DNA of 64,000 bases from NCBI RefSeq assembly GCF_963665995.1, contig NZ_OY762512.1, positions 1,922,001 through 1,986,000 on the forward strand, in the 5' to 3' direction. The notes below the pieces were generated by a model. It had not been told where the DNA came from, did no database searches, and saw only the letters and a list, made by a program, of their open reading frames with translations. Below are positions 1 to 64,000 of this stretch, piece by piece; positions within the stretch are counted from its first letter, which is position 1, and the number at the start of each line of letters is the position of its first letter. Position numbers and translations under genes: made by a program. This stretch comes from Pleurocapsa sp. FMAR1 (GTDB lineage: Bacteria; Cyanobacteriota; Cyanobacteriia; Cyanobacteriales; Xenococcaceae).

Positions 1-112
1 GCTCTAAAATTTGGAATATACACCCTACAGAGTTTTTAACTGCATTTTGAAAAGCGTCTTGCCATTGACCCATGAATATTAGGATTCGCGTTTGGTTATT
101 TTCCTCAATCAA
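1..112 (-). CDS. possible 5' end of a gene running off the left edge
   Basis: On the minus strand a frame stays open from a TTG at position 112 (or an in-frame ATG at 73) to the window edge, about 37 codons. The translation contains the stretch ILIFMGQWQDAFQNAV. A stop lies just upstream of the TTG. I do not recognise the protein and no convincing ribosome binding site is seen. It could be a real gene start or a chance open frame. Confidence 0.25.
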   Translation of the reverse strand, partial: MIEENNQTRILIFMGQWQDAFQNAVKNSVGCIFQILE

Positions 113-287
113 AAAATTGCCTTTTTTTTAAATCATAGGTGATTGATAAGCTTAATTTTAATAATTCTTGGCAACGTAGCCAAATTTTGTCTGTACCTCA
201 TTTTATATTCAGACTAACTATTAGTTATGAGGATTCGATATAGTAGATATCTGAGACGATTGTCCGATCTATTAGGAGATTTAAGTT

Positions 288-2873
288 TTGACCCTTGCCT
301 TTGATAACCTTGTTGATGCCGATATAGCCAAGCCAGCTAGATATTTGGGTAACGAACTTGGTGCAGTACATAAACCCTGGACAGAAGCCGAGGTGCGTTG
401 GGTGCTGACTTATCCTGAAGTCTATGAGGTGGGGGCATCAAATTTAGGTCATATTATTCTTTACAATATAATTAATGCTCAACCGCAACAGTTGTGCGAT
501 CGCACTTATCTTCCCGCACCCGATCTTTCAGCAAAGCTGCGCTCGACTAATACTCCCTTATTTGCTCTAGAATCAAAGCGATCGCTTTTAGATTTTGATA
601 TTTTAGGCTTTAGTCTCAGCTATGAGTTAGGGGCAACAAACATCTTAGAAATGCTGAGTTTGGCAAATATTCCCTTAACCTGGCAAGAAAGGGATGCAGG
701 AGACTATCCGTTAATTTTTGCAGGGGGACAAACCGCTACATCTAACCCCGAACCTTATGCAGATTTCTTTGACTTTATTGCTTTGGGTGATGGAGAAGAG
801 CTTTTACCCGAAATTGGTCTGGTCATTAAAGAGGCTAAGGCAGCAGGATTGAGTAAAGCAAAGTTATTACTAGATTTGGCGCAAGTTCCTGGGGTATACG
901 TTCCTAGATTCTATAAAATGGCGCAAGATGGCTCAGTTCATCCTACTAACCCTGAAGTACCTAAGCGTATATTACGTCGGGTTGCTACGCCTATTCCTGC
1001 CTATTCTATTGGCTTAGTTCCCTTTATTGAAACCGTACACGATCGCCTTACCGTAGAAATAAGAAGAGGCTGTACTCGTGGTTGCCGTTTTTGTCAGCCA
1101 GGAATGCTAACTCGCCCTGCCACAGATGTTGAACCAGATAAAGTCGTAGACGCAATTACCAAGGGAATGCGCGCCACTGGCTACAATGAGTTTTCTTTAT
1201 TATCTCTTAGTTGCTCTGATTATTTAGCTCTTCCAGCAGTAGGAATGGAGATTAAAAATCGCTTGCAAGAGGAGAATATATCCCTGTCTCTTCCAAGCCA
1301 AAGAGTTGATCGTTTTGATGACAACATTGCCGATATAATTGGTGGCTTGAGAAAGTCTGGGTTAACCTTTGCCCCCGAAGCTGGCACGCAACGAATGCGA
1401 GATGTGGTGAATAAAGGATTAACTAATGAAGAATTACTCAGAGGTATTCAAACCGCTGTTGCCCGTGGCTGGAGTAAGGTCAAACTGTACTTTATGATCG
1501 GTTTACCTGGAGAAACTGATGTAGATGTAGCTGGTATTGCTGAAACGGTGCGCTGGTTGCGCCGAGAATGTAGTCAGCTTAGTAGTAAACGCCTTAACTT
1601 TAATATTACTATTTCTAACTTTACTCCTAAACCCCATACGCCTTTTCAGTGGCATTCTGTCTCTACCAGTGAGTTTAGACGCAAACAAAATCTATTGCGA
1701 GAAGAATTTCGCCGTATCAAAGGTGTAAAAATTAACTACACTGATGTCCGCATCTCGGCAATGGAAGACTTTGTAGGCAGAGGCGATCGCCGTTTAGCCC
1801 CTGTAGTTAAACGGGCTTGGGAATTGGGTGCAGGCATGGATTCTTGGTGGGAAAATTTAGATAAAGCTTATGGTGCTTGGTCACAGGCGATCGCTGAAGC
1901 GGATTTAACCTGGAAATATCGTCAGGTAGAAGATGGAGAATGGAATATCTTTTTAGATGCCGATACAGCCACCTCTATTGAAGATGCCACTGATGCACCC
2001 TTACCCTGGGATCATATCAATACAGGAATAGATAAACAATGGCTAAAAGAAGACTTGCAGAGAGCTTTAGACGCTGCTACTGTGCCTGACTGTGCTTTTG
2101 ATGGTTGTTCTCACTGTGGCGTTTGCGGAACAGATTTTGGACACAATATTGTCGTTAAGCCCCCAGCTATTCCAAAATTTGCAGGACATTACAAACCAAA
2201 CCAGCATAAAGAGCAAAAGATCAGAATGTGGTTTGGGAAAGTTGCCGAGATGGGATTAATCAGCCATCTCGATCTAGTGCGTCTATTCGACCGGGCAATT
2301 CGTCGCGCTGCTTTACCTATTTCCTTTACAGGCGGATATCATCCAGGACCAAAAATCTCTATTGCCAATGCTTTGTCTTTGGGTATTACCAGCAATGGTG
2401 AAATTGTTGATTTTGAACTGACCGAAGACATGGATGTAGAAGAGTTTCGCACTAGGTTAGAGGCACAACTCCCAGATAATCTTCCTATCTACAAAGTAGA
2501 AGATATCGATCTCAAGTCTTCAAACGCTAGTCGTTTAATGGATAAAGCAGAATATCTGATTACCGTACAGTCAGAAGAAGATATAGATGCAGCCTGGAGT
2601 CAGTGGATTGATGCTATTAAAAACAGTCAAGAAATATTGTGGGAGAAATTCACTAAGTCAGGGAATAAAAAAGTCGTTAATTTATGCGATCGCCTGTTCT
2701 CCCTCTCCTTAGAATCTGAAACGGATAATCAAGCAGTAATTCGCTTTACTGGTAGCTGTCGCAACGATGGAACAAACCTCTCGCCAGATAACTTTGTTTA
2801 TATGTTGGAACAAATAGCAAAGATTGAGTTTCAATTACTTAATGTGCATCGTCAGCAATTGATTTTAAACTAA
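288..2873 (+). CDS. TIGR03960-family radical SAM protein with C-terminal DUF2344
   Basis: Large two-part protein of 861 residues. The N-terminal part resembles B12-binding-like radical SAM proteins, and the cluster motif CTRGCRFC (Cys262, Cys266, Cys269) binds the 4Fe-4S cluster that cleaves SAM. A second cysteine group (CAFDGCSHCGVC) lies near residue 605. From about residue 645 a DUF2344 domain follows, in the arrangement usual for cyanobacteria. Substrate and reaction are not established for the family; RNA modification is often guessed. The start is the TTG at 288, chosen because AGGAG lies 10 bases upstream (273-277) and no better ATG exists. The last 76 codons have a decayed second copy at 4606-4875. 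Confidence 0.9.
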   Translation: MTLAFDNLVDADIAKPARYLGNELGAVHKPWTEAEVRWVLTYPEVYEVGASNLGHIILYNIINAQPQQLCDRTYLPAPDLSAKLRSTNTPLFALESKRSLLDFDILGFSLSYELGATNILEMLSLANIPLTWQERDAGDYPLIFAGGQTATSNPEPYADFFDFIALGDGEELLPEIGLVIKEAKAAGLSKAKLLLDLAQVPGVYVPRFYKMAQDGSVHPTNPEVPKRILRRVATPIPAYSIGLVPFIETVHDRLTVEIRRGCTRGCRFCQPGMLTRPATDVEPDKVVDAITKGMRATGYNEFSLLSLSCSDYLALPAVGMEIKNRLQEENISLSLPSQRVDRFDDNIADIIGGLRKSGLTFAPEAGTQRMRDVVNKGLTNEELLRGIQTAVARGWSKVKLYFMIGLPGETDVDVAGIAETVRWLRRECSQLSSKRLNFNITISNFTPKPHTPFQWHSVSTSEFRRKQNLLREEFRRIKGVKINYTDVRISAMEDFVGRGDRRLAPVVKRAWELGAGMDSWWENLDKAYGAWSQAIAEADLTWKYRQVEDGEWNIFLDADTATSIEDATDAPLPWDHINTGIDKQWLKEDLQRALDAATVPDCAFDGCSHCGVCGTDFGHNIVVKPPAIPKFAGHYKPNQHKEQKIRMWFGKVAEMGLISHLDLVRLFDRAIRRAALPISFTGGYHPGPKISIANALSLGITSNGEIVDFELTEDMDVEEFRTRLEAQLPDNLPIYKVEDIDLKSSNASRLMDKAEYLITVQSEEDIDAAWSQWIDAIKNSQEILWEKFTKSGNKKVVNLCDRLFSLSLESETDNQAVIRFTGSCRNDGTNLSPDNFVYMLEQIAKIEFQLLNVHRQQLILN

Positions 2874-2967
2874 TTAATTTTGGTGGGCATAGAATTAAAG
2901 ACTTAAATATCTGCGTACTTTGTCCACTCTACGCAAAAGCGATCGCTCTAAGTTTCCCCACATACAG

Positions 2968-3690
2968 TTAATAGTAAAACCATCTATAGTTCCCGCCATA
3001 TTTTTGAACAATATCCTCTATCCAAGTTGGCGTGGATTTTCCTTTATGTTCATATAACTCAGCATAAGCAAGCATCATATTTGTCAGGCTGGGAAATAAT
3101 ACATTCATTTCGCAAGGATCTTCTTCATTTACGTAATCACTATAAGTCACAAGTACGGGAGAAGTTTCCTGTTGTTTCTTGCTTCCAACTATTGATAGCA
3201 CAACATCTTCTCTGTAAGAAGTACAGAAAGGTAACAAACGTGGATTATCATTAATTAACATATCGCAATAACAACTCATTGCTTTCTGTAATGTCGCAAA
3301 TCGAGCAGGATAATCGGGAAAATAAAAGTAATTATAAACAGAATTCCAGTCAGTATCATCAGATATCCCAATAGGTAAACAACCATTGCCCATCAAATAT
3401 AAATCGTAAAATTCTTGAGGCAGTTGAAAACGATACGGTTCGACTATTTCTTTAATTTGTTTTATGCTCAAACGAGGCTGATAGCTGCCTAAATCTTTAT
3501 TGACAAGCTCTAATTGTTTTGGTTCTAAATTTTTAGGAGTGGCATTTTTAAGTGATTTATAGGGGGGATGATAAGCAATCAAAGTTGCTGGTAAATTGTC
3601 ATGATTGCTTTGCTTTTTGCTGTGTGCAATTCTCTTAATTGCCTCAACTATTTGGGACATTCTTTGTTTCTTTATTATTACTTTGTTCAA
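2968..3690 (-). CDS. SMI1/KNR4 (SUKH) family protein
   Basis: A 240-residue cytosolic protein. The middle carries the SUKH signature: a helix ending in LPQEFYDLYLMGNG, followed by a strand-rich region with FYFPDYPARF and a C-terminal DYVNEEDPCEMNVLFPSL segment. SUKH proteins are frequently immunity proteins against contact-dependent or polymorphic toxins, though many are of unknown role. No toxin gene is adjacent, but a HigBA-type pair follows on the opposite strand. The gene lies inside the segment bounded by the radical SAM gene and its decayed 3' copy, so it may have arrived with the TA pair. The ~60-residue N-terminal basic region is not part of the domain. Confidence 0.75.
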   Translation of the reverse strand: MNKVIIKKQRMSQIVEAIKRIAHSKKQSNHDNLPATLIAYHPPYKSLKNATPKNLEPKQLELVNKDLGSYQPRLSIKQIKEIVEPYRFQLPQEFYDLYLMGNGCLPIGISDDTDWNSVYNYFYFPDYPARFATLQKAMSCYCDMLINDNPRLLPFCTSYREDVVLSIVGSKKQQETSPVLVTYSDYVNEEDPCEMNVLFPSLTNMMLAYAELYEHKGKSTPTWIEDIVQKYGGNYRWFYY

Positions 3691-3843
3691 TTTAGCTTAA
3701 GAAATGGGCGATCGCATTTATGTGAGAAAGAAACGTAATGCAATTTTCGAGTAAAATCCAAATTTGCATTTTTACTCTCAAAATGAGAGAATAGACAAAA
3801 GCACCAGTTTATTTAAATTTGCCAAAAATTATGGAAAGACTTA

Positions 3844-4143
3844 ATGCACTTAATTTCAATTCGCAATCTTCGTTTTGATGCTGCAAAACATCCAGATGCG
3901 ATCGCGCCTATTAATAATTGGTATGCAACAGCAAAAAAGTCACAGTGGACAAATCTAGAAGATGTCCGCAGAATTTATCGAGATGCCGAAGCAGTAGGAA
4001 ATTTTACAGTATTTAACATTAAAGGTAATAAATATCGTTTGATTGTTGGTATTGATTACGAAAACCAAACTGTTTATCATAAATATTTTTTAACTCATTC
4101 AGAATACGATCAGGATAAATGGAAAAATGACTCTTACTTTTAA
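3844..4143 (+). CDS. higB: HigB-type mRNA interferase toxin (HigB_toxin family)
   Basis: A 99-residue protein matching the HigB toxin family, which cleaves translated mRNA on the ribosome. Visible landmarks are WYATAKKSQWTNLEDVRRIY, then the beta-sheet core FNIKGNKYRLIVGIDYENQTVY and the terminal KYFLTHSEYDQDKW characteristic of this family. The antitoxin gene starts 17 bases before this gene stops, giving translational coupling. Toxin before antitoxin is the usual order for HigBA. The product is full length and shows no disruption, so the pair is probably active. Confidence 0.85.
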   Translation: MHLISIRNLRFDAAKHPDAIAPINNWYATAKKSQWTNLEDVRRIYRDAEAVGNFTVFNIKGNKYRLIVGIDYENQTVYHKYFLTHSEYDQDKWKNDSYF

Positions 4144-4525
4144 TAAAACTGCCTACTCCAATCTTTTGAGTCAATATATACCTCAAGTAATTGAAACAGA
4201 AGAAGAATACGATCGCGCCTTAACAATAGCAGAAAAATTAACTTTTGCTAAAAATCGTACTTTAGAAGAAAAAGCCTTACACAAGTTAGTAGTAGCTTTG
4301 ATTGAGGCTTACGAGACAGAAAACTATCCAATGAAAGAATCTACACCTCATGAAATTCTGCAACATTTAATGGAGTCTAGTAGTACCAAACAAGCTGACT
4401 TGGTAAGCGTAATTGGTTCTAGCGGAGTAGTGTCTGAGGTAGTGAATGGTAAACGGTCTATTAGCAAAGCACAAGCTAAAGCATTAGGAGATTATTTTAA
4501 AGTTTCATCAAATTTGTTTATTTGA
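4127..4525 (+). CDS. higA: HigA-type antitoxin with C-terminal XRE helix-turn-helix
   Basis: A 132-residue protein that neutralises the HigB toxin encoded just upstream and normally represses the pair's promoter. The N-terminal half (EYDRALTIAEKL, then ALHKLVVALIEAYE) is the conserved toxin-binding region of this antitoxin family. The C-terminal half carries an XRE-type helix-turn-helix (LMESSSTKQADLVSVIGSSG, then VVNGKRSISKAQAKALGDYF). It overlaps the toxin gene by 17 bases, as expected for a coupled operon. Confidence 0.85.
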   Translation: MTLTFNKTAYSNLLSQYIPQVIETEEEYDRALTIAEKLTFAKNRTLEEKALHKLVVALIEAYETENYPMKESTPHEILQHLMESSSTKQADLVSVIGSSGVVSEVVNGKRSISKAQAKALGDYFKVSSNLFI

Positions 4526-4605
4526 GCAGCATTTTTCAGTGTATCTTCTACGGTTTTTTCTCTAACTAGAATAAAGCGATCGCTTTTATACAAGATCGGC
4601 TAAAG

Positions 4606-4875
4606 AAAAAATTTACTAAAGTCTGGTAATAAAAAGTTTATTAGCTTGCGCGTAGCGAAGCCATGTCGTAAACTTATCGCTTTTTCTCTTTAAACATAGA
4701 ATCTATCTCAGGTAAGATATTTAATACCGCTATTCTATGCTTTACTGCTAGCTGTCGTAATGATGGTACAAATCTATCAACAGATAATCTAGTTTATATG
4801 TTGGAACAGGTAGCTAGGATTGAAGTGCAGTTGCTTAGTGTACATCGCCAACAGTTAATCTTAGCTAAATTGTAA
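4606..4875 (+). pseudogene. decayed copy of the 3' end of the radical SAM/DUF2344 gene
   Basis: From 4741 to 4875 the sequence translates to a close match of the last 42 residues of the protein at 288-2873, for example SCRNDGTNL, VYMLEQ and VHRQQLIL, ending in its own TAA. Upstream (4606-4740) the match to codons from about 2647 onward continues but is broken by frameshifts and by an inserted cyanobacterial repeat (GCGTAGCGAAGCCATG near 4649). Of the 42 codons compared, 18 differ silently and 8 change the amino acid, so the copy diverged while still under selection for protein function. It is a remnant, not a gene. It marks the far end of the SUKH/HigBA segment. Confidence 0.85.
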
Positions 4876-5416
4876 GGTATTATAATTTAAGTTGTTAGAT
4901 AATGTAATTACAGTTAAATTCAAAAGTCTCAATTATATTACTGTTCTTAGATAATATTCTTTAAGTATTTATTCTGGTCTAACGTAAGTTATTCTAAAAC
5001 TAGTTTTTTGTCTCTACAAATAATAATCGTGTCAAAATGTAACCTATATTGCATTTTTACTTATCTTCTTGCTTAACTTCCTTAAATTCACTGGTTTAAA
5101 TCCGCTTAAAGTAGGATGCTTTAGATAGCTCAAAGCAACAGCGCGCTTTTGTAAGTTTGCTGAAGCATTCTTAGGTTATGTCAATCGAATCATAGGTAAG
5201 GTTGTATTATCTTAACCTTTACTTCGACTGCTATAAATAAATTTATGTAATGCTAAATCAAATGCTAATGAAACCAAGCAACATACATATCATTTATCAT
5301 ATTTCAGAGTTAATTGATTCGACAATATGTTGTGCTTGAATGTAGTTTTTTATGCTCTTGCTTTTATTTACATACAAAGAATTTAAACTTTAAATCCTAA
5401 ATAAAATATCTCGCTT
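4876..5416. other. AT-rich stretch without a recognised gene
   Basis: About 540 bases between the decayed radical SAM copy and the sulfotransferase gene. No open frame of useful length, RNA gene or clear repeat was seen. It probably contains the sulfotransferase promoter. Confidence 0.5.
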
Positions 5417-6427
5417 ATGTCTTTTTCAATGATCGGAACTCAGCGTTCGGGTTCTAATTTGCTGCGCCTAATGCTCAATCAGGTAGATAATGTCGCTGCT
5501 CCTCATCCTCCCGATATACTGCAACGAATGATGCCTCTAGTCCCTCGCTATGGAGATTTGAGCAATAAAGACTCTTTTTATATGCTGGTTGATGATGTGT
5601 GCCGTCTTGTAGAGTTAAATCCTGTAACCTGGGAGTGGGTAGTATTGGATAGAGCAAACGTGGCATCTCGTTGTCGAGAACATTCTTTGGTCGCAGTCTT
5701 CTTTGCAGTCTACGATATTTTGGCAGAAACCTGGGGGGCAAAACACTGGTGCTGTAAAAGTCTGGCTAATGTTTTTTACCTGCCAGAAATTTATGCCTAT
5801 AGTCAAAATGCCAAGTTTATTTACCTGTATCGAGATGGTAGAGATGTTGCCCTATCTTTTCAAAAAGCGGTAGTTGGAGAAAAGCATATCTATCATATTG
5901 CTCAGGAATGGGCAAACGCTCAACGTCGAGCTTTACAGATGCGCAGCATTTTAGGTGAAGAGCATTTTTACAGTATTAGCTATGAGCAACTAGTTGCCAA
6001 TCCTGAATCTAGTCTGGAAGGTTTGTGTGGATTTATGGGCGAAAAATACACCCCTGAAATGCTAAATTTCCATCAATCCAATGAAGCAACAAATGTTGCT
6101 GCTTCTAGCTCTTTATGGAAAAATGTTACCAAGCCCATCATGAAGGAAAATATTCAAAAATTTCTCCAACAGTCTACAGATGAGGAGATTATGATCTTTG
6201 AACTAGTAGCTGGGGATGTTTTAGATGCTCTTGGTTATGAGCGAGTTAAAATCGCTTCAGGTAACAAAGCAGCGTTTAGCGATATTGCCATCAAGCAGTT
6301 TGATGAAATAAATCAGCACCTCAAGCAGGAAAAAAGAAGGGAAATGAATCCAGAGGATCTCCAAAGACGCGATCGCCAAGCTAGTTTTTTAAAGGAAATT
6401 CAAGGTCGTAAATTAGTATCTGTCTAA
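5417..6427 (+). CDS. sulfotransferase family protein
   Basis: A 336-residue enzyme of the PAPS-dependent sulfotransferase fold. The 5'-phosphosulfate loop is at residues 7-20 (GTQRSGSNLLRLML) and the 3'-phosphate-binding motif near residue 135 (YLYRDGRDVALSF). Such enzymes move a sulfuryl group from PAPS to a hydroxyl or amine of a carbohydrate, lipid or small metabolite; the acceptor cannot be told from sequence. The start ATG follows an AT-rich leader with no strong ribosome binding site. The gene stands alone, with no sulfate-activation gene beside it. The C-terminal tail after residue 290 is charged and probably disordered. Confidence 0.85.
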   Translation: MSFSMIGTQRSGSNLLRLMLNQVDNVAAPHPPDILQRMMPLVPRYGDLSNKDSFYMLVDDVCRLVELNPVTWEWVVLDRANVASRCREHSLVAVFFAVYDILAETWGAKHWCCKSLANVFYLPEIYAYSQNAKFIYLYRDGRDVALSFQKAVVGEKHIYHIAQEWANAQRRALQMRSILGEEHFYSISYEQLVANPESSLEGLCGFMGEKYTPEMLNFHQSNEATNVAASSSLWKNVTKPIMKENIQKFLQQSTDEEIMIFELVAGDVLDALGYERVKIASGNKAAFSDIAIKQFDEINQHLKQEKRREMNPEDLQRRDRQASFLKEIQGRKLVSV

Positions 6428-6571
6428 TTTATGTATGCAGTGGGCAGTAAAATATAAGCTCTATAAATATTCTTATATCTCACGGCCTGCGCTTATTGCC
6501 AAATATTTATAAGCTAATTTTAAAGCTGCTTGTAAGTTTAATCTCTAAAATGCCTAATCTTATCCAAAAGC

Positions 6572-7643
6572 ATGATTGAAAAAGTAGATTTTGAATTCTC
6601 TAAATCTCCCCTAGATTTTTCTGCGGTATCCTTACCTTATTTATGTGAGAATTTTCTCAAAATTGGTAGTACAGCCTTTGGCGGCTTTATGGCTTTGGTT
6701 TGCGTCATCGAAAACATTATGGTGGACAAACAGCAACTTTTAACCCATGAAGATATGCTTGATGGAATATCTCTAGCCAGCGTTTTGCCAAGACCAGTAG
6801 CTCGCTAACGTGGTAGCTTATGTCGGCTATCGTCTGCGAGGCGGTATTGGTGCATTGATTGCAGCTACAGCCGTATTATTACCTTCTTTTATTTTAGTAG
6901 TAGCCTCAACTATATTCTATTTACAAGCAGGAGAAATACCTGCTGTTAATAAGGTGTTTGCTGGATTTATTCCTGCGGTAGTAGCAATTATTATCGGTGC
7001 TGCGACTCGCATGAGTAAAAAAGCAATTAAAGGCTGGCGTGAAGTAAGCATTGCTGCCGTTGCTGCTATTTTGCTGAAAACAATTGGTGGATTTTATATT
7101 ACCCTAATTGTTATTTTGGGGGCGGGATTAGTTGGTTGGCTTTGCTATCAGGGCAAGGTAAGGAAAACTTTAGCTGCTAATCCTTTACCTCAACAATCTG
7201 AGCCTTTAAATATTAAAAGTATAGTTATTCCCCTGGGTATCTTGGCAGTAATTTTGCTATTTTCATTGCTAGCTTTACCTTTAGGGTCAGATAGCCTCGC
7301 CAAAATATTTGCTACTTTTGCGGGGATGAGCTTAATGCTCTTTGGAGGCGGTTATGTCTTTATTCCCATGATCCAAGAGGTAGTAGTTAACAACTATCAC
7401 TGGGTCACTCAAAGTCAGTTCAGTAATGCGATCGTCATGGGGCAAATTACTCCTGGACCAATCTTAATTAGTGCAGCATTTATTGGCTATGTAGTCAAAG
7501 GAATTGTCGGCGCAGCCATAGCAACCGTAGCTATCTTTGCACCTCCTGCCTTGCTGATGGTAACTATGTCTCATCTATTAGATGTCAATCGATGTGGAAG
7601 TTTTAGCAAATCTTGCAAAAAGTATCTACACATGGATAGATAA
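6572..7643 (+). pseudogene. chrA: chromate transporter (ChrA) pseudogene
   Basis: Two frames together encode a CHR-family membrane transporter. The first (6572-6808) gives FLKIGSTAFGGFMALV and SLASVLPRPVA, then runs into a stop. The second, from 6810, resumes with VAYVGYRLRGGIGALIAA and continues through the second CHR half (FGGGYVFIPMIQE, MGQITPGPILISAAFIGY). One extra base near 6803-6808 explains the shift. The expected last helices are also missing: after MSHLL (about 7575) the sequence no longer resembles ChrA and a group II intron reverse-transcriptase fragment follows. With two lesions the gene is almost certainly non-functional. Confidence 0.8.
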
Positions 7644-7782
7644 TCGAATCTACTTTGCAACTGGAAACGCTGGTTCATCACCTTTTCTGTTGCTATTTCA
7701 CGACACCTTTAGTAGCAGTTCTACTGAATACGTGAAAGTCAAAGGAGATAAAAGCCCCTTCGACGGTGATTTAATCAATTAA
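7582..7782 (+). mobile_element. fragment of a group II intron reverse transcriptase (C-terminus)
   Basis: A short frame whose last 40 residues resemble the C-terminal maturase/HNH part of cyanobacterial group II intron proteins: IYFATGNAG, FLLLFHDT, then YVKVKGDKSPFDGDLI before a stop. In intact proteins the last motif is followed by YW and a basic tail. No intron domain V or VI and no upstream RT motifs are present, so this is a fossil. It directly adjoins the truncated end of chrA, which suggests that intron insertion or a later deletion removed the transporter's 3' end. Confidence 0.55.
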
Positions 7783-7800
7783 TTATATAAGTACGTAACA

Positions 7801-8196
7801 TCAGTTATCAATCACTGCAATACATTCAATTTCAACCAATACATCTTTAGGTAAACGAGAAACTTCGACACAGGCACGGGCTGGGGCTGTATCTTCGGCA
7901 AAATATTGGGCATAAACTTGATTCATTAGGGCAAAATTGGCTAAATCAGTCAAGAAAACGCTAGTTTTAATCACATTATCCCAATTAGCGTCAGCCTCTG
8001 TAAGTATTGCCTCAATATTGCTCATTACCTGCTTGGTTTGGGCGGTAATGTCTCCTTCACCCACAATATTTCCTGACTGGGGATCTAAAGGTATTTGTCC
8101 AGCAACAAAGAGCATTTGCCCAGAAGCAGCGATCGCCTGATTATAAGGACCAACTGGGGCAGGAGCTTTGTTTGTGTTAATAACTTTCTTAGACAT
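7801..8196 (-). CDS. ridA: RidA family enamine/imine deaminase
   Basis: A 131-residue protein of the RidA/YjgF/UK114 family, of usual length. It hydrolyses reactive enamine and imine intermediates released by PLP enzymes such as threonine dehydratase and so protects other PLP enzymes. Visible family features are [20 protein letters not shown] near the N-terminus and the active-site region [20 protein letters not shown], which holds the conserved arginine and glutamate. It lies 25 bases downstream of menA on the same strand and may be co-transcribed with it. Confidence 0.93.
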
Positions 8197-8221
8197 AAAT
8201 AGTTAGATATAGGCTTCAAAT

Positions 8222-9124
8222 TTATGGGCTGAGAACTAATCCGAGAATTAGTAGTAGTGAACTAGAAAGATAGAGATTTATGGCAATAAACTTACTATTG
8301 CTTACTTTCTGGGGGAAGCCATGATTTTGATTGACGTGACTTACTAGCTGATAGGCAAAAGGAAGACTGCCAAAGACGATCAGGCTTAAAAAAGGAAGTA
8401 TGCCAGCGATTACTAAGATTGCTGTCAAAATGTAAATGCTAGCGGTAAGAGAAGCCAACACCTTTGCACCTTTAGCTGTTCCTAAACGGACAATAGGCGA
8501 TCGCTTGCCAGCAGCCAAATCGTCTTCTACCTGATGAAAATGGGAACAAAATAAAATAATTGTGGTGCTAACCCCAACTATGGTCGATATTGCTAAGTTA
8601 CTGGCTGAAAATATTTGAGTTTGGGCATAATATGCTGCCGATACTGCACCTGGACCAAAGGTTAAGAAACAAATTATTTCTCCTAAGCCGAGATAGCCCA
8701 GACGAAAAGGAGGGCCTTGATAGGTGTAGCCTAAAAAACAACAAAGCAGTACTAGCCCTAACACAGTCGAGTCCTGCTGCTGCCAAGAAATAGATAAAAT
8801 ACCTAATATGCCGAGAATCAGACAGAAATTCGCCACCCAGAAGATCAGAGATTTACTGCCTGTCAAATTGACTACCGAGTGGTCTTTATGGATATCAATA
8901 CCAGTTTCTGAGTCAAAGACATCGTTACTTAGATTTAGCCAAGCAATAATCAAAATTGCCGAGCCTAGAAAAGTAAAAAATATCTGGGAATTAAACAGAT
9001 GAGTTTGGGCAAAAGCTACTGCTGTACCGAGCGCAATCGGCACGATCGCCACACTGTACATTGGTGGTTTAATAGCAGCTAGCCATAACTTGGATTTTTG
9101 TTGAGTTATTTGCTTAGTAGTCAT
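8222..9124 (-). CDS. menA: MenA, 1,4-dihydroxy-2-naphthoate phytyltransferase
   Basis: A 300-residue integral membrane prenyltransferase of the UbiA family. It attaches the phytyl chain to the naphthoquinone ring in phylloquinone synthesis. The first aspartate-rich motif is NDVFDSETGID, followed by HKDHSVVNLTGSK; the second is VEDDLAAGKRSPIVRLG. About eight hydrophobic segments are present. It lies next to menF and menD, which supports the quinone assignment over other UbiA members. It is divergent from menF, with about 300 bases between them that must hold both promoters. Confidence 0.9.
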   Translation of the reverse strand: MTTKQITQQKSKLWLAAIKPPMYSVAIVPIALGTAVAFAQTHLFNSQIFFTFLGSAILIIAWLNLSNDVFDSETGIDIHKDHSVVNLTGSKSLIFWVANFCLILGILGILSISWQQQDSTVLGLVLLCCFLGYTYQGPPFRLGYLGLGEIICFLTFGPGAVSAAYYAQTQIFSASNLAISTIVGVSTTIILFCSHFHQVEDDLAAGKRSPIVRLGTAKGAKVLASLTASIYILTAILVIAGILPFLSLIVFGSLPFAYQLVSHVNQNHGFPQKVSNSKFIAINLYLSSSLLLILGLVLSP

Positions 9125-9429
9125 AAAAATGATGAAGCGGGCAAAAAATGCGATCGCTTCGCTCTGAAGACGACCTCTAATACACTATCAGGTATAGCTA
9201 TAAGGTATTTATCGAGTTTCACGAAAGTTTATCTAAAACCTCATTTTTTTCGTTTTTGGTTGATCAAGCTTAAGCTACTCAAAGCTATATATTGCATTGA
9301 TTTACTATGATTATTGCAGCTAGTAGCCTATAATAAATATCATAAATTTGCTTTTTTTTGTTAGTTATTTACTAATAGATAGCCAGCTTAATATTATTTG
9401 GTAATTTTGCTGCCGAAACTTTTTTGAGA
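9125..9429. other. divergent menA/menF intergenic region
   Basis: About 300 AT-rich bases separating the divergent menA and menF genes. One HIP1 octamer lies near 9150. No RNA gene or repeat was seen. The region is presumed to hold two promoters, but no motif is clear enough to place. Confidence 0.4.
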
Positions 9430-10875
9430 ATGACACAATTTAAAAACTCTATGCCTTTTTTAACTCAGTCTAATAATTTAGTTTTAGAAGATAATCATGC
9501 GGAATTTGAAAACTTTTGGTGCAATAACAAGTTAGATTTTGTAGTAAATAAAGATACAAAAATTCTCAGCTTTGCTTGTCAAATTCCTAACGTCGATCCT
9601 CTTGCTTGCTTACAAAGCTTTAGTCATACCAATACTCTACATTTTTATTGGGAGAATCGCAGTAAGCAAGAAGCAGTAGCAGCTTGGGGCATTGCTCGTC
9701 AAAATTATACGGGGTCTGAATCGCGATTTGACCTAGCACAGAGTTTTGTAAAAGAGTGTTTTGGGCAGGTGATTAGAGAAGGTGAAAATACTTTAAGTCT
9801 AGGCAAGCCAAGTGTATTTTGTAGCTTTACTTTTTTTGCTGATCCTAAAGAATCTGAACCATTTAAATCAGGTACATTATTTTTGCCTCGTTTTCAAATA
9901 GTTAAAAAGAATAAAAACTGCTGTTTGATTGTAAATTTTCCTCTCGCTAAAAAACAAGACAAAAGTAATTTTGTCAACCTTATTCAACAAAAGTTAAATA
10001 ATATTAATTGGTCTGATGTCGGGCGATTAAATGTTGAGAAGGAAAACAATTTTTCATCTACTGAGCGAGATCAGTGTCAAGATCCTAACTATTTTAAGTC
10101 TGTAGTGGCATCTGCGTTAGATGCGATCGCCGTTGATGAGCTAAGTAAGATTGTCATTGCCCACACTACAGATATACGCTCACCTGTGCCTTTTCAGGTA
10201 ATTAAATCTCTTAGCAATCTGCGTCAGCTTCATCCAGACTGCTATATATTTTCCACCAGCAATGGTTCGGGACAAAACTTTATTGGTGCTAGCCCAGAAC
10301 GCTTGATTAGCGTCCAAAATAGACAGCTTGTCACCGATGCCCTAGCGGGTTCTGCTCCTAGAGGCGCAAACAGTACAGAAGACTTACATTTGGGTAATTT
10401 ACTGCTCAAAAATAGAAAAGAAAAACGAGAGCATAAAGCCGTTAGCGATTTTATAATTGAGCGTTTACGGAGTATTGGCTTAAAACCTCAGCAATTACCG
10501 CTGCAACTGCTCAAATTATCTAATATTCAGCACCTCTGGACACCAATTTATGCTCATTTACCGCCAGATATTGAACCTTTAGAAATTGTGGCTCTGCTTC
10601 ATCCAACTCCTGCTGTTGCTGGGGTATCTACAAAAGTTGCCTGTGAAAAAATTCGTCATTATGAAAAATTTGCTCGCTCCTTATATGCTGCTCCTTTAGG
10701 CTGGGTAGACTCAGAAGGAAATTGTGAATTTATTGTCGGTATTCGTTCGGCATTAATTGATGGCGATCGCGCTCGACTCTATGCGGGTGCTGGTATAGTT
10801 TCTGGCTCTAACCCCAGTAAAGAATTTGACGAGGTACAGTTAAAATTACAGTCGCTTTTGAAGGCTTTGGTTTAA
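9430..10875 (+). CDS. menF: isochorismate synthase MenF
   Basis: Converts chorismate to isochorismate, the first step of phylloquinone synthesis. The C-terminal half shows the chorismate-binding domain: FIGASPERLISV, then DALAGSAPRGAN, and near the end LHPTPAVAGV, FARSLYAAPLGW and RLYAGAGIVSGSNP, which carry the Mg- and substrate-binding residues. About 480 residues is normal for the family. I chose the ATG at 9430; an in-frame TTG at 9424 would add two residues. menD follows 140 bases downstream on the same strand. Confidence 0.92.
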   Translation: MTQFKNSMPFLTQSNNLVLEDNHAEFENFWCNNKLDFVVNKDTKILSFACQIPNVDPLACLQSFSHTNTLHFYWENRSKQEAVAAWGIARQNYTGSESRFDLAQSFVKECFGQVIREGENTLSLGKPSVFCSFTFFADPKESEPFKSGTLFLPRFQIVKKNKNCCLIVNFPLAKKQDKSNFVNLIQQKLNNINWSDVGRLNVEKENNFSSTERDQCQDPNYFKSVVASALDAIAVDELSKIVIAHTTDIRSPVPFQVIKSLSNLRQLHPDCYIFSTSNGSGQNFIGASPERLISVQNRQLVTDALAGSAPRGANSTEDLHLGNLLLKNRKEKREHKAVSDFIIERLRSIGLKPQQLPLQLLKLSNIQHLWTPIYAHLPPDIEPLEIVALLHPTPAVAGVSTKVACEKIRHYEKFARSLYAAPLGWVDSEGNCEFIVGIRSALIDGDRARLYAGAGIVSGSNPSKEFDEVQLKLQSLLKALV

Positions 10876-10983
10876 TTTTTAATTGCCCCACCGAGGGAAA
10901 CAAAGGCGTATGGTTCGCCATATGTAGCCAGATTCGTACCGCATAGCGTGTTGAAATCTGGTAGTTCACTGGTCATTAATAAT

Positions 10984-11017
10984 TGATAATTGATCATTGA
11001 TAATTGATCATTGATAA
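10984..11017 (+). repeat. tandem 14-bp repeats abutting the menD start codon
   Basis: Two exact copies of TGATAATTGATCAT (10984-10997 and 10998-11011) are followed by a partial third unit that runs into the menD ATG at 11018. TGATCA is itself palindromic. The repeat takes up the space where a Shine-Dalgarno sequence would be, so menD has no visible ribosome binding site. Similar ATTGATAATTG strings are common between cyanobacterial genes, so a regulatory role is only possible. Confidence 0.6.
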
Positions 11018-12730
11018 ATGATTGACTTTCGCAATGTAAACACACTATGGGCATCAATACTAGTAGAAACACTGTACCATTGTGGCTTGACCATGGCGGT
11101 AGTCTGTCCTGGTTCGCGCTCTACTCCTTTGACCATGGCATTTGCCAATCATCCAGGGATTGAAGCCATTCCCATTTTAGATGAGCGTTCAGCAGCTTTT
11201 TTTGCTTTGGCGAGAGCTAAGAAAACTGGTTTGCCGACGGCACTAGTCTGTACTTCTGGCACAGCAGGAGCAAATTTTTATCCTGCGGTAATTGAGGCAA
11301 AAGAAAGTTATGTACCTCTGATTGTTTTAACGGCAGATCGCCCACCTGAATCACGCCATTGTCATGCAGGGCAAACAATCGAGCAGACAAAGCTGTATGG
11401 TAATCTACCCCACTGGCAGTGTGAGCTTGCTCTGCCTGAAGCTAATTTAGCCATGTTGTGCTATTTGCGACAGAATATAGTCCAGGCTTGGGAAAAATCT
11501 CTTTTTCCTGCCCCTGGAATAGTACATCTTAATCTTCCTTTTCGCGAGCCTTTAGCCCCGATAGAACAACCAGAATTAGCTGAGTTTAAAAGTAAGTTTC
11601 CACTTCAAGACTTTTTTGAGGCAGTTGCTTGTCCTTTACCTATTAATGCTCAGATTTCTACTTTACCCTGGAATAATTGGCAAACTAAATCAGGAATTAT
11701 AATTGCTGGTTTGGCTCAACCAAAAGATCCTCAAGCTTATTGTCAGGCGATCGCAACTTTAGCGCAACTATTGTCTTTTCCTGTCTTAGGCGAAGCATTA
11801 TCTCCTATTAGAAACTACAGTTCTCTCAATCCTTATTTAATTTCTACCTATGATTCAATTTTGCGTCAGAATCAGGCAAGCAAAGAACTTATTCCTGAAG
11901 TAATTATTCAAATTGGCGAACTTCCCACCAGCAAACAGCTAAGAAACTGGCTAAATGATATTACTGTCGAACGCTGGATTATCGATACTCGGATTGAAAA
12001 CTTCGATCCTCTCCACGGAAAAACAATTCATGTTCACAGTTCAATTGAGCAAATTGCCCATAATCTCAATTCTCAGCTAGAAAACCGCCCCTGCTCAAAA
12101 TACTGCCATCAATGGTGTGAATTAGAAACCGCAACGAGAACTAATTTAGATAATCTTCTAAAATCTCTAGAGACAATGTATGAAGGTAAAGCTGCCTGGT
12201 TGCTTTCTCGTAGTTTACCCGCCACTACACCGATTTTCTTTGCTAACAGTATGTCAATACGTTATGCGGAATATTTTTGGCAACCAAATGATAATCACCT
12301 TGTTCCTTATTTTAGTCGTGGGGCAAATGGAATTGATGGCACCCTTTCTACTGCTTTAGGAATTGCCTATCAAGATACAGGGGTATTGTTAACAGGAGAT
12401 TTAGCTTTACTACATGATACTAATGGCTTTTTGCTGCATGAAAAATTTCAAGGGCATTTAACTATTGTGCTGATCAATAATAACGGTGGCGGAATTTTTG
12501 AAACGTTACCGATCGCCAATTTCGCCTTATTTGAAGAATATTTTGCTACGCCTCAGTCAGTTGACTTTGCTCAACTGTGCGCTGCCTATGATGTCGAACA
12601 TAAATATGTAAATGATTGGCAACATTTACAAGAGTTACTTGAAAATTTGCCGACAACAGGAATTAGAGTTTTAGAAGTTATTTGCGATCGCGTCCAGGAC
12701 GCTGCTTGGCTCAAGAACAATCTGTCTTAA
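11018..12730 (+). CDS. menD: MenD, SEPHCHC synthase
   Basis: A thiamine-diphosphate enzyme of 570 residues that joins isochorismate and 2-oxoglutarate in phylloquinone synthesis. The N-terminal Pyr domain shows VVCPGSRSTPLTMAF and the catalytic-glutamate region PILDERSAAFFALARAK. The C-terminal PP domain shows RGANGIDGTLSTALGIA, GDLALLHDTNGFL and LINNNGGGIFETLP, which bind the diphosphate and magnesium. Length matches the family. The N-terminus (MIDFRNVNTLWASILVETL) fits other cyanobacterial MenD proteins, which confirms the start despite the absence of a ribosome binding site. Confidence 0.95.
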   Translation: MIDFRNVNTLWASILVETLYHCGLTMAVVCPGSRSTPLTMAFANHPGIEAIPILDERSAAFFALARAKKTGLPTALVCTSGTAGANFYPAVIEAKESYVPLIVLTADRPPESRHCHAGQTIEQTKLYGNLPHWQCELALPEANLAMLCYLRQNIVQAWEKSLFPAPGIVHLNLPFREPLAPIEQPELAEFKSKFPLQDFFEAVACPLPINAQISTLPWNNWQTKSGIIIAGLAQPKDPQAYCQAIATLAQLLSFPVLGEALSPIRNYSSLNPYLISTYDSILRQNQASKELIPEVIIQIGELPTSKQLRNWLNDITVERWIIDTRIENFDPLHGKTIHVHSSIEQIAHNLNSQLENRPCSKYCHQWCELETATRTNLDNLLKSLETMYEGKAAWLLSRSLPATTPIFFANSMSIRYAEYFWQPNDNHLVPYFSRGANGIDGTLSTALGIAYQDTGVLLTGDLALLHDTNGFLLHEKFQGHLTIVLINNNGGGIFETLPIANFALFEEYFATPQSVDFAQLCAAYDVEHKYVNDWQHLQELLENLPTTGIRVLEVICDRVQDAAWLKNNLS

Positions 12731-12750
12731 CCTCTTGATTAGTCTAAACT

Positions 12751-13650
12751 TCAGTAATTAATAAATTCTTGTATTGTTTGCCAAACTTGCTCAACTAAAT
12801 TAGAACTACCACTATCAAACCAATGGATGTTTTTGTTTTTTCTAAACCAAGTGCGCTGGCGTTTGGCAAATTGACGGGTGTGAGTAACAGTTAGAGCGAT
12901 CGCCTGTTCTAAATTAATTTCAGCAGCTAAATATTGTTTGATTTCGCTATAGCCCAAGGTATTTAACAAAGGTAGATTCTTACCGTATTTATGGCAGAGA
13001 TAGTCTACCTCTTGGACTAATCCCATCTCGATCATTTGCTTAGTGCGGATGGCGATTCTCTTGTCTAAAGCTGCCACATCGCCGTCTAAGCCAATCTGTA
13101 AAATAGGATAATTAGGTGGATTTTCGCCTTGTTGGGCGGTAATAGGAACACCCGTAACATAAAAGACTTCTAAGGCTCTTAAGGTTCTAAATTGGTCGTT
13201 AAGATGAATTTTTCTGGCTGCTTCAGGGTCAACTTGAGCTAACCAGCCGTGAATTTGTGCTTGTCCCAGAGAAGACAATTGCGATCGCAATTCTGGCTGT
13301 GGTGATACTCTGGGAATCTTTAAGCCTTTAGTAATTGCATCTAAATATAATCCCGTACCACCCACCAATAAAGGCAAAGAATGATTGCTAGTCTTAATCA
13401 ATTCTTGAGTTTGCTGCTGATATTCTGCTAGAGTCAATGTCTCGGTTGGCTCACAAATATCAATTTGGTAATGGGGAACTGATTTTTGTTCGGCTAACGA
13501 TGGTTTGGCTGTGCCAATATCAAACTCGCGGTATATCTGCCGAGAATCTGCGCTAATGATCGCTGTGTTTAAACGTTGAGCAATTTCTAAAGCTAAACCA
13601 GATTTACCGCTGGCAGTCACACCACAAATAACAATTAGCATATATGCCAT
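12751..13650 (-). CDS. miaA: MiaA, tRNA dimethylallyltransferase
   Basis: Transfers a dimethylallyl group to A37 of tRNAs that read UNN codons. The P-loop is GVTASGKSGLAL near the N-terminus, followed by SADSRQIYREFDIGTAKPS (the substrate-tRNA aspartate region) and PLLVGGTGLYLDA. The C-terminal region holds RQFAKRQRTWFRK, the conserved tRNA-contacting arginines. About 299 residues is usual. The start could be this ATG or a second one three codons in (13641), nearer the P-loop. The gene converges with menD, 20 bases away. Confidence 0.95.
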   Translation of the reverse strand: MAYMLIVICGVTASGKSGLALEIAQRLNTAIISADSRQIYREFDIGTAKPSLAEQKSVPHYQIDICEPTETLTLAEYQQQTQELIKTSNHSLPLLVGGTGLYLDAITKGLKIPRVSPQPELRSQLSSLGQAQIHGWLAQVDPEAARKIHLNDQFRTLRALEVFYVTGVPITAQQGENPPNYPILQIGLDGDVAALDKRIAIRTKQMIEMGLVQEVDYLCHKYGKNLPLLNTLGYSEIKQYLAAEINLEQAIALTVTHTRQFAKRQRTWFRKNKNIHWFDSGSSNLVEQVWQTIQEFINY

Positions 13651-13742
13651 TACGTTTTTAGATTATGACAGCCCTTTTGAATTGTGATTCGCCTCTAGGA
13701 TTCATAACGTATCACATCAATAAATATTGTAGGTCATGAATG

Positions 13743-16463
13743 TTAACCAAAATGTTTCATTGCTAAAGGCTGTAGTTTGTATTTAAGAGAATCAATTTCT
13801 TTAAGTTCTAAACCTCTTTGAAACACTTGATCGATGGGTAGCATTTGCCCCTCAATGGTCATGAACTTGTGATCTTTGGTAGCACGTATACTTAAGCCAT
13901 TATCCAAAGTATATTCAAAAACTTCTTGTATACCGCGATCGTGCCACTGCGCTACAGGCTGAGTATAAACTAAACCATTCTTATCTACGGTATAAACGCT
14001 ACATTCGATTTTTGACTCAACTATTTTGCCAATGGGTAACGCCCCATATTCGACGGTATGTATTTCTGTGTCGTAGCTGAGGCAATACTCGGCAAATAAT
14101 ACCATCTGATCGAATAGTTCGTTTGCTACCTCTTTCCTAACACCATTTTTGGCCGAACCATCAATAAACTTCTCTCGATGCTTCTCCATTTCTGCTAGCT
14201 TTTTTTTACCCATGCAGCGACGAAGTAAATCAGCTTCACCTAAAGAATAACCTGCCAATTCCTGAGCAATTTTCATAATTTGCTCTTGATAGACAATTAC
14301 TCCATAGGTTTCTTTGAGGATGGATTCCAATAGAGGATGCTGATAACTAACCTGTTCTTTGCCATGTTTGCGATTAATAAAAATCGGAATTAATCCTGCG
14401 TCTAGAGGTCCTGGACGATAGAGAGCAGAGATAGAAGAAAGATCTTCAATTCCCGAGGGTTTTAAGTCTTTGGTAATCTGTTTCATGCCGTCAGATTCGA
14501 GTTGAAAAATGCCCTCTAAATTGCCAGCGCGGAAGAGTTTATGAGTCTTTTGAATATCGTCAGGCAGCTTTTTATGCGTACCCTTAGCGATGATTTCTAA
14601 TGCCTTGCGTTCATCTAGAGGTATTTGATCTAAATCTAAAGTAACACCCTGGGTTTTCTGAACTAGACTGGCTGCTCGCTGAATGGTAGTTAGATTCTTC
14701 AAGCCTAAAAAATCCATTTTCAACAGACCCATAGCCTCAACATCTTCCATGTAATATTGAGTAATTACTGAGCCATCATTATTTTTTTGTAGAGGTACGA
14801 TTTCATCTAAAGGTTGGGAAGAAATAACTACTCCCGCAGCATGAACCCCAAAAGTTTTATTTGTACCTTCAATCCGAATTGCCATATCAACCCAGTTACG
14901 AACTGCAACCGAACCGATTTCCTCTTTATTATCGTCATAAATGGGTACGTTTTCGTTTTCATAAGCCTGTTTAAAAGCGGGTTCGGGAGTGCCTGCTGAG
15001 ATCATTACCTTAAGCTTAGTCGGCTTCCCTCGCACTACAGGAATCATCTTAGCAATACGGTTTTGTTCGCCAAAGTCGATTCCTAATACCCTGCCAACAT
15101 CTTTTAATACCGCCTTGGAAGTCATGCGGTTAAAGGTGATAATTTGGGCAACATTTGCCTCACCATACTTCTCGGTAACGTATTTAATCATATCGCTACG
15201 GCGATCGGGACAGAAATCTGTATCTACATCAGGCATAGACTTCCGTTCGGGATTGAGAAAACGCTCAAACAGTAAACCGTGATGAATTGGGTCGATATTA
15301 GTAATTTTGAGGCAATATGCCACTAATGACCCCGCAGCACTACCCCTTCCTGGTCCAACGGGAATATCATTATCTCTAGCGTATTTAATATAGTCCCAAA
15401 CTACCAGAAAGTAAGTAGAAAAGCCTTTTGACTGCATGACCTTAAGTTCTACCTCAAGCCTTTGCATATATTCAGCAGGAACTTCATGATGGTTGCGACA
15501 CTTGAGCCTTTCCAATAAACCCTGACGAGTAACTTCTTCTAAATAGCTATCAGCTGTATGTCCTGCGGGAACGGGATAATCGGGAATACGGGGTTCGCCT
15601 AAAATGTTGTAAGGTTGGACTTTATCGGCTACCTCTACGGTAGTTGCGATCGCTTCTTCAATCACATCATCTTCTAAATGATCGCGAAACAGCAGCCTCA
15701 TTTCCTCGGCAGACTTAAGATACTCCGTACCGCTATAGCGCAGTCGTTTGTCATCGGTAATGCGCTTTTGGGTCAGAATACACAATAGGGCATCGTGTGC
15801 CTCTACGTCATAGCAGGAAATAAAATGAGAATCATTCGTAGCAATGATTTGAATGCCCAATTTACGAGCAATATTGACAATTGCCACATTCACCATCCGA
15901 TCTTCTGGTGAACCATGATCCTGTATCTCTAGGTAATAATCATCGCCAAATAAATCCTGATACCATTTAGCTACCTTTTCTGCATGGACAAGATCGCCTT
16001 TTAAAATTGCCTGGGGAACTTCTCCCCCTAAGCAAGCACTAGTAACAATTAAGCCTTCGTGATATTTCTCTAATAGTTCTTTATTAATACAGGGACGGGC
16101 AAAAATACCGCTCCCCTGAGAGCCTTTGAGATGGGAAATAGTGGTTAGCTTAACTAAGTTTTTATATCCCTGGGTGTTTTTTGCCAACACCACCTGATGA
16201 TATTTGCGATGGCGTTTTTTCTTTTCGGTAATGTTGACTTCTATATCACCATTGATTACATACATCTCATTGCCAATTATTGGCTTGATGCCTTTGTGGC
16301 GACAGACTTTGATCAGTTCTATCGCCCCATACATTACCCCATGATCCGTTAGGGCGATCGCTGGCATATCTAATTCTAAAGCGCGATCGATTAGCTGAGG
16401 AATCTGAGATGCACCATCTAGCAAGCTATAGTCGCTATGAATATGTAAGCCAACAAAAGACAT
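13743..16463 (-). CDS. dnaE: DNA polymerase III alpha subunit, N-terminal part, with N-half split intein
   Basis: Encodes the N-terminal part of the replicative polymerase. The PHP domain is at the start ([28 protein letters not shown]). The polymerase core follows, with [16 protein letters not shown] and the catalytic aspartates in [12 protein letters not shown]. After about 793 extein residues, ending VLFAEY, the sequence enters the intein at CLSYDTE and stops 113 residues later. In cyanobacteria with split dnaE the C-half is encoded elsewhere and protein trans-splicing makes the full enzyme; no C-half lies in this window. I start at [15 protein letters not shown] (16463), as in other cyanobacterial DnaE-N proteins, rather than eight codons upstream. 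The 5' end is duplicated at 17369-17475. Confidence 0.97.
13746..14084 (-). other. N-terminal half of the split DnaE intein
   Basis: 113 codons at the 3' end of dnaE-N. Block A starts with catalytic Cys1 (codon 14082-14084, CLSYDTEI); block B is [10 protein letters not shown] with the conserved TxxH-type histidine; the segment [12 protein letters not shown] is typical of cyanobacterial DnaE inteins. The tail after [14 protein letters not shown] has an extra [13 protein letters not shown]. Cys1 and the block B histidine are present, so it should be able to splice with its C-half. Confidence 0.95.
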
Positions 16464-16549
16464 AAGTAATAAATTATCAATAATCAATTACCAATTATCA
16501 ATGATTTTATTGGTGTCGTGGGGAAATTGGGTATAAATATTTATGATTT
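16357..16549. repeat. 193-bp direct repeat, copy at the intact dnaE 5' end
   Basis: Covers the first 107 coding bases of dnaE plus 86 bases of its leader. It matches 17369-17561 along its full 193 bases without gaps and with only four substitutions. The two copies flank the VapBC-type toxin-antitoxin pair. Two of the four differences lie in coding sequence and both are silent. Confidence 0.95.
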
Positions 16550-16695
16550 GAGCGTAGGGCGAGCGCTTCTAAATAATAAATACTTGCCATTTTTAATTTT
16601 TAGATGTGGCAAGCAAAAATAGCTAATATTTTTGCGGATATACTTATAGGAAAACCACTTTTTACTTACTTTAGCAGAAGGTGCTTTTCTATAAA

Positions 16696-16932
16696 ATGAC
16701 TGAACTATTAAAACAAGCGATCGCCAAGCTCGAAAACCTGTCTGATAACGAACAGGATAATATTGCTGCAATTATTCTCGAAGAACTTGAAGACGAGCAA
16801 AAACGAAAAAATACTTACTCGTCAGACAATCTTGCCGACTTGATTCAAGAAAGGTTTGCTCAACTTGGCGGAATAGACAATTTACTTATTGCTTCTCGCG
16901 AGGCAATGCGCGAACCTCCCGAATTTGAGTGA
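16696..16932 (+). CDS. vapB: VapB/FitA-like antitoxin
   Basis: A 78-residue protein directly upstream of a PIN-domain toxin gene, with which it overlaps by one base (TGATG). The start is the ATG at 16696, giving MTELLKQAIAKLENLSDNEQ; a longer frame from 16681 lacks support. The N-terminal half is helical with acidic ends (IILEELEDEQ) and the C-terminal half (QERFAQLGGIDNLLIASREAMREP) is the probable toxin-binding tail. It should neutralise the PIN toxin and repress the operon, though I see no clear DNA-binding motif. A decayed homologous start occurs at 18256. Confidence 0.75.
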   Translation: MTELLKQAIAKLENLSDNEQDNIAAIILEELEDEQKRKNTYSSDNLADLIQERFAQLGGIDNLLIASREAMREPPEFE

Positions 16933-17348
16933 TGATTATTCTCGATACCAACGTTTTATCAGAATTAATGAAATCACAGCCCGATCTCTCTGTTGTTAGC
17001 TGGATCAAAAAACATAAACCAACAAACTTATTTATTACTACTTTAACTCAAGCAGAAATTCTCTATGGTTTAGAAATTCTCCCAATAGGTAAACGCCGTA
17101 ACGATTTAAAAGCAGCAGCTATATCTATGTTCGAGCTAGATTTTTCTGGGCGAATTTTGCCTTTTGATCCTGATGCAGCGGAATTATTTGCAACTATTGC
17201 TGCCAAAAGAAGAAAAATTGGACTTCCTATTTCTCAAATTGATGCTCAAATTGCCGCGATTGCACTTTCTCATCGTGCAACTCTGGCAACGCGGAATGTT
17301 AGAGATTTTGAGGAATGCAATCTCAATATAGTTAATCCTTGGGAATGA
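16932..17348 (+). CDS. vapC: VapC/FitB-like PIN-domain toxin
   Basis: A 138-residue PIN-domain ribonuclease toxin. The acidic active-site residues are visible: MIILDTNVLSELMK (Asp near residue 5), TQAEILYGLEIL (Glu) and ISQIDAQIAAIALSH followed by LATRNVRDFEEC (two Asp). Family members cleave tRNA or rRNA. The ATG at 16932 is preferred over a GTG one codon upstream, since it overlaps the antitoxin stop in the ATGA/TGATG style of coupled pairs. The gene is intact. The pair lies wholly between two 193-bp copies of the dnaE start region. Confidence 0.88.
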   Translation: MIILDTNVLSELMKSQPDLSVVSWIKKHKPTNLFITTLTQAEILYGLEILPIGKRRNDLKAAAISMFELDFSGRILPFDPDAAELFATIAAKRRKIGLPISQIDAQIAAIALSHRATLATRNVRDFEECNLNIVNPWE

Positions 17349-17361
17349 AAATATCAGTCTT

Positions 17362-17475
17362 TTAGGATATCGCTGGCATATCTAATTCTAAAGCGCGATC
17401 GATTAGCTGAGGAATTTGAGATGCACCATCTAGCAAACTATAGTCGCTATGAATATGTAAGCCAACAAAAGACAT
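17362..17475 (-). pseudogene. dnaE: truncated second copy of the dnaE 5' end
   Basis: The duplicated dnaE start codon and 35 codons are kept in frame, then the sequence leaves the repeat and stops, giving a possible 37-residue peptide that ends LELDMPAIS. The duplicated leader suggests that the same promoter signals may be present. It cannot encode a polymerase. Confidence 0.9.
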
Positions 17476-17561
17476 AAGTAATTAATTATCAATAATCAAT
17501 TACCAATTATCAATGATTTTATTGGTGTCGTGGGGAAATTGGGCATAAATATTTATGATTT
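17369..17561. repeat. 193-bp direct repeat, second copy of the dnaE 5' end and leader
   Basis: Same orientation as 16357-16549, four substitutions, no gaps. It ends where the sequence changes to the GIY-YIG pseudogene region. Together the copies bound an 819-base unit that carries the VapBC-type pair. Confidence 0.95.
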
Positions 17562-17628
17562 AAGGAATAGGGCGATCTCCTCTAATATAAAATGTGTTTG
17601 CTTATCAAACTTCATATGAGAATAATCA

Positions 17629-18056
17629 ATGGTAGATAGTATAAAGAAAGAATTGTCGATCCAAACTATATTTACTTTATTTTTGATGGAAAATACTTTA
17701 AAATTGGTCATTCAAAAAATCCCAAACGAAGAGTGTATAATTTGCAGGTTGGCTGTTCGGAAAAAAATCTTTTTTTAGGTGCATTAATACGTCTTCCCAA
17801 TAAGCATTACGCATTTATTTTAGAAAAAGAATTACATAATATCTTAAAAAACCATGAAAATGTTCATGTAAAGGGAGAATGGTATGACCTTCTTAATAAT
17901 GAAGGCAATCAAGAATACGATCTATTATCATCTTGTTTTAAATATTGTACTTTTCGAGTTACAGATGGCCTATATTTATGTATTGATGAAGTATTTTTAA
18001 AATATTATGATGATGAAAAAAGATTACTCGATCTTATAGACGTATGCCTTGAATGA
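17629..18056 (+). pseudogene. GIY-YIG (T5orf172-like) nuclease gene with a 5' frameshift
   Basis: The reading frame ending at 18056 contains, when read upstream of its nominal start, NYIYFIFDGKYFKIGHSKNP followed by KRRVYNLQVG, a GIY-YIG-type signature (YIY, then FKIGxSxxPxxR). The good start (ATG at 17629, VDSIKKE) is in another frame; loss of one base near 17652 in GAAATT would join them. The C-terminal part (LEKELHNILKNHENVHVKGE, then WYDLL) also fits this family, whose small members are nuclease-like proteins of phages and mobile DNA. About 140 residues when restored. Probably inactive unless the downstream frame starts at a rare codon. Confidence 0.6.
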
Positions 18057-18255
18057 GTTTTTGTTAAAGCTAATTGAGATAATTAAAGCAAAACAAGTCA
18101 TAATGCAAAGCATAATCGCTTGGGTAAATATGCTGTGAAGTTGCACTAAACATAATTCTCTATCTTTCAGATGCAGCAAACAATAATATCCAAAATCTTT
18201 ACAAATATACTAATAGAAAAACTATTCGTTATCTTGCCAAAGGAGAGTCTATAAA

Positions 18256-18294
18256 ATGACTAAACTATTAGAACAGGCGATCGCTTTAATTTAA
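18256..18294 (+). pseudogene. stub of a VapB-type antitoxin gene
   Basis: Thirteen codons (MTKLLEQAIALI then stop) that match the start of the antitoxin at 16696 (MTELLKQAIAKL). The 90 bases upstream also resemble the leader at 16605-16695, including TCTATAAAATGACT, but with many changes. The rest of the gene and its toxin are missing. It overlaps the end of the hicB pseudogene. Confidence 0.7.
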
Positions 18295-18509
18295 GAAGAT
18301 ACCGCAAATTTTCTTACTTCTGGTAACGTTTCTCCTTCTTTTAAAGCGGATTCGATTAATAACTCCAATACCTCTTCCGCATATTTGAGTGCTTCTGCAT
18401 AGATTTCGCCGTGAGTATGACAAAATTCGCCCTATTCTGGAAGACTAGCTATAAAATAGTTATTTTCGTTACTCCATTGAATAATAACGGTATAGTTTGA
18501 ATTTTTCAT
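18291..18509 (-). pseudogene. hicB: HicB-type antitoxin gene with an internal amber codon
   Basis: Reading from the ATG at 18509 gives a HicB-like protein of 72 codons: YTVIIQWSNENNYFIASLPE, a TAG at 18432-18434, then GEFCHTHGEIYAEALKYAEE and VLELLIESALKEGETLPEVR. The family usually has an aromatic residue at the interrupted position (LPEW or LPEF before G), so one base change from TGG would explain the stop. No hicA toxin gene is found on either side. It is an orphan remnant of a HicAB system. Confidence 0.8.
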
Positions 18510-18701
18510 AAGCTATTATTTTGTGTCTTTTAATTTTTAACATTACAGAGAAGTAAAGGCGATCGCTTTATACACAATTCATTGCTTTTCTAGTATCGCG
18601 ATCGCTCTTAAAATTAAGCTAACAGAATTGTAAACTTTAAGTCTCTAGAGGTTATTATCCCGAACCAAACTATCTTTGCGTTTGGAACTAATATTAGCTG
18701 T

Positions 18702-20069
18702 TTAAACATCATTGTTGATAAACGACCGCCACAGAAGTTTGGGAGAAAAAAAGGCTCTTGGCGATTTAAGTGAATGCGCTATTTCCATAAAAGAAACATA
18801 TACTTCGGGATCGTAAGTTGCTCGTTCTTGTAATCTTTGTATATATGGCTGAAGTAAGCCATCAACAAAGGTTGGCTCGATTCTTCCTTTTGTCTTTAAA
18901 AAACGAGAATCTTGTGCGGTAGCTAGATTCCAATGTAAGGAATTACTTTTGGCTAATTTTTTCTGAAAAGAAGTAGAAGATAACTTTCTTGGTAAAAAGG
19001 ATTTCTGTGCTTTACTCAACCATTTTTGCAAGACTAACGCAGCCAAGGCACTTACCGTCATTCCCTGACCGTAAACTGGACAAAGAGAACAAACGGCATC
19101 ACCAAGCACGATAAATCCTGAAGGAAGGTCGAGCTTTTCATAATGTCGTAATCTATTAGTAGTTGCTCGGTAGGCATGAATAGACGATATAGGTTCGGCT
19201 TGAGCGATCGCTTGGTAGAAGCTCGGATCGCGCAGACTACGAGCAAAATCCAAAAACCCTCTATCGTCAATGGGAGGAAAGTCTGTTTCATAACCGCCCA
19301 ATGTAGCAATCCATTCTCCCCCTTCTATCCTGGCTAAATATCCCAATCTAGTTTGTTCTGGAGGAGAATGATTAATCAACATAACCTTCCAAGGAGCTTG
19401 AAAGCCGTTTGGCTCTCGGTAGCGACGAGTTGCATATCCAAGATGGGGATTGACTACAGTTTCTGGTGGCGCAGTTATGCCCATATCTTCTAGCCATTGG
19501 GGTGCTTTAGAGCTACGACCGCTGCAATCTACGACAAGCTGGGCAGTTAAGTTTTTCTCATCTTGACTGCTTGATGAGCTAGTTATTATTCCTTTAACCT
19601 GATGCTTCTGTCGGTTGTAAATCAGCCCAGTAACGCGATGTTCTTCCCAGAACTTTATTCGAGCCTGTTTTTTTAGTTGGTGAGCGATCGCCCATTCCAG
19701 TAAAGGACGACTGCAAGTTATGGAGATTAGGTCGGAAGGTTCATCCGTGTGAGCCATCCATCCTGCTTCGCCATAGCTATAAAATTCCCGTCCCCAATCA
19801 ATAGTCAAAGCACCTCTTTGAAGTAATTCGGCACGGAAACTCTCGCCCAACAATTCTAATAAGATTCTGTAACCTTTGGTAAGTAAAATATGTGGCTGCG
19901 CCGATTGTGGTACTCCTTTGCGTGAGTTGGGTTCTGTCGGCAAGCGATCTCTTTCGACAACGATTACTTCGGCGAAATAATCGGCAAGTACTCTAGCAGT
20001 AAGCAATCCAGCAATACTACCACCAATGACGATCGCTCTATCCCCGATATTATGAGTCCGATTTATCAT
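18702..20069 (-). CDS. FAD-dependent monooxygenase-like oxidoreductase
   Basis: A 455-residue flavoprotein of the p-hydroxybenzoate-hydroxylase-like fold. The dinucleotide-binding motif is AIVIGGSIAGLLTARVLAD near the N-terminus, followed by EVIVVERD; the middle shows LVVDCSGRSSKAPQWLEDMG; the second FAD motif is GFIVLGDAVCSLCPVYGQGM. Close relatives are annotated variously as geranylgeranyl-reductase-like or UbiH-like proteins. The substrate is unknown. No operon partner is evident. The C-terminal region from about residue 355 is variable and may contact substrate or membrane. Confidence 0.8.
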   Translation of the reverse strand: MINRTHNIGDRAIVIGGSIAGLLTARVLADYFAEVIVVERDRLPTEPNSRKGVPQSAQPHILLTKGYRILLELLGESFRAELLQRGALTIDWGREFYSYGEAGWMAHTDEPSDLISITCSRPLLEWAIAHQLKKQARIKFWEEHRVTGLIYNRQKHQVKGIITSSSSSQDEKNLTAQLVVDCSGRSSKAPQWLEDMGITAPPETVVNPHLGYATRRYREPNGFQAPWKVMLINHSPPEQTRLGYLARIEGGEWIATLGGYETDFPPIDDRGFLDFARSLRDPSFYQAIAQAEPISSIHAYRATTNRLRHYEKLDLPSGFIVLGDAVCSLCPVYGQGMTVSALAALVLQKWLSKAQKSFLPRKLSSTSFQKKLAKSNSLHWNLATAQDSRFLKTKGRIEPTFVDGLLQPYIQRLQERATYDPEVYVSFMEIAHSLKSPRAFFSPKLLWRSFINNDV

Positions 20070-20357
20070 ATAAGGTTTGCTATTTGAAACTACTGTTTTG
20101 CTTATAGCAGTTTTGGGAATTTAAGATTGAGTAAAAGTTTTCAATTGGTCAGTTAAATTTGAGTTGCAGCAAGTTTCTCAACTATTTCAGGCATCTAGAT
20201 TGTCTTCGATATAGATTTTATACAGTCTAAGATACCGCTCAATTACAGCATATATACAATAAAAACTTAGTTACTAGTTACCAGCTATCATACTAAACTT
20301 GTTGGAGAAAATGATCGATAATCGAACTGAAGTTCGGATTATTTTTTGAGCTAACTT

Positions 20358-22097
20358 ATGTCGGCAAACAAAATTGAGCAATTATTTTTTCTTCAGCCTG
20401 AATTATCTCATAAATATTCTCGTTTCTGGTTAGCAATCGCCATTTTCTTCTCTCTTATTTATAGCTTGATGGCATTGCAACAGGCTTTTAGCAGTCCCTA
20501 CGTTGTGCAGGATGATGCCAGACAGCACGTATTTTGGATGCGTCGCTTTCTAGATCCAGAGTTATTTCCTAATGATTTGATTGCTGATTATTTTCAATCT
20601 GTTGCACCTTTAGGCTATAAACTAATCTATGCCATACCAGCAGCTTTTGAGATCGATCCTTTAGTTACCAGCAAAATACTACCCAGCATCTTAGGCGTAA
20701 TAACTACATATTATTGTTTTGCGCTAACTATGGAATTGTTACCAATTCCTTTTACAGGATTTGTAGCTGCTCTTTTGCTCAATCAAAATTTATGGATGCA
20801 GGATGGTTTAATTTCTGGTACGCCTAAAGCTTTTGCTATTCCTTTATTATTGGCTTTTTTATATTATTATTTACGGCAATCTTTATCAGGAACAAGTCTT
20901 ACAATTTTACTTTTAGGATTGTTTTATCCTTCTTTTGTATTTATCTGTTCGGGATTATTAATTATCAAATTATGGCAGCTTAAGGCTAATATTCTACGCT
21001 ATAAACCACGGCTATCAAAAGGTTTTTTATTTTGTTTTATAGGTTTATTAGTAGCTTTTCTGGTGCTACTTCCCTATGTTATTTCTACTTCCGAATTTGC
21101 GCCCACAATTACCGTATCACAGGCTCGTAGTCTGACTGATTTTGCTCCTAATGGACGTTCGGCTTTTTTCAACGATCGCCATCCTTTTGACTTTTGGATT
21201 GGTGGCAGTCGTAGCGGTTTAAGGCTTTCTTCTGCCTTAATTCCTCCCTTGACTTATTTCGCGGTTTTATTACCATTTATTTTAAAATTTAAGCAAACTT
21301 TTCCTTTGGGGCAAAAAGTCACTGCCAAGCTCAGAATCTTAACTGATTTGATCTTAGTTTCTTTAGTAATGTTTGGCATTGCCCACTTACTATTATTTAA
21401 ACTACATTTACCCAGTCGCTATACTCAAAATTCCTTGAGAATAGTTATTGCGATCGCAGCAAGTATTAGCCTGACAATTATTACTCATTTTTTATTTAAA
21501 GTAGTTTTTAAGCGTCTAGTTAAAACTTCTTTTTATCAAAGATTATTAGCTAATCTAATCCTTTTCTTTTTAGGTATGTTGTTAGTCATTTATCCTCACC
21601 TAACTAACAACTTTGTTTGGACGCAATATGTGCAGGGGAATGCAGTTGAGCTATACGAATTTTTGCAGCAGCAACCAAAGGATATCATGGTTGCTTCTCT
21701 CGCCTCTGAAGCGGACAATTTACCTACCTTTGCTCAACGTTCAATTTTGGTTAGTCAAGAATACGCTATCCCCTATCATGCAGGCTACTATTTTCCCTTT
21801 CGGCAAAAGGTTATCGATTTAATTAATGCTAGCTACAGTAACGATATTGCAGTAGTTAAACAGTTTATCCGCCAATACAAAATTGATTTTTGGCTACTCG
21901 AAGCAAATAGTTTTACGCCAGAGTATATTACTAGCAATTCTTGGCTGGAACAACACCAACCCGCTGCTCAAAATGCGATCGCCTTTTTAAAACAAGGCAA
22001 CATACCCGCATTGCAAGTTTATCAAGATAGCTGTTCGGTTCTCAAAACCCAGCAATTTAAGTTGATTTCTACTCGATGTATTTTGTCTGCAATTTGA
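20358..22097 (+). CDS. multi-spanning membrane protein, GT-C glycosyltransferase-like
   Basis: A 579-residue protein with about ten hydrophobic segments and a soluble C-terminal region after residue 430. After the first membrane helix an external loop holds VQDDARQHVFWMRRFLDPEL; an acidic motif at this place is typical of GT-C enzymes, which transfer sugars from lipid-linked donors. The C-terminal segment (ILVSQEYAIPYHAGYYFPFR) resembles the outer domain of such enzymes. No specific family can be named and the acceptor is unknown. No neighbouring polysaccharide genes are present. Confidence 0.55.
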   Translation: MSANKIEQLFFLQPELSHKYSRFWLAIAIFFSLIYSLMALQQAFSSPYVVQDDARQHVFWMRRFLDPELFPNDLIADYFQSVAPLGYKLIYAIPAAFEIDPLVTSKILPSILGVITTYYCFALTMELLPIPFTGFVAALLLNQNLWMQDGLISGTPKAFAIPLLLAFLYYYLRQSLSGTSLTILLLGLFYPSFVFICSGLLIIKLWQLKANILRYKPRLSKGFLFCFIGLLVAFLVLLPYVISTSEFAPTITVSQARSLTDFAPNGRSAFFNDRHPFDFWIGGSRSGLRLSSALIPPLTYFAVLLPFILKFKQTFPLGQKVTAKLRILTDLILVSLVMFGIAHLLLFKLHLPSRYTQNSLRIVIAIAASISLTIITHFLFKVVFKRLVKTSFYQRLLANLILFFLGMLLVIYPHLTNNFVWTQYVQGNAVELYEFLQQQPKDIMVASLASEADNLPTFAQRSILVSQEYAIPYHAGYYFPFRQKVIDLINASYSNDIAVVKQFIRQYKIDFWLLEANSFTPEYITSNSWLEQHQPAAQNAIAFLKQGNIPALQVYQDSCSVLKTQQFKLISTRCILSAI

Positions 22098-22120
22098 TTA
22101 AATAATATCATCATCTCAAT

Positions 22121-22180
22121 ATTTGTTTTGCTTGGAATAAAGGCAATGCTAATGAGGTAAAAATTGTCGATTATCATTAA
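22121..22180 (+). pseudogene. C-terminal stub of a RelE/HigB-type toxin
   Basis: The frame ending with the TAA at 22178 reads ICFAWNKGNANEVKIVDYH, which matches the conserved C-terminus of RelE/ParE-fold HigB toxins (CFxW, then VxIVDYH). Upstream no further toxin sequence is found; the membrane protein gene ends at 22097. The full antitoxin gene follows 85 bases downstream. The toxin has therefore been lost by deletion. Confidence 0.75.
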
Positions 22181-22265
22181 CCAGTAAACACTTATCAACA
22201 GTATATTCAGATTTTAGCAACTTACAAATATAGAACTACCGATACAAAATAGAAGGTATTTCATC

Positions 22266-22562
22266 ATGAGCAATGAATTGTTACACAATCCAAAAGTTGG
22301 TGAAATTCTCAAAGAAGAATTTTTAGAAGAAATTAAAATAAGTCAAAATGCTTTAGCAAAAGCGATAAACGTACCATCTAATCGGATTCATGCAATTATA
22401 AATGGAACACGCGGAGTTACAGCAGATACAGATTTAAGATTATGTCGCTTTTTTGGATTATCAGAAGGATATTTTTTACGGCTACAAAATGCTTATGAGC
22501 TTATGGAAGCGAAACGTAAACTAGGAGAAGTTTTGACAGAGATTAAACCTTTCGTTTCCTAG
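22266..22562 (+). CDS. higA: HigA/VapI-type antitoxin, now without its toxin
   Basis: A 98-residue XRE-family protein of the HigA addiction-module type: NPKVGEILKEEFLEE, then a helix-turn-helix (SQNALAKAINVPSNRIHAII) and GTRGVTADTDLRLCRFFGLS followed by EGYFLRLQNAYELM. Length and motifs are normal. The expected toxin gene upstream survives only as a stub at 22121-22180. AGAAGG lies just upstream of the start codon. It may persist as a repressor or as an anti-addiction factor. Confidence 0.9.
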   Translation: MSNELLHNPKVGEILKEEFLEEIKISQNALAKAINVPSNRIHAIINGTRGVTADTDLRLCRFFGLSEGYFLRLQNAYELMEAKRKLGEVLTEIKPFVS

Positions 22563-22690
22563 ATTCTCTGGTTTTCTGGCGATCGCAATTTAATCTAAGA
22601 ATATTAAGAGAAGATATTAAGTACGAAATCACAGTCACTGAAATATGTATCTACTATGCTTTGATTAATCGACAATAGCTAGCATAGGAT

Positions 22691-24139
22691 ATGAATGACA
22701 TTGCTCAATATTATGCGGTTCTAAGTATAGATTCTGCTGCATCTCCAGAAACAGTCAAAAAGGCTTATCGTAACTTAGCAAAAATTTGGCATCCAGATCG
22801 ATATGTTCACGATTCCAGACTAAAAGCTCAGGCTGAAATAGAAATCAAAAAAATCAATCAAGCTTATACGGCAATTAAATCTTATTGGGAACTTGAACAT
22901 AATACTTTAGAGCAAATTCCTGGTAATTCTCAATCACAAGTATCCATCAAGAAAAATACTCCTGATTTTTATTATTGTCAGGGAGTCGATTATGCTGCAC
23001 AACAAAATTATAACGATGCTTTAATTAGCTTTGCTCAGGCGATTAGATTAGATGCAAACTATATAGAAGCCTATCAGTATCGTGGCTTTATTTTATCTAA
23101 ACTAGGTTATGAATATCGAGCAGCAGCAGAATTTGAGATGGCTAATCAGATTAAGGCAAAGAATAAAACTAGACCATCTTCTCCCAATACTTCTAAACCT
23201 CAAGCAAATGCTTCTCACCAAAAGATTGTTAAGACTCAGGTTATGAAATGCTACAAGTCGATTTTAGTAGCGAATCAACCTATTACATCTGTAGCTATCA
23301 GTTCAGATAATAAGACTTTTGCCAGTATCGATAACGATCGAGAAATTAAACTGTGGGAAATAAATACAGGTCAGAAAATTGCTACTCTTCGGGGTCATAC
23401 TGATCTTATCAAGTCTTTATTTATTGATAGCAGAGGTACAACTTTAATTAGCGGTAGTAAAGATAAAACAATTAGATTTTGGGATTTGAAGACGAAAAAA
23501 ATAATTAAAACTTTTGGGGGATATTTTGATGGTCATTCTGAGGCTGTACTAGCTTTAGCTTTAAGTCCAGATAATAAAACTTTATTAAGCTATGGCGCAG
23601 ATAATACCATTAAAACTTGGGATATAAATCGCGCCAAGGTAAATCAAAGCATTTCTCTTTCTGCTAATTTAACCTGTTTGCAGATTAGCCCAAACTGTCA
23701 ATTATTTTGCGCTGGTAGTTCAGAACTACAGTTAAGAATTAGACAGATCGAAAATGGACAGGTAATTCGTTCGATCAACAACAATTCTGGTGTTCTTTGT
23801 ATGGCTTTTAGTCCTGATAGTAATATTTTGGCTACAGGAGGAATTGATCGACTGATTAGGCTTTGGGACATTAATACAGGCAAAATAGTTCATACTCTTG
23901 CTGGACATTCAGATCGAATATCTAGCCTAGCTTTTAGCTTTAACGGGAAAACTTTAGTGAGTGGTGGCTGGAATCAAACAATCAAAGTTTGGCAGCTAAA
24001 AACAGGCGAAGAAATTAGTAGCATCAAAGCTCACTCTAGCAAAATTCAAACTCTGGCGATCGCATCTAACCATCAAACTTTAGTGAGTGGTGGAGATGAT
24101 GGCAAAATTGAGATTTGGCGATGTTTTTTTAACAGTTAA
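22691..24139 (+). CDS. J-domain protein with TPR and WD40 repeats
   Basis: A 482-residue fusion. Residues 5-70 form a J-domain with the essential HPD motif (IWHPDRYVHD) that stimulates Hsp70 ATPase. Residues 95-165 form two TPR units (GVDYAAQQNYNDALISFAQ, then AYQYRGFILSKLGYEYRAAA). From about residue 190 six to seven WD40 repeats follow, e.g. LATGGIDRLIRLWDINTG and LVSGGWNQTIKVWQLKTG. It probably recruits DnaK to partners held by the beta-propeller. No signal peptide or membrane helix is seen, so it should be cytosolic. Confidence 0.88.
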   Translation: MNDIAQYYAVLSIDSAASPETVKKAYRNLAKIWHPDRYVHDSRLKAQAEIEIKKINQAYTAIKSYWELEHNTLEQIPGNSQSQVSIKKNTPDFYYCQGVDYAAQQNYNDALISFAQAIRLDANYIEAYQYRGFILSKLGYEYRAAAEFEMANQIKAKNKTRPSSPNTSKPQANASHQKIVKTQVMKCYKSILVANQPITSVAISSDNKTFASIDNDREIKLWEINTGQKIATLRGHTDLIKSLFIDSRGTTLISGSKDKTIRFWDLKTKKIIKTFGGYFDGHSEAVLALALSPDNKTLLSYGADNTIKTWDINRAKVNQSISLSANLTCLQISPNCQLFCAGSSELQLRIRQIENGQVIRSINNNSGVLCMAFSPDSNILATGGIDRLIRLWDINTGKIVHTLAGHSDRISSLAFSFNGKTLVSGGWNQTIKVWQLKTGEEISSIKAHSSKIQTLAIASNHQTLVSGGDDGKIEIWRCFFNS

Positions 24140-24163
24140 ATTAATAACTGTTCACTAACTTAA

Positions 24164-24551
24164 TGGAGCCGAGCAGAGTCGAACTGCTGTCCAGACCAAC
24201 TATTTACTTGCTCATTCATTCACAGGTTTAGCTCTTCTGACCCTTAGAGCGGGGATCATCAATTGTCCCTGATGGTAGGATTCTTTGATAAAGTCTTTTC
24301 CTATGGGTCTACCAAAGAAAACCGATAGGAGCATCCGTTGGGGTTTTGTCTCTAATCCTTAACGGAGTCAAACTAGAGACGAGCAAATCTAAAAGAGATT
24401 TTTAGATTTAGGCAGCTACTGCCTGACGCTCAAATTTTACGATGTTGTTTGCATCTATATTTATTTTGAGTCTGTATTTACGAGAGGATACTCACTCTCG
24501 ACCTGAATCACGAGTCAGCTTTTGCTAACCTGTCGAAACCTTTACGGCCCC
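24164..24551 (-). ncRNA. ssrA: tmRNA
   Basis: Transfer-messenger RNA, about 388 bases. The 5' end GGGGCCG (24551 leftward) pairs with the 3' CGGCTCC before discriminator A at 24164; the CCA is not encoded. The 5' part continues AAAGGTTTCGACAGG and the T-arm is present near the 3' end (GCAGTTCGACTCTGC), as in alanine-accepting tmRNA. The tag frame runs from GCA at 24452 to TAA at 24408 and encodes ANNIVKFERQAVAA, beginning with the ANNIV typical of cyanobacteria. It rescues stalled ribosomes together with SmpB. No circular permutation is seen. Confidence 0.96.
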
Positions 24552-24790
24552 GTGTATGAATACCAACTGATAATAATCTAGTTAGCTTCTTCTAGTATTG
24601 TAGCTAACTTTTTGTTATTTGGGCTACAAAAAGTTAGGCTCAAACGTTACAAAACATTGATTAGTGCTAGTAACAATATTATTGAGATCGAGATTCGTTT
24701 TACACTAGTTAAAGTACTGACTGACATAATAAAAATATAAGTTAGTAAAGTTTTGCTGTTTTAAATTGCCAACTTAGTATAAAAACTCCT

Positions 24791-25774
24791 ATGTTTCCCA
24801 TCAATCGCCCTCGTCGTCTGCGATCGTCAACTCAACTGCGTCGTATGGTGCAAGAAACTCTAGTTACCGCCAACGATTTAATTTATCCTTTATTTGCTGT
24901 ACCTGGAACATCTGTAGCAAATGAGGTTGTTTCTATGCCTGGGGTATATCAGCTTTCCGTTGATAAAATCGTTGAAGAGGCAAAAGAAGTTTACGATTTA
25001 GGTATACCTGCGGTAATTTTGTTTGGTATCCCCGAAGATAAAGATATCGATGCCACTGGTGCATGGCACGACTGCGGTATTGTCCAAAAAGCTGCTACTG
25101 CAATCAAAGAAGCTGTTCCCGATCTTTTGGTTATTGCTGATACTTGTCTTTGTGAATATACGTCCCATGGACACTGTGGATATTTGAAGACAGGAGATTT
25201 GACAGGTAGAGTACTCAACGATCCGACTCTAGAATTACTGAAGAAAACAGCAGTTTCCCAGGCAAATGCTGGGGCAGATATTATTGCTCCTTCTGGCATG
25301 ATGGATGGTTTTGTCAAGGCAATTAGAGAAGGTTTAGACGAAGCTGGTTTTCAGAATACGCCGATACTTTCTTATGCAGCTAAATACGCTTCTGCTTATT
25401 ATGGCCCATTTCGTGATGCTGCTGATTCTGCGCCCAGTTTTGGCGATCGCCGTACTTATCAAATGGATCCTGCCAACGGCACAGAAGCCCTCAAAGAGAT
25501 TGAATTAGATATCGCTGAAGGTGCAGATATGCTAATGGTTAAGCCCGCCTTGTCATACATGGATATTATTTGGCGCGTTAAAGAAGCAACTAACTTACCT
25601 GTAGCTGCCTATAATGTTTCTGGGGAATACTCAATGATCAAAGCAGCAGCTTTAAATGGCTGGATTGATGAGAAAAAAGTTGCCTTGGAAACTCTGACTA
25701 GCTTTAAACGTGCTGGTGCAGATCTAATTCTGACTTATCACGCTAAAGATGCGGTGCGCTGGTTGAATGAATAA
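24791..25774 (+). CDS. hemB: HemB, delta-aminolevulinic acid dehydratase
   Basis: Condenses two molecules of 5-aminolevulinate to porphobilinogen for heme, chlorophyll and bilin synthesis. The two active-site lysines are in [12 protein letters not shown] and [16 protein letters not shown]. The metal site [17 protein letters not shown] has three cysteines, the zinc-dependent type, rather than the aspartate-rich Mg type of plants. Length of 327 residues is standard. It stands alone, divergent from tmRNA with about 240 bases between them. Confidence 0.97.
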
Positions 25775-25805
25775 ACCTCTTTGTTTCCCAACTTTTTGGT
25801 TTACT

Positions 25806-25942
25806 AAGGCTTCCGCCTTGGAAGGCAGAAGTGGTAGGGCAGAGGGCAGAAGGTTTAGACTGTCCTTCACCCTTAAGTATAAATAATTACCTCAATGCCC
25901 CCTAAATCCGATTTCCCCCAAGTTTGGGGGGCGAGGGGGGCA
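25806..25942. repeat. hairpin-forming repeats downstream of hemB
   Basis: AAGGC (25806-25810) pairs with GCCTT (25815-25819) just after hemB and could act as a weak terminator. At 25896-25942 an outer TGCCCCC/GGGGGGCA pair surrounds an inner CCCCCAA/TTGGGGG pair, a common cyanobacterial intergenic palindrome of the CCCCCAAGTTTGGGGG type. The rest of the 367-base gap before the next gene shows no gene and probably contains the chemotaxis operon promoter. Confidence 0.6.
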
Positions 25943-26141
25943 AAATCAAGAAATCAAATGTAAAAAAATAACTTTTCAGGTGTCCTCTAACAATTCTATT
26001 TGTAGAGCAGAAATAATAATAAGTATTTGCGTGTTTATAGTGTTAACTTTGTCGCTTTTTTGGGAACTATAGTTTTAACAATAATTAATTTAATCGATAT
26101 TATTAATTGTTTTTTGCTTGTCAAAGTAGAAAAAAACAACA

Positions 26142-27329
26142 ATGTCCTCAAAAAAGTATGAATCAGGTCAGCTAAGTTCTATTCTTGACTCTTTATTTAA
26201 ACAAAAAACTAGTGGGTTTTTAAGCTTAGAAACTCAAGTTGACTCTTGGCAAAATCAAAGATCCTGCATCTTGATATTGCGGCAAGGAGCATTGGTTTAT
26301 GGAGACATAAATATTTCGCAGATTCCTAACAATAAACAACTGTGCAAAATGTTGGGTGAGGAATTAAATCCTGGTTTGATCAATGCTGCCTTGTCTGTAG
26401 CCAGTGAAAAAACTGGCAATTTTACGTCTATTAAAGAGTCAGTAAAACTATTGTGTAGAATGAGAGTCTTTACTTGGCAAGAGGTAGAAACTTTTATTGC
26501 TAATAAAGTCATTTTAATTTTGGAAAGATCTTTACCTTACCCTGGGATAGCTCAGTGGCAACAAAGCAGAGATTTCGACCTTGATTACGATGAAGATAAC
26601 CATGGCTTAAATTGGTCTGAGATTAAAGAACAATTAGTTCAGCGTCAGCAGAAATGGGAAAGTTATGTTGCCCATATTCCTGACATGAATGCTATTCCTG
26701 TGGTTACTGCCCAACAGAAACAGATTGACAATTCTCAAATCATAGAACATTTAAAAAATTCAGTTGATGGCAAATCAACTTTGATTGATATTGCCGACAA
26801 GATGACCAAAGATCCGTTAATTGTAGCTAAAAATTACTTTAATTGGGCTAACAATGGCTGGGTGAAATTTGTTCAAACTCCGATGGCAATTGCAGCCAAT
26901 CAAACGGCAAGCAAATCACAACCATCTACTTCCGCTGTTGACGATCGATCTCAGGATAGAGAAAATTTACCAATAGTTTTGTCTGTTGACGACAGCCCAA
27001 TTATTCAGACCACAATCAAACGAGCTTTACAAGGTCAATACAATGTTTTACTTGCAGATAAAGCAATTGACGCTTTGGTAATTCTAAATCAACAGCCAGT
27101 CAAGCTGATGTTATTAGATTTAACCATGCCTGATATTGACGGACTACAGTTTTGCAAGACTGTTCGACAAATTCCTGAGTTCAAAGATCTACCAATCATT
27201 ATGGTGACAGCGCGAGATGGTTTATTAAACAAGGCAAAGGGACATATCGCTGGCACAAATAAGTATCTGACTAAGCCGTTTGAGCCAGATGAGCTTAGAG
27301 AAGTTGTTCGTCAATACATTAATAACTGA
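26142..27329 (+). CDS. PATAN-domain response regulator (PixG/PilG-like)
   Basis: First gene of a chemotaxis operon. The N-terminal 150 residues form a PATAN-like domain (SSILDSLFKQKTSGFLSLET, LILRQGALVYGDI). The middle is a helical linker. A receiver domain occupies about residues 275-393, with VDDSPI, the phospho-acceptor Asp in MLLDLTMPDIDG, and YLTKPFEPDEL. In cyanobacteria such proteins are the output regulators of pilus-based phototaxis systems (PixG, PatA). It overlaps nothing; the CheW gene follows after 16 bases. Confidence 0.87.
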   Translation: MSSKKYESGQLSSILDSLFKQKTSGFLSLETQVDSWQNQRSCILILRQGALVYGDINISQIPNNKQLCKMLGEELNPGLINAALSVASEKTGNFTSIKESVKLLCRMRVFTWQEVETFIANKVILILERSLPYPGIAQWQQSRDFDLDYDEDNHGLNWSEIKEQLVQRQQKWESYVAHIPDMNAIPVVTAQQKQIDNSQIIEHLKNSVDGKSTLIDIADKMTKDPLIVAKNYFNWANNGWVKFVQTPMAIAANQTASKSQPSTSAVDDRSQDRENLPIVLSVDDSPIIQTTIKRALQGQYNVLLADKAIDALVILNQQPVKLMLLDLTMPDIDGLQFCKTVRQIPEFKDLPIIMVTARDGLLNKAKGHIAGTNKYLTKPFEPDELREVVRQYINN

Positions 27330-27345
27330 AGGTGAAGAAAAAAAG

Positions 27346-28389
27346 ATGGCAACCAAGCCCTATTTAATTTTTAGTTTACATAATATTAGATATGCGATCG
27401 CCGCTAAAGAAGTTACGGAAATATTCTTATTACCAGAACTAACCCCTGTCGCCGAAGCACCACCAGATGTTGTTGGCTTGCTCAATCTACATTCTGTATT
27501 TGTGCCGGTGATGCACCTAGATCTCCGTTTTGGTCATAAGTTTGACCAGTGCAATCTTACTGATAGCGTTATTGTCTTGGAGTCTCAAGGATTGCAGGTG
27601 GGAGTAGTAGTTCACCAGGTTGAAACAATTAATGAAATTGACGATCGATATATTCAAGTCGATTTAGATTATGGACGAGAAAGAAAGATTAACCAAGCTT
27701 TTATTGAAGGGGTAATTAATCTTGATGATGAAATCATTATGCTCCTTAATGTAGATAATCTTGTTCGACATCCCGATGCTTTGGAAGCATTAATTGATGC
27801 CCAAGAGTCGCAATTAGAAGCAAAATCCTCAGCAAGAGGCTTTTACGATCGATATTTTCCCGCAGCCTCCCTCAATACTAAAGAAATTTTGTCCCGACGT
27901 GCTGCCAACCTGAGAGAAGCTATCGATAACGATGAACCAACTGAGTTAATTTCTCTTGCCGTCGTCAGCATCAATGGCGATTGTTTTGGCTTAGATCTCA
28001 GCATGGTCAGAGAATTTACCAAAATTGAGCGAGTTACGACTATTCCCTGCTGCCCAAATTACATAATTGGCAATATGAATTTGAGAGGAGAGATTCTGAC
28101 CTTGGTAGATATTCGTCAGCCTTTGAATTTAGAGGCAATAGACAATAATCAGCCTCTTAAAGCTGTAGTAATTGAAGTTGGCGATATGGTAGCGGGAATT
28201 GCCGTAGAAGAGGTCTTTAATATAGTCGATTTGCGTCCAGAAGAACTAAAATCTGTGCCTGCTGCTATCAATTCTCAGACAGCTTGCTATCTCCAAGGTA
28301 CTGCTAATTATCAAGATCGACCTTTGAACGTGATTGACTTAGCAAAAATACTCGCTCAAGGAGCGTTGACGGTAGAACTAGCAGCTTAA
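27346..28389 (+). CDS. double CheW-domain coupling protein
   Basis: A 347-residue protein made of two CheW folds. The first, residues 3-140, has YLIFSLHNIRYAIAAKEVTE and VVGLLNLHSVFVPVMHLDLR; the second, from about 205, has CFGLDLSMVREFTKIERVTT and IIGNMNLRGEILTLVDIRQP. CheW links chemoreceptors to the CheA kinase. I use the ATG at 27346 with GAAGGTGAAG just upstream; an earlier in-frame start lies inside the preceding gene. The doubled domain could bridge two partners in the array. Next in the operon is the receptor. Confidence 0.87.
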   Translation: MATKPYLIFSLHNIRYAIAAKEVTEIFLLPELTPVAEAPPDVVGLLNLHSVFVPVMHLDLRFGHKFDQCNLTDSVIVLESQGLQVGVVVHQVETINEIDDRYIQVDLDYGRERKINQAFIEGVINLDDEIIMLLNVDNLVRHPDALEALIDAQESQLEAKSSARGFYDRYFPAASLNTKEILSRRAANLREAIDNDEPTELISLAVVSINGDCFGLDLSMVREFTKIERVTTIPCCPNYIIGNMNLRGEILTLVDIRQPLNLEAIDNNQPLKAVVIEVGDMVAGIAVEEVFNIVDLRPEELKSVPAAINSQTACYLQGTANYQDRPLNVIDLAKILAQGALTVELAA

Positions 28390-28432
28390 GCAGATATTTT
28401 ATTAACTAAATTAAATTATAGATAGAAAATTC

Positions 28433-29920
28433 ATGAATATTGGAACTCAATCAACCCTAGGTACAAAAGATAAAAATCAAATTACGTCTGGTAATTTTCG
28501 TCATTTGAGAATCCTTTTGCTACCTATTATTCTGACTGCGGGCTTGTGTGGAGGCATGGCTTTGTTTATTTTAGATGCCTATCAAGGCTTCAAAAAGATT
28601 GGGACTGAGGATATTGCAATTATCGATTTAAGTAATCAAATTATTTATTTAGATGAAGTTCTCACCTCTAGCGCGCGTCTAGCGGCTTCAACTGGTAATG
28701 AAAGCTGGGAAAAACGTTATAACGACTCTATCCCTAAATTAGACGAAGTATTAGCAGAAACTGCAAAGCTTTTGCCATTGATAGACAGTAGCGGTATTAC
28801 TAATACAGATGAAGCTAATGACAAACTTGTTGCCATGGAAACCCAAGCATTTAAGTTAACCAATCAAGGAAAATTGTCAGAAGCCACTGCTTTGCTGTCA
28901 AGCCTTGAATATGAGAAACAAAAAAGCGTTTATGCCCAGGGAATAACTGAAACTACAGCAGCATTGCAACAATATGTTGAAAATAACATCAAGAAAAAAT
29001 CTCAGTTAACCTACTCAATGCTGGTGGTGATTGGGATTGCATCTGCGGTGTTGTTAATTGCCTGGACGTTTGTACTGCAAAGAATGCGAGGCTATATCCA
29101 AGCTATTAACAATATAGAAACAGTTATCTCTAATACATCCTTAAAAATTGCTTCGGCTGTAGAACGTCAAGAGAAAATTGCTAACGAACAGGCAAGTTCT
29201 GTCAGCCAAACGACCTCTACGGTAGATTTGTTAGGTGAAACCTCAAGACGCTCGGCAGTTCAAGCAGAAGAATCGGCAAAAAGTGCCAATATGGCTCTCT
29301 CTCTAGCAGAAACTGGAGCGCAAACAGTGGATCAAACTAGAGCAGGGATGGAAAGTCTCAAGGAAAGGGTAAGAGAAATTGCCGAACAAATTATCAACCT
29401 GAGTGAGCAAACTGAACAAATTGCAGGGGTATCTGAACTGGTGGGGGATCTGGCAAACCAAACGAATATGCTGGCTCTTAACGCAGCGGTTGAGGCAGCA
29501 CGGGCAGGGGAATACGGCAAAGGTTTTGGGGTAGTTGCTGGGGAGATTCGGAAACTAGCAGATCAAAGTCGTAAGTCTGCGGACAAGATCAACAACCTGG
29601 TTACAGACGTACAGGCAGCAATGAACAGTGCGGTAATGGTAACTGATGAAGGCAAGAAAACCGCAGAGTCCAGTATTGAATTGGCATTAGGTACAGCCGA
29701 ATCATTTATTGGGGTAAAGGAGGCTGTTAACAGTGTATTTGCCAACACCTCAGAAATTTCTAGTACCGCAAAAGAACAGGCTGTAGGTATTCAAGAAATC
29801 TTAGCAGCAGTTAATGCTCTTAACTTGGGAGCAATGGATACGGCAGCAGATATGGAAAATGTAAAAGCTTCCACAATCCAACTGAAAAAATTCACCGAAG
29901 AATTAAAAGCGATTGTTTAG
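28433..29920 (+). CDS. methyl-accepting chemotaxis protein
   Basis: A 495-residue receptor. One membrane helix lies near residues 24-48 and a second near 197-216 ([20 protein letters not shown]), enclosing a helical outside sensor of about 150 residues. The cytosolic part is the coiled-coil signalling rod, whose hairpin tip reads [20 protein letters not shown] followed by [20 protein letters not shown]. No GAF or phytochrome domain is present, so this is not a PixJ-type photoreceptor; the signal is unknown. HAMP is not obvious. It lies between the CheW and CheA genes. Confidence 0.93.
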
Positions 29921-29930
29921 TTATAGCTTT

Positions 29931-29970
29931 AAGCTCTAGGCTTTTTGGACTTTGGTTTTTAGAGCTTTTT
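29931..29970 (+). terminator. attenuator-like hairpin between the receptor and cheA genes
   Basis: Perfect 8-base arms AAGCTCTA (29931-29938) and TAGAGCTT (29960-29967) with a 21-base loop, followed by three more T. It lies 11 bases after the receptor stop and 18 bases before the cheA start. It may lower read-through so that kinase is made in smaller amounts than receptor. The loop is long, so the effect is uncertain. Confidence 0.45.
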
Positions 29971-29987
29971 ATCATCTGAGCAAAACT

Positions 29988-32399
29988 ATGTATATAGAAG
30001 ACGAAGAACTAAGAGAGCTTTATAAAACCTCTAGTAGCGAACACCTGCAAAAGCTAGAGGCCGACTTAATGATCTTGGAGAAAAATCCCCAGGATAGTTC
30101 AGCAATAGAAGAATTTTTGCGGGAAGCACATACCCTTAAAGGGGATTCACGGATGCTGGGGTTAAACGATATCGAGATGCTGGTGCATCAGCTAGAAGAC
30201 TGTATTGAAGGCATTAAAGCAGGAAAAAGCGAAATAACTGCCCAATTATGCGATCGCCTGTACCAAGGGATTGATGCTGTCAACCAACTTTCTCATCAGG
30301 CAATTACAGGGGATACGGTAAAAGTTAATACGTTTGAAGTGTTGGCATTATTGATGGGTGCAGCCGATACTTCTGAGTCTCAGGGTAATCAGGAAGTAGA
30401 TTTATTTGCCGATGAGGCTGATTTATTCGCTGATGACTCTAGTTCCCCAGCGAATTTGTTTAGCGGTAATTCTAGTTCTGAAACAGATTTATTCGCTGAT
30501 TATTCTAGCTCAGAAGCAGATTTATTTGCATACGATTTCTCAGTAGCCGAACCAGAACCACTTGAAGATACAAATATAGTAGTTGCAGCTAATCTTAACC
30601 AGCCTCTAACAGCGAGTACAACCCCCAGAGACTTTCAAATTGATACCATTAGGGTTGAGCCACAAAAGCTAGATATCCTAATGACTCAAGCCAGTGAATT
30701 AGCAGTTACTAAACTGCGTATTTTCCAGCAGATGACGGAAATCGAGCAGATGTTAGCTCTTTGGGAAGGCTGGAGCAAGAATAATTCTGATGATAGCAAG
30801 ATCTTTGCCCAGCTTGAACCAAACCTGAGTCCAGAGCAGTTTCTACCCTTGCGCTCTTTCTTGAACAGTACCCAACAGCGTTTAAACTCTTTGGGAAGCT
30901 TGGTTAATAATCTTAAACTTCGAGCCGATGAAGATGTCTCTAGTTTAGATATTATAGCCGCTCGCCTGGAATCAGGTATTCAAGATTTAAGACAGTTACC
31001 CCTGTCTACAGTATTTAATATTTATCCTCGTATGGTGCGCGATTTAGCTCGACAACAGGGCAAAGAAATTGAGCTAGTGATTGCAGGGGGAGATACCAAA
31101 GCCGATAAAAAAATATTAGAAGAAATCAAAGATCCCCTACTGCATCTTATTCGTAATGCGATCGATCATGGTATTGAAACTCCAGCAGAACGTATTGCTC
31201 AAAGTAAACCCCAAAAAGCCACCCTAATTTTAAGAGGCTATCAAACAGGTAGCAGCATCGGCATTGAAATTAGCGATGATGGACGCGGTTTAGATCTAGA
31301 AAGTATTCGCACCACGGCTATTAGACGGGGAGTGCATACTGAGGCAGAATTAGCTGCCATGAGTGAATCGGAAATTCAATCTCTGATCTTTGCTTCGGGC
31401 TTTTCTACTCGTACTCAAATTACCGAGCTTTCTGGCAGAGGTGTCGGTTTAGATGTGGTTCGAGCCAATGTAGAAAGACTAAAAGGTTCAATCCAGGTAA
31501 CTTCTACGCCTGGCAATGGTTGCAAATTCCAGATACGTCTAAGCACTAGTTTAGCTACTACCAAAGTCCTGATTGTCAATCTCAAGCAGACTAGCTATGC
31601 TCTGCCTTTAGAGTTCATTCAAACCATGATTGCTCTTTCCCGCCAGGATATATATGAAATTGAAGGTAATTCTACTATTACCTTTGAGGATCAACATATC
31701 TCTATAGCTTGGCTGGCAAATTTACTTCAGTTGCCTACTCCCAAAGACTATGCCCAAGAAAAGAATAATCTATTCTGTATTATTCTCCAAACTGGTAGCG
31801 ATCGCTTTGGCGTAATTGTCGATGAATTGGTAGATCAACAAGACATAGTTCTTAAACCCCAAAGTAAATTACTCAAACGTATTCCTAATATTACAGGAGC
31901 AACTATTTTGGGAAGTGGTGAAGTCTGTATGATTCTCAACCCTTGGGATCTGCTTCATTCATTGAGAAATGGTAGCTGGCAAGCTGTTTCTCTCCCAGTG
32001 GAAACAAAGATAGCCAAAAATAAACTACTGCTGGTAGAAGATTCCGTTATTATTCGGACTCAAATGCAGCGTTTGCTAAAGGGTGCTGGCTACGATGTAG
32101 TGGTTGCCGAGGACGGTTTGGCAGGTTTACAGCAGATTCAAGCCCAAGAGTTTGACATTGTGCTGTCTGATGTGGAAATGCCTAAGATGAATGGTTTAGA
32201 AATGACTGCCAGCATTCGCCAAAACAGCAAATATAAACAATTACCGATTGTGCTGCTCACCACCTTGGCATCTGATGAAGATAAACGTCGTGGTCAGGAA
32301 GCAGGAGCAAATGCTTACTTGACCAAAGGTAATTTTAACCAACAAGTTCTGTTTGATACTCTTAATCAATTAATTCAATCAACTTTAATAACTAGTTAA
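29988..32399 (+). CDS. hybrid CheA-type histidine kinase with receiver domain
   Basis: About 803 residues. An Hpt domain at the N-terminus has the phospho-acceptor histidine in FLREAHTLKGDSRMLG. A linker at about 137-183 contains tandem DLFAD repeats. The HATPase domain follows (HLIRNAIDHGIETPAER, ISDDGRGLDLES, LSGRGVGLDVVRANVERLKG), then a CheW-like domain (SYALPLEFIQTMIAL) and a C-terminal receiver (LLLVEDSVIIRTQMQ, Asp in VLSDVEMPKMNGLEM, ANAYLTKG). This matches cyanobacterial PixL/PilL-type kinases, but with only one Hpt. Start taken at ATG 29988, since an upstream TTG would extend into the hairpin. Confidence 0.92.
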   Translation: MYIEDEELRELYKTSSSEHLQKLEADLMILEKNPQDSSAIEEFLREAHTLKGDSRMLGLNDIEMLVHQLEDCIEGIKAGKSEITAQLCDRLYQGIDAVNQLSHQAITGDTVKVNTFEVLALLMGAADTSESQGNQEVDLFADEADLFADDSSSPANLFSGNSSSETDLFADYSSSEADLFAYDFSVAEPEPLEDTNIVVAANLNQPLTASTTPRDFQIDTIRVEPQKLDILMTQASELAVTKLRIFQQMTEIEQMLALWEGWSKNNSDDSKIFAQLEPNLSPEQFLPLRSFLNSTQQRLNSLGSLVNNLKLRADEDVSSLDIIAARLESGIQDLRQLPLSTVFNIYPRMVRDLARQQGKEIELVIAGGDTKADKKILEEIKDPLLHLIRNAIDHGIETPAERIAQSKPQKATLILRGYQTGSSIGIEISDDGRGLDLESIRTTAIRRGVHTEAELAAMSESEIQSLIFASGFSTRTQITELSGRGVGLDVVRANVERLKGSIQVTSTPGNGCKFQIRLSTSLATTKVLIVNLKQTSYALPLEFIQTMIALSRQDIYEIEGNSTITFEDQHISIAWLANLLQLPTPKDYAQEKNNLFCIILQTGSDRFGVIVDELVDQQDIVLKPQSKLLKRIPNITGATILGSGEVCMILNPWDLLHSLRNGSWQAVSLPVETKIAKNKLLLVEDSVIIRTQMQRLLKGAGYDVVVAEDGLAGLQQIQAQEFDIVLSDVEMPKMNGLEMTASIRQNSKYKQLPIVLLTTLASDEDKRRGQEAGANAYLTKGNFNQQVLFDTLNQLIQSTLITS

Positions 32400-32403
32400 T
32401 AAT

Positions 32404-32832
32404 ATGTCTAAAATCAAAGTTTTATTGGTCGAAGATTCCCCCGTGGCAATTAATATCTACGAAAAAATGTTAAGTTCTTCTTCTTATATCGAGGTAATTG
32501 GTAAAGCTGGCAACGGGAAAGAAGGACTAAATTTAGTTTCTCAACTTAATCCTGACGTAATCTGTACTGATTTACAAATGCCTCAGATGGATGGTTTGGA
32601 ATTTACTAGACAGATAATGGCACATTATCCCACCCCAATTTTGGTTTTGAGTAACAGTGTGCAAAAGTTTGATATTGACAATATCTATGAAGTGATGAAA
32701 GCTGGGGCGCTTGATGTAATAGCAAAATCCCAAACTGCGTCTGGAGATAATTCTGAATCAATGCAAAACGAACTAATTGTCAAAATTAGAGTCTTAGCAA
32801 CGAAAAAAGTTAGCGCAATTCCTTTAGCTTAG
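32404..32832 (+). CDS. receiver-only protein similar to the CheB N-terminus, copy 1
   Basis: A 142-residue receiver domain. Active-site residues are present: VEDSP, the phospho-acceptor Asp in CTDLQMPQMDGLEFT, the Ser/Thr switch (LVLSNS) and lysine in VIAKSQTA. It resembles the CheB receiver (PTPILVLSNSVQ, MKAGALDV) but the methylesterase domain is absent. The residue after the conserved lysine is Ser here, where the tandem copy and most receivers have Pro. It starts four bases after cheA ends. Confidence 0.9.
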   Translation: MSKIKVLLVEDSPVAINIYEKMLSSSSYIEVIGKAGNGKEGLNLVSQLNPDVICTDLQMPQMDGLEFTRQIMAHYPTPILVLSNSVQKFDIDNIYEVMKAGALDVIAKSQTASGDNSESMQNELIVKIRVLATKKVSAIPLA

Positions 32833-32901
32833 AGCTTAAAGCTTGAAGCTTTTTTTACAGATTAAATCGAATAATAAGTACATTAAATTAGAGTAAACAT
32901 C

Positions 32902-33330
32902 ATGGCAAAAATCGAAGTTTTATTAGTCGAAGATTCCGCTGTGGCAATTAACATCTACGAAAAAATGTTAATTTCTTCTCCCCATATCGAAGTAATTGGT
33001 AAGGCTGAAAATGGCAAACAGGGATTAGAATTAGTTTCTCATCTCAAACCTGATGTAATCTGTACCGATTTACAAATGCCTCAGATGGACGGCTTGGAAT
33101 TTACTAGACAGATAATGGCACATTGTCCTACCCCAATTTTGGTTTTAAGTAACAGCGTCCAAAAGTATGATATTGACAATATCTATGAAGTGATGAAGGC
33201 TGGGGCAGTAGATGTGATGGCAAAACCTCAAACAGCTTTGGAAGGAAGTACCGAGTCAATGCAGAATGAGCTAGTGATAAAAGTTAGAGTTCTAGCAACA
33301 AAAAAAGTCAAAGCAATACCATTAAATTAA
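32902..33330 (+). CDS. receiver-only protein similar to the CheB N-terminus, copy 2
   Basis: Tandem duplicate of the preceding gene, same length (142 residues) and highly similar at DNA level, so the duplication is fairly recent. All receiver residues are present, including MAKPQTA with the usual lysine-proline. Differences are scattered, mainly in the N-terminal half and the loop before the last helix (ALEGSTESMQ). Possible roles are phosphate sinks, adaptors or competitors of the PATAN regulator for CheA phosphate. It closes the chemotaxis operon. Confidence 0.9.
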   Translation: MAKIEVLLVEDSAVAINIYEKMLISSPHIEVIGKAENGKQGLELVSHLKPDVICTDLQMPQMDGLEFTRQIMAHCPTPILVLSNSVQKYDIDNIYEVMKAGAVDVMAKPQTALEGSTESMQNELVIKVRVLATKKVKAIPLN

Positions 33331-33387
33331 AAGGGATGAGAGCGAAGTAAGTAGAGAAGGTAGAGAAAATAACAGCTAAGTTAATTT

Positions 33388-33417
33388 ACTCCCTGCGGGG
33401 GGTACCCCTTGGCTACT
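33388..33417. repeat. dispersed 30-bp palindromic repeat
   Basis: Contains CCCTGCGGGG followed by GGTACCCCTTGGCTA. It is nearly identical to two tandem copies at 43390 and 43424. It lies between the convergent chemotaxis operon and pnp and may serve as a terminator in either direction. Confidence 0.65.
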
Positions 33418-33449
33418 TCTTACTTAATTTCTCATCCCTCATCCTTTAC

Positions 33450-35600
33450 CTACTCTGCCTCTGCTCTAGCTTGGGCTGCTTCGTCGGGGTGAATACCGAG
33501 TCTAGTTAAATTAAGGCGATTTTTCTGGTCAAAGCCACGGATTTTAACCACAATTTCGTCGCCTACGGCTACTTCATCATCTACTTTACCTACTCTGCCT
33601 TCGGCTAACTGGGAAATATGGATCATGCCTTCTTTTCCTGGCAAAATTTCGACAAAAGCACCAATATCGATGATTCTGGTAACTTTGCCAACGTAAACAT
33701 CTCCTTCATTCAGTTTACGGGTAATATTGAAAACCATCTTCCGCGCCATCTCAGCTTTTTCGCCTTCAACCGCAGCGATAATGACTTTGCCATCGTCTTC
33801 AATGTCAATTTTCGCTCCTGTCTGCTCGGTAATAGCCTTAATAGTCTTACCTGAAGGTCCAATTACCATGCCAATTAGGTCAGGATCGATCTTCATAGTT
33901 AAGAGTCTTGGTGCATAAGGAGATAGTTCCTTACGGGGTTCGGCGATCGCCTTAAGCATTTCTTCGAGGATATGTATGCGTGCTGGTTGAGCTTTTCTAA
34001 TGGCATCTGCTATTACCTCCAAAGGTAGACCAGTAATTTTCATGTCCATCTGCAAGGCAGTGATACCTACATCCGTCCCCGCAACCTTGAAGTCCATATC
34101 GCCTAAGAAGTCTTCAATTCCCTGAATATCTGTTAATATTCTGACCTCATCTCCTTCTTTGATTAGCCCCATCGCTGCACCACTGACAGGCTTGGCTAAA
34201 GGAACTCCCGCATCCATTAAACAAAGCGTTGAACCACAGACTGAACCCATAGAGGTTGAACCATTAGAAGAAAGTACTTCTGAGACTACCCGCAGCACGT
34301 AAGGAAATTCTTCTACAGTAGGCAGTACAGGAATCAAAGCTCTTTCGGCTAGCGCACCGTGTCCGACTTCTCTGCGTCCAGGCGTTCGCATGGGACGGGT
34401 TTCCCCCACAGAATAGGCAGGAAAATTGTAATGATGGAGATAACGCTTCTCGTCTTGCGGATTTAGATCGTCTCTAGTATCCTGAGCGTCTCCTGAAGTA
34501 CCTAGAGTAGCAATAGAAAGTACCTGAGTTAAACCTCTTCTAAACAAGCCACTACCATGAACCCGATTGGGTAGTACTCCAGCCCTAGAGGTAATCGGTC
34601 TAACCTGATCTAGCTTACGTCCATCAACCCTAATGCCTTCTTCGAGTATCTGACCCCGCATCAGCTTTTTGGTTAGCTTTTTGAATGCCTTATCGATCGC
34701 TTTAGAATCTTCACTAGCTGCAATAGCAATCGGCTCTTTTTCTGGTAGTTCGGCGATCGCATCCGCAATCTTAGTTTGTTTGATTTCGTCTAAAGCCTGA
34801 TCACGAGCTTTTTTATCAAAGTCATACTGAGAGAGAATTTGTTTAATATCTTTAGTAGCGCGATCGCTAATAAAGTTAATTAGGTTTTGATCTTCTTCAG
34901 GAGGCTGGGCGGTAGCAATTTCAATACCCAATTCTTTAATTAGATCTCGTTGTGCCTGAATCAATTCTTGAATTGCTTCATAGGCAAAATCAATTGCCTC
35001 AATCACATCTTGTTCTGGTAGTTGATTTGCTCCTGCTTCTACCATTACAATCCCGTCAGGGCTTCCTGCCACGACAATATCTAAATCGCCTTTTTTGATC
35101 TCTTTATAAGTAGGGTTAAGAATAAAATCATCTCCCACTAAACCTACTCTCACTGCTGCCATCGGGCCATAAAAAGGAATTTCTGCCAACAAAACAGCTA
35201 CAGAAGCCCCCGTTACTGCCAAAATATCTGGGGGAACATCTTCGTCCATTGATAAAGTAGTGGCAACAATTTGAATATCATCTCTCAGCCAACCAGGAAA
35301 TAAAGGACGCATCGGGCGATCGATTAACCTGCTGGTTAAAACAGCCCTCTCTCCTGGTCTACCCTCTCTTCTAAAAAAACCTCCAGGAATACGACCTGCT
35401 GCATACTGTCGCTCTTCGTAATCTACCATCAAAGGTAAAAAATCAATTCCCTCTCTACCTTTTGCTCTGGTAGCAGCAACCAAAACTGTTGTATCTCCTG
35501 ACTGCACTAACACTGATCCGCCAGCTTGTGGTGCGAGCAAGCCTACTTTGAGTCGGATATCACGACCATCAAAGGATATCGACTTGTCAAATTCCTGCAT
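33450..35600 (-). CDS. pnp: polynucleotide phosphorylase
   Basis: Phosphorolytic 3'-5' exoribonuclease and RNA-tailing enzyme, 716 residues. Two RNase PH-like domains are visible ([20 protein letters not shown] in the first; [20 protein letters not shown] in the second), then a KH domain ([20 protein letters not shown]) and an S1 domain ([20 protein letters not shown]). The start is ATG at 35600 (MQEFDKSI); a TTG one codon upstream is less likely. Length and domain order are standard. It stands alone. Confidence 0.97.
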
Positions 35601-35603
35601 CAA

Positions 35604-36149
35604 CTATATATTCCTTATTTTTTCGCTTCTTTTTCTCGTGGGTAGATCCTAACACTATCTGAATTATTCAAACCTATATATCTCAGGAGAGTAAGCAGTT
35701 TATAGTTTTATGTCTATAATTTAAGTTATTTTAAGGTGACTATAGTTATTGCAGCTATATAGCTGTATAAATATGCACAACTATAAAGCTTGAATATCTG
35801 TAATGGCTTGATTGTGGGCTAAATAAAGAAATTGTTTTGCGCCGTGAGTATCGACAAAGCGATCGTTAAAGTAGCAGCACGCCAAACTAAAACAAAGTGG
35901 AGTTTCAGTATTGAAAACATCTTTACCAATACCTGTTTGTCTTGATCCCATAACTATTCTGTTTGCAGTTGGCTGTAAATAAATATACTATTGAGTATAG
36001 AAATAAATGTGCGATAGGTTACCATATTTCATATAGCTAGGATTCAGTTATAGTAGATTTTTTGTGAGGTTTGGTTTTCAACTATACATTAAGAATTTAC
36101 TAGCTAAAATTTATTTATAACTTGGCAGAATTTTAGTCATTAGTATTTA
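35604..36149. other. intergenic region between pnp and the anti-sigma kinase gene
   Basis: A 546-base gap, AT-rich, which presumably contains the promoters of the divergent pnp and anti-sigma kinase genes. The only coding candidate is a 56-codon frame on the minus strand (listed separately). No RNA gene or repeat was identified. Confidence 0.4.
35781..35951 (-). CDS. possible small protein of 56 residues
   Basis: Begins with ATG (35949-35951) and ends with TAG at 35781. The product starts MGSRQTGIGKDVFNTETPLC and continues with CCYFNDRFVDTHGAKQFLYL. The composition looks protein-like, but I do not recognise a family and see no strong ribosome binding site. It could be a real small protein, a fragment of a longer gene, or chance. 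Confidence 0.3.
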   Translation of the reverse strand: MGSRQTGIGKDVFNTETPLCFSLACCYFNDRFVDTHGAKQFLYLAHNQAITDIQAL

Positions 36150-36584
36150 ATGAAAGCGAACCCAGAAGTAAAACAATATCACTTACAGGTCAAAACTGAG
36201 TTAGAAGCATTAAAAGACGTATTACAGTGGTTTGAAAATTTAGTTTTTCCCTTAGTACCGCAAAAAATGGGATGGCAATGTGAAGTTGCACTAGTAGAAG
36301 CTTTTACTAATGCAGTGCGTCATGCTCATCAGAATTTGCCCAAAGCAACTCCCATTGATTTAGAAGTTAAATTACTTCCTAATGCTTTAGAAATGCGAAT
36401 TTGGGATCGAGGACAGCCGTTCGATCTCCAAGCAAAGCTGCGTAAAGGTGAGCGAGAAGCTAGCTCTATGGAAAAAGAAGGCGGTAGAGGTCTACAGTTT
36501 ATCAAGAAGTTGACCGACGAACTGCAATACCTCAACCTGCCAAACCATCGCAACTGCCTAGTAATGCGTAAAAAGTATCTTTAG
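36150..36584 (+). CDS. RsbW-like anti-sigma/anti-anti-sigma serine kinase
   Basis: A 144-residue GHKL-fold ATPase of the RsbW/SpoIIAB type. ATP-binding motifs are EVALVEAFTNAVRHAH (N box), IWDRGQPFD (G1 box) and EGGRGLQFIKKLTDEL (G2 box). Such proteins phosphorylate an antagonist protein or bind a sigma factor in partner-switching systems. No antagonist or sigma gene is adjacent. An RsbU-type phosphatase that could act in such a system is at 59799, but linkage is inferred from family only. Confidence 0.85.
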   Translation: MKANPEVKQYHLQVKTELEALKDVLQWFENLVFPLVPQKMGWQCEVALVEAFTNAVRHAHQNLPKATPIDLEVKLLPNALEMRIWDRGQPFDLQAKLRKGEREASSMEKEGGRGLQFIKKLTDELQYLNLPNHRNCLVMRKKYL

Positions 36585-36592
36585 TCTAGTTG

Positions 36593-37483
36593 CTAGATCT
36601 CGTCAAATGCTCGCTCAATTAATCGTCGAGCAAGGGTTTGTGTACCTGTATGTTCGTAGTAATTGGTAGATACATCAATAAAAGCTGCTACGTAGTCTAG
36701 CTTGTTGTCAGAAAATTCTAGAAATCCCTGGAGATTATCCATTACTTTTTGGGGATTTAAATTTTTGCTGCTAACAAAGTTAGCCATCCAGCCTTTTACT
36801 GAATCAAAGCTTTCACCAATAAAGTCAAGCTTGCCTCTAGTATTTCCCCCAGGGATTGACTCTTCTACACCTTTAAAAGTAGAGTTTGATTCCAAATCTT
36901 GAGGACCAATTCCTGATAAAGTTGAGCTTGCCTTGAGGAGAAAATCTGGACCTAAAGGCACTAAACCATCAACACATACCAAAGTTGCCATCCGCATCAA
37001 AGATTCACCGCTATAGTCTCCTAATGCCCCTACAAAGTCGCCGATGCTATCTCCAGGAATACCATTGATTTGACAGAAAGCCACTAATTCAACGACTAGT
37101 TTAATCGACAAATCTAAAGCCTGAGCTTTATTAGGATTAGGAGTAATTTTGCTGATTAAGCCTCCTACTAAAGGAATTTTGTTGCCAACTTTATTAGCTA
37201 ATGCTGCCGAACCCAATGCCTTATCTGAACGATCTACCGTTTGATAAAGCCACATAGCGCGACGATAACCCTGAGATTTGTCGTTATATAAATGTACAGC
37301 GCGATCGCCTATTTGTTGAATCAGATCTTCGTCGCTTTCGCCTGTCACTTTACGAATTGTATTGACAAAGCCAACGGTGTTTTCCCATTCACCAGGGACA
37401 ATTGAATCTAAAGAACTCAGCATCATTGTGGTGACGTTCTTTTCTGGCAAATTATCTACCAGTTGAAAAATAGATTCACTCAC
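36593..37483 (-). CDS. conserved cyanobacterial protein of unknown function
   Basis: A 296-residue protein without recognisable catalytic motifs, signal peptide or certain membrane helix. It is mostly helical, with a moderately hydrophobic central part (LDLSIKLVVELVAFCQINGI, LVCVDGLVPLGPDFLL). TTATATAAAGGAGC precedes the start and includes a good AGGAG ribosome binding site. It converges with the anti-sigma kinase gene, nine bases away. The feel is of a family confined to cyanobacteria, but I cannot name it. Confidence 0.7.
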   Translation of the reverse strand: MSESIFQLVDNLPEKNVTTMMLSSLDSIVPGEWENTVGFVNTIRKVTGESDEDLIQQIGDRAVHLYNDKSQGYRRAMWLYQTVDRSDKALGSAALANKVGNKIPLVGGLISKITPNPNKAQALDLSIKLVVELVAFCQINGIPGDSIGDFVGALGDYSGESLMRMATLVCVDGLVPLGPDFLLKASSTLSGIGPQDLESNSTFKGVEESIPGGNTRGKLDFIGESFDSVKGWMANFVSSKNLNPQKVMDNLQGFLEFSDNKLDYVAAFIDVSTNYYEHTGTQTLARRLIERAFDEI

Positions 37484-37565
37484 TTCTTGCTCCTTTATAT
37501 AAAGTTAGTGGTTTTTGAGTCGATCAAATAGTGAAATTCAATTTACAAAATAGAGAATTGAAATA

Positions 37566-38069
37566 TTACTTCAGCTTAGACAACCCTCTAAGATCGAATT
37601 TACTTAGCCATTTTTGGCGATCGCCTTGGGTAAAGCTAGAATCTTTAGAGCGAATTTTAATCTGATAGCGATCGCCTACTAAGATAGCTGTTCCCGTACT
37701 CCCTTGACTGACGGAGGGAAAACCGTTTACCTGGCTATCAGTGTCTTTGAATTTATCGATTGTACTGAGATTGTTCAACGTATCAGAAATAGACAAAATA
37801 GCAATTTCTTTGCCATCTTTTTTCAATTTGGCTTGAGCAAAACCTTTCTTTTCTTGACTATATACTCGTTCGTATCCTGAGCCACTATCAGGAAAATAGC
37901 GGTTGAAGCTACTTCCAGACTGAGAGTCATTTACTACTGCTGTTGCACCTTTTTGGGTACTTTCGGTTTGCGCCTCATCAAAACGAGAAGGAGCTTGCTG
38001 GGTGCAGGATGATAATAATAAACAGCCTGTTAACAATAAGGTAACTAGAAATTTTCGTAAACTAATCAT
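37566..38069 (-). CDS. predicted lipoprotein of unknown function
   Basis: A 167-residue exported protein. The signal peptide LRKFLVTLLLTGCLLLSSC ends in a lipobox (LSSC), so the mature form should carry lipid on Cys22. The mature part has a disordered stretch, then a compact domain (YFPDSGSGYERVYSQEKKG, GTAILVGDRYQIKIRSKD). I recognise no domain. It lies upstream on the same strand as the unknown gene at 36593, 82 bases away, and the two could share a transcript. Confidence 0.75.
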   Translation of the reverse strand: MISLRKFLVTLLLTGCLLLSSCTQQAPSRFDEAQTESTQKGATAVVNDSQSGSSFNRYFPDSGSGYERVYSQEKKGFAQAKLKKDGKEIAILSISDTLNNLSTIDKFKDTDSQVNGFPSVSQGSTGTAILVGDRYQIKIRSKDSSFTQGDRQKWLSKFDLRGLSKLK

Positions 38070-38256
38070 TTTCAGCTTGTTTACATAAGTGATCTAGCTT
38101 TATTTTCTGACTTTTACCCATCATTTTGGTTGAATTTATTAAATCTTCAACTAAATAGCTGTCCATTGAACTAAGCCTGGAAAAGCTTGGGTAATTAAAC
38201 TACAATAAGAGACTATCAAAAAAAACAATATTATCTAAAGTCAGTAACTTGTTTTC

Positions 38257-38862
38257 ATGCGCGATTACGAAGTTAGCCAAAGGCATCGCGTCATATCTTG
38301 GCTAAAAAAAAATGTATCTGAAGATCGTTTGCAACATATTTTAGGGGTAGAACAAACCTGCATTTCTCTGGCGCGCTGCCACCAAGTAGATGAGCAGCAG
38401 GCAGCGCAGGCTGGTTTAATGCACGATTTAGCGAAGTTTTTTTCGCCCCGCAAACTTCTTAAACTGGCGACAGAAGCCAAGATTCCAGTTGATGAAATAT
38501 GTTTTAGTAATCCTCATTTACTGCACGCAGAGGTAGGTGCGGTAATTGCTCAACGAGAATTTGAAGTTAAAGATTTACAAGTTTTGAATGCTATTGGTAA
38601 CCATACTTTAGGTACGCCACAGATGAGCAGATTAAGCTGCGTTGTCTATATTGCTGATGCTTTAGAACCAGGTAGGGGAGATAACCCAGAATTAGCAGCA
38701 ATGCGTAACGTGGCTAAGGAAAATCTTTACAAATGTGTACAGCAAACTAGTGATTATTCCCTAAAATATTTAGTAAGCAAGCAAAAAGTCATTCATCCCC
38801 GCACTGTCTTAACTAGAAATTGGGCTTGGGCTAAAGCTAGAGAAAGTCCCCCCTCTCCCTAA
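38257..38862 (+). CDS. yqeK: YqeK, HD-domain symmetrical Ap4A hydrolase
   Basis: A 201-residue HD-domain metal-dependent phosphohydrolase. Metal ligands are in LQHILGVEQTCISLARCH, the HD pair in QAGLMHDLAKF, then LLHAEVGAVIA, IGNHTLGTPQMS and VVYIADALEPGRG. Proteins of this family split diadenosine tetraphosphate to two ADP. It is followed by rsfS, CGLD27 and an asparaginase gene on the same strand; this yqeK-rsfS order is common in bacteria. Confidence 0.92.
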   Translation: MRDYEVSQRHRVISWLKKNVSEDRLQHILGVEQTCISLARCHQVDEQQAAQAGLMHDLAKFFSPRKLLKLATEAKIPVDEICFSNPHLLHAEVGAVIAQREFEVKDLQVLNAIGNHTLGTPQMSRLSCVVYIADALEPGRGDNPELAAMRNVAKENLYKCVQQTSDYSLKYLVSKQKVIHPRTVLTRNWAWAKARESPPSP

Positions 38863-38929
38863 GCTGTAAACCAAATTAATCCAGAATCCAATTAATACTT
38901 AACTTAGAAACCATAAAAATATATTTTGA

Positions 38930-39346
38930 ATGAGTAAATTATCATCAGAACAAGCAATTAGCACTCAAGAAAATTTTTCCATTTCCTCAGATGTTGACAG
39001 CAAAGAGTTGGCTTGGCAAATAGCCGTGGCTGCTGAGGACAAGAAAGCTCAAGATATCGTCCTCTTAAAAGTTGACGAAGTTTCATATTTAGCTGATTAT
39101 TTTGTGATCGTTACAGGATTTTCCCAAACCCAGCTAAAAGCGATCGCCGAATCTATCGAAGATCGCTTAGAAGAGCAGTTTAGTCGGCAACCTATAAGAG
39201 TCTCAGGCAAGAGAGAAGGCAACTGGATAGTACAAGACTATGGAGATGTAATTGCCCACGTCTTTCTTCCCGAAGACAGAGAATACTATAATTTAGAAGC
39301 CTTCTGGGGACACGCCGAACGTATAGAATTTTCTCAGCCTAGTTAA
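38930..39346 (+). CDS. rsfS: ribosome silencing factor RsfS
   Basis: A 138-residue protein of the RsfS/Iojap family. It binds ribosomal protein L14 and blocks subunit joining when nutrients are limited. The conserved core is ADYFVIVTGFSQTQLKAIAE, then GKREGNWIVQDYGDVIAHVF and FWGHAERIEF. It has an N-terminal extension of about 25 residues before the domain. It is 67 bases after yqeK and 13 bases before the CGLD27 gene, so probably part of one transcript. Confidence 0.95.
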   Translation: MSKLSSEQAISTQENFSISSDVDSKELAWQIAVAAEDKKAQDIVLLKVDEVSYLADYFVIVTGFSQTQLKAIAESIEDRLEEQFSRQPIRVSGKREGNWIVQDYGDVIAHVFLPEDREYYNLEAFWGHAERIEFSQPS

Positions 39347-39359
39347 ATATTTTTGTAGC

Positions 39360-39863
39360 ATGAATAAATCCACAGTTAACTTCTGCCCAGTTCCAATTGA
39401 ACAACAGCCAATTCATGAATACGAGCAGTTAAAAGCGTCCTGGTTGTTTGACTGGGGAGTTTTAGCAATAGGTCTGTATAGTAAAAAAATAGCTTGGGTG
39501 AGTTTTTGGAGTGGTATTTTCGCTACAACTTTAGCTATGTCCATCTTCTCTCCTCAAGAAGACCTACTTCAGTTTATTTTGTCTAGCACAGTTGGAATTT
39601 GTTTATTGACTGGGTTATTTTTGTCGAGAATTTACTTAGGTTGGCATTACGTTAAAAATCGTCTCCAGAGCGATCGCATTTTTTATGAAGAATCAGGGTG
39701 GTATGATGGGCAAACCTGGCTCAAACCTAGCAGTATGTTAGATCGCGATCGCTTAATTGTTAGTTATCAAATCGAGCCTATTTTAGGTCGCCTACATAAT
39801 ACTTACGGTTTGCTAGCAGCAATTACTATCCTAAGTGCCTTAGTTTGGCTAACTTGTGTCTAA
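39360..39863 (+). CDS. CGLD27-like (DUF1230) membrane protein
   Basis: A 167-residue protein with two hydrophobic segments at about residues 48-65 and 74-92 and a third at the C-terminus. The conserved N-terminal CPVPIEQQPIHEYEQLKAS and the later RDRLIVSYQIEPILGRLHNT are hallmarks of this family, found in cyanobacteria, algae and plants and linked to chloroplast iron or light acclimation. Biochemical role unknown. It overlaps no gene but its end lies just before the asparaginase start. Confidence 0.88.
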   Translation: MNKSTVNFCPVPIEQQPIHEYEQLKASWLFDWGVLAIGLYSKKIAWVSFWSGIFATTLAMSIFSPQEDLLQFILSSTVGICLLTGLFLSRIYLGWHYVKNRLQSDRIFYEESGWYDGQTWLKPSSMLDRDRLIVSYQIEPILGRLHNTYGLLAAITILSALVWLTCV

Positions 39864-39901
39864 GTTGGTCGTGTCCATATTTTTTATTAATTCAATACCG
39901 A

Positions 39902-40855
39902 ATGAATAGGGGAAAAAGAACTCATACACCGTCTTTAGAAGTCCATTTACTACGCGAAGGCATTTTAGAATCATCCCATCATGTAGAAGCGACTGTTTGC
40001 GACAGTAAAGGACGTGTTTTATTGCTGGCGGGAGACTCCCAAACATCAACTTTCATTCGCTCTGCTTTAAAGCCTTTTCAAGCTTTAGCAGTTACCAGCA
40101 CGGGAACTTTGCAAAAATATGGTTTGAGCGATCGCGATTTGGCGATTATGTGTAGCTCTCATCAAGGAAAAATTGAACAAGCAAGACAAGCATTTAATAT
40201 TCTTTGGCAAGCAGATGTCGATCCTTCGGCGTTAAAATGCCCTATTCCTCCTGGAGGAAATAATCGTTTAGAGTACAATTGTTCTGGAAAGCACGCAGGA
40301 GTTTTAGCCGTCTGCCAAAATCTTAATCTACCTCTCCATAGTTATCTAAAGCGATCGCATCCAGTACAAAAAATTATCCTTGATAAAATCTCAGAATTGC
40401 TAGAAATGCCTGGAGATGAATTTATCAGCGCGCAGGATGATTGTGGAATGATGACTTACTCGATGCAATTGCAGCAAATAGCTCATTTATATGCGCTTTT
40501 AGCAAATGGTAGCAGTATCGATTTAGAGCGTATTGCCCGCGCTATGACTTATTATCCCCGCATGATTGCTGGAGAGGGGGCATTTGATACTGAGTTAATG
40601 TGCTTGAGCGAAGGGGAATTAGTTAGCAAGTCGGGTGCAGAAGGTATTCAGTGCGTTGGTCGAGTTGGTCAAGGAATGGGGCTGGCTATTAAAGTAAAAG
40701 ATGGCGCAAAACGAGCTAAATATGCGATCGCGATTCATCTGTTAAGGCAAATGGGTTGGATTAGTCCCGCTATTGCTGAAAATTTGTCTGATACTTTTAT
40801 GCAGCTAACTCCTTCTAAACGCTTAGAAGCGGTTGGTGAGATGGCGATTTTATAG
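39902..40855 (+). CDS. asparaginase (L-asparaginase II family)
   Basis: About 317 residues of the family typified by Rhizobium thermolabile asparaginase, which is unrelated to E. coli AnsA/AnsB. Conserved patches are FIRSALKPFQALAV, IMCSSHQGKIEQ, NCSGKHAGVLAVC and SAQDDCGMMTYSM. It should hydrolyse asparagine to aspartate and ammonia. I start at ATG 39902 (MNRGKRTHT); an earlier in-frame ATG overlaps the CGLD27 gene and encodes an unlikely leader. Confidence 0.88.
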   Translation: MNRGKRTHTPSLEVHLLREGILESSHHVEATVCDSKGRVLLLAGDSQTSTFIRSALKPFQALAVTSTGTLQKYGLSDRDLAIMCSSHQGKIEQARQAFNILWQADVDPSALKCPIPPGGNNRLEYNCSGKHAGVLAVCQNLNLPLHSYLKRSHPVQKIILDKISELLEMPGDEFISAQDDCGMMTYSMQLQQIAHLYALLANGSSIDLERIARAMTYYPRMIAGEGAFDTELMCLSEGELVSKSGAEGIQCVGRVGQGMGLAIKVKDGAKRAKYAIAIHLLRQMGWISPAIAENLSDTFMQLTPSKRLEAVGEMAIL

Positions 40856-40997
40856 ACCTCGTGCATAAATCAGTTTTGTAGGGTGGGTAAATTCCAGAAA
40901 TTAGATAGTAGTATTCAATTAAATAATTGTTACCCACCAATTTCAAGGCGATCTGTTATAACCGTTTCAACTATTTTAAAATCAAACAATTAATAAA

Positions 40998-41804
40998 ATG
41001 GCAGCGAAACTGATGCGAACAATTGCTAATTTTTGTCGGGCTGCTGTTGTAGTTTTATTTCTGTTTTTGGCAGGGTGTTCTAGTCGAGCTTCTCAAAATA
41101 TCCACTTAAAGTATGGCAATCCTAGTCAAGCCAACGGCAGTTTTAATAATTATTTGCTGGAAAAACCTGGATATGCTCTTGCCTATAGTTGCCAAGCAGG
41201 GATAGCGAATTGGGTTAGCTGGCAACTTGACCAAAGTTGGTTAGGTACAGTTGATCGTTCAGATAATTTTCGTCCCGATGTAGATTTACCATCTGATTGC
41301 TACGTAGTAAGACCAAATGATTATCGGGGTAGTGGTTACGATCGCGGACATCTTATTCCCAGTGGCGATCGCACTGGGAATCTAAAAGACAACAGTGATA
41401 CGTTTTTGATGACTAATATGATTCCCCAATCCCCTGCCAACAATCGAGAAGTGTGGCGAGAATTAGAAAAATACTGTCGAGATTTGGTTTTTCAGGGCAA
41501 TGAGCTTTATATTGTCGCGGGAGGCAATGGTATTGCCAAAAAGATTGCCCAGAGTAAAGTGAACGTTCCTGAGTTTACCTGGAAGGTTGTTTTAGTTTTA
41601 GAACAGCCTAACGCTGAAATTACAGCGAACAATTCCTACACTATTGCTGTGTGGATGCCCAATTCAGAACAGGTAAGAAATACCAACTGGAGAGATTATG
41701 TATCCTCTGTAGATGAAATAGAAAAGAAAACAGGTTATAACTTTTTTGCCGAGATATCCAAGCCAGTACAGAAAAGGATTGAAAAATCAATCTATAGTTT
41801 ATAG
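40998..41804 (+). CDS. nucA: exported DNA/RNA non-specific endonuclease, lipoprotein
   Basis: A 268-residue ββα-metal nuclease of the NucA type. The N-terminus is a signal peptide ending in a lipobox (LFLAGCSS), so the mature enzyme is predicted to be lipid-anchored. The catalytic motif is DRGHLIPSGDRT, with asparagine in TNMIPQSPANNREVW as metal ligand. It cuts single- and double-stranded DNA and RNA outside the cytoplasm. Anabaena NucA needs the inhibitor NuiA; no nuiA is adjacent here. Confidence 0.92.
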   Translation: MAAKLMRTIANFCRAAVVVLFLFLAGCSSRASQNIHLKYGNPSQANGSFNNYLLEKPGYALAYSCQAGIANWVSWQLDQSWLGTVDRSDNFRPDVDLPSDCYVVRPNDYRGSGYDRGHLIPSGDRTGNLKDNSDTFLMTNMIPQSPANNREVWRELEKYCRDLVFQGNELYIVAGGNGIAKKIAQSKVNVPEFTWKVVLVLEQPNAEITANNSYTIAVWMPNSEQVRNTNWRDYVSSVDEIEKKTGYNFFAEISKPVQKRIEKSIYSL

Positions 41805-41844
41805 TTATACAGGTCAAATGTAAGCTGGAAAACTTTTTCAAGTT

Positions 41845-42022
41845 AAAAGCGATGAAGTGTGGTCTTTGCTGCACGGAAATGCCCTGAGTTAAAGGGCTGT
41901 CTTGGTGAGCATTCCCTTGCGACCTGACGGCGACGCGGGGTCTCACCGCTATTCCACTCTCGCGGTGGGGGTCACATGCGGCTCACGCCTTTGTCCCATG
42001 AACAACTTCATTTCTGAGCGAT
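41845..42022. repeat. structured GC-rich repeat, copy A
   Basis: A 178-base element whose 144-base core (41879-42022) matches 47575-47717 with one single-base indel. Ends carry a short inverted ATGAAGT (left GCGATGAAGT, right ACTTCAT). Inside are GCCCT/AGGGC, GTGAGC/GCTCAC and CACCGC/GCGGTG pairs that can nest into a compact fold. It is much richer in GC than its surroundings. It could be a non-autonomous mobile element or a structured RNA. It lies between nucA and petM. Confidence 0.85.
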
Positions 42023-42070
42023 TGCCATACTCAAGAAGCGATCGCTCTAATTAGCAACATAAATAACTGA

Positions 42071-42184
42071 TTATTCTGTTTCTCCGCCTTGGATTTTGAG
42101 AATGAGAAAACCCAAACTAAGTCCAACTAAAATCAGAATAGTACATAAAATTGCTCCGTTAAACAACATACTTTCCGCGCTCAT
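42071..42184 (-). CDS. petM: PetM, cytochrome b6f complex subunit 7
   Basis: A 37-residue membrane protein: [14 protein letters not shown], one hydrophobic helix ([15 protein letters not shown]), then KIQGGETE. This closely matches known cyanobacterial PetM proteins. It is a small subunit of the cytochrome b6f complex in the thylakoid membrane. AAGGAG lies nine bases upstream of the ATG (read on the minus strand), supporting translation. The gene is too short for common length cut-offs. Confidence 0.95.
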
Positions 42185-42306
42185 ACTCGTTTCTCCTTTT
42201 TTCAGTCACAATTAATAATAGGTATTTTAAATCATTCAGTCCCATCACCCGTAACTTAATTATTGTCAAATAGTTTTTAGTGATTAGTTTTTAGTTTAAC
42301 CTTCAA

Positions 42307-43350
42307 ATGACTATAATTCCTTCTTTAGCTATAACCATGGGAGATCCTGCGGGGATTGGTCCTGAAATTATTCTTAAGGCTTTGGCAGACAAATCTTTGT
42401 CTGCAAGATGTCAGACTATGGTTGTTGGCAATCGTCAATTATTGCAGTTTACCTATGAACATTTATTAGAGCAAAGCCAGTTAACCGAGCAAGATTTAGC
42501 TAATCCTCAGTCTATTTCCGTGTTAGATATTCCTTTAGACAGTGCTATTACCTTAGGACAAGGTGATGCGGTCAGCGGTGGATTTAGCTTTGCCTGTTTA
42601 GAAAAAGCGATCGCCTTAACCCTAGAAAATAAATTTCAGGGCATCGTCACCGCCCCCATTGCCAAATCTCTTTGGAAAGCAGCGGGACATGATTATCCTG
42701 GTCAGACAGAAGTTTTGGCGCAAAAAGCAGGAGTAGATCGCTTTGGTATGCTGTTTGTGGGACGCTCTCCCCATACTGGTTGGATTTTACGCAGCTTGTT
42801 GGCAACTACCCACATTCCCTTAGCTGATGTACCCACAGCCTTAACACCGCAGCTTATGTCTCGTAAGCTAGATTTGCTAATTGAATGCTTATCCGAGGAT
42901 TTTGATATTGAGCAACCGCAAATTGCGATCGCGGGTTTAAATCCTCATAGTGGTGAAGCAGGACAGTTGGGTACAGAAGAACAAGACTGGCTCTTAGACT
43001 GGCTGCAAAAAGCCCAAGCGACACACCCTCAAGCAAAATTAGTTGGGCTAATTCCCCCCGATACTATGTGGGTAAAACCAGGACAGGCTTGGTACGGCAA
43101 TCATGAGCAGCAACCTAATACTGCCGACGCTTATCTAGCCTTGTATCATGACCAGGGTTTAATCCCTGTTAAGCTGATGGCATTCGATCAGGCAATTAAT
43201 ACCACTATTGGGCTGCCTTTTATTCGTACATCCCCCGATCACGGCACTGCCTTTGACATCGCAGGACAGGGTGTCGCTACTGCTAACAGCATGAAAGCAG
43301 CAATTGAACTGGCAATTCAAATTACCAAGCAACGAACATTTAAAAAGTAG
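42307..43350 (+). CDS. pdxA: PdxA, 4-hydroxythreonine-4-phosphate dehydrogenase
   Basis: Oxidises 4-hydroxythreonine-4-phosphate in vitamin B6 (PLP) synthesis by the DXP-dependent route. N-terminal [18 protein letters not shown] is diagnostic. Metal-binding histidines are in [24 protein letters not shown] and [14 protein letters not shown]. The 347-residue length is normal. No other pdx gene is adjacent. Downstream are two tandem 30-bp repeats and strong hairpins. Confidence 0.94.
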
Positions 43351-43389
43351 GAACGAATCGCACCACCGCCATAAACTGTCGGTGATTTA

Positions 43390-43453
43390 AGTCCCTGCGG
43401 GGATTACCCCTTGGCTAGTTGTTAGTCCCTGCGGGGATTACCCCTTGGCTAGT
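43390..43453. repeat. two tandem 30-bp palindromic repeats
   Basis: Exact copies at 43390-43419 and 43424-43453, separated by four bases. Each holds CCCTGCGGGG and GGGGATTACCCC, which can pair within the unit. A third, slightly different copy is at 33388-33417. They lie downstream of pdxA. With only two adjacent copies this is not a CRISPR array. Confidence 0.85.
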
Positions 43454-43492
43454 AGTCAATTGGAACTAAAAACTAACAACTAAATACTCAAC

Positions 43493-43554
43493 AGGCGAGT
43501 GGAATATGGCTCTTAAACAGAGCCATTTCCTCGCCTCAATCGTGCTTTAGCACG
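43493..43554. terminator. double hairpin between convergent pdxA and khpA
   Basis: The first hairpin has near-perfect arms of about 20 bases: AGGCGAG (43493) with CTCGCCT (43530), GGAA with TTCC, and ATGGCTCT (43506-43513) with AGAGCCAT (43519-43526) around a TAAAC loop. A second small hairpin CGTGC/GCACG follows at 43541-43554. Sited between convergent genes, it could end transcription from both sides. It could also be the leftover end of an IS200/IS605-type element, which often ends in such folds. Confidence 0.6.
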
Positions 43555-43597
43555 AGGCTTTAAACCCATTTATTAGACGGCAATTTGAGTATCACCC

Positions 43598-43996
43598 CTA
43601 CTTATTGGATATCTTAGGAGCAGGTTTAGCGGGGCTTTTTCTTCTTTGAGTTTTGCCCTGGGATCTACCGCGACCATCACCGCCAAAATCATCAGATTCA
43701 GGTGGTTCATCACTATAGATATCTAAAAAGACTGATTCACCATGGGCTAAGGCTGAAGTTTGAATCGTGGTTCTTATAGCTTGAATAGTGCGACCACCAC
43801 GACCAAAAACCTTACCGCGATCGCTTTTATCAAATGCAATTCGTAACCAAATCTTGCCATTACTCTTGTTTACTTCAGAGTGTATGCACAGGGTTTGGGG
43901 GTTGGCTAAAAACGGTTCGACCAGAAAGCGCGCTAGTTTTTCATAATCGTTACTAGTGACTGTCTGAGGATCAGACAATTCGGTCTTATTTGGCAT
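43598..43996 (-). CDS. khpA: KhpA-like KH-domain RNA-binding protein
   Basis: A 132-residue protein. The central KH domain shows [19 protein letters not shown] followed by the GxxG loop in [18 protein letters not shown]. KhpA binds RNA, often with KhpB, and affects cell size and RNA levels. The C-terminal 40 residues are disordered and rich in Gly, Arg and Lys. The start overlaps the end of rpsP by 11 bases, and ffh lies upstream: ffh-rpsP-khpA appear to form one operon. Confidence 0.93.
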
Positions 43997-44237
43997 GAAC
44001 TTGATCGAATACTTGGGCTTTGTTCAGAATACTTCTTACAGTTTGGCTAGGCTGCGCACCCTGTTCCAACCTTTTGACGATGGCAGGAACATCAAGTCTA
44101 GTTTCGTCTGTACGGGGGTTATAAAAACCAAGTTCTTCGATGGGGCGACCATCTCTGCGAGTTTTGCTCTCTATAGCTACTATACGATAGCTAACTTCTC
44201 TTTTTTTACCGAAGCGTTTCAAACGTAATTTAATCAT
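43986..44237 (-). CDS. rpsP: 30S ribosomal protein S16
   Basis: An 83-residue protein of normal length. It begins [20 protein letters not shown] and contains [19 protein letters not shown], both typical of bacterial S16. It assembles early into the body of the 30S subunit. It lies 80 bases after ffh and overlaps khpA by 11 bases. Confidence 0.97.
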
Positions 44238-44317
44238 CAGTTATTCAAATTTGTCCTTTACGATTGTAATCTATCTATCTAGGTTTTCTCTAAAGTAAAC
44301 TCAGACAATCTCTGATT

Positions 44318-45760
44318 TTACAATGAGCCAAAGCCTTTTTTCTTCTTCTTTTTCTTTTTCCTTCTACCTTGATCTGGATAACCGCCTTCCATACCAGGCA
44401 TTCCCATGCCACCCATGCCAGGCATTCCCATGCTGCCCATACCAGGCATTCCCATGCCAGGCATTCCGCGACCCATATTCTGCATCATCGAACGCATTTT
44501 GCTAAAGTCTTTGACCAATTTTGTCACGTCTTTTTCTTCAAAGCCAGAGCCTTTAGCTACTCGACGGCGACGGCTAGGAGATTGGGATAATAAATCAGGA
44601 TCGGCTTTTTCGTCTTTGGTCATGGAGTTGATCATCGACTCAGTAATCTTTAGCTGAGTTTCTCCTTTAGCTAGGTCAGCACCGCTAATTTTTCCCATGC
44701 CAGGAATTAGCTTGAGGACTCCACCTAATGAACCCATGTTTTTGAGCAGACGCATTTGTTTAACAAAGTCGTTAAAGTCAAACTTTGCCTCCATGATTTT
44801 AGACTGCATCTTTTCGACATCAGCTAAATCAATTTCTTCTTGAGCTTTTTCTACCAGAGTTAAGATATCTCCCATATTCAAAATACGGGAAGCTAAACGA
44901 TCTGGATAAAAAGGTTCTAAAGCCTCTACTTTTTCGCCCACGCCGACAAACTTAATTGGCTGTCCTGATACCTGTCTGACAGATAGGGCTGCACCACCAC
45001 GACTATCACCGTCTAGCTTGGTTAAGATTGCGCCTGTAATGCCAATTTGATCGTGAAATGTATGGGTTAGGTTAGCTGCTTCCTGCCCTGTCATAGCATC
45101 TACCACCAAGAGCGTATCATCAGGCTTGATGGCATCTTTGATGCGGGATAGTTCCCCCATCATGTCTTGGTCTATTTGTAGTCGCCCTGCGGTATCGACA
45201 ATTACTGTGTCCACTCCAAGCTCTTTGGCTTTGACTATCCCTTGACGAGCAATTTCTACGGGGTCTGCATCTGTCCCCATTTCAAACACAGGAACATCAA
45301 TTTGATTACCTAAAGTAAGTAACTGATCGATCGCCGCAGGACGATATATGTCTGTTCCTACCATTAGGCAAGAACGCTCTTGTTTACGCAAATATAGAGC
45401 TAATTTGGCAGTAGCGGTAGTTTTACCTGTCCCCTGTAAACCAGCCATTAAAATTACCGTGGGGGGTCGATCTGCTTGGGCAAGGGGAACGTTGCTTTCC
45501 CCCATCACCTTGACTAGTTCATCGTAAACAATCTTGATAAACTGTTGTCCAGGGTTGACCCCAGAAATTACCCCTTCTCCTAATGCTTTTTCTTCTACAT
45601 CAGCAATAAAAGCTTTAACGACTTGGAGGTTAACATCGGCAGCCAAAAGAGCGCGACGTACTTCCTTTAAGGTGTCTTGAATATTGGCTTTAGATATCTT
45701 ATTCTGACCACGCAGCTTTTTCCAGGCATCGTCCAACTTATCCGCTAGAGCATCAAACAT
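44318..45760 (-). CDS. ffh: Ffh, signal recognition particle GTPase
   Basis: Binds signal peptides emerging from the ribosome and, with 4.5S/scRNA and FtsY, delivers them to the membrane. The NG domain holds GLQGTGKTTATAKLA (P-loop), DTAGRLQIDQDMMGEL and TKLDGDSRGG. The methionine-rich M domain has the RNA-binding SPSRRRRVAKGSG. The C-terminus has repeated GMPGM units and a run of eight lysines before GFGSL. Length 480. First gene of the ffh-rpsP-khpA group. Confidence 0.97.
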   Translation of the reverse strand: MFDALADKLDDAWKKLRGQNKISKANIQDTLKEVRRALLAADVNLQVVKAFIADVEEKALGEGVISGVNPGQQFIKIVYDELVKVMGESNVPLAQADRPPTVILMAGLQGTGKTTATAKLALYLRKQERSCLMVGTDIYRPAAIDQLLTLGNQIDVPVFEMGTDADPVEIARQGIVKAKELGVDTVIVDTAGRLQIDQDMMGELSRIKDAIKPDDTLLVVDAMTGQEAANLTHTFHDQIGITGAILTKLDGDSRGGAALSVRQVSGQPIKFVGVGEKVEALEPFYPDRLASRILNMGDILTLVEKAQEEIDLADVEKMQSKIMEAKFDFNDFVKQMRLLKNMGSLGGVLKLIPGMGKISGADLAKGETQLKITESMINSMTKDEKADPDLLSQSPSRRRRVAKGSGFEEKDVTKLVKDFSKMRSMMQNMGRGMPGMGMPGMGSMGMPGMGGMGMPGMEGGYPDQGRRKKKKKKKKGFGSL

Positions 45761-46077
45761 AGATTAATTTTATGATTTTAATTTTTTACTTATTTTAATA
45801 ATTTTCAGGTATTGAGTGAGTCTTGAGCAATTTAATTCTCTGTGTCTACTATTGTTTATGGTTAATCAATTCAGGCGATCGCTATACTATAAAATTATTT
45901 CCCAACAGCCAATTTAAACTAGTAAATATTTTAAGCATATCTAAATCTTCCAACTCAGCTATTTTTTTCCTATTGCTAGTAATGGCAAAAGCGATCGCAC
46001 TTTGGCTATTTTGATTAAAAGAATCAATACAGGTCTATTATGTAACTGCGATCGCTTCTACACTCTTAGCTTCGTTA
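45761..46077. other. intergenic region left of the IS630 element
   Basis: About 317 AT-rich bases with three HIP1-type sites. A 63-codon frame is present but has odd composition and no family resemblance, so I do not call it. Presumed ffh promoter near its left end. Confidence 0.4.
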
Positions 46078-47092
46078 CAGCGGTTTGCAGGTTTAAGAGG
46101 GACAGTAGCAGCAGTGAGCGAACCAGTTACGCAAATGTTTAGGATTAATTAAATCCATCGCTATTTTAATCAGCATATCGACCCTTTTGGAAGTCCTGGG
46201 AGAAAATTGTCTCAGGAAAGCCTTGAGTTGTGACCACCAATGTTCAATTGGATTAAATTCGGGAGAGTATGGAGACAGGTACAAAATCTTCGCGACCACT
46301 GCTTCAATTAAAGGTGCAATAGCTTCTACTTTATGTGCAGGCAAATTGTCCATCACCACCACTGCTCCTTTCCATAGCTGAGGCACTAAACACCTAGAAA
46401 CATAAACCTCAAACGCAGCCGCAGCCATTGAATCATTAAGCGTCATTACTGCTAGTATTTTAGACTCGCTGATTGCGCCGATAACACTTACCTTGCTACC
46501 TCGAGCAAACGGTTTGTAGTCATAGGCTCTCTCTCCAGGTGCAGCGCGAGCATGAGTTCTCATCAATCCGAGTAAAACACCCATTTCATCTAAAAACACG
46601 AGGTTTTGGGGATCTACATTTTTAACTTTTGCCCAATACTCTGCTCTTAGAAGCTGGACGCGCTCACGAATTGCTTGGCTGGAGCGAAGTGTTTTTTTTG
46701 AGTGGTAATTTTAATCTCTGAAATGTCCGACACATCGTACTTTGACTTACCCATAGTCCCGTCTCATCAAAAAGTAGCTCACAGTATTCTGCTAAAGTCG
46801 CATCAGTCTGTTTTTTAAAGATGGCTATCAGCTCGGCTTTATATTTCCGAACAGGACTTACCATCGACCCGCCCTGCTTCCCTGGCAGGATATGCCCTTT
46901 TGTCCGCTTCTGAGTAATCAATCTTTGGACACAGTTTTTGCTCACACCGAAGCGTAGCGCAACTTTTCTCACCGAGCTATCACCTTTCTCGATCGCACTA
47001 ACTATCTTCTCTCGTAAATCTACAGAATAAGGCTTCATTTGTTACCTATTTTTATAACACTTTATTGTCCCCTATTTAGATGCAAATCGCTG
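46078..47092 (-). mobile_element. IS630 family insertion sequence
   Basis: About 1015 bases flanked by TA on each side (46076-46077 and 47093-47094), the target site of IS630/Tc1 elements. Terminal inverted repeats read CAGCGGTTTGCA on the left and CAGCGATTTGCA on the right, with looser similarity continuing for about 15 more bases (GGGACAGTA and GGGACAATA). It contains one transposase gene in two frames. The insertion site is intergenic between ffh and a DUF29 gene. Confidence 0.9.
46093..47038 (-). CDS. IS630 transposase, two frames joined at an A8 run
   Basis: The first frame (47038 to 46664) encodes the helix-turn-helix part: MKPYSVDLREKIVSAIEKGD, then VRKVALRFGVSKNCVQRLI. The second frame encodes the DDE catalytic part: LVFLDEMGVLLG, VVVMDNLPAHK and SPEFNPIEHWWSQLKAFLRQ. 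The frames overlap around eight A at 46692-46699, and moving one base forward (or two back) joins them as LPLKK to TLRSSQAIRERVQLL. IS630-group elements often use programmed frameshifting, so the element may be active; a one-base mutation is the alternative. Confidence 0.85.
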
Positions 47093-47157
47093 TAATGGTA
47101 AGTTAATAGCTAAGGTGCAGCAAAGTTTAGACAATTGTTTGCCCAACGATTGTCATT

Positions 47158-47565
47158 ATGAGTAAACAAATAGATATTGACCAAGATTACGTAGCTTGGC
47201 TAGAAGAACAGGTCAAAAAGCTTGAAACCCATAATTTTGAGCAGTTAGATCTAGATAATTTGGTTGAGGAATTAGAAGCTTTGGTACGGAATGAAAAAAG
47301 CGCAGTTAGAAGTTTTACCTACCAAATTATTATTCATTTACTGCTAATTCAATATTGGTCAGAAGAATCACAGTGGAATAGAAACCATTGGCAAGCAAAA
47401 ATAGACAATTTTCAGTTTCAACTTAGTGACAAAATGACAGCTAATTTTAAAAACTTGCTCAGTGATGAGCTTCCTAGGATATACGTCAAGGCTAGAAAAG
47501 CAGCAATTGATAAAACAGGCTTAAAAAGCGATGAAGTGTGGTCTTTGCGAGAAGTAAGGCTTTAG
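47158..47565 (+). CDS. DUF29 family protein, 3' end replaced by a repeat
   Basis: A 135-residue protein. DUF29 proteins are small and widespread in cyanobacteria, of unknown function. Characteristic are YVAWLEEQVKKLETHNFEQL, LVEELEALVRNEKSAVRSFT and WQAKIDNFQFQL. After KAAIDKTGL the usual C-terminus (often ending near P-YTLEQIL) is missing; the last 14 codons come from the structured repeat that begins at 47524. The product may still fold, since most of the domain is present. Confidence 0.8.
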   Translation: MSKQIDIDQDYVAWLEEQVKKLETHNFEQLDLDNLVEELEALVRNEKSAVRSFTYQIIIHLLLIQYWSEESQWNRNHWQAKIDNFQFQLSDKMTANFKNLLSDELPRIYVKARKAAIDKTGLKSDEVWSLREVRL

Positions 47566-47717
47566 CCGCAACTGATGCCCTGAGTTAAAGGGCTGTCTTG
47601 GTGAGCATTCCCTTGCGCCTGACGGCGACGCGGGGTCTCACCGCTATTCCACTCTCGCGGTGGGGGTCACATGCGGCTCACGCCTTTGTCCCATGAACAA
47701 CTTCATTTCTGAGCGAT
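47524..47717. repeat. structured GC-rich repeat, copy B
   Basis: A 194-base copy of the element at 41845-42022. The 143-base core (47575-47717) differs from copy A by one base. Copy B carries a longer variable segment with GTAAGGCTTTAGCCGCAAC, where copy A has about nine unrelated bases. Its left end lies inside the DUF29 reading frame, showing that the element inserted there or carried that sequence along. The right end is CTTCATTTCTGAGCGAT. Confidence 0.85.
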
Positions 47718-48028
47718 CGCTTTCCTGAAACTTGTCCTTATAGCCTAGATAAAATTATTGGTTTTGATTGAAAATGTCGCTATGCTAGCTTCACACACCA
47801 ACTTAGGAGACAAGTAACCTAAGTCATATTGCGGATTTTTTGCTCGTATTTATATCAGTTAGTTAAGTCAAATGACCGATGTTTTGCTCAAGCACAGCAC
47901 TTAATATAATTATAGATACTTCTCGAACATTTCCAGAGCTTACATGGTGAGAATAGATTGTAGGCTCTGGTTTTACTTTTTACCCATTGATATCTAAACT
48001 GGGCATAATAGCTATTATTGTTTGACTA
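47718..48028. other. intergenic region upstream of tlyA
   Basis: About 310 bases without a recognised gene. It includes a HIP1 octamer at its left edge and an ACTTAGG/CCTAAGT inverted pair near 47802-47825. No RNA gene was identified. Confidence 0.4.
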
Positions 48029-48826
48029 TTGGCGAAACAGCGATTAGATAAATTATTAGTCAGTCTTGAACTTTGTGATTCTCGCGCTTTGGCACAAAGT
48101 TTAATTAGAGCAGGAAAAGTAAAAGTTAATCAAGAAATTATTGATAAGCCAGGCACTGAAGTAAAGCTTGATGCCCAGATTGAGGTAAAAGAGAAGCCAC
48201 CCTATGTATCTCGTGGCGGAAAAAAACTAATCAAAGCTCTGCAAACCTTTAATATTGATGTGCAAGACCGAATTTGTTTGGACGGGGGAATTTCTACAGG
48301 GGGATTTACCGACTGCTTATTACAGTCTGGGGCAAAGCTAGTCTACGGAATTGATGTCGGTTATGGACAGGTTGCCTGGAGTATTCGTACGTGCGATCGC
48401 GTTATCCTTAAAGAAAGAACTAACATACGCCATCTAACTCCTAATCAGCTATACGACGATGGGACAATGGCAGATTTAGGAGTCATGGATCTATCGTTTA
48501 TCTCTTTAACCAAGGTGCTAGAGCCTTTATGGAATCTATTAACGACTTCAAAAGAGGTAGTGCTTTTAGTCAAACCTCAGTTTGAAGTAGGACGAGCCAG
48601 AGTGGGCAAAAAAGGTGTGGTGCGTAACCTCGATGACCGAGCCTCAGCTATTCTACAGGTTTGGCAAGCGGCTCAAAAGCTAGGTTGGCAATACCAAGGA
48701 CTGACCAGATCTCCCATTACTGGTCCCGCGGGTAATGTCGAGTATTTATTATGGTTAAAAGCTGATACTGCTTCAGAACTTATTGCTCTAGATTTAGCAC
48801 AAATCAAGCAGATAATCGCCGAGTAA
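48029..48826 (+). CDS. tlyA: TlyA family rRNA 2'-O-methyltransferase
   Basis: A 265-residue protein with an N-terminal S4 RNA-binding domain (QRLDKLLVSLELCDSRALAQ, RAGKVKVNQEIIDKPG) and a C-terminal FtsJ-like methyltransferase (SRGGKKLIKALQTF, LDGGISTGGFTDCLLQ, LLVKPQFEVGR). Relatives methylate riboses in 16S and 23S rRNA; older annotation as hemolysin is misleading. The start is TTG at 48029, the only codon giving the usual MAKQRLDKLL N-terminus. Confidence 0.93.
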   Translation: MAKQRLDKLLVSLELCDSRALAQSLIRAGKVKVNQEIIDKPGTEVKLDAQIEVKEKPPYVSRGGKKLIKALQTFNIDVQDRICLDGGISTGGFTDCLLQSGAKLVYGIDVGYGQVAWSIRTCDRVILKERTNIRHLTPNQLYDDGTMADLGVMDLSFISLTKVLEPLWNLLTTSKEVVLLVKPQFEVGRARVGKKGVVRNLDDRASAILQVWQAAQKLGWQYQGLTRSPITGPAGNVEYLLWLKADTASELIALDLAQIKQIIAE

Positions 48827-48905
48827 AAACTAATAGGTTTACTTGACTACAAGGCTCTTTAACCAGAACTTGCTACCTCAAATTAATATCTAAACACTAA
48901 ACATT

Positions 48906-49052
48906 AGACTTCTTGCATAAATATTTTTTTTAGATATTTTCGATGTTAGTTTTTAATTCCTGACCTCTTTCGAGACCCCGCTAGCAAGGGAATGCTCGAA
49001 TTGACCTCTGACCTCTGACTTAACCAAGATTTATGATTCGTGCAAGAGGTCT
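48906..49052. repeat. 147-bp MITE-like element containing a hairpin
   Basis: Inverted ends AGACTTCTTGCAT (left) and ATTCGTGCAAGAGGTCT (right) enclose 147 bases, with ATT next to each end as a possible target duplication. Inside, 48970-48999 forms a hairpin TCGAG/CTCGA whose two arms (24 bases) match parts of the structured repeats A and B in reverse orientation. A solo end of the same kind (GACCTCGTGCATAAAT) is at 40857. No coding capacity. Confidence 0.65.
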
Positions 49053-49060
49053 ATTAACTG

Positions 49061-49450
49061 CTAACTAATCAGAGTATCTTTAGCACTTTTTGGTTGTCGT
49101 CTTCTTGATTGTTCGCTGTTAGAACTCGATCGATCCTGACCAGATGATGTTTCTATTTTGATTAAAATATTTGGTCCCGAACTCGCCAGACGAAAAATCA
49201 TGCCGTCTAGTGCCTTAGTTTGTTCAACCCGTTTTCCATCTATATAAGTGCCGTTGGAACCAAGATTTACAACTTCCCATTCATCTTCTCCTGATTTTCT
49301 AACCTCAACATGATGGCGAGATACGACAGCACTATAGAGAACCACCTCATTATTAGTGGCACGACCAATTTTGATACTGGGTTCGTCATAAAAACTCCAG
49401 CTTTGAACTGCTACTGATTGAAGAGGATGTAATAATGTTAATGTGATCAC
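49061..49450 (-). CDS. FHA domain protein
   Basis: A 129-residue protein consisting mainly of an FHA domain, which binds phosphothreonine peptides. The signature is IKIGRATNNEVVLYSAVVSR followed by HHVEVRKSG and VVNLGSNGTYIDGKRVEQ. The C-terminal 25 residues are disordered and rich in Ser and Arg. Partner kinases are not adjacent. No membrane helix or signal peptide. Confidence 0.9.
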   Translation of the reverse strand: MITLTLLHPLQSVAVQSWSFYDEPSIKIGRATNNEVVLYSAVVSRHHVEVRKSGEDEWEVVNLGSNGTYIDGKRVEQTKALDGMIFRLASSGPNILIKIETSSGQDRSSSNSEQSRRRQPKSAKDTLIS

Positions 49451-49677
49451 AGATACGTCCTTTGAAGAATAGCTTATGGTCTAAAAGCCAGAAGAAAAAA
49501 TTCTGGTGATAAATATATTTAGGACACTTTATATTTCGTCGTATTTTCTAATTCAGAGCATAAAAATAAGCAAATTTGCAATTTCAATACTAGCCGATAT
49601 GGACAGTTGTGTCCTATATTTTGCTGCATAATGGGTAAAATATATCAAAAACTACAACAAACTGGCGCTGATTGTTG

Positions 49678-50001
49678 CTAACGCCAACTCTTATTCTCTA
49701 AATCTCTTATTTGACGTTCGAGGCGATCAATACGCCCTCGTAGCTCATCCATTTCTGCCTGACGTGGTACTCCTAAATCTTGAAGCATATTTTTCATCTG
49801 TCTTTCAACCTGCTTTGTCACTCCTCCTGACTCCGTATTTAGCTGAGACATCAGATCGTCTACAAAAGATTTTGCCTGATCGGAATTAAGTTTGCCGTCT
49901 CTAACCCACTCATCACTAACTTCTTTAATTTTTTCTGCCACTAAAGAAGTTGTGCCAATACCAACCATCAATAACTGCTTTAGCCAATCATTATTATCCA
50001 T
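49678..50001 (-). CDS. phasin-like helical protein
   Basis: A 107-residue, almost wholly helical protein. The N-terminal LKQLLMVGIGTTSLVAEKIK and the C-terminal coiled coil (RQAEMDELRGRIDRLERQIR) are typical of the small phasin-superfamily proteins of cyanobacteria. Phasins coat polyhydroxyalkanoate granules; whether this member does so is not shown by context, since no PHA synthesis genes are in the window. Confidence 0.75.
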   Translation of the reverse strand: MDNNDWLKQLLMVGIGTTSLVAEKIKEVSDEWVRDGKLNSDQAKSFVDDLMSQLNTESGGVTKQVERQMKNMLQDLGVPRQAEMDELRGRIDRLERQIRDLENKSWR

Positions 50002-50087
50002 TCGTATGTATCCTCATCTTTATTTACTATGTTATTAGATCGTAGAATAGCTCAACGTAAATATAACTAATTTCTTTGTAAAATTAT

Positions 50088-50408
50088 ATGGTTATTGAAT
50101 GGCTCAAGTTTAGAGTGGATCGAGAATCACGAGAAAAGTTTATTCAACAAGATGAAGCAATCTGGACTACTACACTTTCTACCTATCCTGGCTATATAGG
50201 CAAAGAAGTTTGGATTGAACCGACTGCACCTGGCAAAGTGATTATGATTATTCGTTGGCAAACTCGCGAACAGTGGAAATCAATTCCGATGAAGGATTTG
50301 GCAGCTATTGAAAAAAAATTTTCTAAAGTGATGCGAGAAATGAACATCAGCTACAAAATGATTGAAAGCAAGGAGTTTCAAATCCGCAAATTCCCCTCAA
50401 AACAATGA
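50088..50408 (+). CDS. TIGR03792 family protein
   Basis: A 106-residue protein of a mainly cyanobacterial family with a dimeric alpha-beta-barrel (ABM-like) look. Conserved are VIEWLKFRVDRESREKFIQQ, then YPGYIGKEVWIEPTAPGKVI. No function is established. It is followed after 31 bases by a zinc-ribbon gene on the same strand, possibly one transcript. Confidence 0.85.
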   Translation: MVIEWLKFRVDRESREKFIQQDEAIWTTTLSTYPGYIGKEVWIEPTAPGKVIMIIRWQTREQWKSIPMKDLAAIEKKFSKVMREMNISYKMIESKEFQIRKFPSKQ

Positions 50409-50439
50409 ACAATAAACAATTATCCTTCATCCCTTTAAA

Positions 50440-50799
50440 ATGTTTACTTGTCCAAGATGCAAACAGCCTGTAAATTCTCAGGCAGCCACTTGTCCTCACT
50501 GCAATAATCAGTTAAAAGCTTTTGGTCATCCAGGTATGCCTCTGTATCAATCAACAAATGAAGAAGCATTGTGCGATCGCTGTACCTATCACCTTGATGA
50601 TACCTGTAATTTCCCCCAACGCCCTGATGCTAAAAGCTGCACCCTCTTTCATGATTATTCCATACCCTTAGTTCCAGAAGCGATTCCTGCTAGCCAAAAA
50701 GGTTGGGCTGAAATCAAAAACTGGTTATATCGCCATCGGGGGTTAGTTGCGATCGCACTTTTAATTTTTGTGAGTGTGATACTTGTTTGGGCTAGATAA
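50440..50799 (+). CDS. zinc-ribbon protein with C-terminal membrane helix
   Basis: A 119-residue protein. The first 21 residues form a zinc ribbon (FTCPRCKQPV, then CPHCNNQL). A second cysteine group follows (CDRCTYHLDDTCNFPQR, then SCTLF). The C-terminus is a single membrane helix (GLVAIALLIFVSVILVWA) with the zinc domains expected in the cytoplasm. The function is unknown; such tail-anchored zinc ribbons are common in cyanobacteria. Confidence 0.8.
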   Translation: MFTCPRCKQPVNSQAATCPHCNNQLKAFGHPGMPLYQSTNEEALCDRCTYHLDDTCNFPQRPDAKSCTLFHDYSIPLVPEAIPASQKGWAEIKNWLYRHRGLVAIALLIFVSVILVWAR

Positions 50800-50805
50800 A
50801 ATAAT

Positions 50806-52041
50806 TTAAGGTTTTGATTTTTTCTGATCTAAGCGTGCTGCTGCTTCTAGTGCAGATTTGTTCCTAGCCTTCTGGGCGTAATACTTTAGCTGCTGAATTT
50901 CCATCCCGCTTAAAATACTTAAGTCTTCTAAGTCTATTCCTCGCATTAGCATTTCTATACACCAGGTTTGTCTGGCTTGTTCAATCGCAGGAGGTTCTCC
51001 TTGAGGCGTTAACAAGTCTGTGGTTAGCTTTTGCCAAGTGTTTTCTAGTTCAACTCTGGTCATCGCCTCACCTGCATCATCGATAAATATTTCTGCTCGA
51101 TTGTCTTTACGGCTTTTAAGCCATTGAGTCAAAGGATTGATAGAACTTGAGCCATAGCGATAGCCCATGATCCAATGATTTATCGGTACTTGGCGCACTT
51201 TGCCATAATTTATTTGTAAGATATTTTGCTGGGGTTCAACCACCGAATGCGATCGCTCTAGACGCAAGGCTTCTTCTGGAGACAAACCCGCCCCAAACAA
51301 AACATACACCAGAGCAAATTCCTGTCTGCCAGTTTTTCTTGCCTGACGAAACAGCGATCGCACCAAGCTAGCTGGCAAATCAACTGCTTCTGGAGGTTCG
51401 ACTTTGACAATACTAGTTTCGCTAACCTCTAATGCGGAAGCAGATGTAGTAAAACCGTGTAAAAATAGAGTCACCAGACTGGCTAAAAAATCATCTTCCT
51501 CATCCCAAAGGTTATAGCCTTCGCAGCTAGACTGGACAACAAAATAACCCATCAAGACAAAGTTTAAAAGGTTAACAATTTGCTCAGGAGTCAAACTGCT
51601 ATCTAAACCTTCTTTGGCGATCGCTTCTTCTAAATACTCGGCAACATAACGATTAGCTTCACTCAACCCTTTTCCCAAAGCTAAACGATTTTCTATAGGA
51701 TAGTTTCCCGATTCTCCCACAATAGAACGAACTAAATCTGGTGCTTTCTCTAGAGTAAGCAAACTTTTTTGAGCATATTCCTGTAAAAATTCTGCCACGC
51801 TATCTTTAGCGTTTGCCTGTTCTACTAAAGCATGAACCAATTTGGCAAATACTGCCGAATCTTCAATTACGGCTAAAAGCAAGCGATATTTGTTGCCAAA
51901 ATTGCGAAATAGGGTTACTTCATTTACCTGAGCGCGTTCGGCAACAGCTTTAGTAGTAGTTTCAGTAACACCGCGCTCGGCAAATAAGTCTAAGGCAGCT
52001 TCAATTAATCGGGCTTTAGTGGACTTTCGGGGGGTTGACAT
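50806..52041 (-). CDS. TetR-type regulator fused to a degenerate tyrosine-recombinase-like domain
   Basis: About 411 residues. Residues 5-52 form the TetR helix-turn-helix (TKARLIEAALDLFAERGVTE, then VNEVTLFRNFGNKYRLL), followed by a TetR ligand domain to about residue 200. The C-terminal half resembles a phage-integrase catalytic fold: ALVYVLFGAGLSPEEALRL, INYGKVRQVPI and RQTWCIEMLMRGIDLEDLSI. The first catalytic Arg is replaced by Ser and the late His by Met, so it should not recombine DNA. I start at ATG 52041, 16 codons inside the longest frame. It is divergent from desC (293 bases) and may regulate it. Confidence 0.75.
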   Translation of the reverse strand: MSTPRKSTKARLIEAALDLFAERGVTETTTKAVAERAQVNEVTLFRNFGNKYRLLLAVIEDSAVFAKLVHALVEQANAKDSVAEFLQEYAQKSLLTLEKAPDLVRSIVGESGNYPIENRLALGKGLSEANRYVAEYLEEAIAKEGLDSSLTPEQIVNLLNFVLMGYFVVQSSCEGYNLWDEEDDFLASLVTLFLHGFTTSASALEVSETSIVKVEPPEAVDLPASLVRSLFRQARKTGRQEFALVYVLFGAGLSPEEALRLERSHSVVEPQQNILQINYGKVRQVPINHWIMGYRYGSSSINPLTQWLKSRKDNRAEIFIDDAGEAMTRVELENTWQKLTTDLLTPQGEPPAIEQARQTWCIEMLMRGIDLEDLSILSGMEIQQLKYYAQKARNKSALEAAARLDQKKSKP

Positions 52042-52333
52042 AAAGATAAAATCGATATCTAAGACAAACTCGCTCAAGCTGAACAGCATTTATTTCAGCT
52101 ATTTGCCTCTATTTTAAACACACAAATAATTTTCATGCCTATCAGTTTAAATTAAAGAATGTAAGTACTACTTGCACTGAAAAAAAATACCTGCTAGACT
52201 GCAATTATGTAAGCGACACTTGCAGAACTTATTTAAAGTAAAAACTATAAGCACAGCGAGAGTCTCATAGTATACGCAACCAGCGTAATCTCTAAAGCTC
52301 ACAACTTAGAATATTTTTAGGATTAGTTTATTA

Positions 52334-53188
52334 ATGACACAGCAATTAATTGCTCCCAAAAGCCAGCCATCAACTCAGCCAGAGGCTCAACCAGAAGAAA
52401 AACTAGAATTATCTTGGGTCAACATTTTCGTTTTTGCCTCGTTTCATCTCATTGCCTTAACCGCACCTTGGTTTTTCTCTTGGTCTGCTTTGGGCGTAGC
52501 CATCTTTTTCCATTGGTTGTGCGGTAGCATTGGTATTTGTTTAGCATACCACCGCATCCTAACTCATCGTAGTTTGGAAGTACCCAAGTGGTTAGAACGT
52601 ATTTTAGTAACCTGTGGCGCATTGGCACTTCAGGGTGGTCCGATTTTCTGGGTAGCAGGACACAGTTTGCACCATGCTCATACAGAAGATAACGACAGAG
52701 ATCCTCACTCGGCAAAAAAAGGCTTTTGGTGGAGTCATATGGGCTGGTTAATGTACAAGCAAGATAAATATTTTGACTATGACCAATACAAAAAATATGC
52801 ACCTCGTGCCGATAGAGATCCCTATTATCGCTGGTTAAACAAGAACTTTATTTTGGTACAGATTGCTCTTGGTTTAGCCTTATTAGCTATAGGCGGATGG
52901 TCTTTTGTGATCTACGGTATTTTTGTTAGAGTGGTGACTTTGTGGCACTGTACTTGGTTTGTTAATAGTGCAACTCACTTCTGGGGCTACAAAAACTTTG
53001 AATGTGAAGATGGTTCTCTAAACAATTGGTGGGTAGGTATTTTGGCTTACGGCGAAGGCTGGCACAACAACCACCACTTTAATCCTCGTGTTGCCAAAGC
53101 TGGTCAACGCTGGTGGGAAATTGATGTTACTTGGTGGGCAATTCAAGTCCTAAAAAGTTTAGGATTAGCCAAGAAAATAGTGTCGTAA
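52334..53188 (+). CDS. desC: acyl-lipid delta-9 fatty acid desaturase
   Basis: A 284-residue membrane di-iron enzyme that introduces the first double bond into membrane-lipid acyl chains, using ferredoxin in cyanobacteria. The three histidine boxes are AYHRILTHRS, GHSLHHAHTEDNDRDPHS and GWHNNHHFNPR. Four hydrophobic segments fit the family. The N-terminal 27 residues are Pro/Gln/Glu-rich and precede the catalytic part. The paired TetR-type gene upstream suggests regulation, for example by temperature or lipid state. Confidence 0.93.
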   Translation: MTQQLIAPKSQPSTQPEAQPEEKLELSWVNIFVFASFHLIALTAPWFFSWSALGVAIFFHWLCGSIGICLAYHRILTHRSLEVPKWLERILVTCGALALQGGPIFWVAGHSLHHAHTEDNDRDPHSAKKGFWWSHMGWLMYKQDKYFDYDQYKKYAPRADRDPYYRWLNKNFILVQIALGLALLAIGGWSFVIYGIFVRVVTLWHCTWFVNSATHFWGYKNFECEDGSLNNWWVGILAYGEGWHNNHHFNPRVAKAGQRWWEIDVTWWAIQVLKSLGLAKKIVS

Positions 53189-53362
53189 AACTAATTAAAA
53201 AAATTATAGCGATCGCTTTTACTTAGAGTCTAAGTTAACTTTAAGTAAAAGCTTTTTTTTTAGCAAAATTTAAGTGCCATTTGATTCTAAAATACTGCTA
53301 TGGGCTGTTAAGCATTTAATAAATTTGATGGTATTGCGTAAAAAAACAAGAATAGTAGCCGT

Positions 53363-54178
53363 TTGAAACCTCGTAAACAGTTTGGTCAGCATTGGTTAAA
53401 AGATGAAAGTGTCTTAGAGCAAATTATCATTGCTGCGGAGTTAAAGAAAAGCGATCGTGTCTTGGAAATTGGACCAGGTACAGGATCTTTAACCACTAAA
53501 ATCCTCTCAATAGTCAACGCTTTGGTATCTGTAGAAATTGATCGCGATTTATGCAAAAAATTAGCCAGAAAATATGGCGAATATAATAACTTTCTCCTGG
53601 CTCAGGGTGACTTTTTACAGCTAGATTTGGAAGCATTGTTAACAGACTTTCCCAAGTTTCAGAATCCCAATAAAGTAGTTGCTAACATCCCTTACAACAT
53701 TACAGGCCCGATTATTGAAAAGCTGTTAGGCAAAATCGCTACTCCCGCGCCACAGCAATATGAATCCATAGTATTGCTAGTTCAAAAAGAAGTAGGAGAA
53801 AGGTTAGTAGCCACACCAGGGACCAAAGCTTTTGGTGCATTATCAATTCGCGTTCAATATTTAGCAAGCTGTGAATTAATTTGTGATGTTGACCACAGAG
53901 CTTTTTATCCGCCACCAAAAGTAGATTCAGTTGTAATTAGATTACGTCCTAGAAGATTAGCTAATCCTGCTAAGAATCCCCGTCAACTAGAAACATTAAT
54001 TAAGCTAGGTTTTGCTAGTCGCCGTAAAATGCTGCGTAATAACTTAAAAAGTTTGATTGATATTAATGATTTGAGTCAACTATTAGAAAAACTAGAGTTT
54101 AGTCCTCAATGTAGAGCCGAGGATTTGACTATGGAAAACTGGATTTTACTTAGTAATAACTTTAATCCTTCTAAGTGA
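53363..54178 (+). CDS. rsmA: RsmA (KsgA), 16S rRNA dimethyladenosine transferase
   Basis: Dimethylates two adjacent adenines near the 3' end of 16S rRNA. SAM-binding and catalytic motifs are VLEIGPGTGSLTTKIL, VEIDRDL and VANIPYNITGPI. The N-terminus KPRKQFGQHWLKDESVLEQI is typical. The start is a TTG at 53363, which gives the conserved N-terminus. Length 271 fits the family. The frequent cyanobacterial neighbour ispE is not present; an alkyltransferase-like gene follows after 16 bases. Confidence 0.95.
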   Translation: MKPRKQFGQHWLKDESVLEQIIIAAELKKSDRVLEIGPGTGSLTTKILSIVNALVSVEIDRDLCKKLARKYGEYNNFLLAQGDFLQLDLEALLTDFPKFQNPNKVVANIPYNITGPIIEKLLGKIATPAPQQYESIVLLVQKEVGERLVATPGTKAFGALSIRVQYLASCELICDVDHRAFYPPPKVDSVVIRLRPRRLANPAKNPRQLETLIKLGFASRRKMLRNNLKSLIDINDLSQLLEKLEFSPQCRAEDLTMENWILLSNNFNPSK

Positions 54179-54194
54179 GCAATTTATTACCTCA

Positions 54195-54509
54195 ATGTCT
54201 CAATACGAACTTATCTATAGCACTGTCCGCAAAATTCCTTTCGGAAAAGTTGCCACCTACGGACAAATTGCCGATATTTCAGGACTATATGGTAAGGCTC
54301 GTTTAGTCGGGTATGCTCTGTTTCGAGTAGATCTAAAAGATGATATTCCTTGGCATCGCGTGGTTAATTCCCAAGGAGAAATTTCTTATTCTTTTCAGCG
54401 TCAGGGTGGAGATTATCTGCAAAAAGTTTTGTTAGAAGAAGAAGGAATTGAATTTAAACATAACGGCAAGATAGATCTAAGTAAATATCGTTGGCAACCT
54501 ACTCAGTAG
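54195..54509 (+). CDS. alkyltransferase-like protein (MGMT fold without active Cys)
   Basis: A 104-residue protein of the MGMT family. YSTVRKIPFGKVATYGQIAD is the DNA-binding helix region. The active-site motif PCHR of true methyltransferases reads PWHRVVNSQGEIS here, so the alkyl-accepting cysteine is replaced by tryptophan. Such ATL proteins bind O6-alkylguanine, flip it out and pass the lesion to nucleotide-excision repair. Tightly linked to rsmA. Confidence 0.92.
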   Translation: MSQYELIYSTVRKIPFGKVATYGQIADISGLYGKARLVGYALFRVDLKDDIPWHRVVNSQGEISYSFQRQGGDYLQKVLLEEEGIEFKHNGKIDLSKYRWQPTQ

Positions 54510-54841
54510 CCTTAAGTTTGAAAAGAAAAATATTTGCTTTACTTTGGTTGCCAAAAATCCTCAGACATAGGACGGCTATCGTATTGTTCAATTTAGTTTA
54601 AATTCTTGAAGAAGAAATTCTTTCAATTTTAGCCTCCTTTCTTTTATAATTAGGTCATTATTTTTTGACTTTTATATTCTTGATTAATAACTCAATTTAT
54701 CTAATGCGATCGCCTAACTCAGAACGATCAAGATGAGTGGCGTAGATTGTCAAAGGGGTTGATGGGCGTAGTAAAATCTCAAAGAGCGAAGGTGTTTAAT
54801 TGTCGAGCCATCGTAACCCAACAACCCGTAATTTACAATGT
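54510..54841. other. intergenic region, no feature seen
   Basis: About 330 AT-rich bases between convergent genes (the ATL gene and the FkbM pseudogene). No coding frame, RNA or repeat was recognised. Confidence 0.4.
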
Positions 54842-55664
54842 TTATCTGCTGGCATAAATATTGTAAATGTCTAAATGTCTGAATACAGGGTCTTGCTCTT
54901 GCTTAATTTTTGAAAAACCCCTTTCTCTTAGCAATTCATATATAAACAGCACTCTATCATTAATATTGTGAACCTCAACAATAACTTGCTTAATTTTTAT
55001 CCAATCTTCAGAATTGATGCCTTGTAGCACATCTAATTCAGCCTTCTCAACATCAATTTTTAACAAATCTATCTGGTTTATTAATTGTTCTTCTATAATC
55101 TGTGAAATTGTCTTTATTTGACATTCGATCTTTTGTTCAAAATAGGCAAAATCAGTTAATTTATCCGTAATAAGACAAAACATTGAATGAGGTAAAAATT
55201 TAATTAAGCTGAATGGAAAAGGCAACTTTTCTGTATTGTCCCTAATAGTTGCAGCAAACTGCTGTTTTTCTTCTCCTGAAGAGTCTGGATACATAGTTGA
55301 AATAGCTGTAGCATTTGGATAATGTAGTAAATTCTACAGTTCTGGGCTGCTTTCCTAAACCAATTTGAAATACGTTAATTTTGTCTGAATTATATTTATT
55401 GGCATTTTGATCTAGAGCAGCAAAAATGCTAGGCATAGGTTCAAACGCAAAAATGTCAGCTTTACCGTCGCACAAATTATTTATCATTAAAGCAAACAAG
55501 CCAATATTTGCCCCAACGTCAAAAATTATATCTCCTTCTTTTATAACGATCCCATACTTTAAATAACCCTGTACCTGCTGGTATAATATTTTTGCTTCAT
55601 CAGCTTTGAGACAAAAAACCTCCTGGTTATTTGGCAGATAAATTTTTGCTAATTGCTTTTTCAT
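54842..55664 (-). pseudogene. FkbM family methyltransferase gene with a frameshift
   Basis: Two overlapping frames together make one methyltransferase of about 270 residues. The first has IIFDVGANIGLFALMINNLC and IFAFEPMPSIFAAL (SAM-binding). The second continues with YPNATAISTMYPDSSGEEKQ, LLKIDVEKAELDVLQGIN and KQVIVEVHNINDR. They join if one base is changed near 55327-55333, after RTVEF. Members often methylate sugar or lipid hydroxyls. No biosynthetic cluster surrounds it. Probably inactive; sequencing error is possible. Confidence 0.85.
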
Positions 55665-55735
55665 CAGATGAGGTTTTGTTTCTAAAATTGGTGATTAGTT
55701 ATCTTATTTCGACAATCGCATCTACTCAAAGTAGA

Positions 55736-56338
55736 TTACCAAATCTTAGCTAAATCCAGCACAAAACCCGATAAAACTGGATCTCCGCTAATCGTTTGAG
55801 GATTATCCAAACTTTTTACTTCACTATCGGGTGAATAGATATAAACTTGACGAGTAGTGCGATCAATTAACCAGCCAAGAGATGCACCGTTATCAATGTA
55901 TTCCTGCATTTTATCCTGAAGCATTTTAAGATTGTCACTAGGAGATCTTAATTCGACTACAAAGTCTGGACAAATGGGAGCAAACTTAGTTTTTTGTTCG
56001 GCAGACAAAGCATTCCATCTGGTCAATTTAATCCAGCTAGCATCAGGCGATCTAGTTGCGCCATTAGGTAAGATAAACCCCGCAGAAGAATCAAAACCAA
56101 TTCCACTGCCATCTCGATCTGACCAGTTAGCTAGTTGTTGAATTAATTTAAAATTGCGATTTCCTGTTTCAGAACCTGCTGGGGACATAATTACTAGTTT
56201 TCCTGTAGCGGTACGTTCAATACGAAGATGAGAATTAAGTTGACAAAAATCAAAAAAACTATCTGCGCTTATTTCCCATGCAGGAGACATCTGCAATACA
56301 AGATAATTATTGCTGTCCGATACCTTGGATAAAGTCAT
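55736..56338 (-). CDS. Uma2 family (DUF820) endonuclease-like protein
   Basis: A 200-residue protein of the restriction-endonuclease-like fold greatly expanded in cyanobacteria. Core motifs are RSPDASWIKLTRWNAL, CPDFVVELRSPSDNLKMLQD (the PD...ExK-like site: Asp, Glu, then Lys) and YIDNGASLGWLIDRTTRQVY. Role and substrate are unknown; many copies per genome are usual. It is intact, between two pseudogenes. Confidence 0.9.
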   Translation of the reverse strand: MTLSKVSDSNNYLVLQMSPAWEISADSFFDFCQLNSHLRIERTATGKLVIMSPAGSETGNRNFKLIQQLANWSDRDGSGIGFDSSAGFILPNGATRSPDASWIKLTRWNALSAEQKTKFAPICPDFVVELRSPSDNLKMLQDKMQEYIDNGASLGWLIDRTTRQVYIYSPDSEVKSLDNPQTISGDPVLSGFVLDLAKIW

Positions 56339-56436
56339 AGCAAAATAATGAAATACATATTGTCAATTATGCTGAATTATCTTTAGTCATAACAAGTAGT
56401 GTTTTTAAGTAGCGATCGCATTGAAGCAAATAAGTC

Positions 56437-57267
56437 TTAGGACGATGATTGGCTTTGTTGCCCCATTAAAACAGCAATCAGGATGATCGCAATTCCAACC
56501 AGTTGAACGAGTGTAAATGTTTCCTGTAAAAAAACGTATCCAATAAGCGTGGCGACAACAGGACTCAATAGCCCTAAATATGAAACAGCAGTAGCACTTA
56601 GCTGACCGATTCCTCGAAACCAAAGCCCCTAGGCAAGTCCAGTGCCAATCAGACCTAAATAAATAAAGCCCCAGAGATTAGTTCGTGACACTTCTGTAAA
56701 TGGTCCCTCACTTATCAAGGCAATTGGCAGCAAAACCCCTCCACCCACGGTTAACTGCCACGCCGTAAAAACAATTAAAGAAACTGGTGGCTTCCATCGT
56801 TTTACCAACACAGTACCCAGTCCCATCGCACCAGCACCAGCGATCGCAGCAGCAATACCTATAGGATCGAGGCGGGCAGCAGGACTTAGAACTAATAGTC
56901 CAACGCCGATGAAGCCCGCGAGCGCAGCTATGTATGATAGACAGCTTGTCTGGCTTTTTACTCAATATCTGCCAAGCAAACAAGGCAACCAATAAAGGTT
57001 GGATTGCTCCTGCCGTTGCTGCTACCCCTCCTGGAAGACGCCGATATTTAGACCGCCTAAAACTAAAATACGCCACCACCAATTGCCTTTAGGTAATTTT
57101 CTCAGCCCTATAGTTAGCAGGATACCAATGGGGAGCGAGCGCATTGAAGCTACTAATAACGGATGGTTGGGCGGTAATAATTCTGTCGCCACAGCATAGG
57201 TTGTTCCCCAGGAAATCGGTGCTAAAGCTGTTAACAAGGTGTTGGACAAACGACTAGGAGCATTCAT
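56437..57267 (-). pseudogene. EamA (DMT superfamily) transporter gene with three lesions
   Basis: An inner-membrane transporter of about 280 residues, broken into pieces. The start (LAPISWGTTYAVATELLPPN, PLLVASMRSLPIGILLTIGL) shifts frame near 57030; the next piece (LPGGVAATAGAIQPLLVALF) shifts again near 56920; the third piece (MGLGTVLVKRW, FIYLGLIGTGLA) hits a TAG at 56629-56631, after which GLWFRGIGQLSATAVSYLGL and VGIAIILIAVLMGQQ continue to TAA at 56437. It is divergent from marR with three shared operator sites, so it was probably the regulated target. Confidence 0.88.
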
Positions 57268-57271
57268 AGTT

Positions 57272-57387
57272 TATCTTGATGTTAAGATACTCGATATTAT
57301 AAGGTTTATCTTGACATAAAGATACTTGATATCAAAACAATTCTCCATATTTAGAGATTAGGCAGTCTTTATCTTGGTGTTAAGATT
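57272..57387. promoter_or_regulatory. three palindromic MarR-type operator sites
   Basis: TATCTT-N6-AAGATA occurs at 57272-57289 (perfect arms), 57307-57324 (perfect arms) and 57370-57387 (last base T instead of A). The first lies right before the EamA start codon, the third 32 bases before marR. A spaced palindrome of this size, repeated between a MarR gene and its divergent neighbour, is the classic autoregulated MarR arrangement. Confidence 0.8.
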
Positions 57388-57419
57388 ATTAAAATCGAGA
57401 CTCTATACAATAAGTCCCA

Positions 57420-57920
57420 ATGGCTGACGATCTAGTTGATAAAATTTTGGCGCAGTGGCAAAAAGAACGTCCTCAATTAGATGCTTCGCCAATGGGTATA
57501 TTAGGTAGAACACCACGGCTAGCTAAACATTTAACCAGAGAAATTAGCCAAACATTAGCTAAATTTGCTTTAAATCCTGGAGAATTTGATGTTTTAGCTA
57601 CACTCCGTCGCTCAGGTAAGCCATATCAACTTTCGCCAACAGAGTTGTATAACTCGATGATGGTCACATCTGGAACAATGACCCATCGCCTTGACGGCTT
57701 GGAAAAAGCAGAACTTGTAGAACGCATTCGCGACCCAAGCGATCGCCGAGGCACACTAATTCATCTGACTGATAAAGGTTTTAATTTAATCGAGAAGGCA
57801 GTAGAAGCTCATGTCGAGAATGGACATCATATTCTTAGTGTTTTAGAAGACTCAGAGCTGGAAACATTGAATATGCTGCTGCGTAAGCTTTTGATTTCCC
57901 TTGAAGAGAGGAAACTTTGA
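57420..57920 (+). CDS. MarR family transcriptional regulator
   Basis: A 166-residue winged-helix repressor. The DNA-binding part reads FDVLATLRRSGKPYQLSPTE, LYNSMMVTSGTMTHRLDGLE and the wing VERIRDPSDRRGTLIHLTDK. The flanking helices form the dimer. It is divergent from a decayed EamA transporter gene, with three palindromes in between that it very likely binds. The ligand is unknown, possibly an exported compound. It is intact even though its probable target is dead. Confidence 0.93.
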   Translation: MADDLVDKILAQWQKERPQLDASPMGILGRTPRLAKHLTREISQTLAKFALNPGEFDVLATLRRSGKPYQLSPTELYNSMMVTSGTMTHRLDGLEKAELVERIRDPSDRRGTLIHLTDKGFNLIEKAVEAHVENGHHILSVLEDSELETLNMLLRKLLISLEERKL

Positions 57921-58044
57921 TCGCTGGTAACTGGTAACTTCATACATAATTTGTAGTGTAATTACCACCAAAGCAAAAAATCAATAGTCGAGTGAACCTT
58001 GGTATCATCTATACAACTGATAACAACTAAGTTCATCTTCTCTA

Positions 58045-59535
58045 ATGTTTAATTGGTTTCGCCGTAACGAAAAAGCAAAGCAAGAACCTGAAGCAACTCC
58101 CCAACCAACTCAGCCAGAAGAAACTACATTGGCTGCTGAATCTGAAGCGGAAGTAGCTGAACCAGATTATCTTGCTTTTGCTAAGGCTGCTTATCAAAAT
58201 ATTCAGCAGCGCAAAGAAGAAAGCCAAGCCACATTAGTAGAAGAGACAGAGAAATCTGAACCTGAAGCAGTAGATATAGAATCTGAAGCAGTAGATATAG
58301 AATCTACTACTCAAGCAGAGATAGAAGAAGCGGATACTGAAGAACAATTAGTAGCATCAACTTTTGAAGACAATCAAGAACAAGCAATACAAGAAGAGAA
58401 AACAGAAGAAGTTACCGCGCCAGCAGCAAATGTTCCTGCTTGGATGAAGAAATCTCAGGGTTTAGAAAAGTTAAAGGAAACCGCAATAGAAACTACTGTA
58501 GAAGAAGAACAAGTAACACAAGAAGTAGAACTCGACGAAGATTTTATCTGGTCATCTAAAGTATTAGCGGGTAGCGGTAGAACAGCAGAAGATGTATCCG
58601 AAGAAGAAATTAGTTGGCTAACTAAGCTACGTCAAGGATTAGGTAAAACTCGTATTGGTCTGGTTAATCAGTTAAAGTCCATCGTCGGCAAAGGACCTTT
58701 AAATGACGATGCAGTAATGGAAATCGAGAGTCTATTACTACAGGCAGATGTAGGCATTGAAGCTACTGACTACATTATTGAAACCCTACAGTCAAAATTA
58801 AAACAAGAAGCTTTACCGCCCGATCGGGCGATCGCCTATTTAAAAACTATCCTCCAAGATATTTTAGATAAACCCTTGGCAGGACAAGAAGACAAAGCTT
58901 TTGTGCCTGAAAAAGATCAGTTTAATATTTGGCTATTGACAGGTGTTAATGGCGCAGGAAAGACTACTACCATTGGTAAGCTAGCAAATTTAGGTCAAAA
59001 ATCTGGTTATACCTGCTTGATTGCTGCTGCTGATACATTCCGCGCTGCTGCGGTAGAGCAAGTAAAAGTATGGGGAGCCAGGAGTAACACATCTGTGATT
59101 GCCAATCCAGGTCAAAATACCGATCCTGCTGCGGTTGTCTTTGATGCGATCGCTGCTGCTCAAGCTAAAAATACCGAATTACTATTAATTGATACCGCAG
59201 GAAGATTGCAGAATAAGCAAAATTTGATGGTGGAATTAGCTAAAATCCGTCGAATTATAGATAAAAAAGCTCCTGACGCTAGGGTAGAATCCTTACTAGT
59301 TTTAGATGCAACTTTAGGACAGAATGGCTTGCGCCAAGCGCAAGTATTTTCTGAGGCTGCCAACTTAAGCGGTGTGGTTTTAACTAAACTAGATGGCAGT
59401 GCCAAAGGTGGTGTGGCTTTAGCGGTTACTCAACAGCTAAATTTACCAATTCGCTTTATAGGTGCGGGGGAAGGGATTGAAGATTTACGACCTTTTTCTA
59501 GTTATGAATTTGTTGAGGCTTTATTGAACGGATAA
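58045..59535 (+). CDS. ftsY: FtsY, SRP receptor GTPase
   Basis: Receptor for the Ffh-ribosome complex at the membrane, 496 residues. The first ~170 residues are a highly acidic, disordered region (including EAVDIES twice in tandem), which varies widely between species. The N domain starts near LTKLRQGLGKTRIGLVNQLK. The GTPase shows GVNGAGKTTTIGKLA, DTAGRLQNKQNLMVEL and LTKLDGSAKGGVALA. It pairs with Ffh encoded at 44318-45760. Confidence 0.97.
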   Translation: MFNWFRRNEKAKQEPEATPQPTQPEETTLAAESEAEVAEPDYLAFAKAAYQNIQQRKEESQATLVEETEKSEPEAVDIESEAVDIESTTQAEIEEADTEEQLVASTFEDNQEQAIQEEKTEEVTAPAANVPAWMKKSQGLEKLKETAIETTVEEEQVTQEVELDEDFIWSSKVLAGSGRTAEDVSEEEISWLTKLRQGLGKTRIGLVNQLKSIVGKGPLNDDAVMEIESLLLQADVGIEATDYIIETLQSKLKQEALPPDRAIAYLKTILQDILDKPLAGQEDKAFVPEKDQFNIWLLTGVNGAGKTTTIGKLANLGQKSGYTCLIAAADTFRAAAVEQVKVWGARSNTSVIANPGQNTDPAAVVFDAIAAAQAKNTELLLIDTAGRLQNKQNLMVELAKIRRIIDKKAPDARVESLLVLDATLGQNGLRQAQVFSEAANLSGVVLTKLDGSAKGGVALAVTQQLNLPIRFIGAGEGIEDLRPFSSYEFVEALLNG

Positions 59536-59798
59536 AGGGAATATATAATTCCAACTGCCAGCTTAAATTTAAAGTTTTTGTGTTTTTATATTGCTTTCTT
59601 GGCGGATTAACTAATTCAGGTTATCATAAATCAACCTAATATCTCGGCAAATAAAATATAACTGCTGTTTTGATTAGTTTGCCGTTAGGTAGAGATCGAT
59701 TAAATTAAGTTTCAAAAAACATTTTGTTACTATCTAATTGAATATCTTAAGTCCTACTTTGCTTTAAATATATTCTTGACTAATGAATTGAAAAATTA

Positions 59799-61244
59799 AT
59801 GTCTAAATTTGTAGAGGTAATGACTGTCGCATCTTCCCATAGCCATCCCTCTCCAGGAAATGATAGTGTTATAGATTCCTCAGCAGAGGATTCTAATCCT
59901 ATTGTGGCACTAAAAGAATTAGTGGCTAATCTCCAAAGGGAGCAAAACAAAATTCAAGATTTACTTAGCTCATTAGGGTTCGCTCTACGTAGTTTTAGTA
60001 ACCTGAATCAGTTTTTAGAATTAACTCCTTTAATGGCAGCCAGGGTTACAGATTCTATTGGTGGAGCATTAATTTTATACAAAGGTAATAAAGTACACTT
60101 AGAACACATTCATTGCCAAGACAGCAATATTGGTTTAGAAATACGCCATGTCTTTGAACAAGTAAACTTGCAAATTAATCAGACTAATTTGCTTTACAAT
60201 CAAACAGTTAATTCCCCTTCACGACTGTCAGAAATTGTTGATGAAAAACTAAGTCAAGAATTAAAACCAAAAATTCAATTTTTTGGCACGCCAATTTTAG
60301 TTAGAAACGTCGATCAGGGTCGCCTTTATGTTTTTAGTACCGATCGTGACTATGTTTGGACTCCCACCAGAAGAAAGTTAACTCAACTAGTAGCCGATCA
60401 AACCGCAGTGGCGATCGCCAATCACGATCTGACGGTCGAATTACGCTCCAAAGAAAGACAAGATCGCGAATTAGAAATCGCCTCGGAAATACAGTTACGG
60501 CTTTTACCTAGTAAATGTCCTGAAATTAAAGGATTAGCGATCGCAGCTAAATGTGAAACCGCAAGTCGCGTTGGTGGAGACTACTATGATTTTATTCGCA
60601 CCGATTACGATCTTATAGAAAGCAGCCAATTAGAGGCTACATCTGATGTTCCCTGGAGCATTGTCATCGGCGACGTGATGGGTAAAGGTGTCCCCGCAGG
60701 CTTGATTATGACCATGACTAGAGGAATGTTAAGAGCCGAAGTTCTTAATCGTCATTCTCCTGCTCAAATTATGCGTCATCTTAATCGGGTAATGTACGCC
60801 GATTTAGAAAATTCTCACCGCTTTGTGAGTATGTTTTATTCAGAATACGATCCACAAAAGCAAACCCTTTGCTTTACTAATGCTGCTCATAATCCTCCTT
60901 TGATGTGGCGTAAAGCAACTAATGCCCTAGAAAAATTAGACAGTTGGGGAATGCTGATCGGTCTGGATATGGAGTCAGAATATGAAGATGCTACGGTGCA
61001 GCTTGCTCCAGGCGATACAATTATTTATTACACAGACGGCTTTACTGACGCTGCTAACGCAGATGGCGATCGCTTTGATGAAGAAAATCTCTGTCTCTGC
61101 TTCAAATGGGCTTGTCAGCACCTAGAAACCCCTGATGAAATCTTAAATCACATTTTTGACCAGGTTAAGCGGTTTAGTGGCGTAAATAGCAGAGGTGGAG
61201 ACGACATGACCTCGATTGTGATGCAGATTCAAGCGATCGAATAA
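59799..61244 (+). CDS. GAF domain plus PP2C-type (RsbU/SpoIIE) phosphatase
   Basis: A 481-residue protein. A short coiled coil (residues 35-50) precedes a GAF-like sensory domain (about 55-205). The PP2C phosphatase domain (about 225-478) carries metal ligands in SRVGGDYYDFIR and VIGDVMGKGVPAGLIMTMTR, then NAAHNPPLMW, YYTDGFTDAAN and GGDDMTSIV. RsbU-type enzymes dephosphorylate anti-anti-sigma proteins; an RsbW-like kinase is encoded at 36150. It follows ftsY after about 260 bases. Confidence 0.92.
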   Translation: MSKFVEVMTVASSHSHPSPGNDSVIDSSAEDSNPIVALKELVANLQREQNKIQDLLSSLGFALRSFSNLNQFLELTPLMAARVTDSIGGALILYKGNKVHLEHIHCQDSNIGLEIRHVFEQVNLQINQTNLLYNQTVNSPSRLSEIVDEKLSQELKPKIQFFGTPILVRNVDQGRLYVFSTDRDYVWTPTRRKLTQLVADQTAVAIANHDLTVELRSKERQDRELEIASEIQLRLLPSKCPEIKGLAIAAKCETASRVGGDYYDFIRTDYDLIESSQLEATSDVPWSIVIGDVMGKGVPAGLIMTMTRGMLRAEVLNRHSPAQIMRHLNRVMYADLENSHRFVSMFYSEYDPQKQTLCFTNAAHNPPLMWRKATNALEKLDSWGMLIGLDMESEYEDATVQLAPGDTIIYYTDGFTDAANADGDRFDEENLCLCFKWACQHLETPDEILNHIFDQVKRFSGVNSRGGDDMTSIVMQIQAIE

Positions 61245-61315
61245 TTCAAGCATTGTTATTGAATTTGTCTAGCTTGTAAATAGGCTGCGATCGCCATGAC
61301 CTAATTAAAATTGAT

Positions 61316-61579
61316 TCATTTTTCTGGCAAGTCTGAAAGCCCAGTAATTCGAGCCAAAATTGCGTCTAGCTTTCCGTTGGCTTGATTTAAATCGTATTTC
61401 AATTTATTGAGTTTTCTATCATGCTCGTCAAGATAATTTTCAATAGTATCAAAGGCATTACCAATCCTGCCACTAGGTTCTAAGTCTAAATCAATTTTTT
61501 CAACCGTCAATTTTAATTTGGCTACTTTGTGATTAAGCTCGTTAATTTTCTGGTTTTGTTCTTGTTCTTGTTCTATCAT
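61316..61579 (-). CDS. small coiled-coil protein of unknown function
   Basis: An 87-residue protein predicted to be helical throughout: INELNHKVAKLKLTVEKIDL, a break (EPSGRIGNAFDT), then LDEHDRKLNKLKYDLNQANG. Heptad hydrophobics suggest two coiled coils. No family recognised. AATTATTTGAATTGTG-type leader without a strong ribosome binding site. It may be an adaptor or structural protein. Confidence 0.55.
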   Translation of the reverse strand: MIEQEQEQNQKINELNHKVAKLKLTVEKIDLDLEPSGRIGNAFDTIENYLDEHDRKLNKLKYDLNQANGKLDAILARITGLSDLPEK

Positions 61580-61888
61580 TGTTATAATTATTTGAATTGT
61601 GACAAGACATTCTCTGTTGATTGGTAGTCATGGTTAATACAATAGCATCACGAGCATCTAAAGTTTCCTCGAACGATCTGTCCCATTTGATTATATTTGC
61701 ATTTGTCAGCCTTCTTTTATAGGCAAACAGGTTCTCAATCATGCCTTGAAAAACGTGGTTGGCGATCGCTTTTTTGACCAAATCTGTGGTTCTACTCTAC
61801 AACAAAAAATCAATAATTTTAGTGGCGGTTTGGGTTATCTAAGACTAAATTGGATTCAGTTTTATTCGATATATAAGTTGTTAATCCA
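61580..61888. other. region with unclear fragments
   Basis: About 300 bases. A minus-strand frame (61781 leftward) reads RRLTNANIIKWDRSFEETLD followed by ARDAIVLTMTTNQ, which looks protein-like but overlaps the gene at 61316 and matches nothing I know. It may be a gene remnant. No RNA or repeat was seen. Confidence 0.3.
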
Positions 61889-62107
61889 ATGGAAATTTTA
61901 TTTAATGGGCAACTCGTGCCGACAATTATTGAGATTCATCACAACTATTTATTACCCGTATTTAGCCTTTTAGCCCAACGCATTGAAGATCCGGATATTT
62001 TGGGTCAAATCCAAGATGCTTGGTTTGACTTTATTGATTCAGGGCAAGTTTGGGCATTACTAACTGGTATGTTTTTTGGCTATGTTTTTAAAGGTTTTAC
62101 TGGCTAA
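61889..62107 (+). CDS. small protein with C-terminal hydrophobic segment
   Basis: A 72-residue product: MEILFNGQLVPTIIEIHHNY, then PVFSLLAQRIEDPDILGQIQ and a hydrophobic tail WALLTGMFFGYVFKGFTG. The composition is protein-like and the tail could enter a membrane. No family is recognised and no clear ribosome binding site precedes the ATG. It converges with asnS. Confidence 0.5.
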   Translation: MEILFNGQLVPTIIEIHHNYLLPVFSLLAQRIEDPDILGQIQDAWFDFIDSGQVWALLTGMFFGYVFKGFTG

Positions 62108-62183
62108 ATTACCAATTCTTTTCTACCAGTAATAGGCTTAATTAGAAAAATTTCAACTAAGCCTATTGTTTTCTTTTTCCCAA

Positions 62184-63575
62184 TTAAAAATCTGCACTTA
62201 AAGGAGTTCTAGGAAAAGGAATAACGTCTCGAATATTGGTCATTCCTGTCATGAACTGCACCAGTCTTTCAAAACCCAAACCAAAACCAGCATGGGGTAC
62301 AGTGCCATAACGGCGCAGGTCTAAATACCACCAAATATCATCAGCCTCGATGTTCATCTCTTGGATGCGTCTTTCTAAGACATCTAGCCTTTCTTCTCGT
62401 TGCGAACCACCAATGATTTCGCCGATTCCTGGGGCTAATACATCCATTGCCGAGACGGTTTTCTCTCCCTCATCCAAGCGCATATAAAAGGCTTTAATAT
62501 CTTTGGGATAATTGGTAACAATTACGGGTTTTTTAAATAAATCTTCAGCTAAATAGCGTTCGTGTTCTGACTGTAAATCGATACCCCACTCTACCCGAAA
62601 CTCAAATTTCTTTTTCGCTTTTTCTAGAAGAGTTACAGCTTCGGTATAGGTTACTCGCTCAAACTCATTGTTAATAATATTATCTGCGTTAGCCAAAATG
62701 GATTTATCAACCCACTTGTTGAAAAATTCTATATCGTCAGGGCAGTGCTTCAATACATACTTAAAAATATACTTGAGAAATTCTTCTGCTAGGTTTTGAT
62801 CTCCTTCTAAATCGCAAAAAGCCATTTCAGGTTCAACCATCCAAAACTCCGATAAATGGCGGGAAGTATTAGAATTTTCGGCACGGAAAGTAGGACCAAA
62901 AGTATAAACATTCTGAAACGCCATTGCCATAGCTTCGGCCTGTAGCTGTCCGCTAACGGTTAAATAAGCAGGTTTGCCAAAAAAGTCCTGACTATAATCT
63001 ACTTCGCCTTGGTCGTTTTTGGGCAGATTGTTTAAATCTAGATTCGTGACGGTAAATAATTCTCCCGCACCCTCGCAGTCGCTAGCGGTAATAATGGGGC
63101 TGTGTATCCACAAAAAGCCTTTCTCTTGGAAAAACTGATGAATTGCCGTGGCACAAGCATTGCGTACCCGAAAAACTGCACCTAAAGTATTCGTGCGCGA
63201 TCGCAAATGACTAATCGTGCGTAAAAATTCAAAAGAGTGGCGTTTTTTTTGTAAAGGATAAGTTTCAGGATCGGCAGTACCATATACGGTTACGGAGTCA
63301 GCTTTTATCTCAATTTTTTGCCCTTTGCCTGGAGACTCTACCAAACTACCTGTAATTTCTACCGAAGCACCAGTAGCAATCTGTTTGAGAATATTTTCAT
63401 AATCTGGTAGATCGGCATCTAAAACTGCCTGTAAACCTGCCAAAGACGAACCATCATTAACTTCTACAAAAGCAAACCCTTTTAATTCTCTTTTAGTACG
63501 TACCCAGCCTTGAATGGTTACAGATTCATCTGGCTTACCATTTTTAAGAATGTCTGCAACTCTTCTATTAACCAT
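62184..63575 (-). CDS. asnS: asparaginyl-tRNA synthetase
   Basis: Charges tRNA-Asn, class IIb, 463 residues. An OB-fold anticodon-binding domain is at the N-terminus ([20 protein letters not shown]). The catalytic domain holds motif 2 ([20 protein letters not shown]) and motif 3 ([15 protein letters not shown]). Its presence indicates direct charging of tRNA-Asn. Standard length. It lies 100 bases downstream of aroB on the same strand. Confidence 0.97.
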
Positions 63576-63675
63576 ATCGCCTCTAATTCATCCTTGATAA
63601 CTGAACCATTTTATCGAAAAAAAGAAGTGAAGTTTCCTAGTGAAAGTCCCTACTCCTTATTTTCTCTAAAAATAG

Positions 63676-64000
63676 CTAAAAGCTGAGAGCTTTTTTGATT
63701 ATTTCTGGAGTTACGCGATCGCTAATAGTTGCTTTACCAATCGCTGTAGGTAAGATAAAACGTGCTTTTCCTGCTTTTACTTTTTTGTCGCTTTTGATGG
63801 TTTCTAAAATAGCCTCTGTGGTTAACTCTAGAGGAATGTCAGTGGGTAAACCAGCTTTCGCAATTAAATTATCTTGGCGTTGGGCTTCTTCTTTTGTCCA
63901 CATACCCATCTCTAGGGCAATTTTTCCTGCTGCAACCATGCCAATAGCTACCGCTTCTCCATGAACAAACTGTTTATAGTTAGTCAAGCTTTCTACCCCA
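63676..64000 (-). CDS. aroB: 3-dehydroquinate synthase, C-terminal part (cut by the window edge)
   Basis: The frame is open to the right edge of the window. It begins GVESLTNYKQFVHGEAVAIG, the conserved C-terminal domain motif with the metal-binding histidine, and continues with MVAAGKIALEMGMW, LPTDIPLELT and DKKVKAGKARFILP. AroB makes the first ring of the shikimate pathway. About 107 residues are visible; the NAD-binding half lies outside. Confidence 0.93.
   Translation of the reverse strand, partial: GVESLTNYKQFVHGEAVAIGMVAAGKIALEMGMWTKEEAQRQDNLIAKAGLPTDIPLELTTEAILETIKSDKKVKAGKARFILPTAIGKATISDRVTPEIIKKALSF

Follow-up and report, generated by a model that had tools for sequence, protein, structure and literature searches.

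Toxin-antitoxin pairs beside a truncated end of the neighbouring gene in Pleurocapsa sp. FMAR1 suggest a simple, homology-based route of chromosomal entry

The closest described counterpart of the loci analyzed here is insertion with long target duplication, known from restriction-modification genes of Helicobacter pylori (Nobusato et al. 2000, cited in PMC1643837 and PMC3874152). As the citing papers portray that process, and as is seen here, an addiction-type gene pair lies inside a direct repeat of the target that is at least about 100 bp long, no recombinase is named and relatives carry the unduplicated allele. Compared with the same portrayal, our loci differ in their cargo, which consists of toxin-antitoxin (TA) genes and Uma2 rather than restriction-modification genes, in the nature of the duplicated stretch, which is the end of the neighbouring gene and is often cut at the eight-letter HIP1 word, and in the alleles of the two copies, which in several cases trace to different lineages. 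Direct repeats that duplicate the target, on a scale of 100 bp and upwards, are present in the TA cases, but the cargo with a family match is TA, plus Uma2 in two related genomes (G003 and G010), and not restriction-modification. The TA insertions are thus a variant of insertion with long target duplication and not a strict member of it, a described kind that the initial annotation, which knew of no standard element with this form, had missed.

Other described processes share parts of the pattern. Homology-facilitated illegitimate recombination is documented by laboratory events with linear DNA, in which a homologous and an illegitimate joint may leave a partial gene duplicate; the portions of that report dealing with these events draw no link to TA genes or HIP1 (PMC3240628). 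HIP1, or its core, is a proposed site of recombination in Synechococcus (PMC4390886, citing Akiyama 1998 and Robinson 1997), and the small repeat SDR5 inserts inside HIP1, with no mention of TA entry or gene-end duplication in the passages of PMC4390886 concerned. In pneumococcal merodiploids transforming DNA yields a second copy flanked by repeats, but the duplications described in the relevant sections span about 100-900 kb and arise via IS repeats, not TA cassettes (PMC3784515).

The window is a stretch of 64,000 nucleotides of the Pleurocapsa sp. FMAR1 chromosome (genome G000 in our sample). The initial annotation had pointed out that two TA families each lie there between an intact core gene and a partial copy of it, and this arrangement was confirmed at both sites. 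At the first (site A), HigBA is flanked by the 3' end of a radical-SAM gene:

288..2873, plus strand: intact radical-SAM/B12-binding gene with DUF2344 (TIGR03960/TIGR03936), the neighbour gene of site A
2743..2867, plus strand: duplicated 3' part of the radical-SAM gene, with patchy homology from about 2655 on
2968..3690, minus strand: SUKH-1-like ORF within insert A (Pfam 24.6 bits, slightly under the cut-off of 25.4)
3844..4143, plus strand: HigB toxin, site A cargo (PF09907, 1.9e-30)
4127..4525, plus strand: HigA-like antitoxin ORF, site A cargo, an antitoxin by position and without a family match
4619..4863, plus strand: second, truncated copy of the 3' end of the radical-SAM gene, split by 23 inserted nt (4653-4675) at a HIP1

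The copy falls into three blocks (4619-4652, 4676-4704 and 4739-4863), the last of which is 78% identical to 2743-2867 of the intact gene. At the second site (site B), VapBC is flanked by the 5' end and leader of dnaE, copied at 95% identity:

13743..16463, minus strand: intact dnaE-N (DNA polymerase III alpha, N part, split-intein N region), the neighbour gene of site B
16354..16361, no strand assigned: HIP1 (GCGATCGC) in dnaE, at about codons 35-37, the end point of the duplicated stretch
16357..16576, minus strand: dnaE 5' end and leader, duplicated
16681..16932, plus strand: VapB-like antitoxin ORF, site B cargo, an antitoxin by position and without a family match
16929..17348, plus strand: VapC (PIN) toxin, site B cargo (PIN match 1.5e-15)
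17369..17590, minus strand: truncated copy of the dnaE 5' end and leader (222 nt, copying 16357-16576)
17733..18056, plus strand: 107-aa ORF beyond the truncated dnaE copy, an outer and possibly older cargo; a 77% homologue adjoins dnaE in G016
18165..18284, plus strand: remnant (73%) of the antitoxin start and the stretch preceding it, outside the truncated dnaE copy

Pfam and NCBIfam scans assigned neither the HigA-like nor the VapB-like ORF to a family.

Our best explanation for this layout, to which we assign a probability of roughly 0.6, is that TA pairs enter chromosomes together with one end of the gene in which they land, and the pattern suggests that they do so without a transposase or integrase, by a simple route. 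Inspection of the ORF list bears out the earlier observation that neither enzyme is encoded in inserts A and B. Some islands use gene ends, and the restored gene end seen here recalls them; a site-specific integrative element or transposon that restored the end of its target gene and has since lost its recombinase is nonetheless very improbable, for the inspected inserts, whose ORFs were read through and in part compared with Pfam, showed no integrase, transposase or other recombinase gene, the repeats of 78-276 nt diverge by up to 25% instead of being short identical cores, and the host genes are unrelated, with both 5' and 3' ends in use. Transposition is likewise at odds with duplications this long and divergent.

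Unduplicated sites were found in related genomes. All 15 radical-SAM loci of relatives lack the 3' copy and any cargo match within about 6 kb, and upstream of dnaE neither the 5' copy nor a VapBC match is present in G011 and G012. At a third locus, the ResB-family gene ccs1, the 12 other genomes of the genus lack both a MazF homologue and a second 5' end (in G004 only about 45 nt lie upstream). Relatives carry neither TA nor duplicate, so the duplicate did not precede the TA as an independent event.

The enrichment over controls that the initial annotation had proposed as a check was seen in G000. A truncated end of a neighbouring gene was found across the toxin at 7 of 39 toxin loci and at 3 of 400 control ORFs (p=2.5e-6), a comparison that covers this one genome and four toxin families and uses a gene-end rule set after the TA cases had been viewed. 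Those families were the Pfam families PIN, ParE, HicA and PemK, the HigBA of the window lying outside the set, and the controls were random ORFs of 60-220 aa, 400 drawn from 545; one of the three positive controls is itself a HicB locus. With the two loci known beforehand removed, the counts became 5 of 37 against 3 of 400 (p=1.6e-4). Of 165 repeat pairs, 107 were removed before counting because they had over three copies in the sample, and full-length tandem paralogues and within-gene repeats were excluded by eye. The copy-number filter was based on sampled stretches, which makes it two copies laxer for loci outside them, and the seven TA cases, with 0 or 2 hits, pass either way. Their best repeat pairs measure 78-222 nt, as against 276 nt in G003 and 269 nt in G009.

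These counts bear directly on coincidence, that is, on small duplications being frequent in the accessory regions where TA genes live. Gene-end copies without TA do exist (L233, L237, L252 and L282), and yet the excess over controls, together with the cut points described below, makes coincidence hard to credit. Uma2 genes, which are also accessory, do not share the enrichment: when any flanking repeat is counted, TA loci of G000 score 9 of 39 (the seven with a gene end plus L374 and L335) and Uma2 loci 1 of 30 (p=0.02; 30 of the 44 Uma2 matches had a locus).

A feature missing from the earlier reading is the position of the truncation points. In six of the seven TA cases of the G000 toxin set, a HIP1 lies at most 4 nt from the truncation, with p=3e-9 at the genome base rate of 2.8% and p=6e-7 at 6.7%, which is the maximum for these genes; among the cases not known beforehand the count is 4 of 5 (p=3e-6). 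The association has its exceptions. HIP1 is absent from the cut point of the site A duplicate, the cuts lie away from HIP1 at L341 and beside the YhaV-PrlF TA pair of L235, and at L297 a HIP1 stands beside the truncated copy and is absent in the intact gene. The possibility that HIP1 is the cut point of every local gene-end duplicate was ruled out, as a scan of stretches yielded seven further gene-end copies and an in-gene HIP1 cut at only one of them (L233), L235 being among the other six.

The alleles of the two copies speak to their origin. Over 14 pooled pairs of truncated and intact copies, third codon positions hold 110 of 180 differences (p=2e-14), and hence many copies are alleles of different lineages and not decayed self-copies. 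The truncated radical-SAM copy is 84% identical to G011 and 78% to its own intact gene. The most informative case is the dnaE of G003, in comparison with its sister G006: the truncated leader differs at 2 of 106 sites and the intact leader at 35 of 99, and the intact dnaE shows 15 differences in 117 sites as far as nt 117 and 109 in 2180 beyond. Judged by these sequences, the truncated copy of G003 is native and the intact gene carries a foreign leader and 5' end. The scored coding differences between the two copies are all synonymous (12 of 12), a start-codon change apart. In G009, informative sites split 11 to 6 and leave its native allele without firm placement.

Within-genome tandem duplication, in which TA and gene end are doubled by unequal exchange at short repeats such as two HIP1 words, with later loss of the outer TA, would account for several observations. 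Over 105 nt the dnaE copies of G000 and G008 match the resident gene at 98%, which makes self-duplication possible there; the copies of a hydrolase gene (L331) and of panC (L297) appear decayed, with 4 of 17 and 2 of 10 differences in third positions, as in neutral decay; at L330 one gene end is present in three copies; and in the window a remnant of the antitoxin start lies outside the truncated dnaE copy. As a general account we consider it unlikely, since G003, G009, the radical-SAM site and L343 hold differently evolved alleles, with mainly third-position differences (at L343 in a test on G000 alone), and since the TA is missing in relatives at ccs1 and the radical-SAM gene, and in G011 and G012 at dnaE. 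Short 3'-end fragments of the L343 gene occur in G005 and, weakly, in G007.

The entry of TA pairs with a gene end could proceed as follows. An incoming unit of about 0.7-1 kb, probably formed by HIP1 x HIP1 joining, would run from a HIP1 in the donor gene through the gene end and leader and the TA to another HIP1. Its recombination with the recipient's counterpart of that gene would leave an intact gene with the donor end, followed by the TA and by the recipient's old gene end cut at HIP1. The unit would enter as a circle, not a linear piece, via a single crossover, and TA addiction would retain it, because repeat-repeat recombination would otherwise delete it.

Linear incoming DNA, for instance in natural transformation, with a homologous joint in the gene and an illegitimate joint at HIP1 microhomology, has foreign origin and the HIP1 joint in common with this scheme; what sets it apart is the form of the DNA. 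A homologous joint paired with a short-homology one fits the pattern, and the chimeric dnaE of G003 shows a homologous joint with foreign DNA on one side, the other joint lying at the short shared word HIP1. The process has been reported, in the events that PMC3240628 describes, from three naturally competent species and from E. coli conjugation. Linear DNA predicts a foreign tract of variable reach past the cut, however. In G003, the one well-resolved case, the tract stops near nt 117 of the intact gene, and the truncated copy has a decayed tail that likewise sets in near nt 110 and fits a single crossover better. The alleles apparently switch near the same place (nt 105-117 or so) in both copies, as a single crossover predicts. 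On its own the G003 changepoint has p=0.08; an earlier peak near nt 2426 fell within the intein region, and the analysis was rerun on nt 1-2300. We view linear DNA as possible, if doubtful.

No free intermediate came to light in limited searches of plasmids and viral contigs: a blastn search of plasmids with the site B region returned two records, neither of which holds dnaE and TA together. DnaE-like matches occur in 290 plasmid records, all at below 60% identity (15 of the 290 listed), plasmids commonly carry relatives of VapC (1033 records, of which 12 were listed), and four viral contigs have one DnaE N-terminal match each at about 70% identity. Of the recurrent, homology-based route put forward in the initial annotation, the homology-based part is supported, by recurrence and by foreign alleles in several copies, the circle is unproven, and HIP1 is an added element.

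The 5' end of dnaE is accompanied by different cargo in relatives. A copy was found with Uma2 in G003 and G010, with a ParE-like toxin pair in G008, with YefM-YoeB and a ParE-like pair in G009, and with HicBA in G017; G003, G010 and G016 have a similar Uma2-side junction, and hence the dnaE cases are not all independent. The dnaE-upstream loci of G001, G004, G005a, G009, G015 and G024 are cut short by contig ends. In G008 the copied stretch sits between TA and dnaE, an arrangement with no bearing on tandem duplication.

The status of dnaE as a general cyanobacterial hotspot was a separate matter and was ruled out. From 80 loci of named genomes, 78 had at least 300 nt upstream, and a 5' copy (by protein match) appeared only in L139, the same record as G009; L144 and L152 had DNA self-matches near dnaE only. 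A class-wide search found a match at E<=1e-7 in 372 of 388 genomes, six of which (G000, G068, G242, G279, G337 and G414, by table reading) had two matches among those listed.

The pattern bears on two open questions and ties them together: the way in which small TA pairs of chromosomes spread in the absence of mobile elements, and the role of HIP1, among the commonest words of cyanobacterial genomes. It also gives a repeatable count, in which TA loci bounded by the HIP1-cut end of a neighbouring gene are scored against accessory-gene controls. The proposed route predicts foreign replacement of core-gene tracts, such as those of dnaE, as a by-product, which is relevant to phylogenies that use them. 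A more speculative extension, which we put forward tentatively and think rather unlikely as it stands, is that HIP1 is a working recombination site, and that HIP1-to-HIP1 segments holding a gene end and a TA are cut out as circles and integrate into that gene in other cells without an element-borne integrase, TA addiction locking them in place. If this were true, HIP1 would have a function in gene flow as a recombination site, and chromosomal TA pairs would have a defined vehicle.

The genome of Pleurocapsa sp. FMAR1 (G000; 5.43 Mb, a single contig) contains the window at C1:1922001-1986000, and the anatomy described for its two toxin-antitoxin (TA) sites in the initial annotation is right:

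288-2873, site A: radical-SAM gene, followed in order by a SUKH-1-like ORF, HigB and a HigA-like ORF
about 4619-4863, site A: truncated 3' copy of the radical-SAM gene, beyond the HigA-like ORF
minus strand, site B: dnaE-N, beside VapBC
16681-17348, site B: VapBC, between dnaE-N and the dnaE 5' copy
17369-17590, site B: copy of the dnaE 5' end and its leader

On the far side of the dnaE 5' copy there is an ORF of 107 aa, as well as a remnant (73%) of the antitoxin start. Between the two sites, a transporter gene (6572-7782; chromate-transporter-like by reading) seems to be broken into three ORFs.

The expectation that TA pairs should be enriched beside partial duplicates of neighboring genes, relative to random small ORFs, was borne out in G000. 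The toxin set taken from this genome comprised 39 loci (13 PIN, 4 ParE, 11 PemK and 11 HicA, one of the latter below the family cut-off), and 400 random ORFs of 60-220 aa, held to the same repeat criteria, served as controls. Low-copy direct repeats span 9/39 toxin loci and 12/400 controls (p=1.9e-5), or 8/38 toxin loci if the window is left out (p=9e-5). Scoring gene ends by an automatic rule, which postdates inspection of the TA cases but treats both sets alike, gives 7/39 versus 3/400 (p=2.5e-6), and the HicB locus is itself one of the three control hits; if the window locus and L338, which were known prior to the test, are set aside, the figures become 5/37 versus 3/400 (p=1.6e-4). For Uma2, which has 44 matches in the genome, any flanking repeat was found in 1/30 loci.

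A broader listing of local direct repeats, covering the window and 100 segments, each 20 kb long (60 in G000 and 20 apiece in the relatives G010 and G008), yielded 165 pairs, 58 of them low-copy. Among these loci, a duplicated GntR end accompanies a HicB-like ORF (L224), a duplicated 3' end four small genes (L233), and another gene-end copy has a YhaV-PrlF pair inside (L235); at L297, in G008, the panC-cmk 5' end is associated with two ORFs that are TA-like by layout alone and have no Pfam match. The 5' end of one gene occurs in three copies beside ParDE at L330 (651-2175), as if insertions had been stacked, and the 3' end of a gene that reads as cation-ATPase-like occurs three times, with other ORFs between and no evident TA, at L282 (13526-16533). 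Exact 75-nt repeats of a multi-copy family, often about 302 nt apart, are present in L217, L232, L235, L239 and L255. In the window, at 41845-47720, two copies of a ~198-nt repeat (88%) flank 5.5 kb; the enclosed DNA holds two ORFs that by reading resemble an IS630-type transposase, and this is likely an ordinary repeat element.

The truncation points mostly coincide with HIP1, an eight-letter word very common in cyanobacterial genomes. In six of seven TA cases, the boundary of the duplication inside the intact gene is no more than 4 nt from the center of a HIP1 seven-mer: dnaE in the window, a DUF2201 putative metallopeptidase gene (L330), an alpha/beta hydrolase gene (L331), GntR (L338), the gene of locus L343 and a ResB-family gene (L375). 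The seventh, L341, has no HIP1 at its internal boundary. Positions within 9 nt of a seven-mer center make up 2.8% of the G000 sample and 2.4-6.7% of the genes concerned, giving binomial p=3e-9 at 2.8% and 6e-7 at 6.7%. It was L224 and the dnaE loci that prompted the idea; of the TA cases not seen earlier, 4/5 fit (p=3e-6). At the opposite end of the repeats HIP1 is found in 1/7 TA cases, and among seven further gene-end copies from the repeat scan it fits in L233 only. From boundary to boundary, the inserted unit measures 696-1012 bp in the G000 TA cases.

A search with DnaE-N in 40 genomes, including FMAR1 itself, located partial dnaE 5' copies near dnaE in G000, G003, G008 and G009, and the upstream regions of 25 loci and the window revealed shorter remnants in G010, G016 and G017; within what was searched, such copies are rare beyond this family. 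The cargo between gene and copy varies by genome:

G000: VapBC
G003, G010: Uma2
G008: unclassified antitoxin ORF and ParE-like toxin
G009: YefM-YoeB and a ParE-like pair
G016: Uma2 C-terminal remnant and other ORFs
G017: HicBA

The copies end in or beside two HIP1-like words within dnaE, at codons 35-37 (G000, G008) or 47-49 (G003, G009, G010, G016 and, by repeat end, G017). These cases are not all independent, because the Uma2-side junction is similar in G003, G010 and G016. The VapB-like ORF of G000 (window 16681-16932) has an antitoxin N-terminus beside dnaE in common with antitoxin ORFs of G008 and G009 (L072 993-1211; L082 2026-2244), which pair with ParE-like toxins; the start is thus similar and the toxins differ. 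A decayed dnaE 5' fragment (codons 24-56) is found at G022:C122:61641-61739, with dnaE itself on another contig. The dnaE matches of G002, G004, G005, G010, G015 and G023 have an in-frame gap of ~1.1-1.7 kb at about codon 385, and in some genomes another break falls around codons 733-760; additional inteins would give this pattern.

Elsewhere, relatives have empty sites. At the ResB-family gene, the flanks retrieved from the 12 other genomes of the genus (only about 45 nt upstream in G004) hold neither a MazF homologue nor a repeated 5' end, and none of 15 relatives' radical-SAM loci has the 3' copy or cargo.

The initial annotation had also proposed a homology-based route of entry, and here the alleles are informative. 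Comparison of the G003 leaders with that of the sister species G006 gives 2/106 differing aligned sites for the truncated copy and 35/99 for intact dnaE. Coding nt 1-105 contain 8 differences from G006 in the truncated copy and 13 in the intact gene; as far as nt 117, intact dnaE departs from G006 at 15/117 sites, and beyond it at 109/2180. Apart from the change of start codon, every one of the 12 coding differences scored between truncated and intact copy is synonymous. Given these comparisons, the truncated copy would most simply be the native end and intact dnaE a chimera. The tail of the truncated copy is decayed from about nt 110 onward, and the intact gene has a changepoint at nt 117 (permutation p=0.08), the reciprocal pattern that a single crossover predicts. 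The two dnaE copies of G009 are likewise distinct alleles, with 13 of their 17 differences over 145 nt at third positions, the native one being less sure, as informative sites split 11 to 6, and the truncated copy at site A is closer to G011 (84%) than to its own intact gene (78%). Pooled over 14 truncated/intact pairs, 110/180 differences fall at third positions. On the other hand, the copies at L331 (4/17 at third positions) and L297 (2/10) look like plain decay, and those of dnaE in G000 and G008 are too similar to their own dnaE for origin to be told. Recombination with foreign DNA has good support in G003, and several other cases are likely to share it.

The initial annotation knew of no standard element with this form, but a close one is described: some restriction-modification units are said to insert with long target duplications of variable length, about 100 bp in order of magnitude (PMC3874152; PMC1643837), and a TA review cites such work for a mobility common to restriction-modification and TA systems (PMC2654758). 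The present sites come close to such insertion with long target duplication, with TA pairs as cargo and HIP1 as the place where gene ends are often cut, a combination for which the titles and opening abstracts listed on TA with HIP1 in cyanobacteria, on long target duplication and on TA with target or partial duplication provided no description. A link between HIP1 and site-specific recombination has been reported, and the small repeat SDR5 enters HIP1 between its third and fourth letters (PMC4390886); a 23-nt insert in the truncated copy at site A (window 4653-4675) occupies that same position in a HIP1. For the units described here, HIP1 might play a role beyond microhomology, a circle could act as vehicle in a single crossover, and addiction may lock the TA pair in place.
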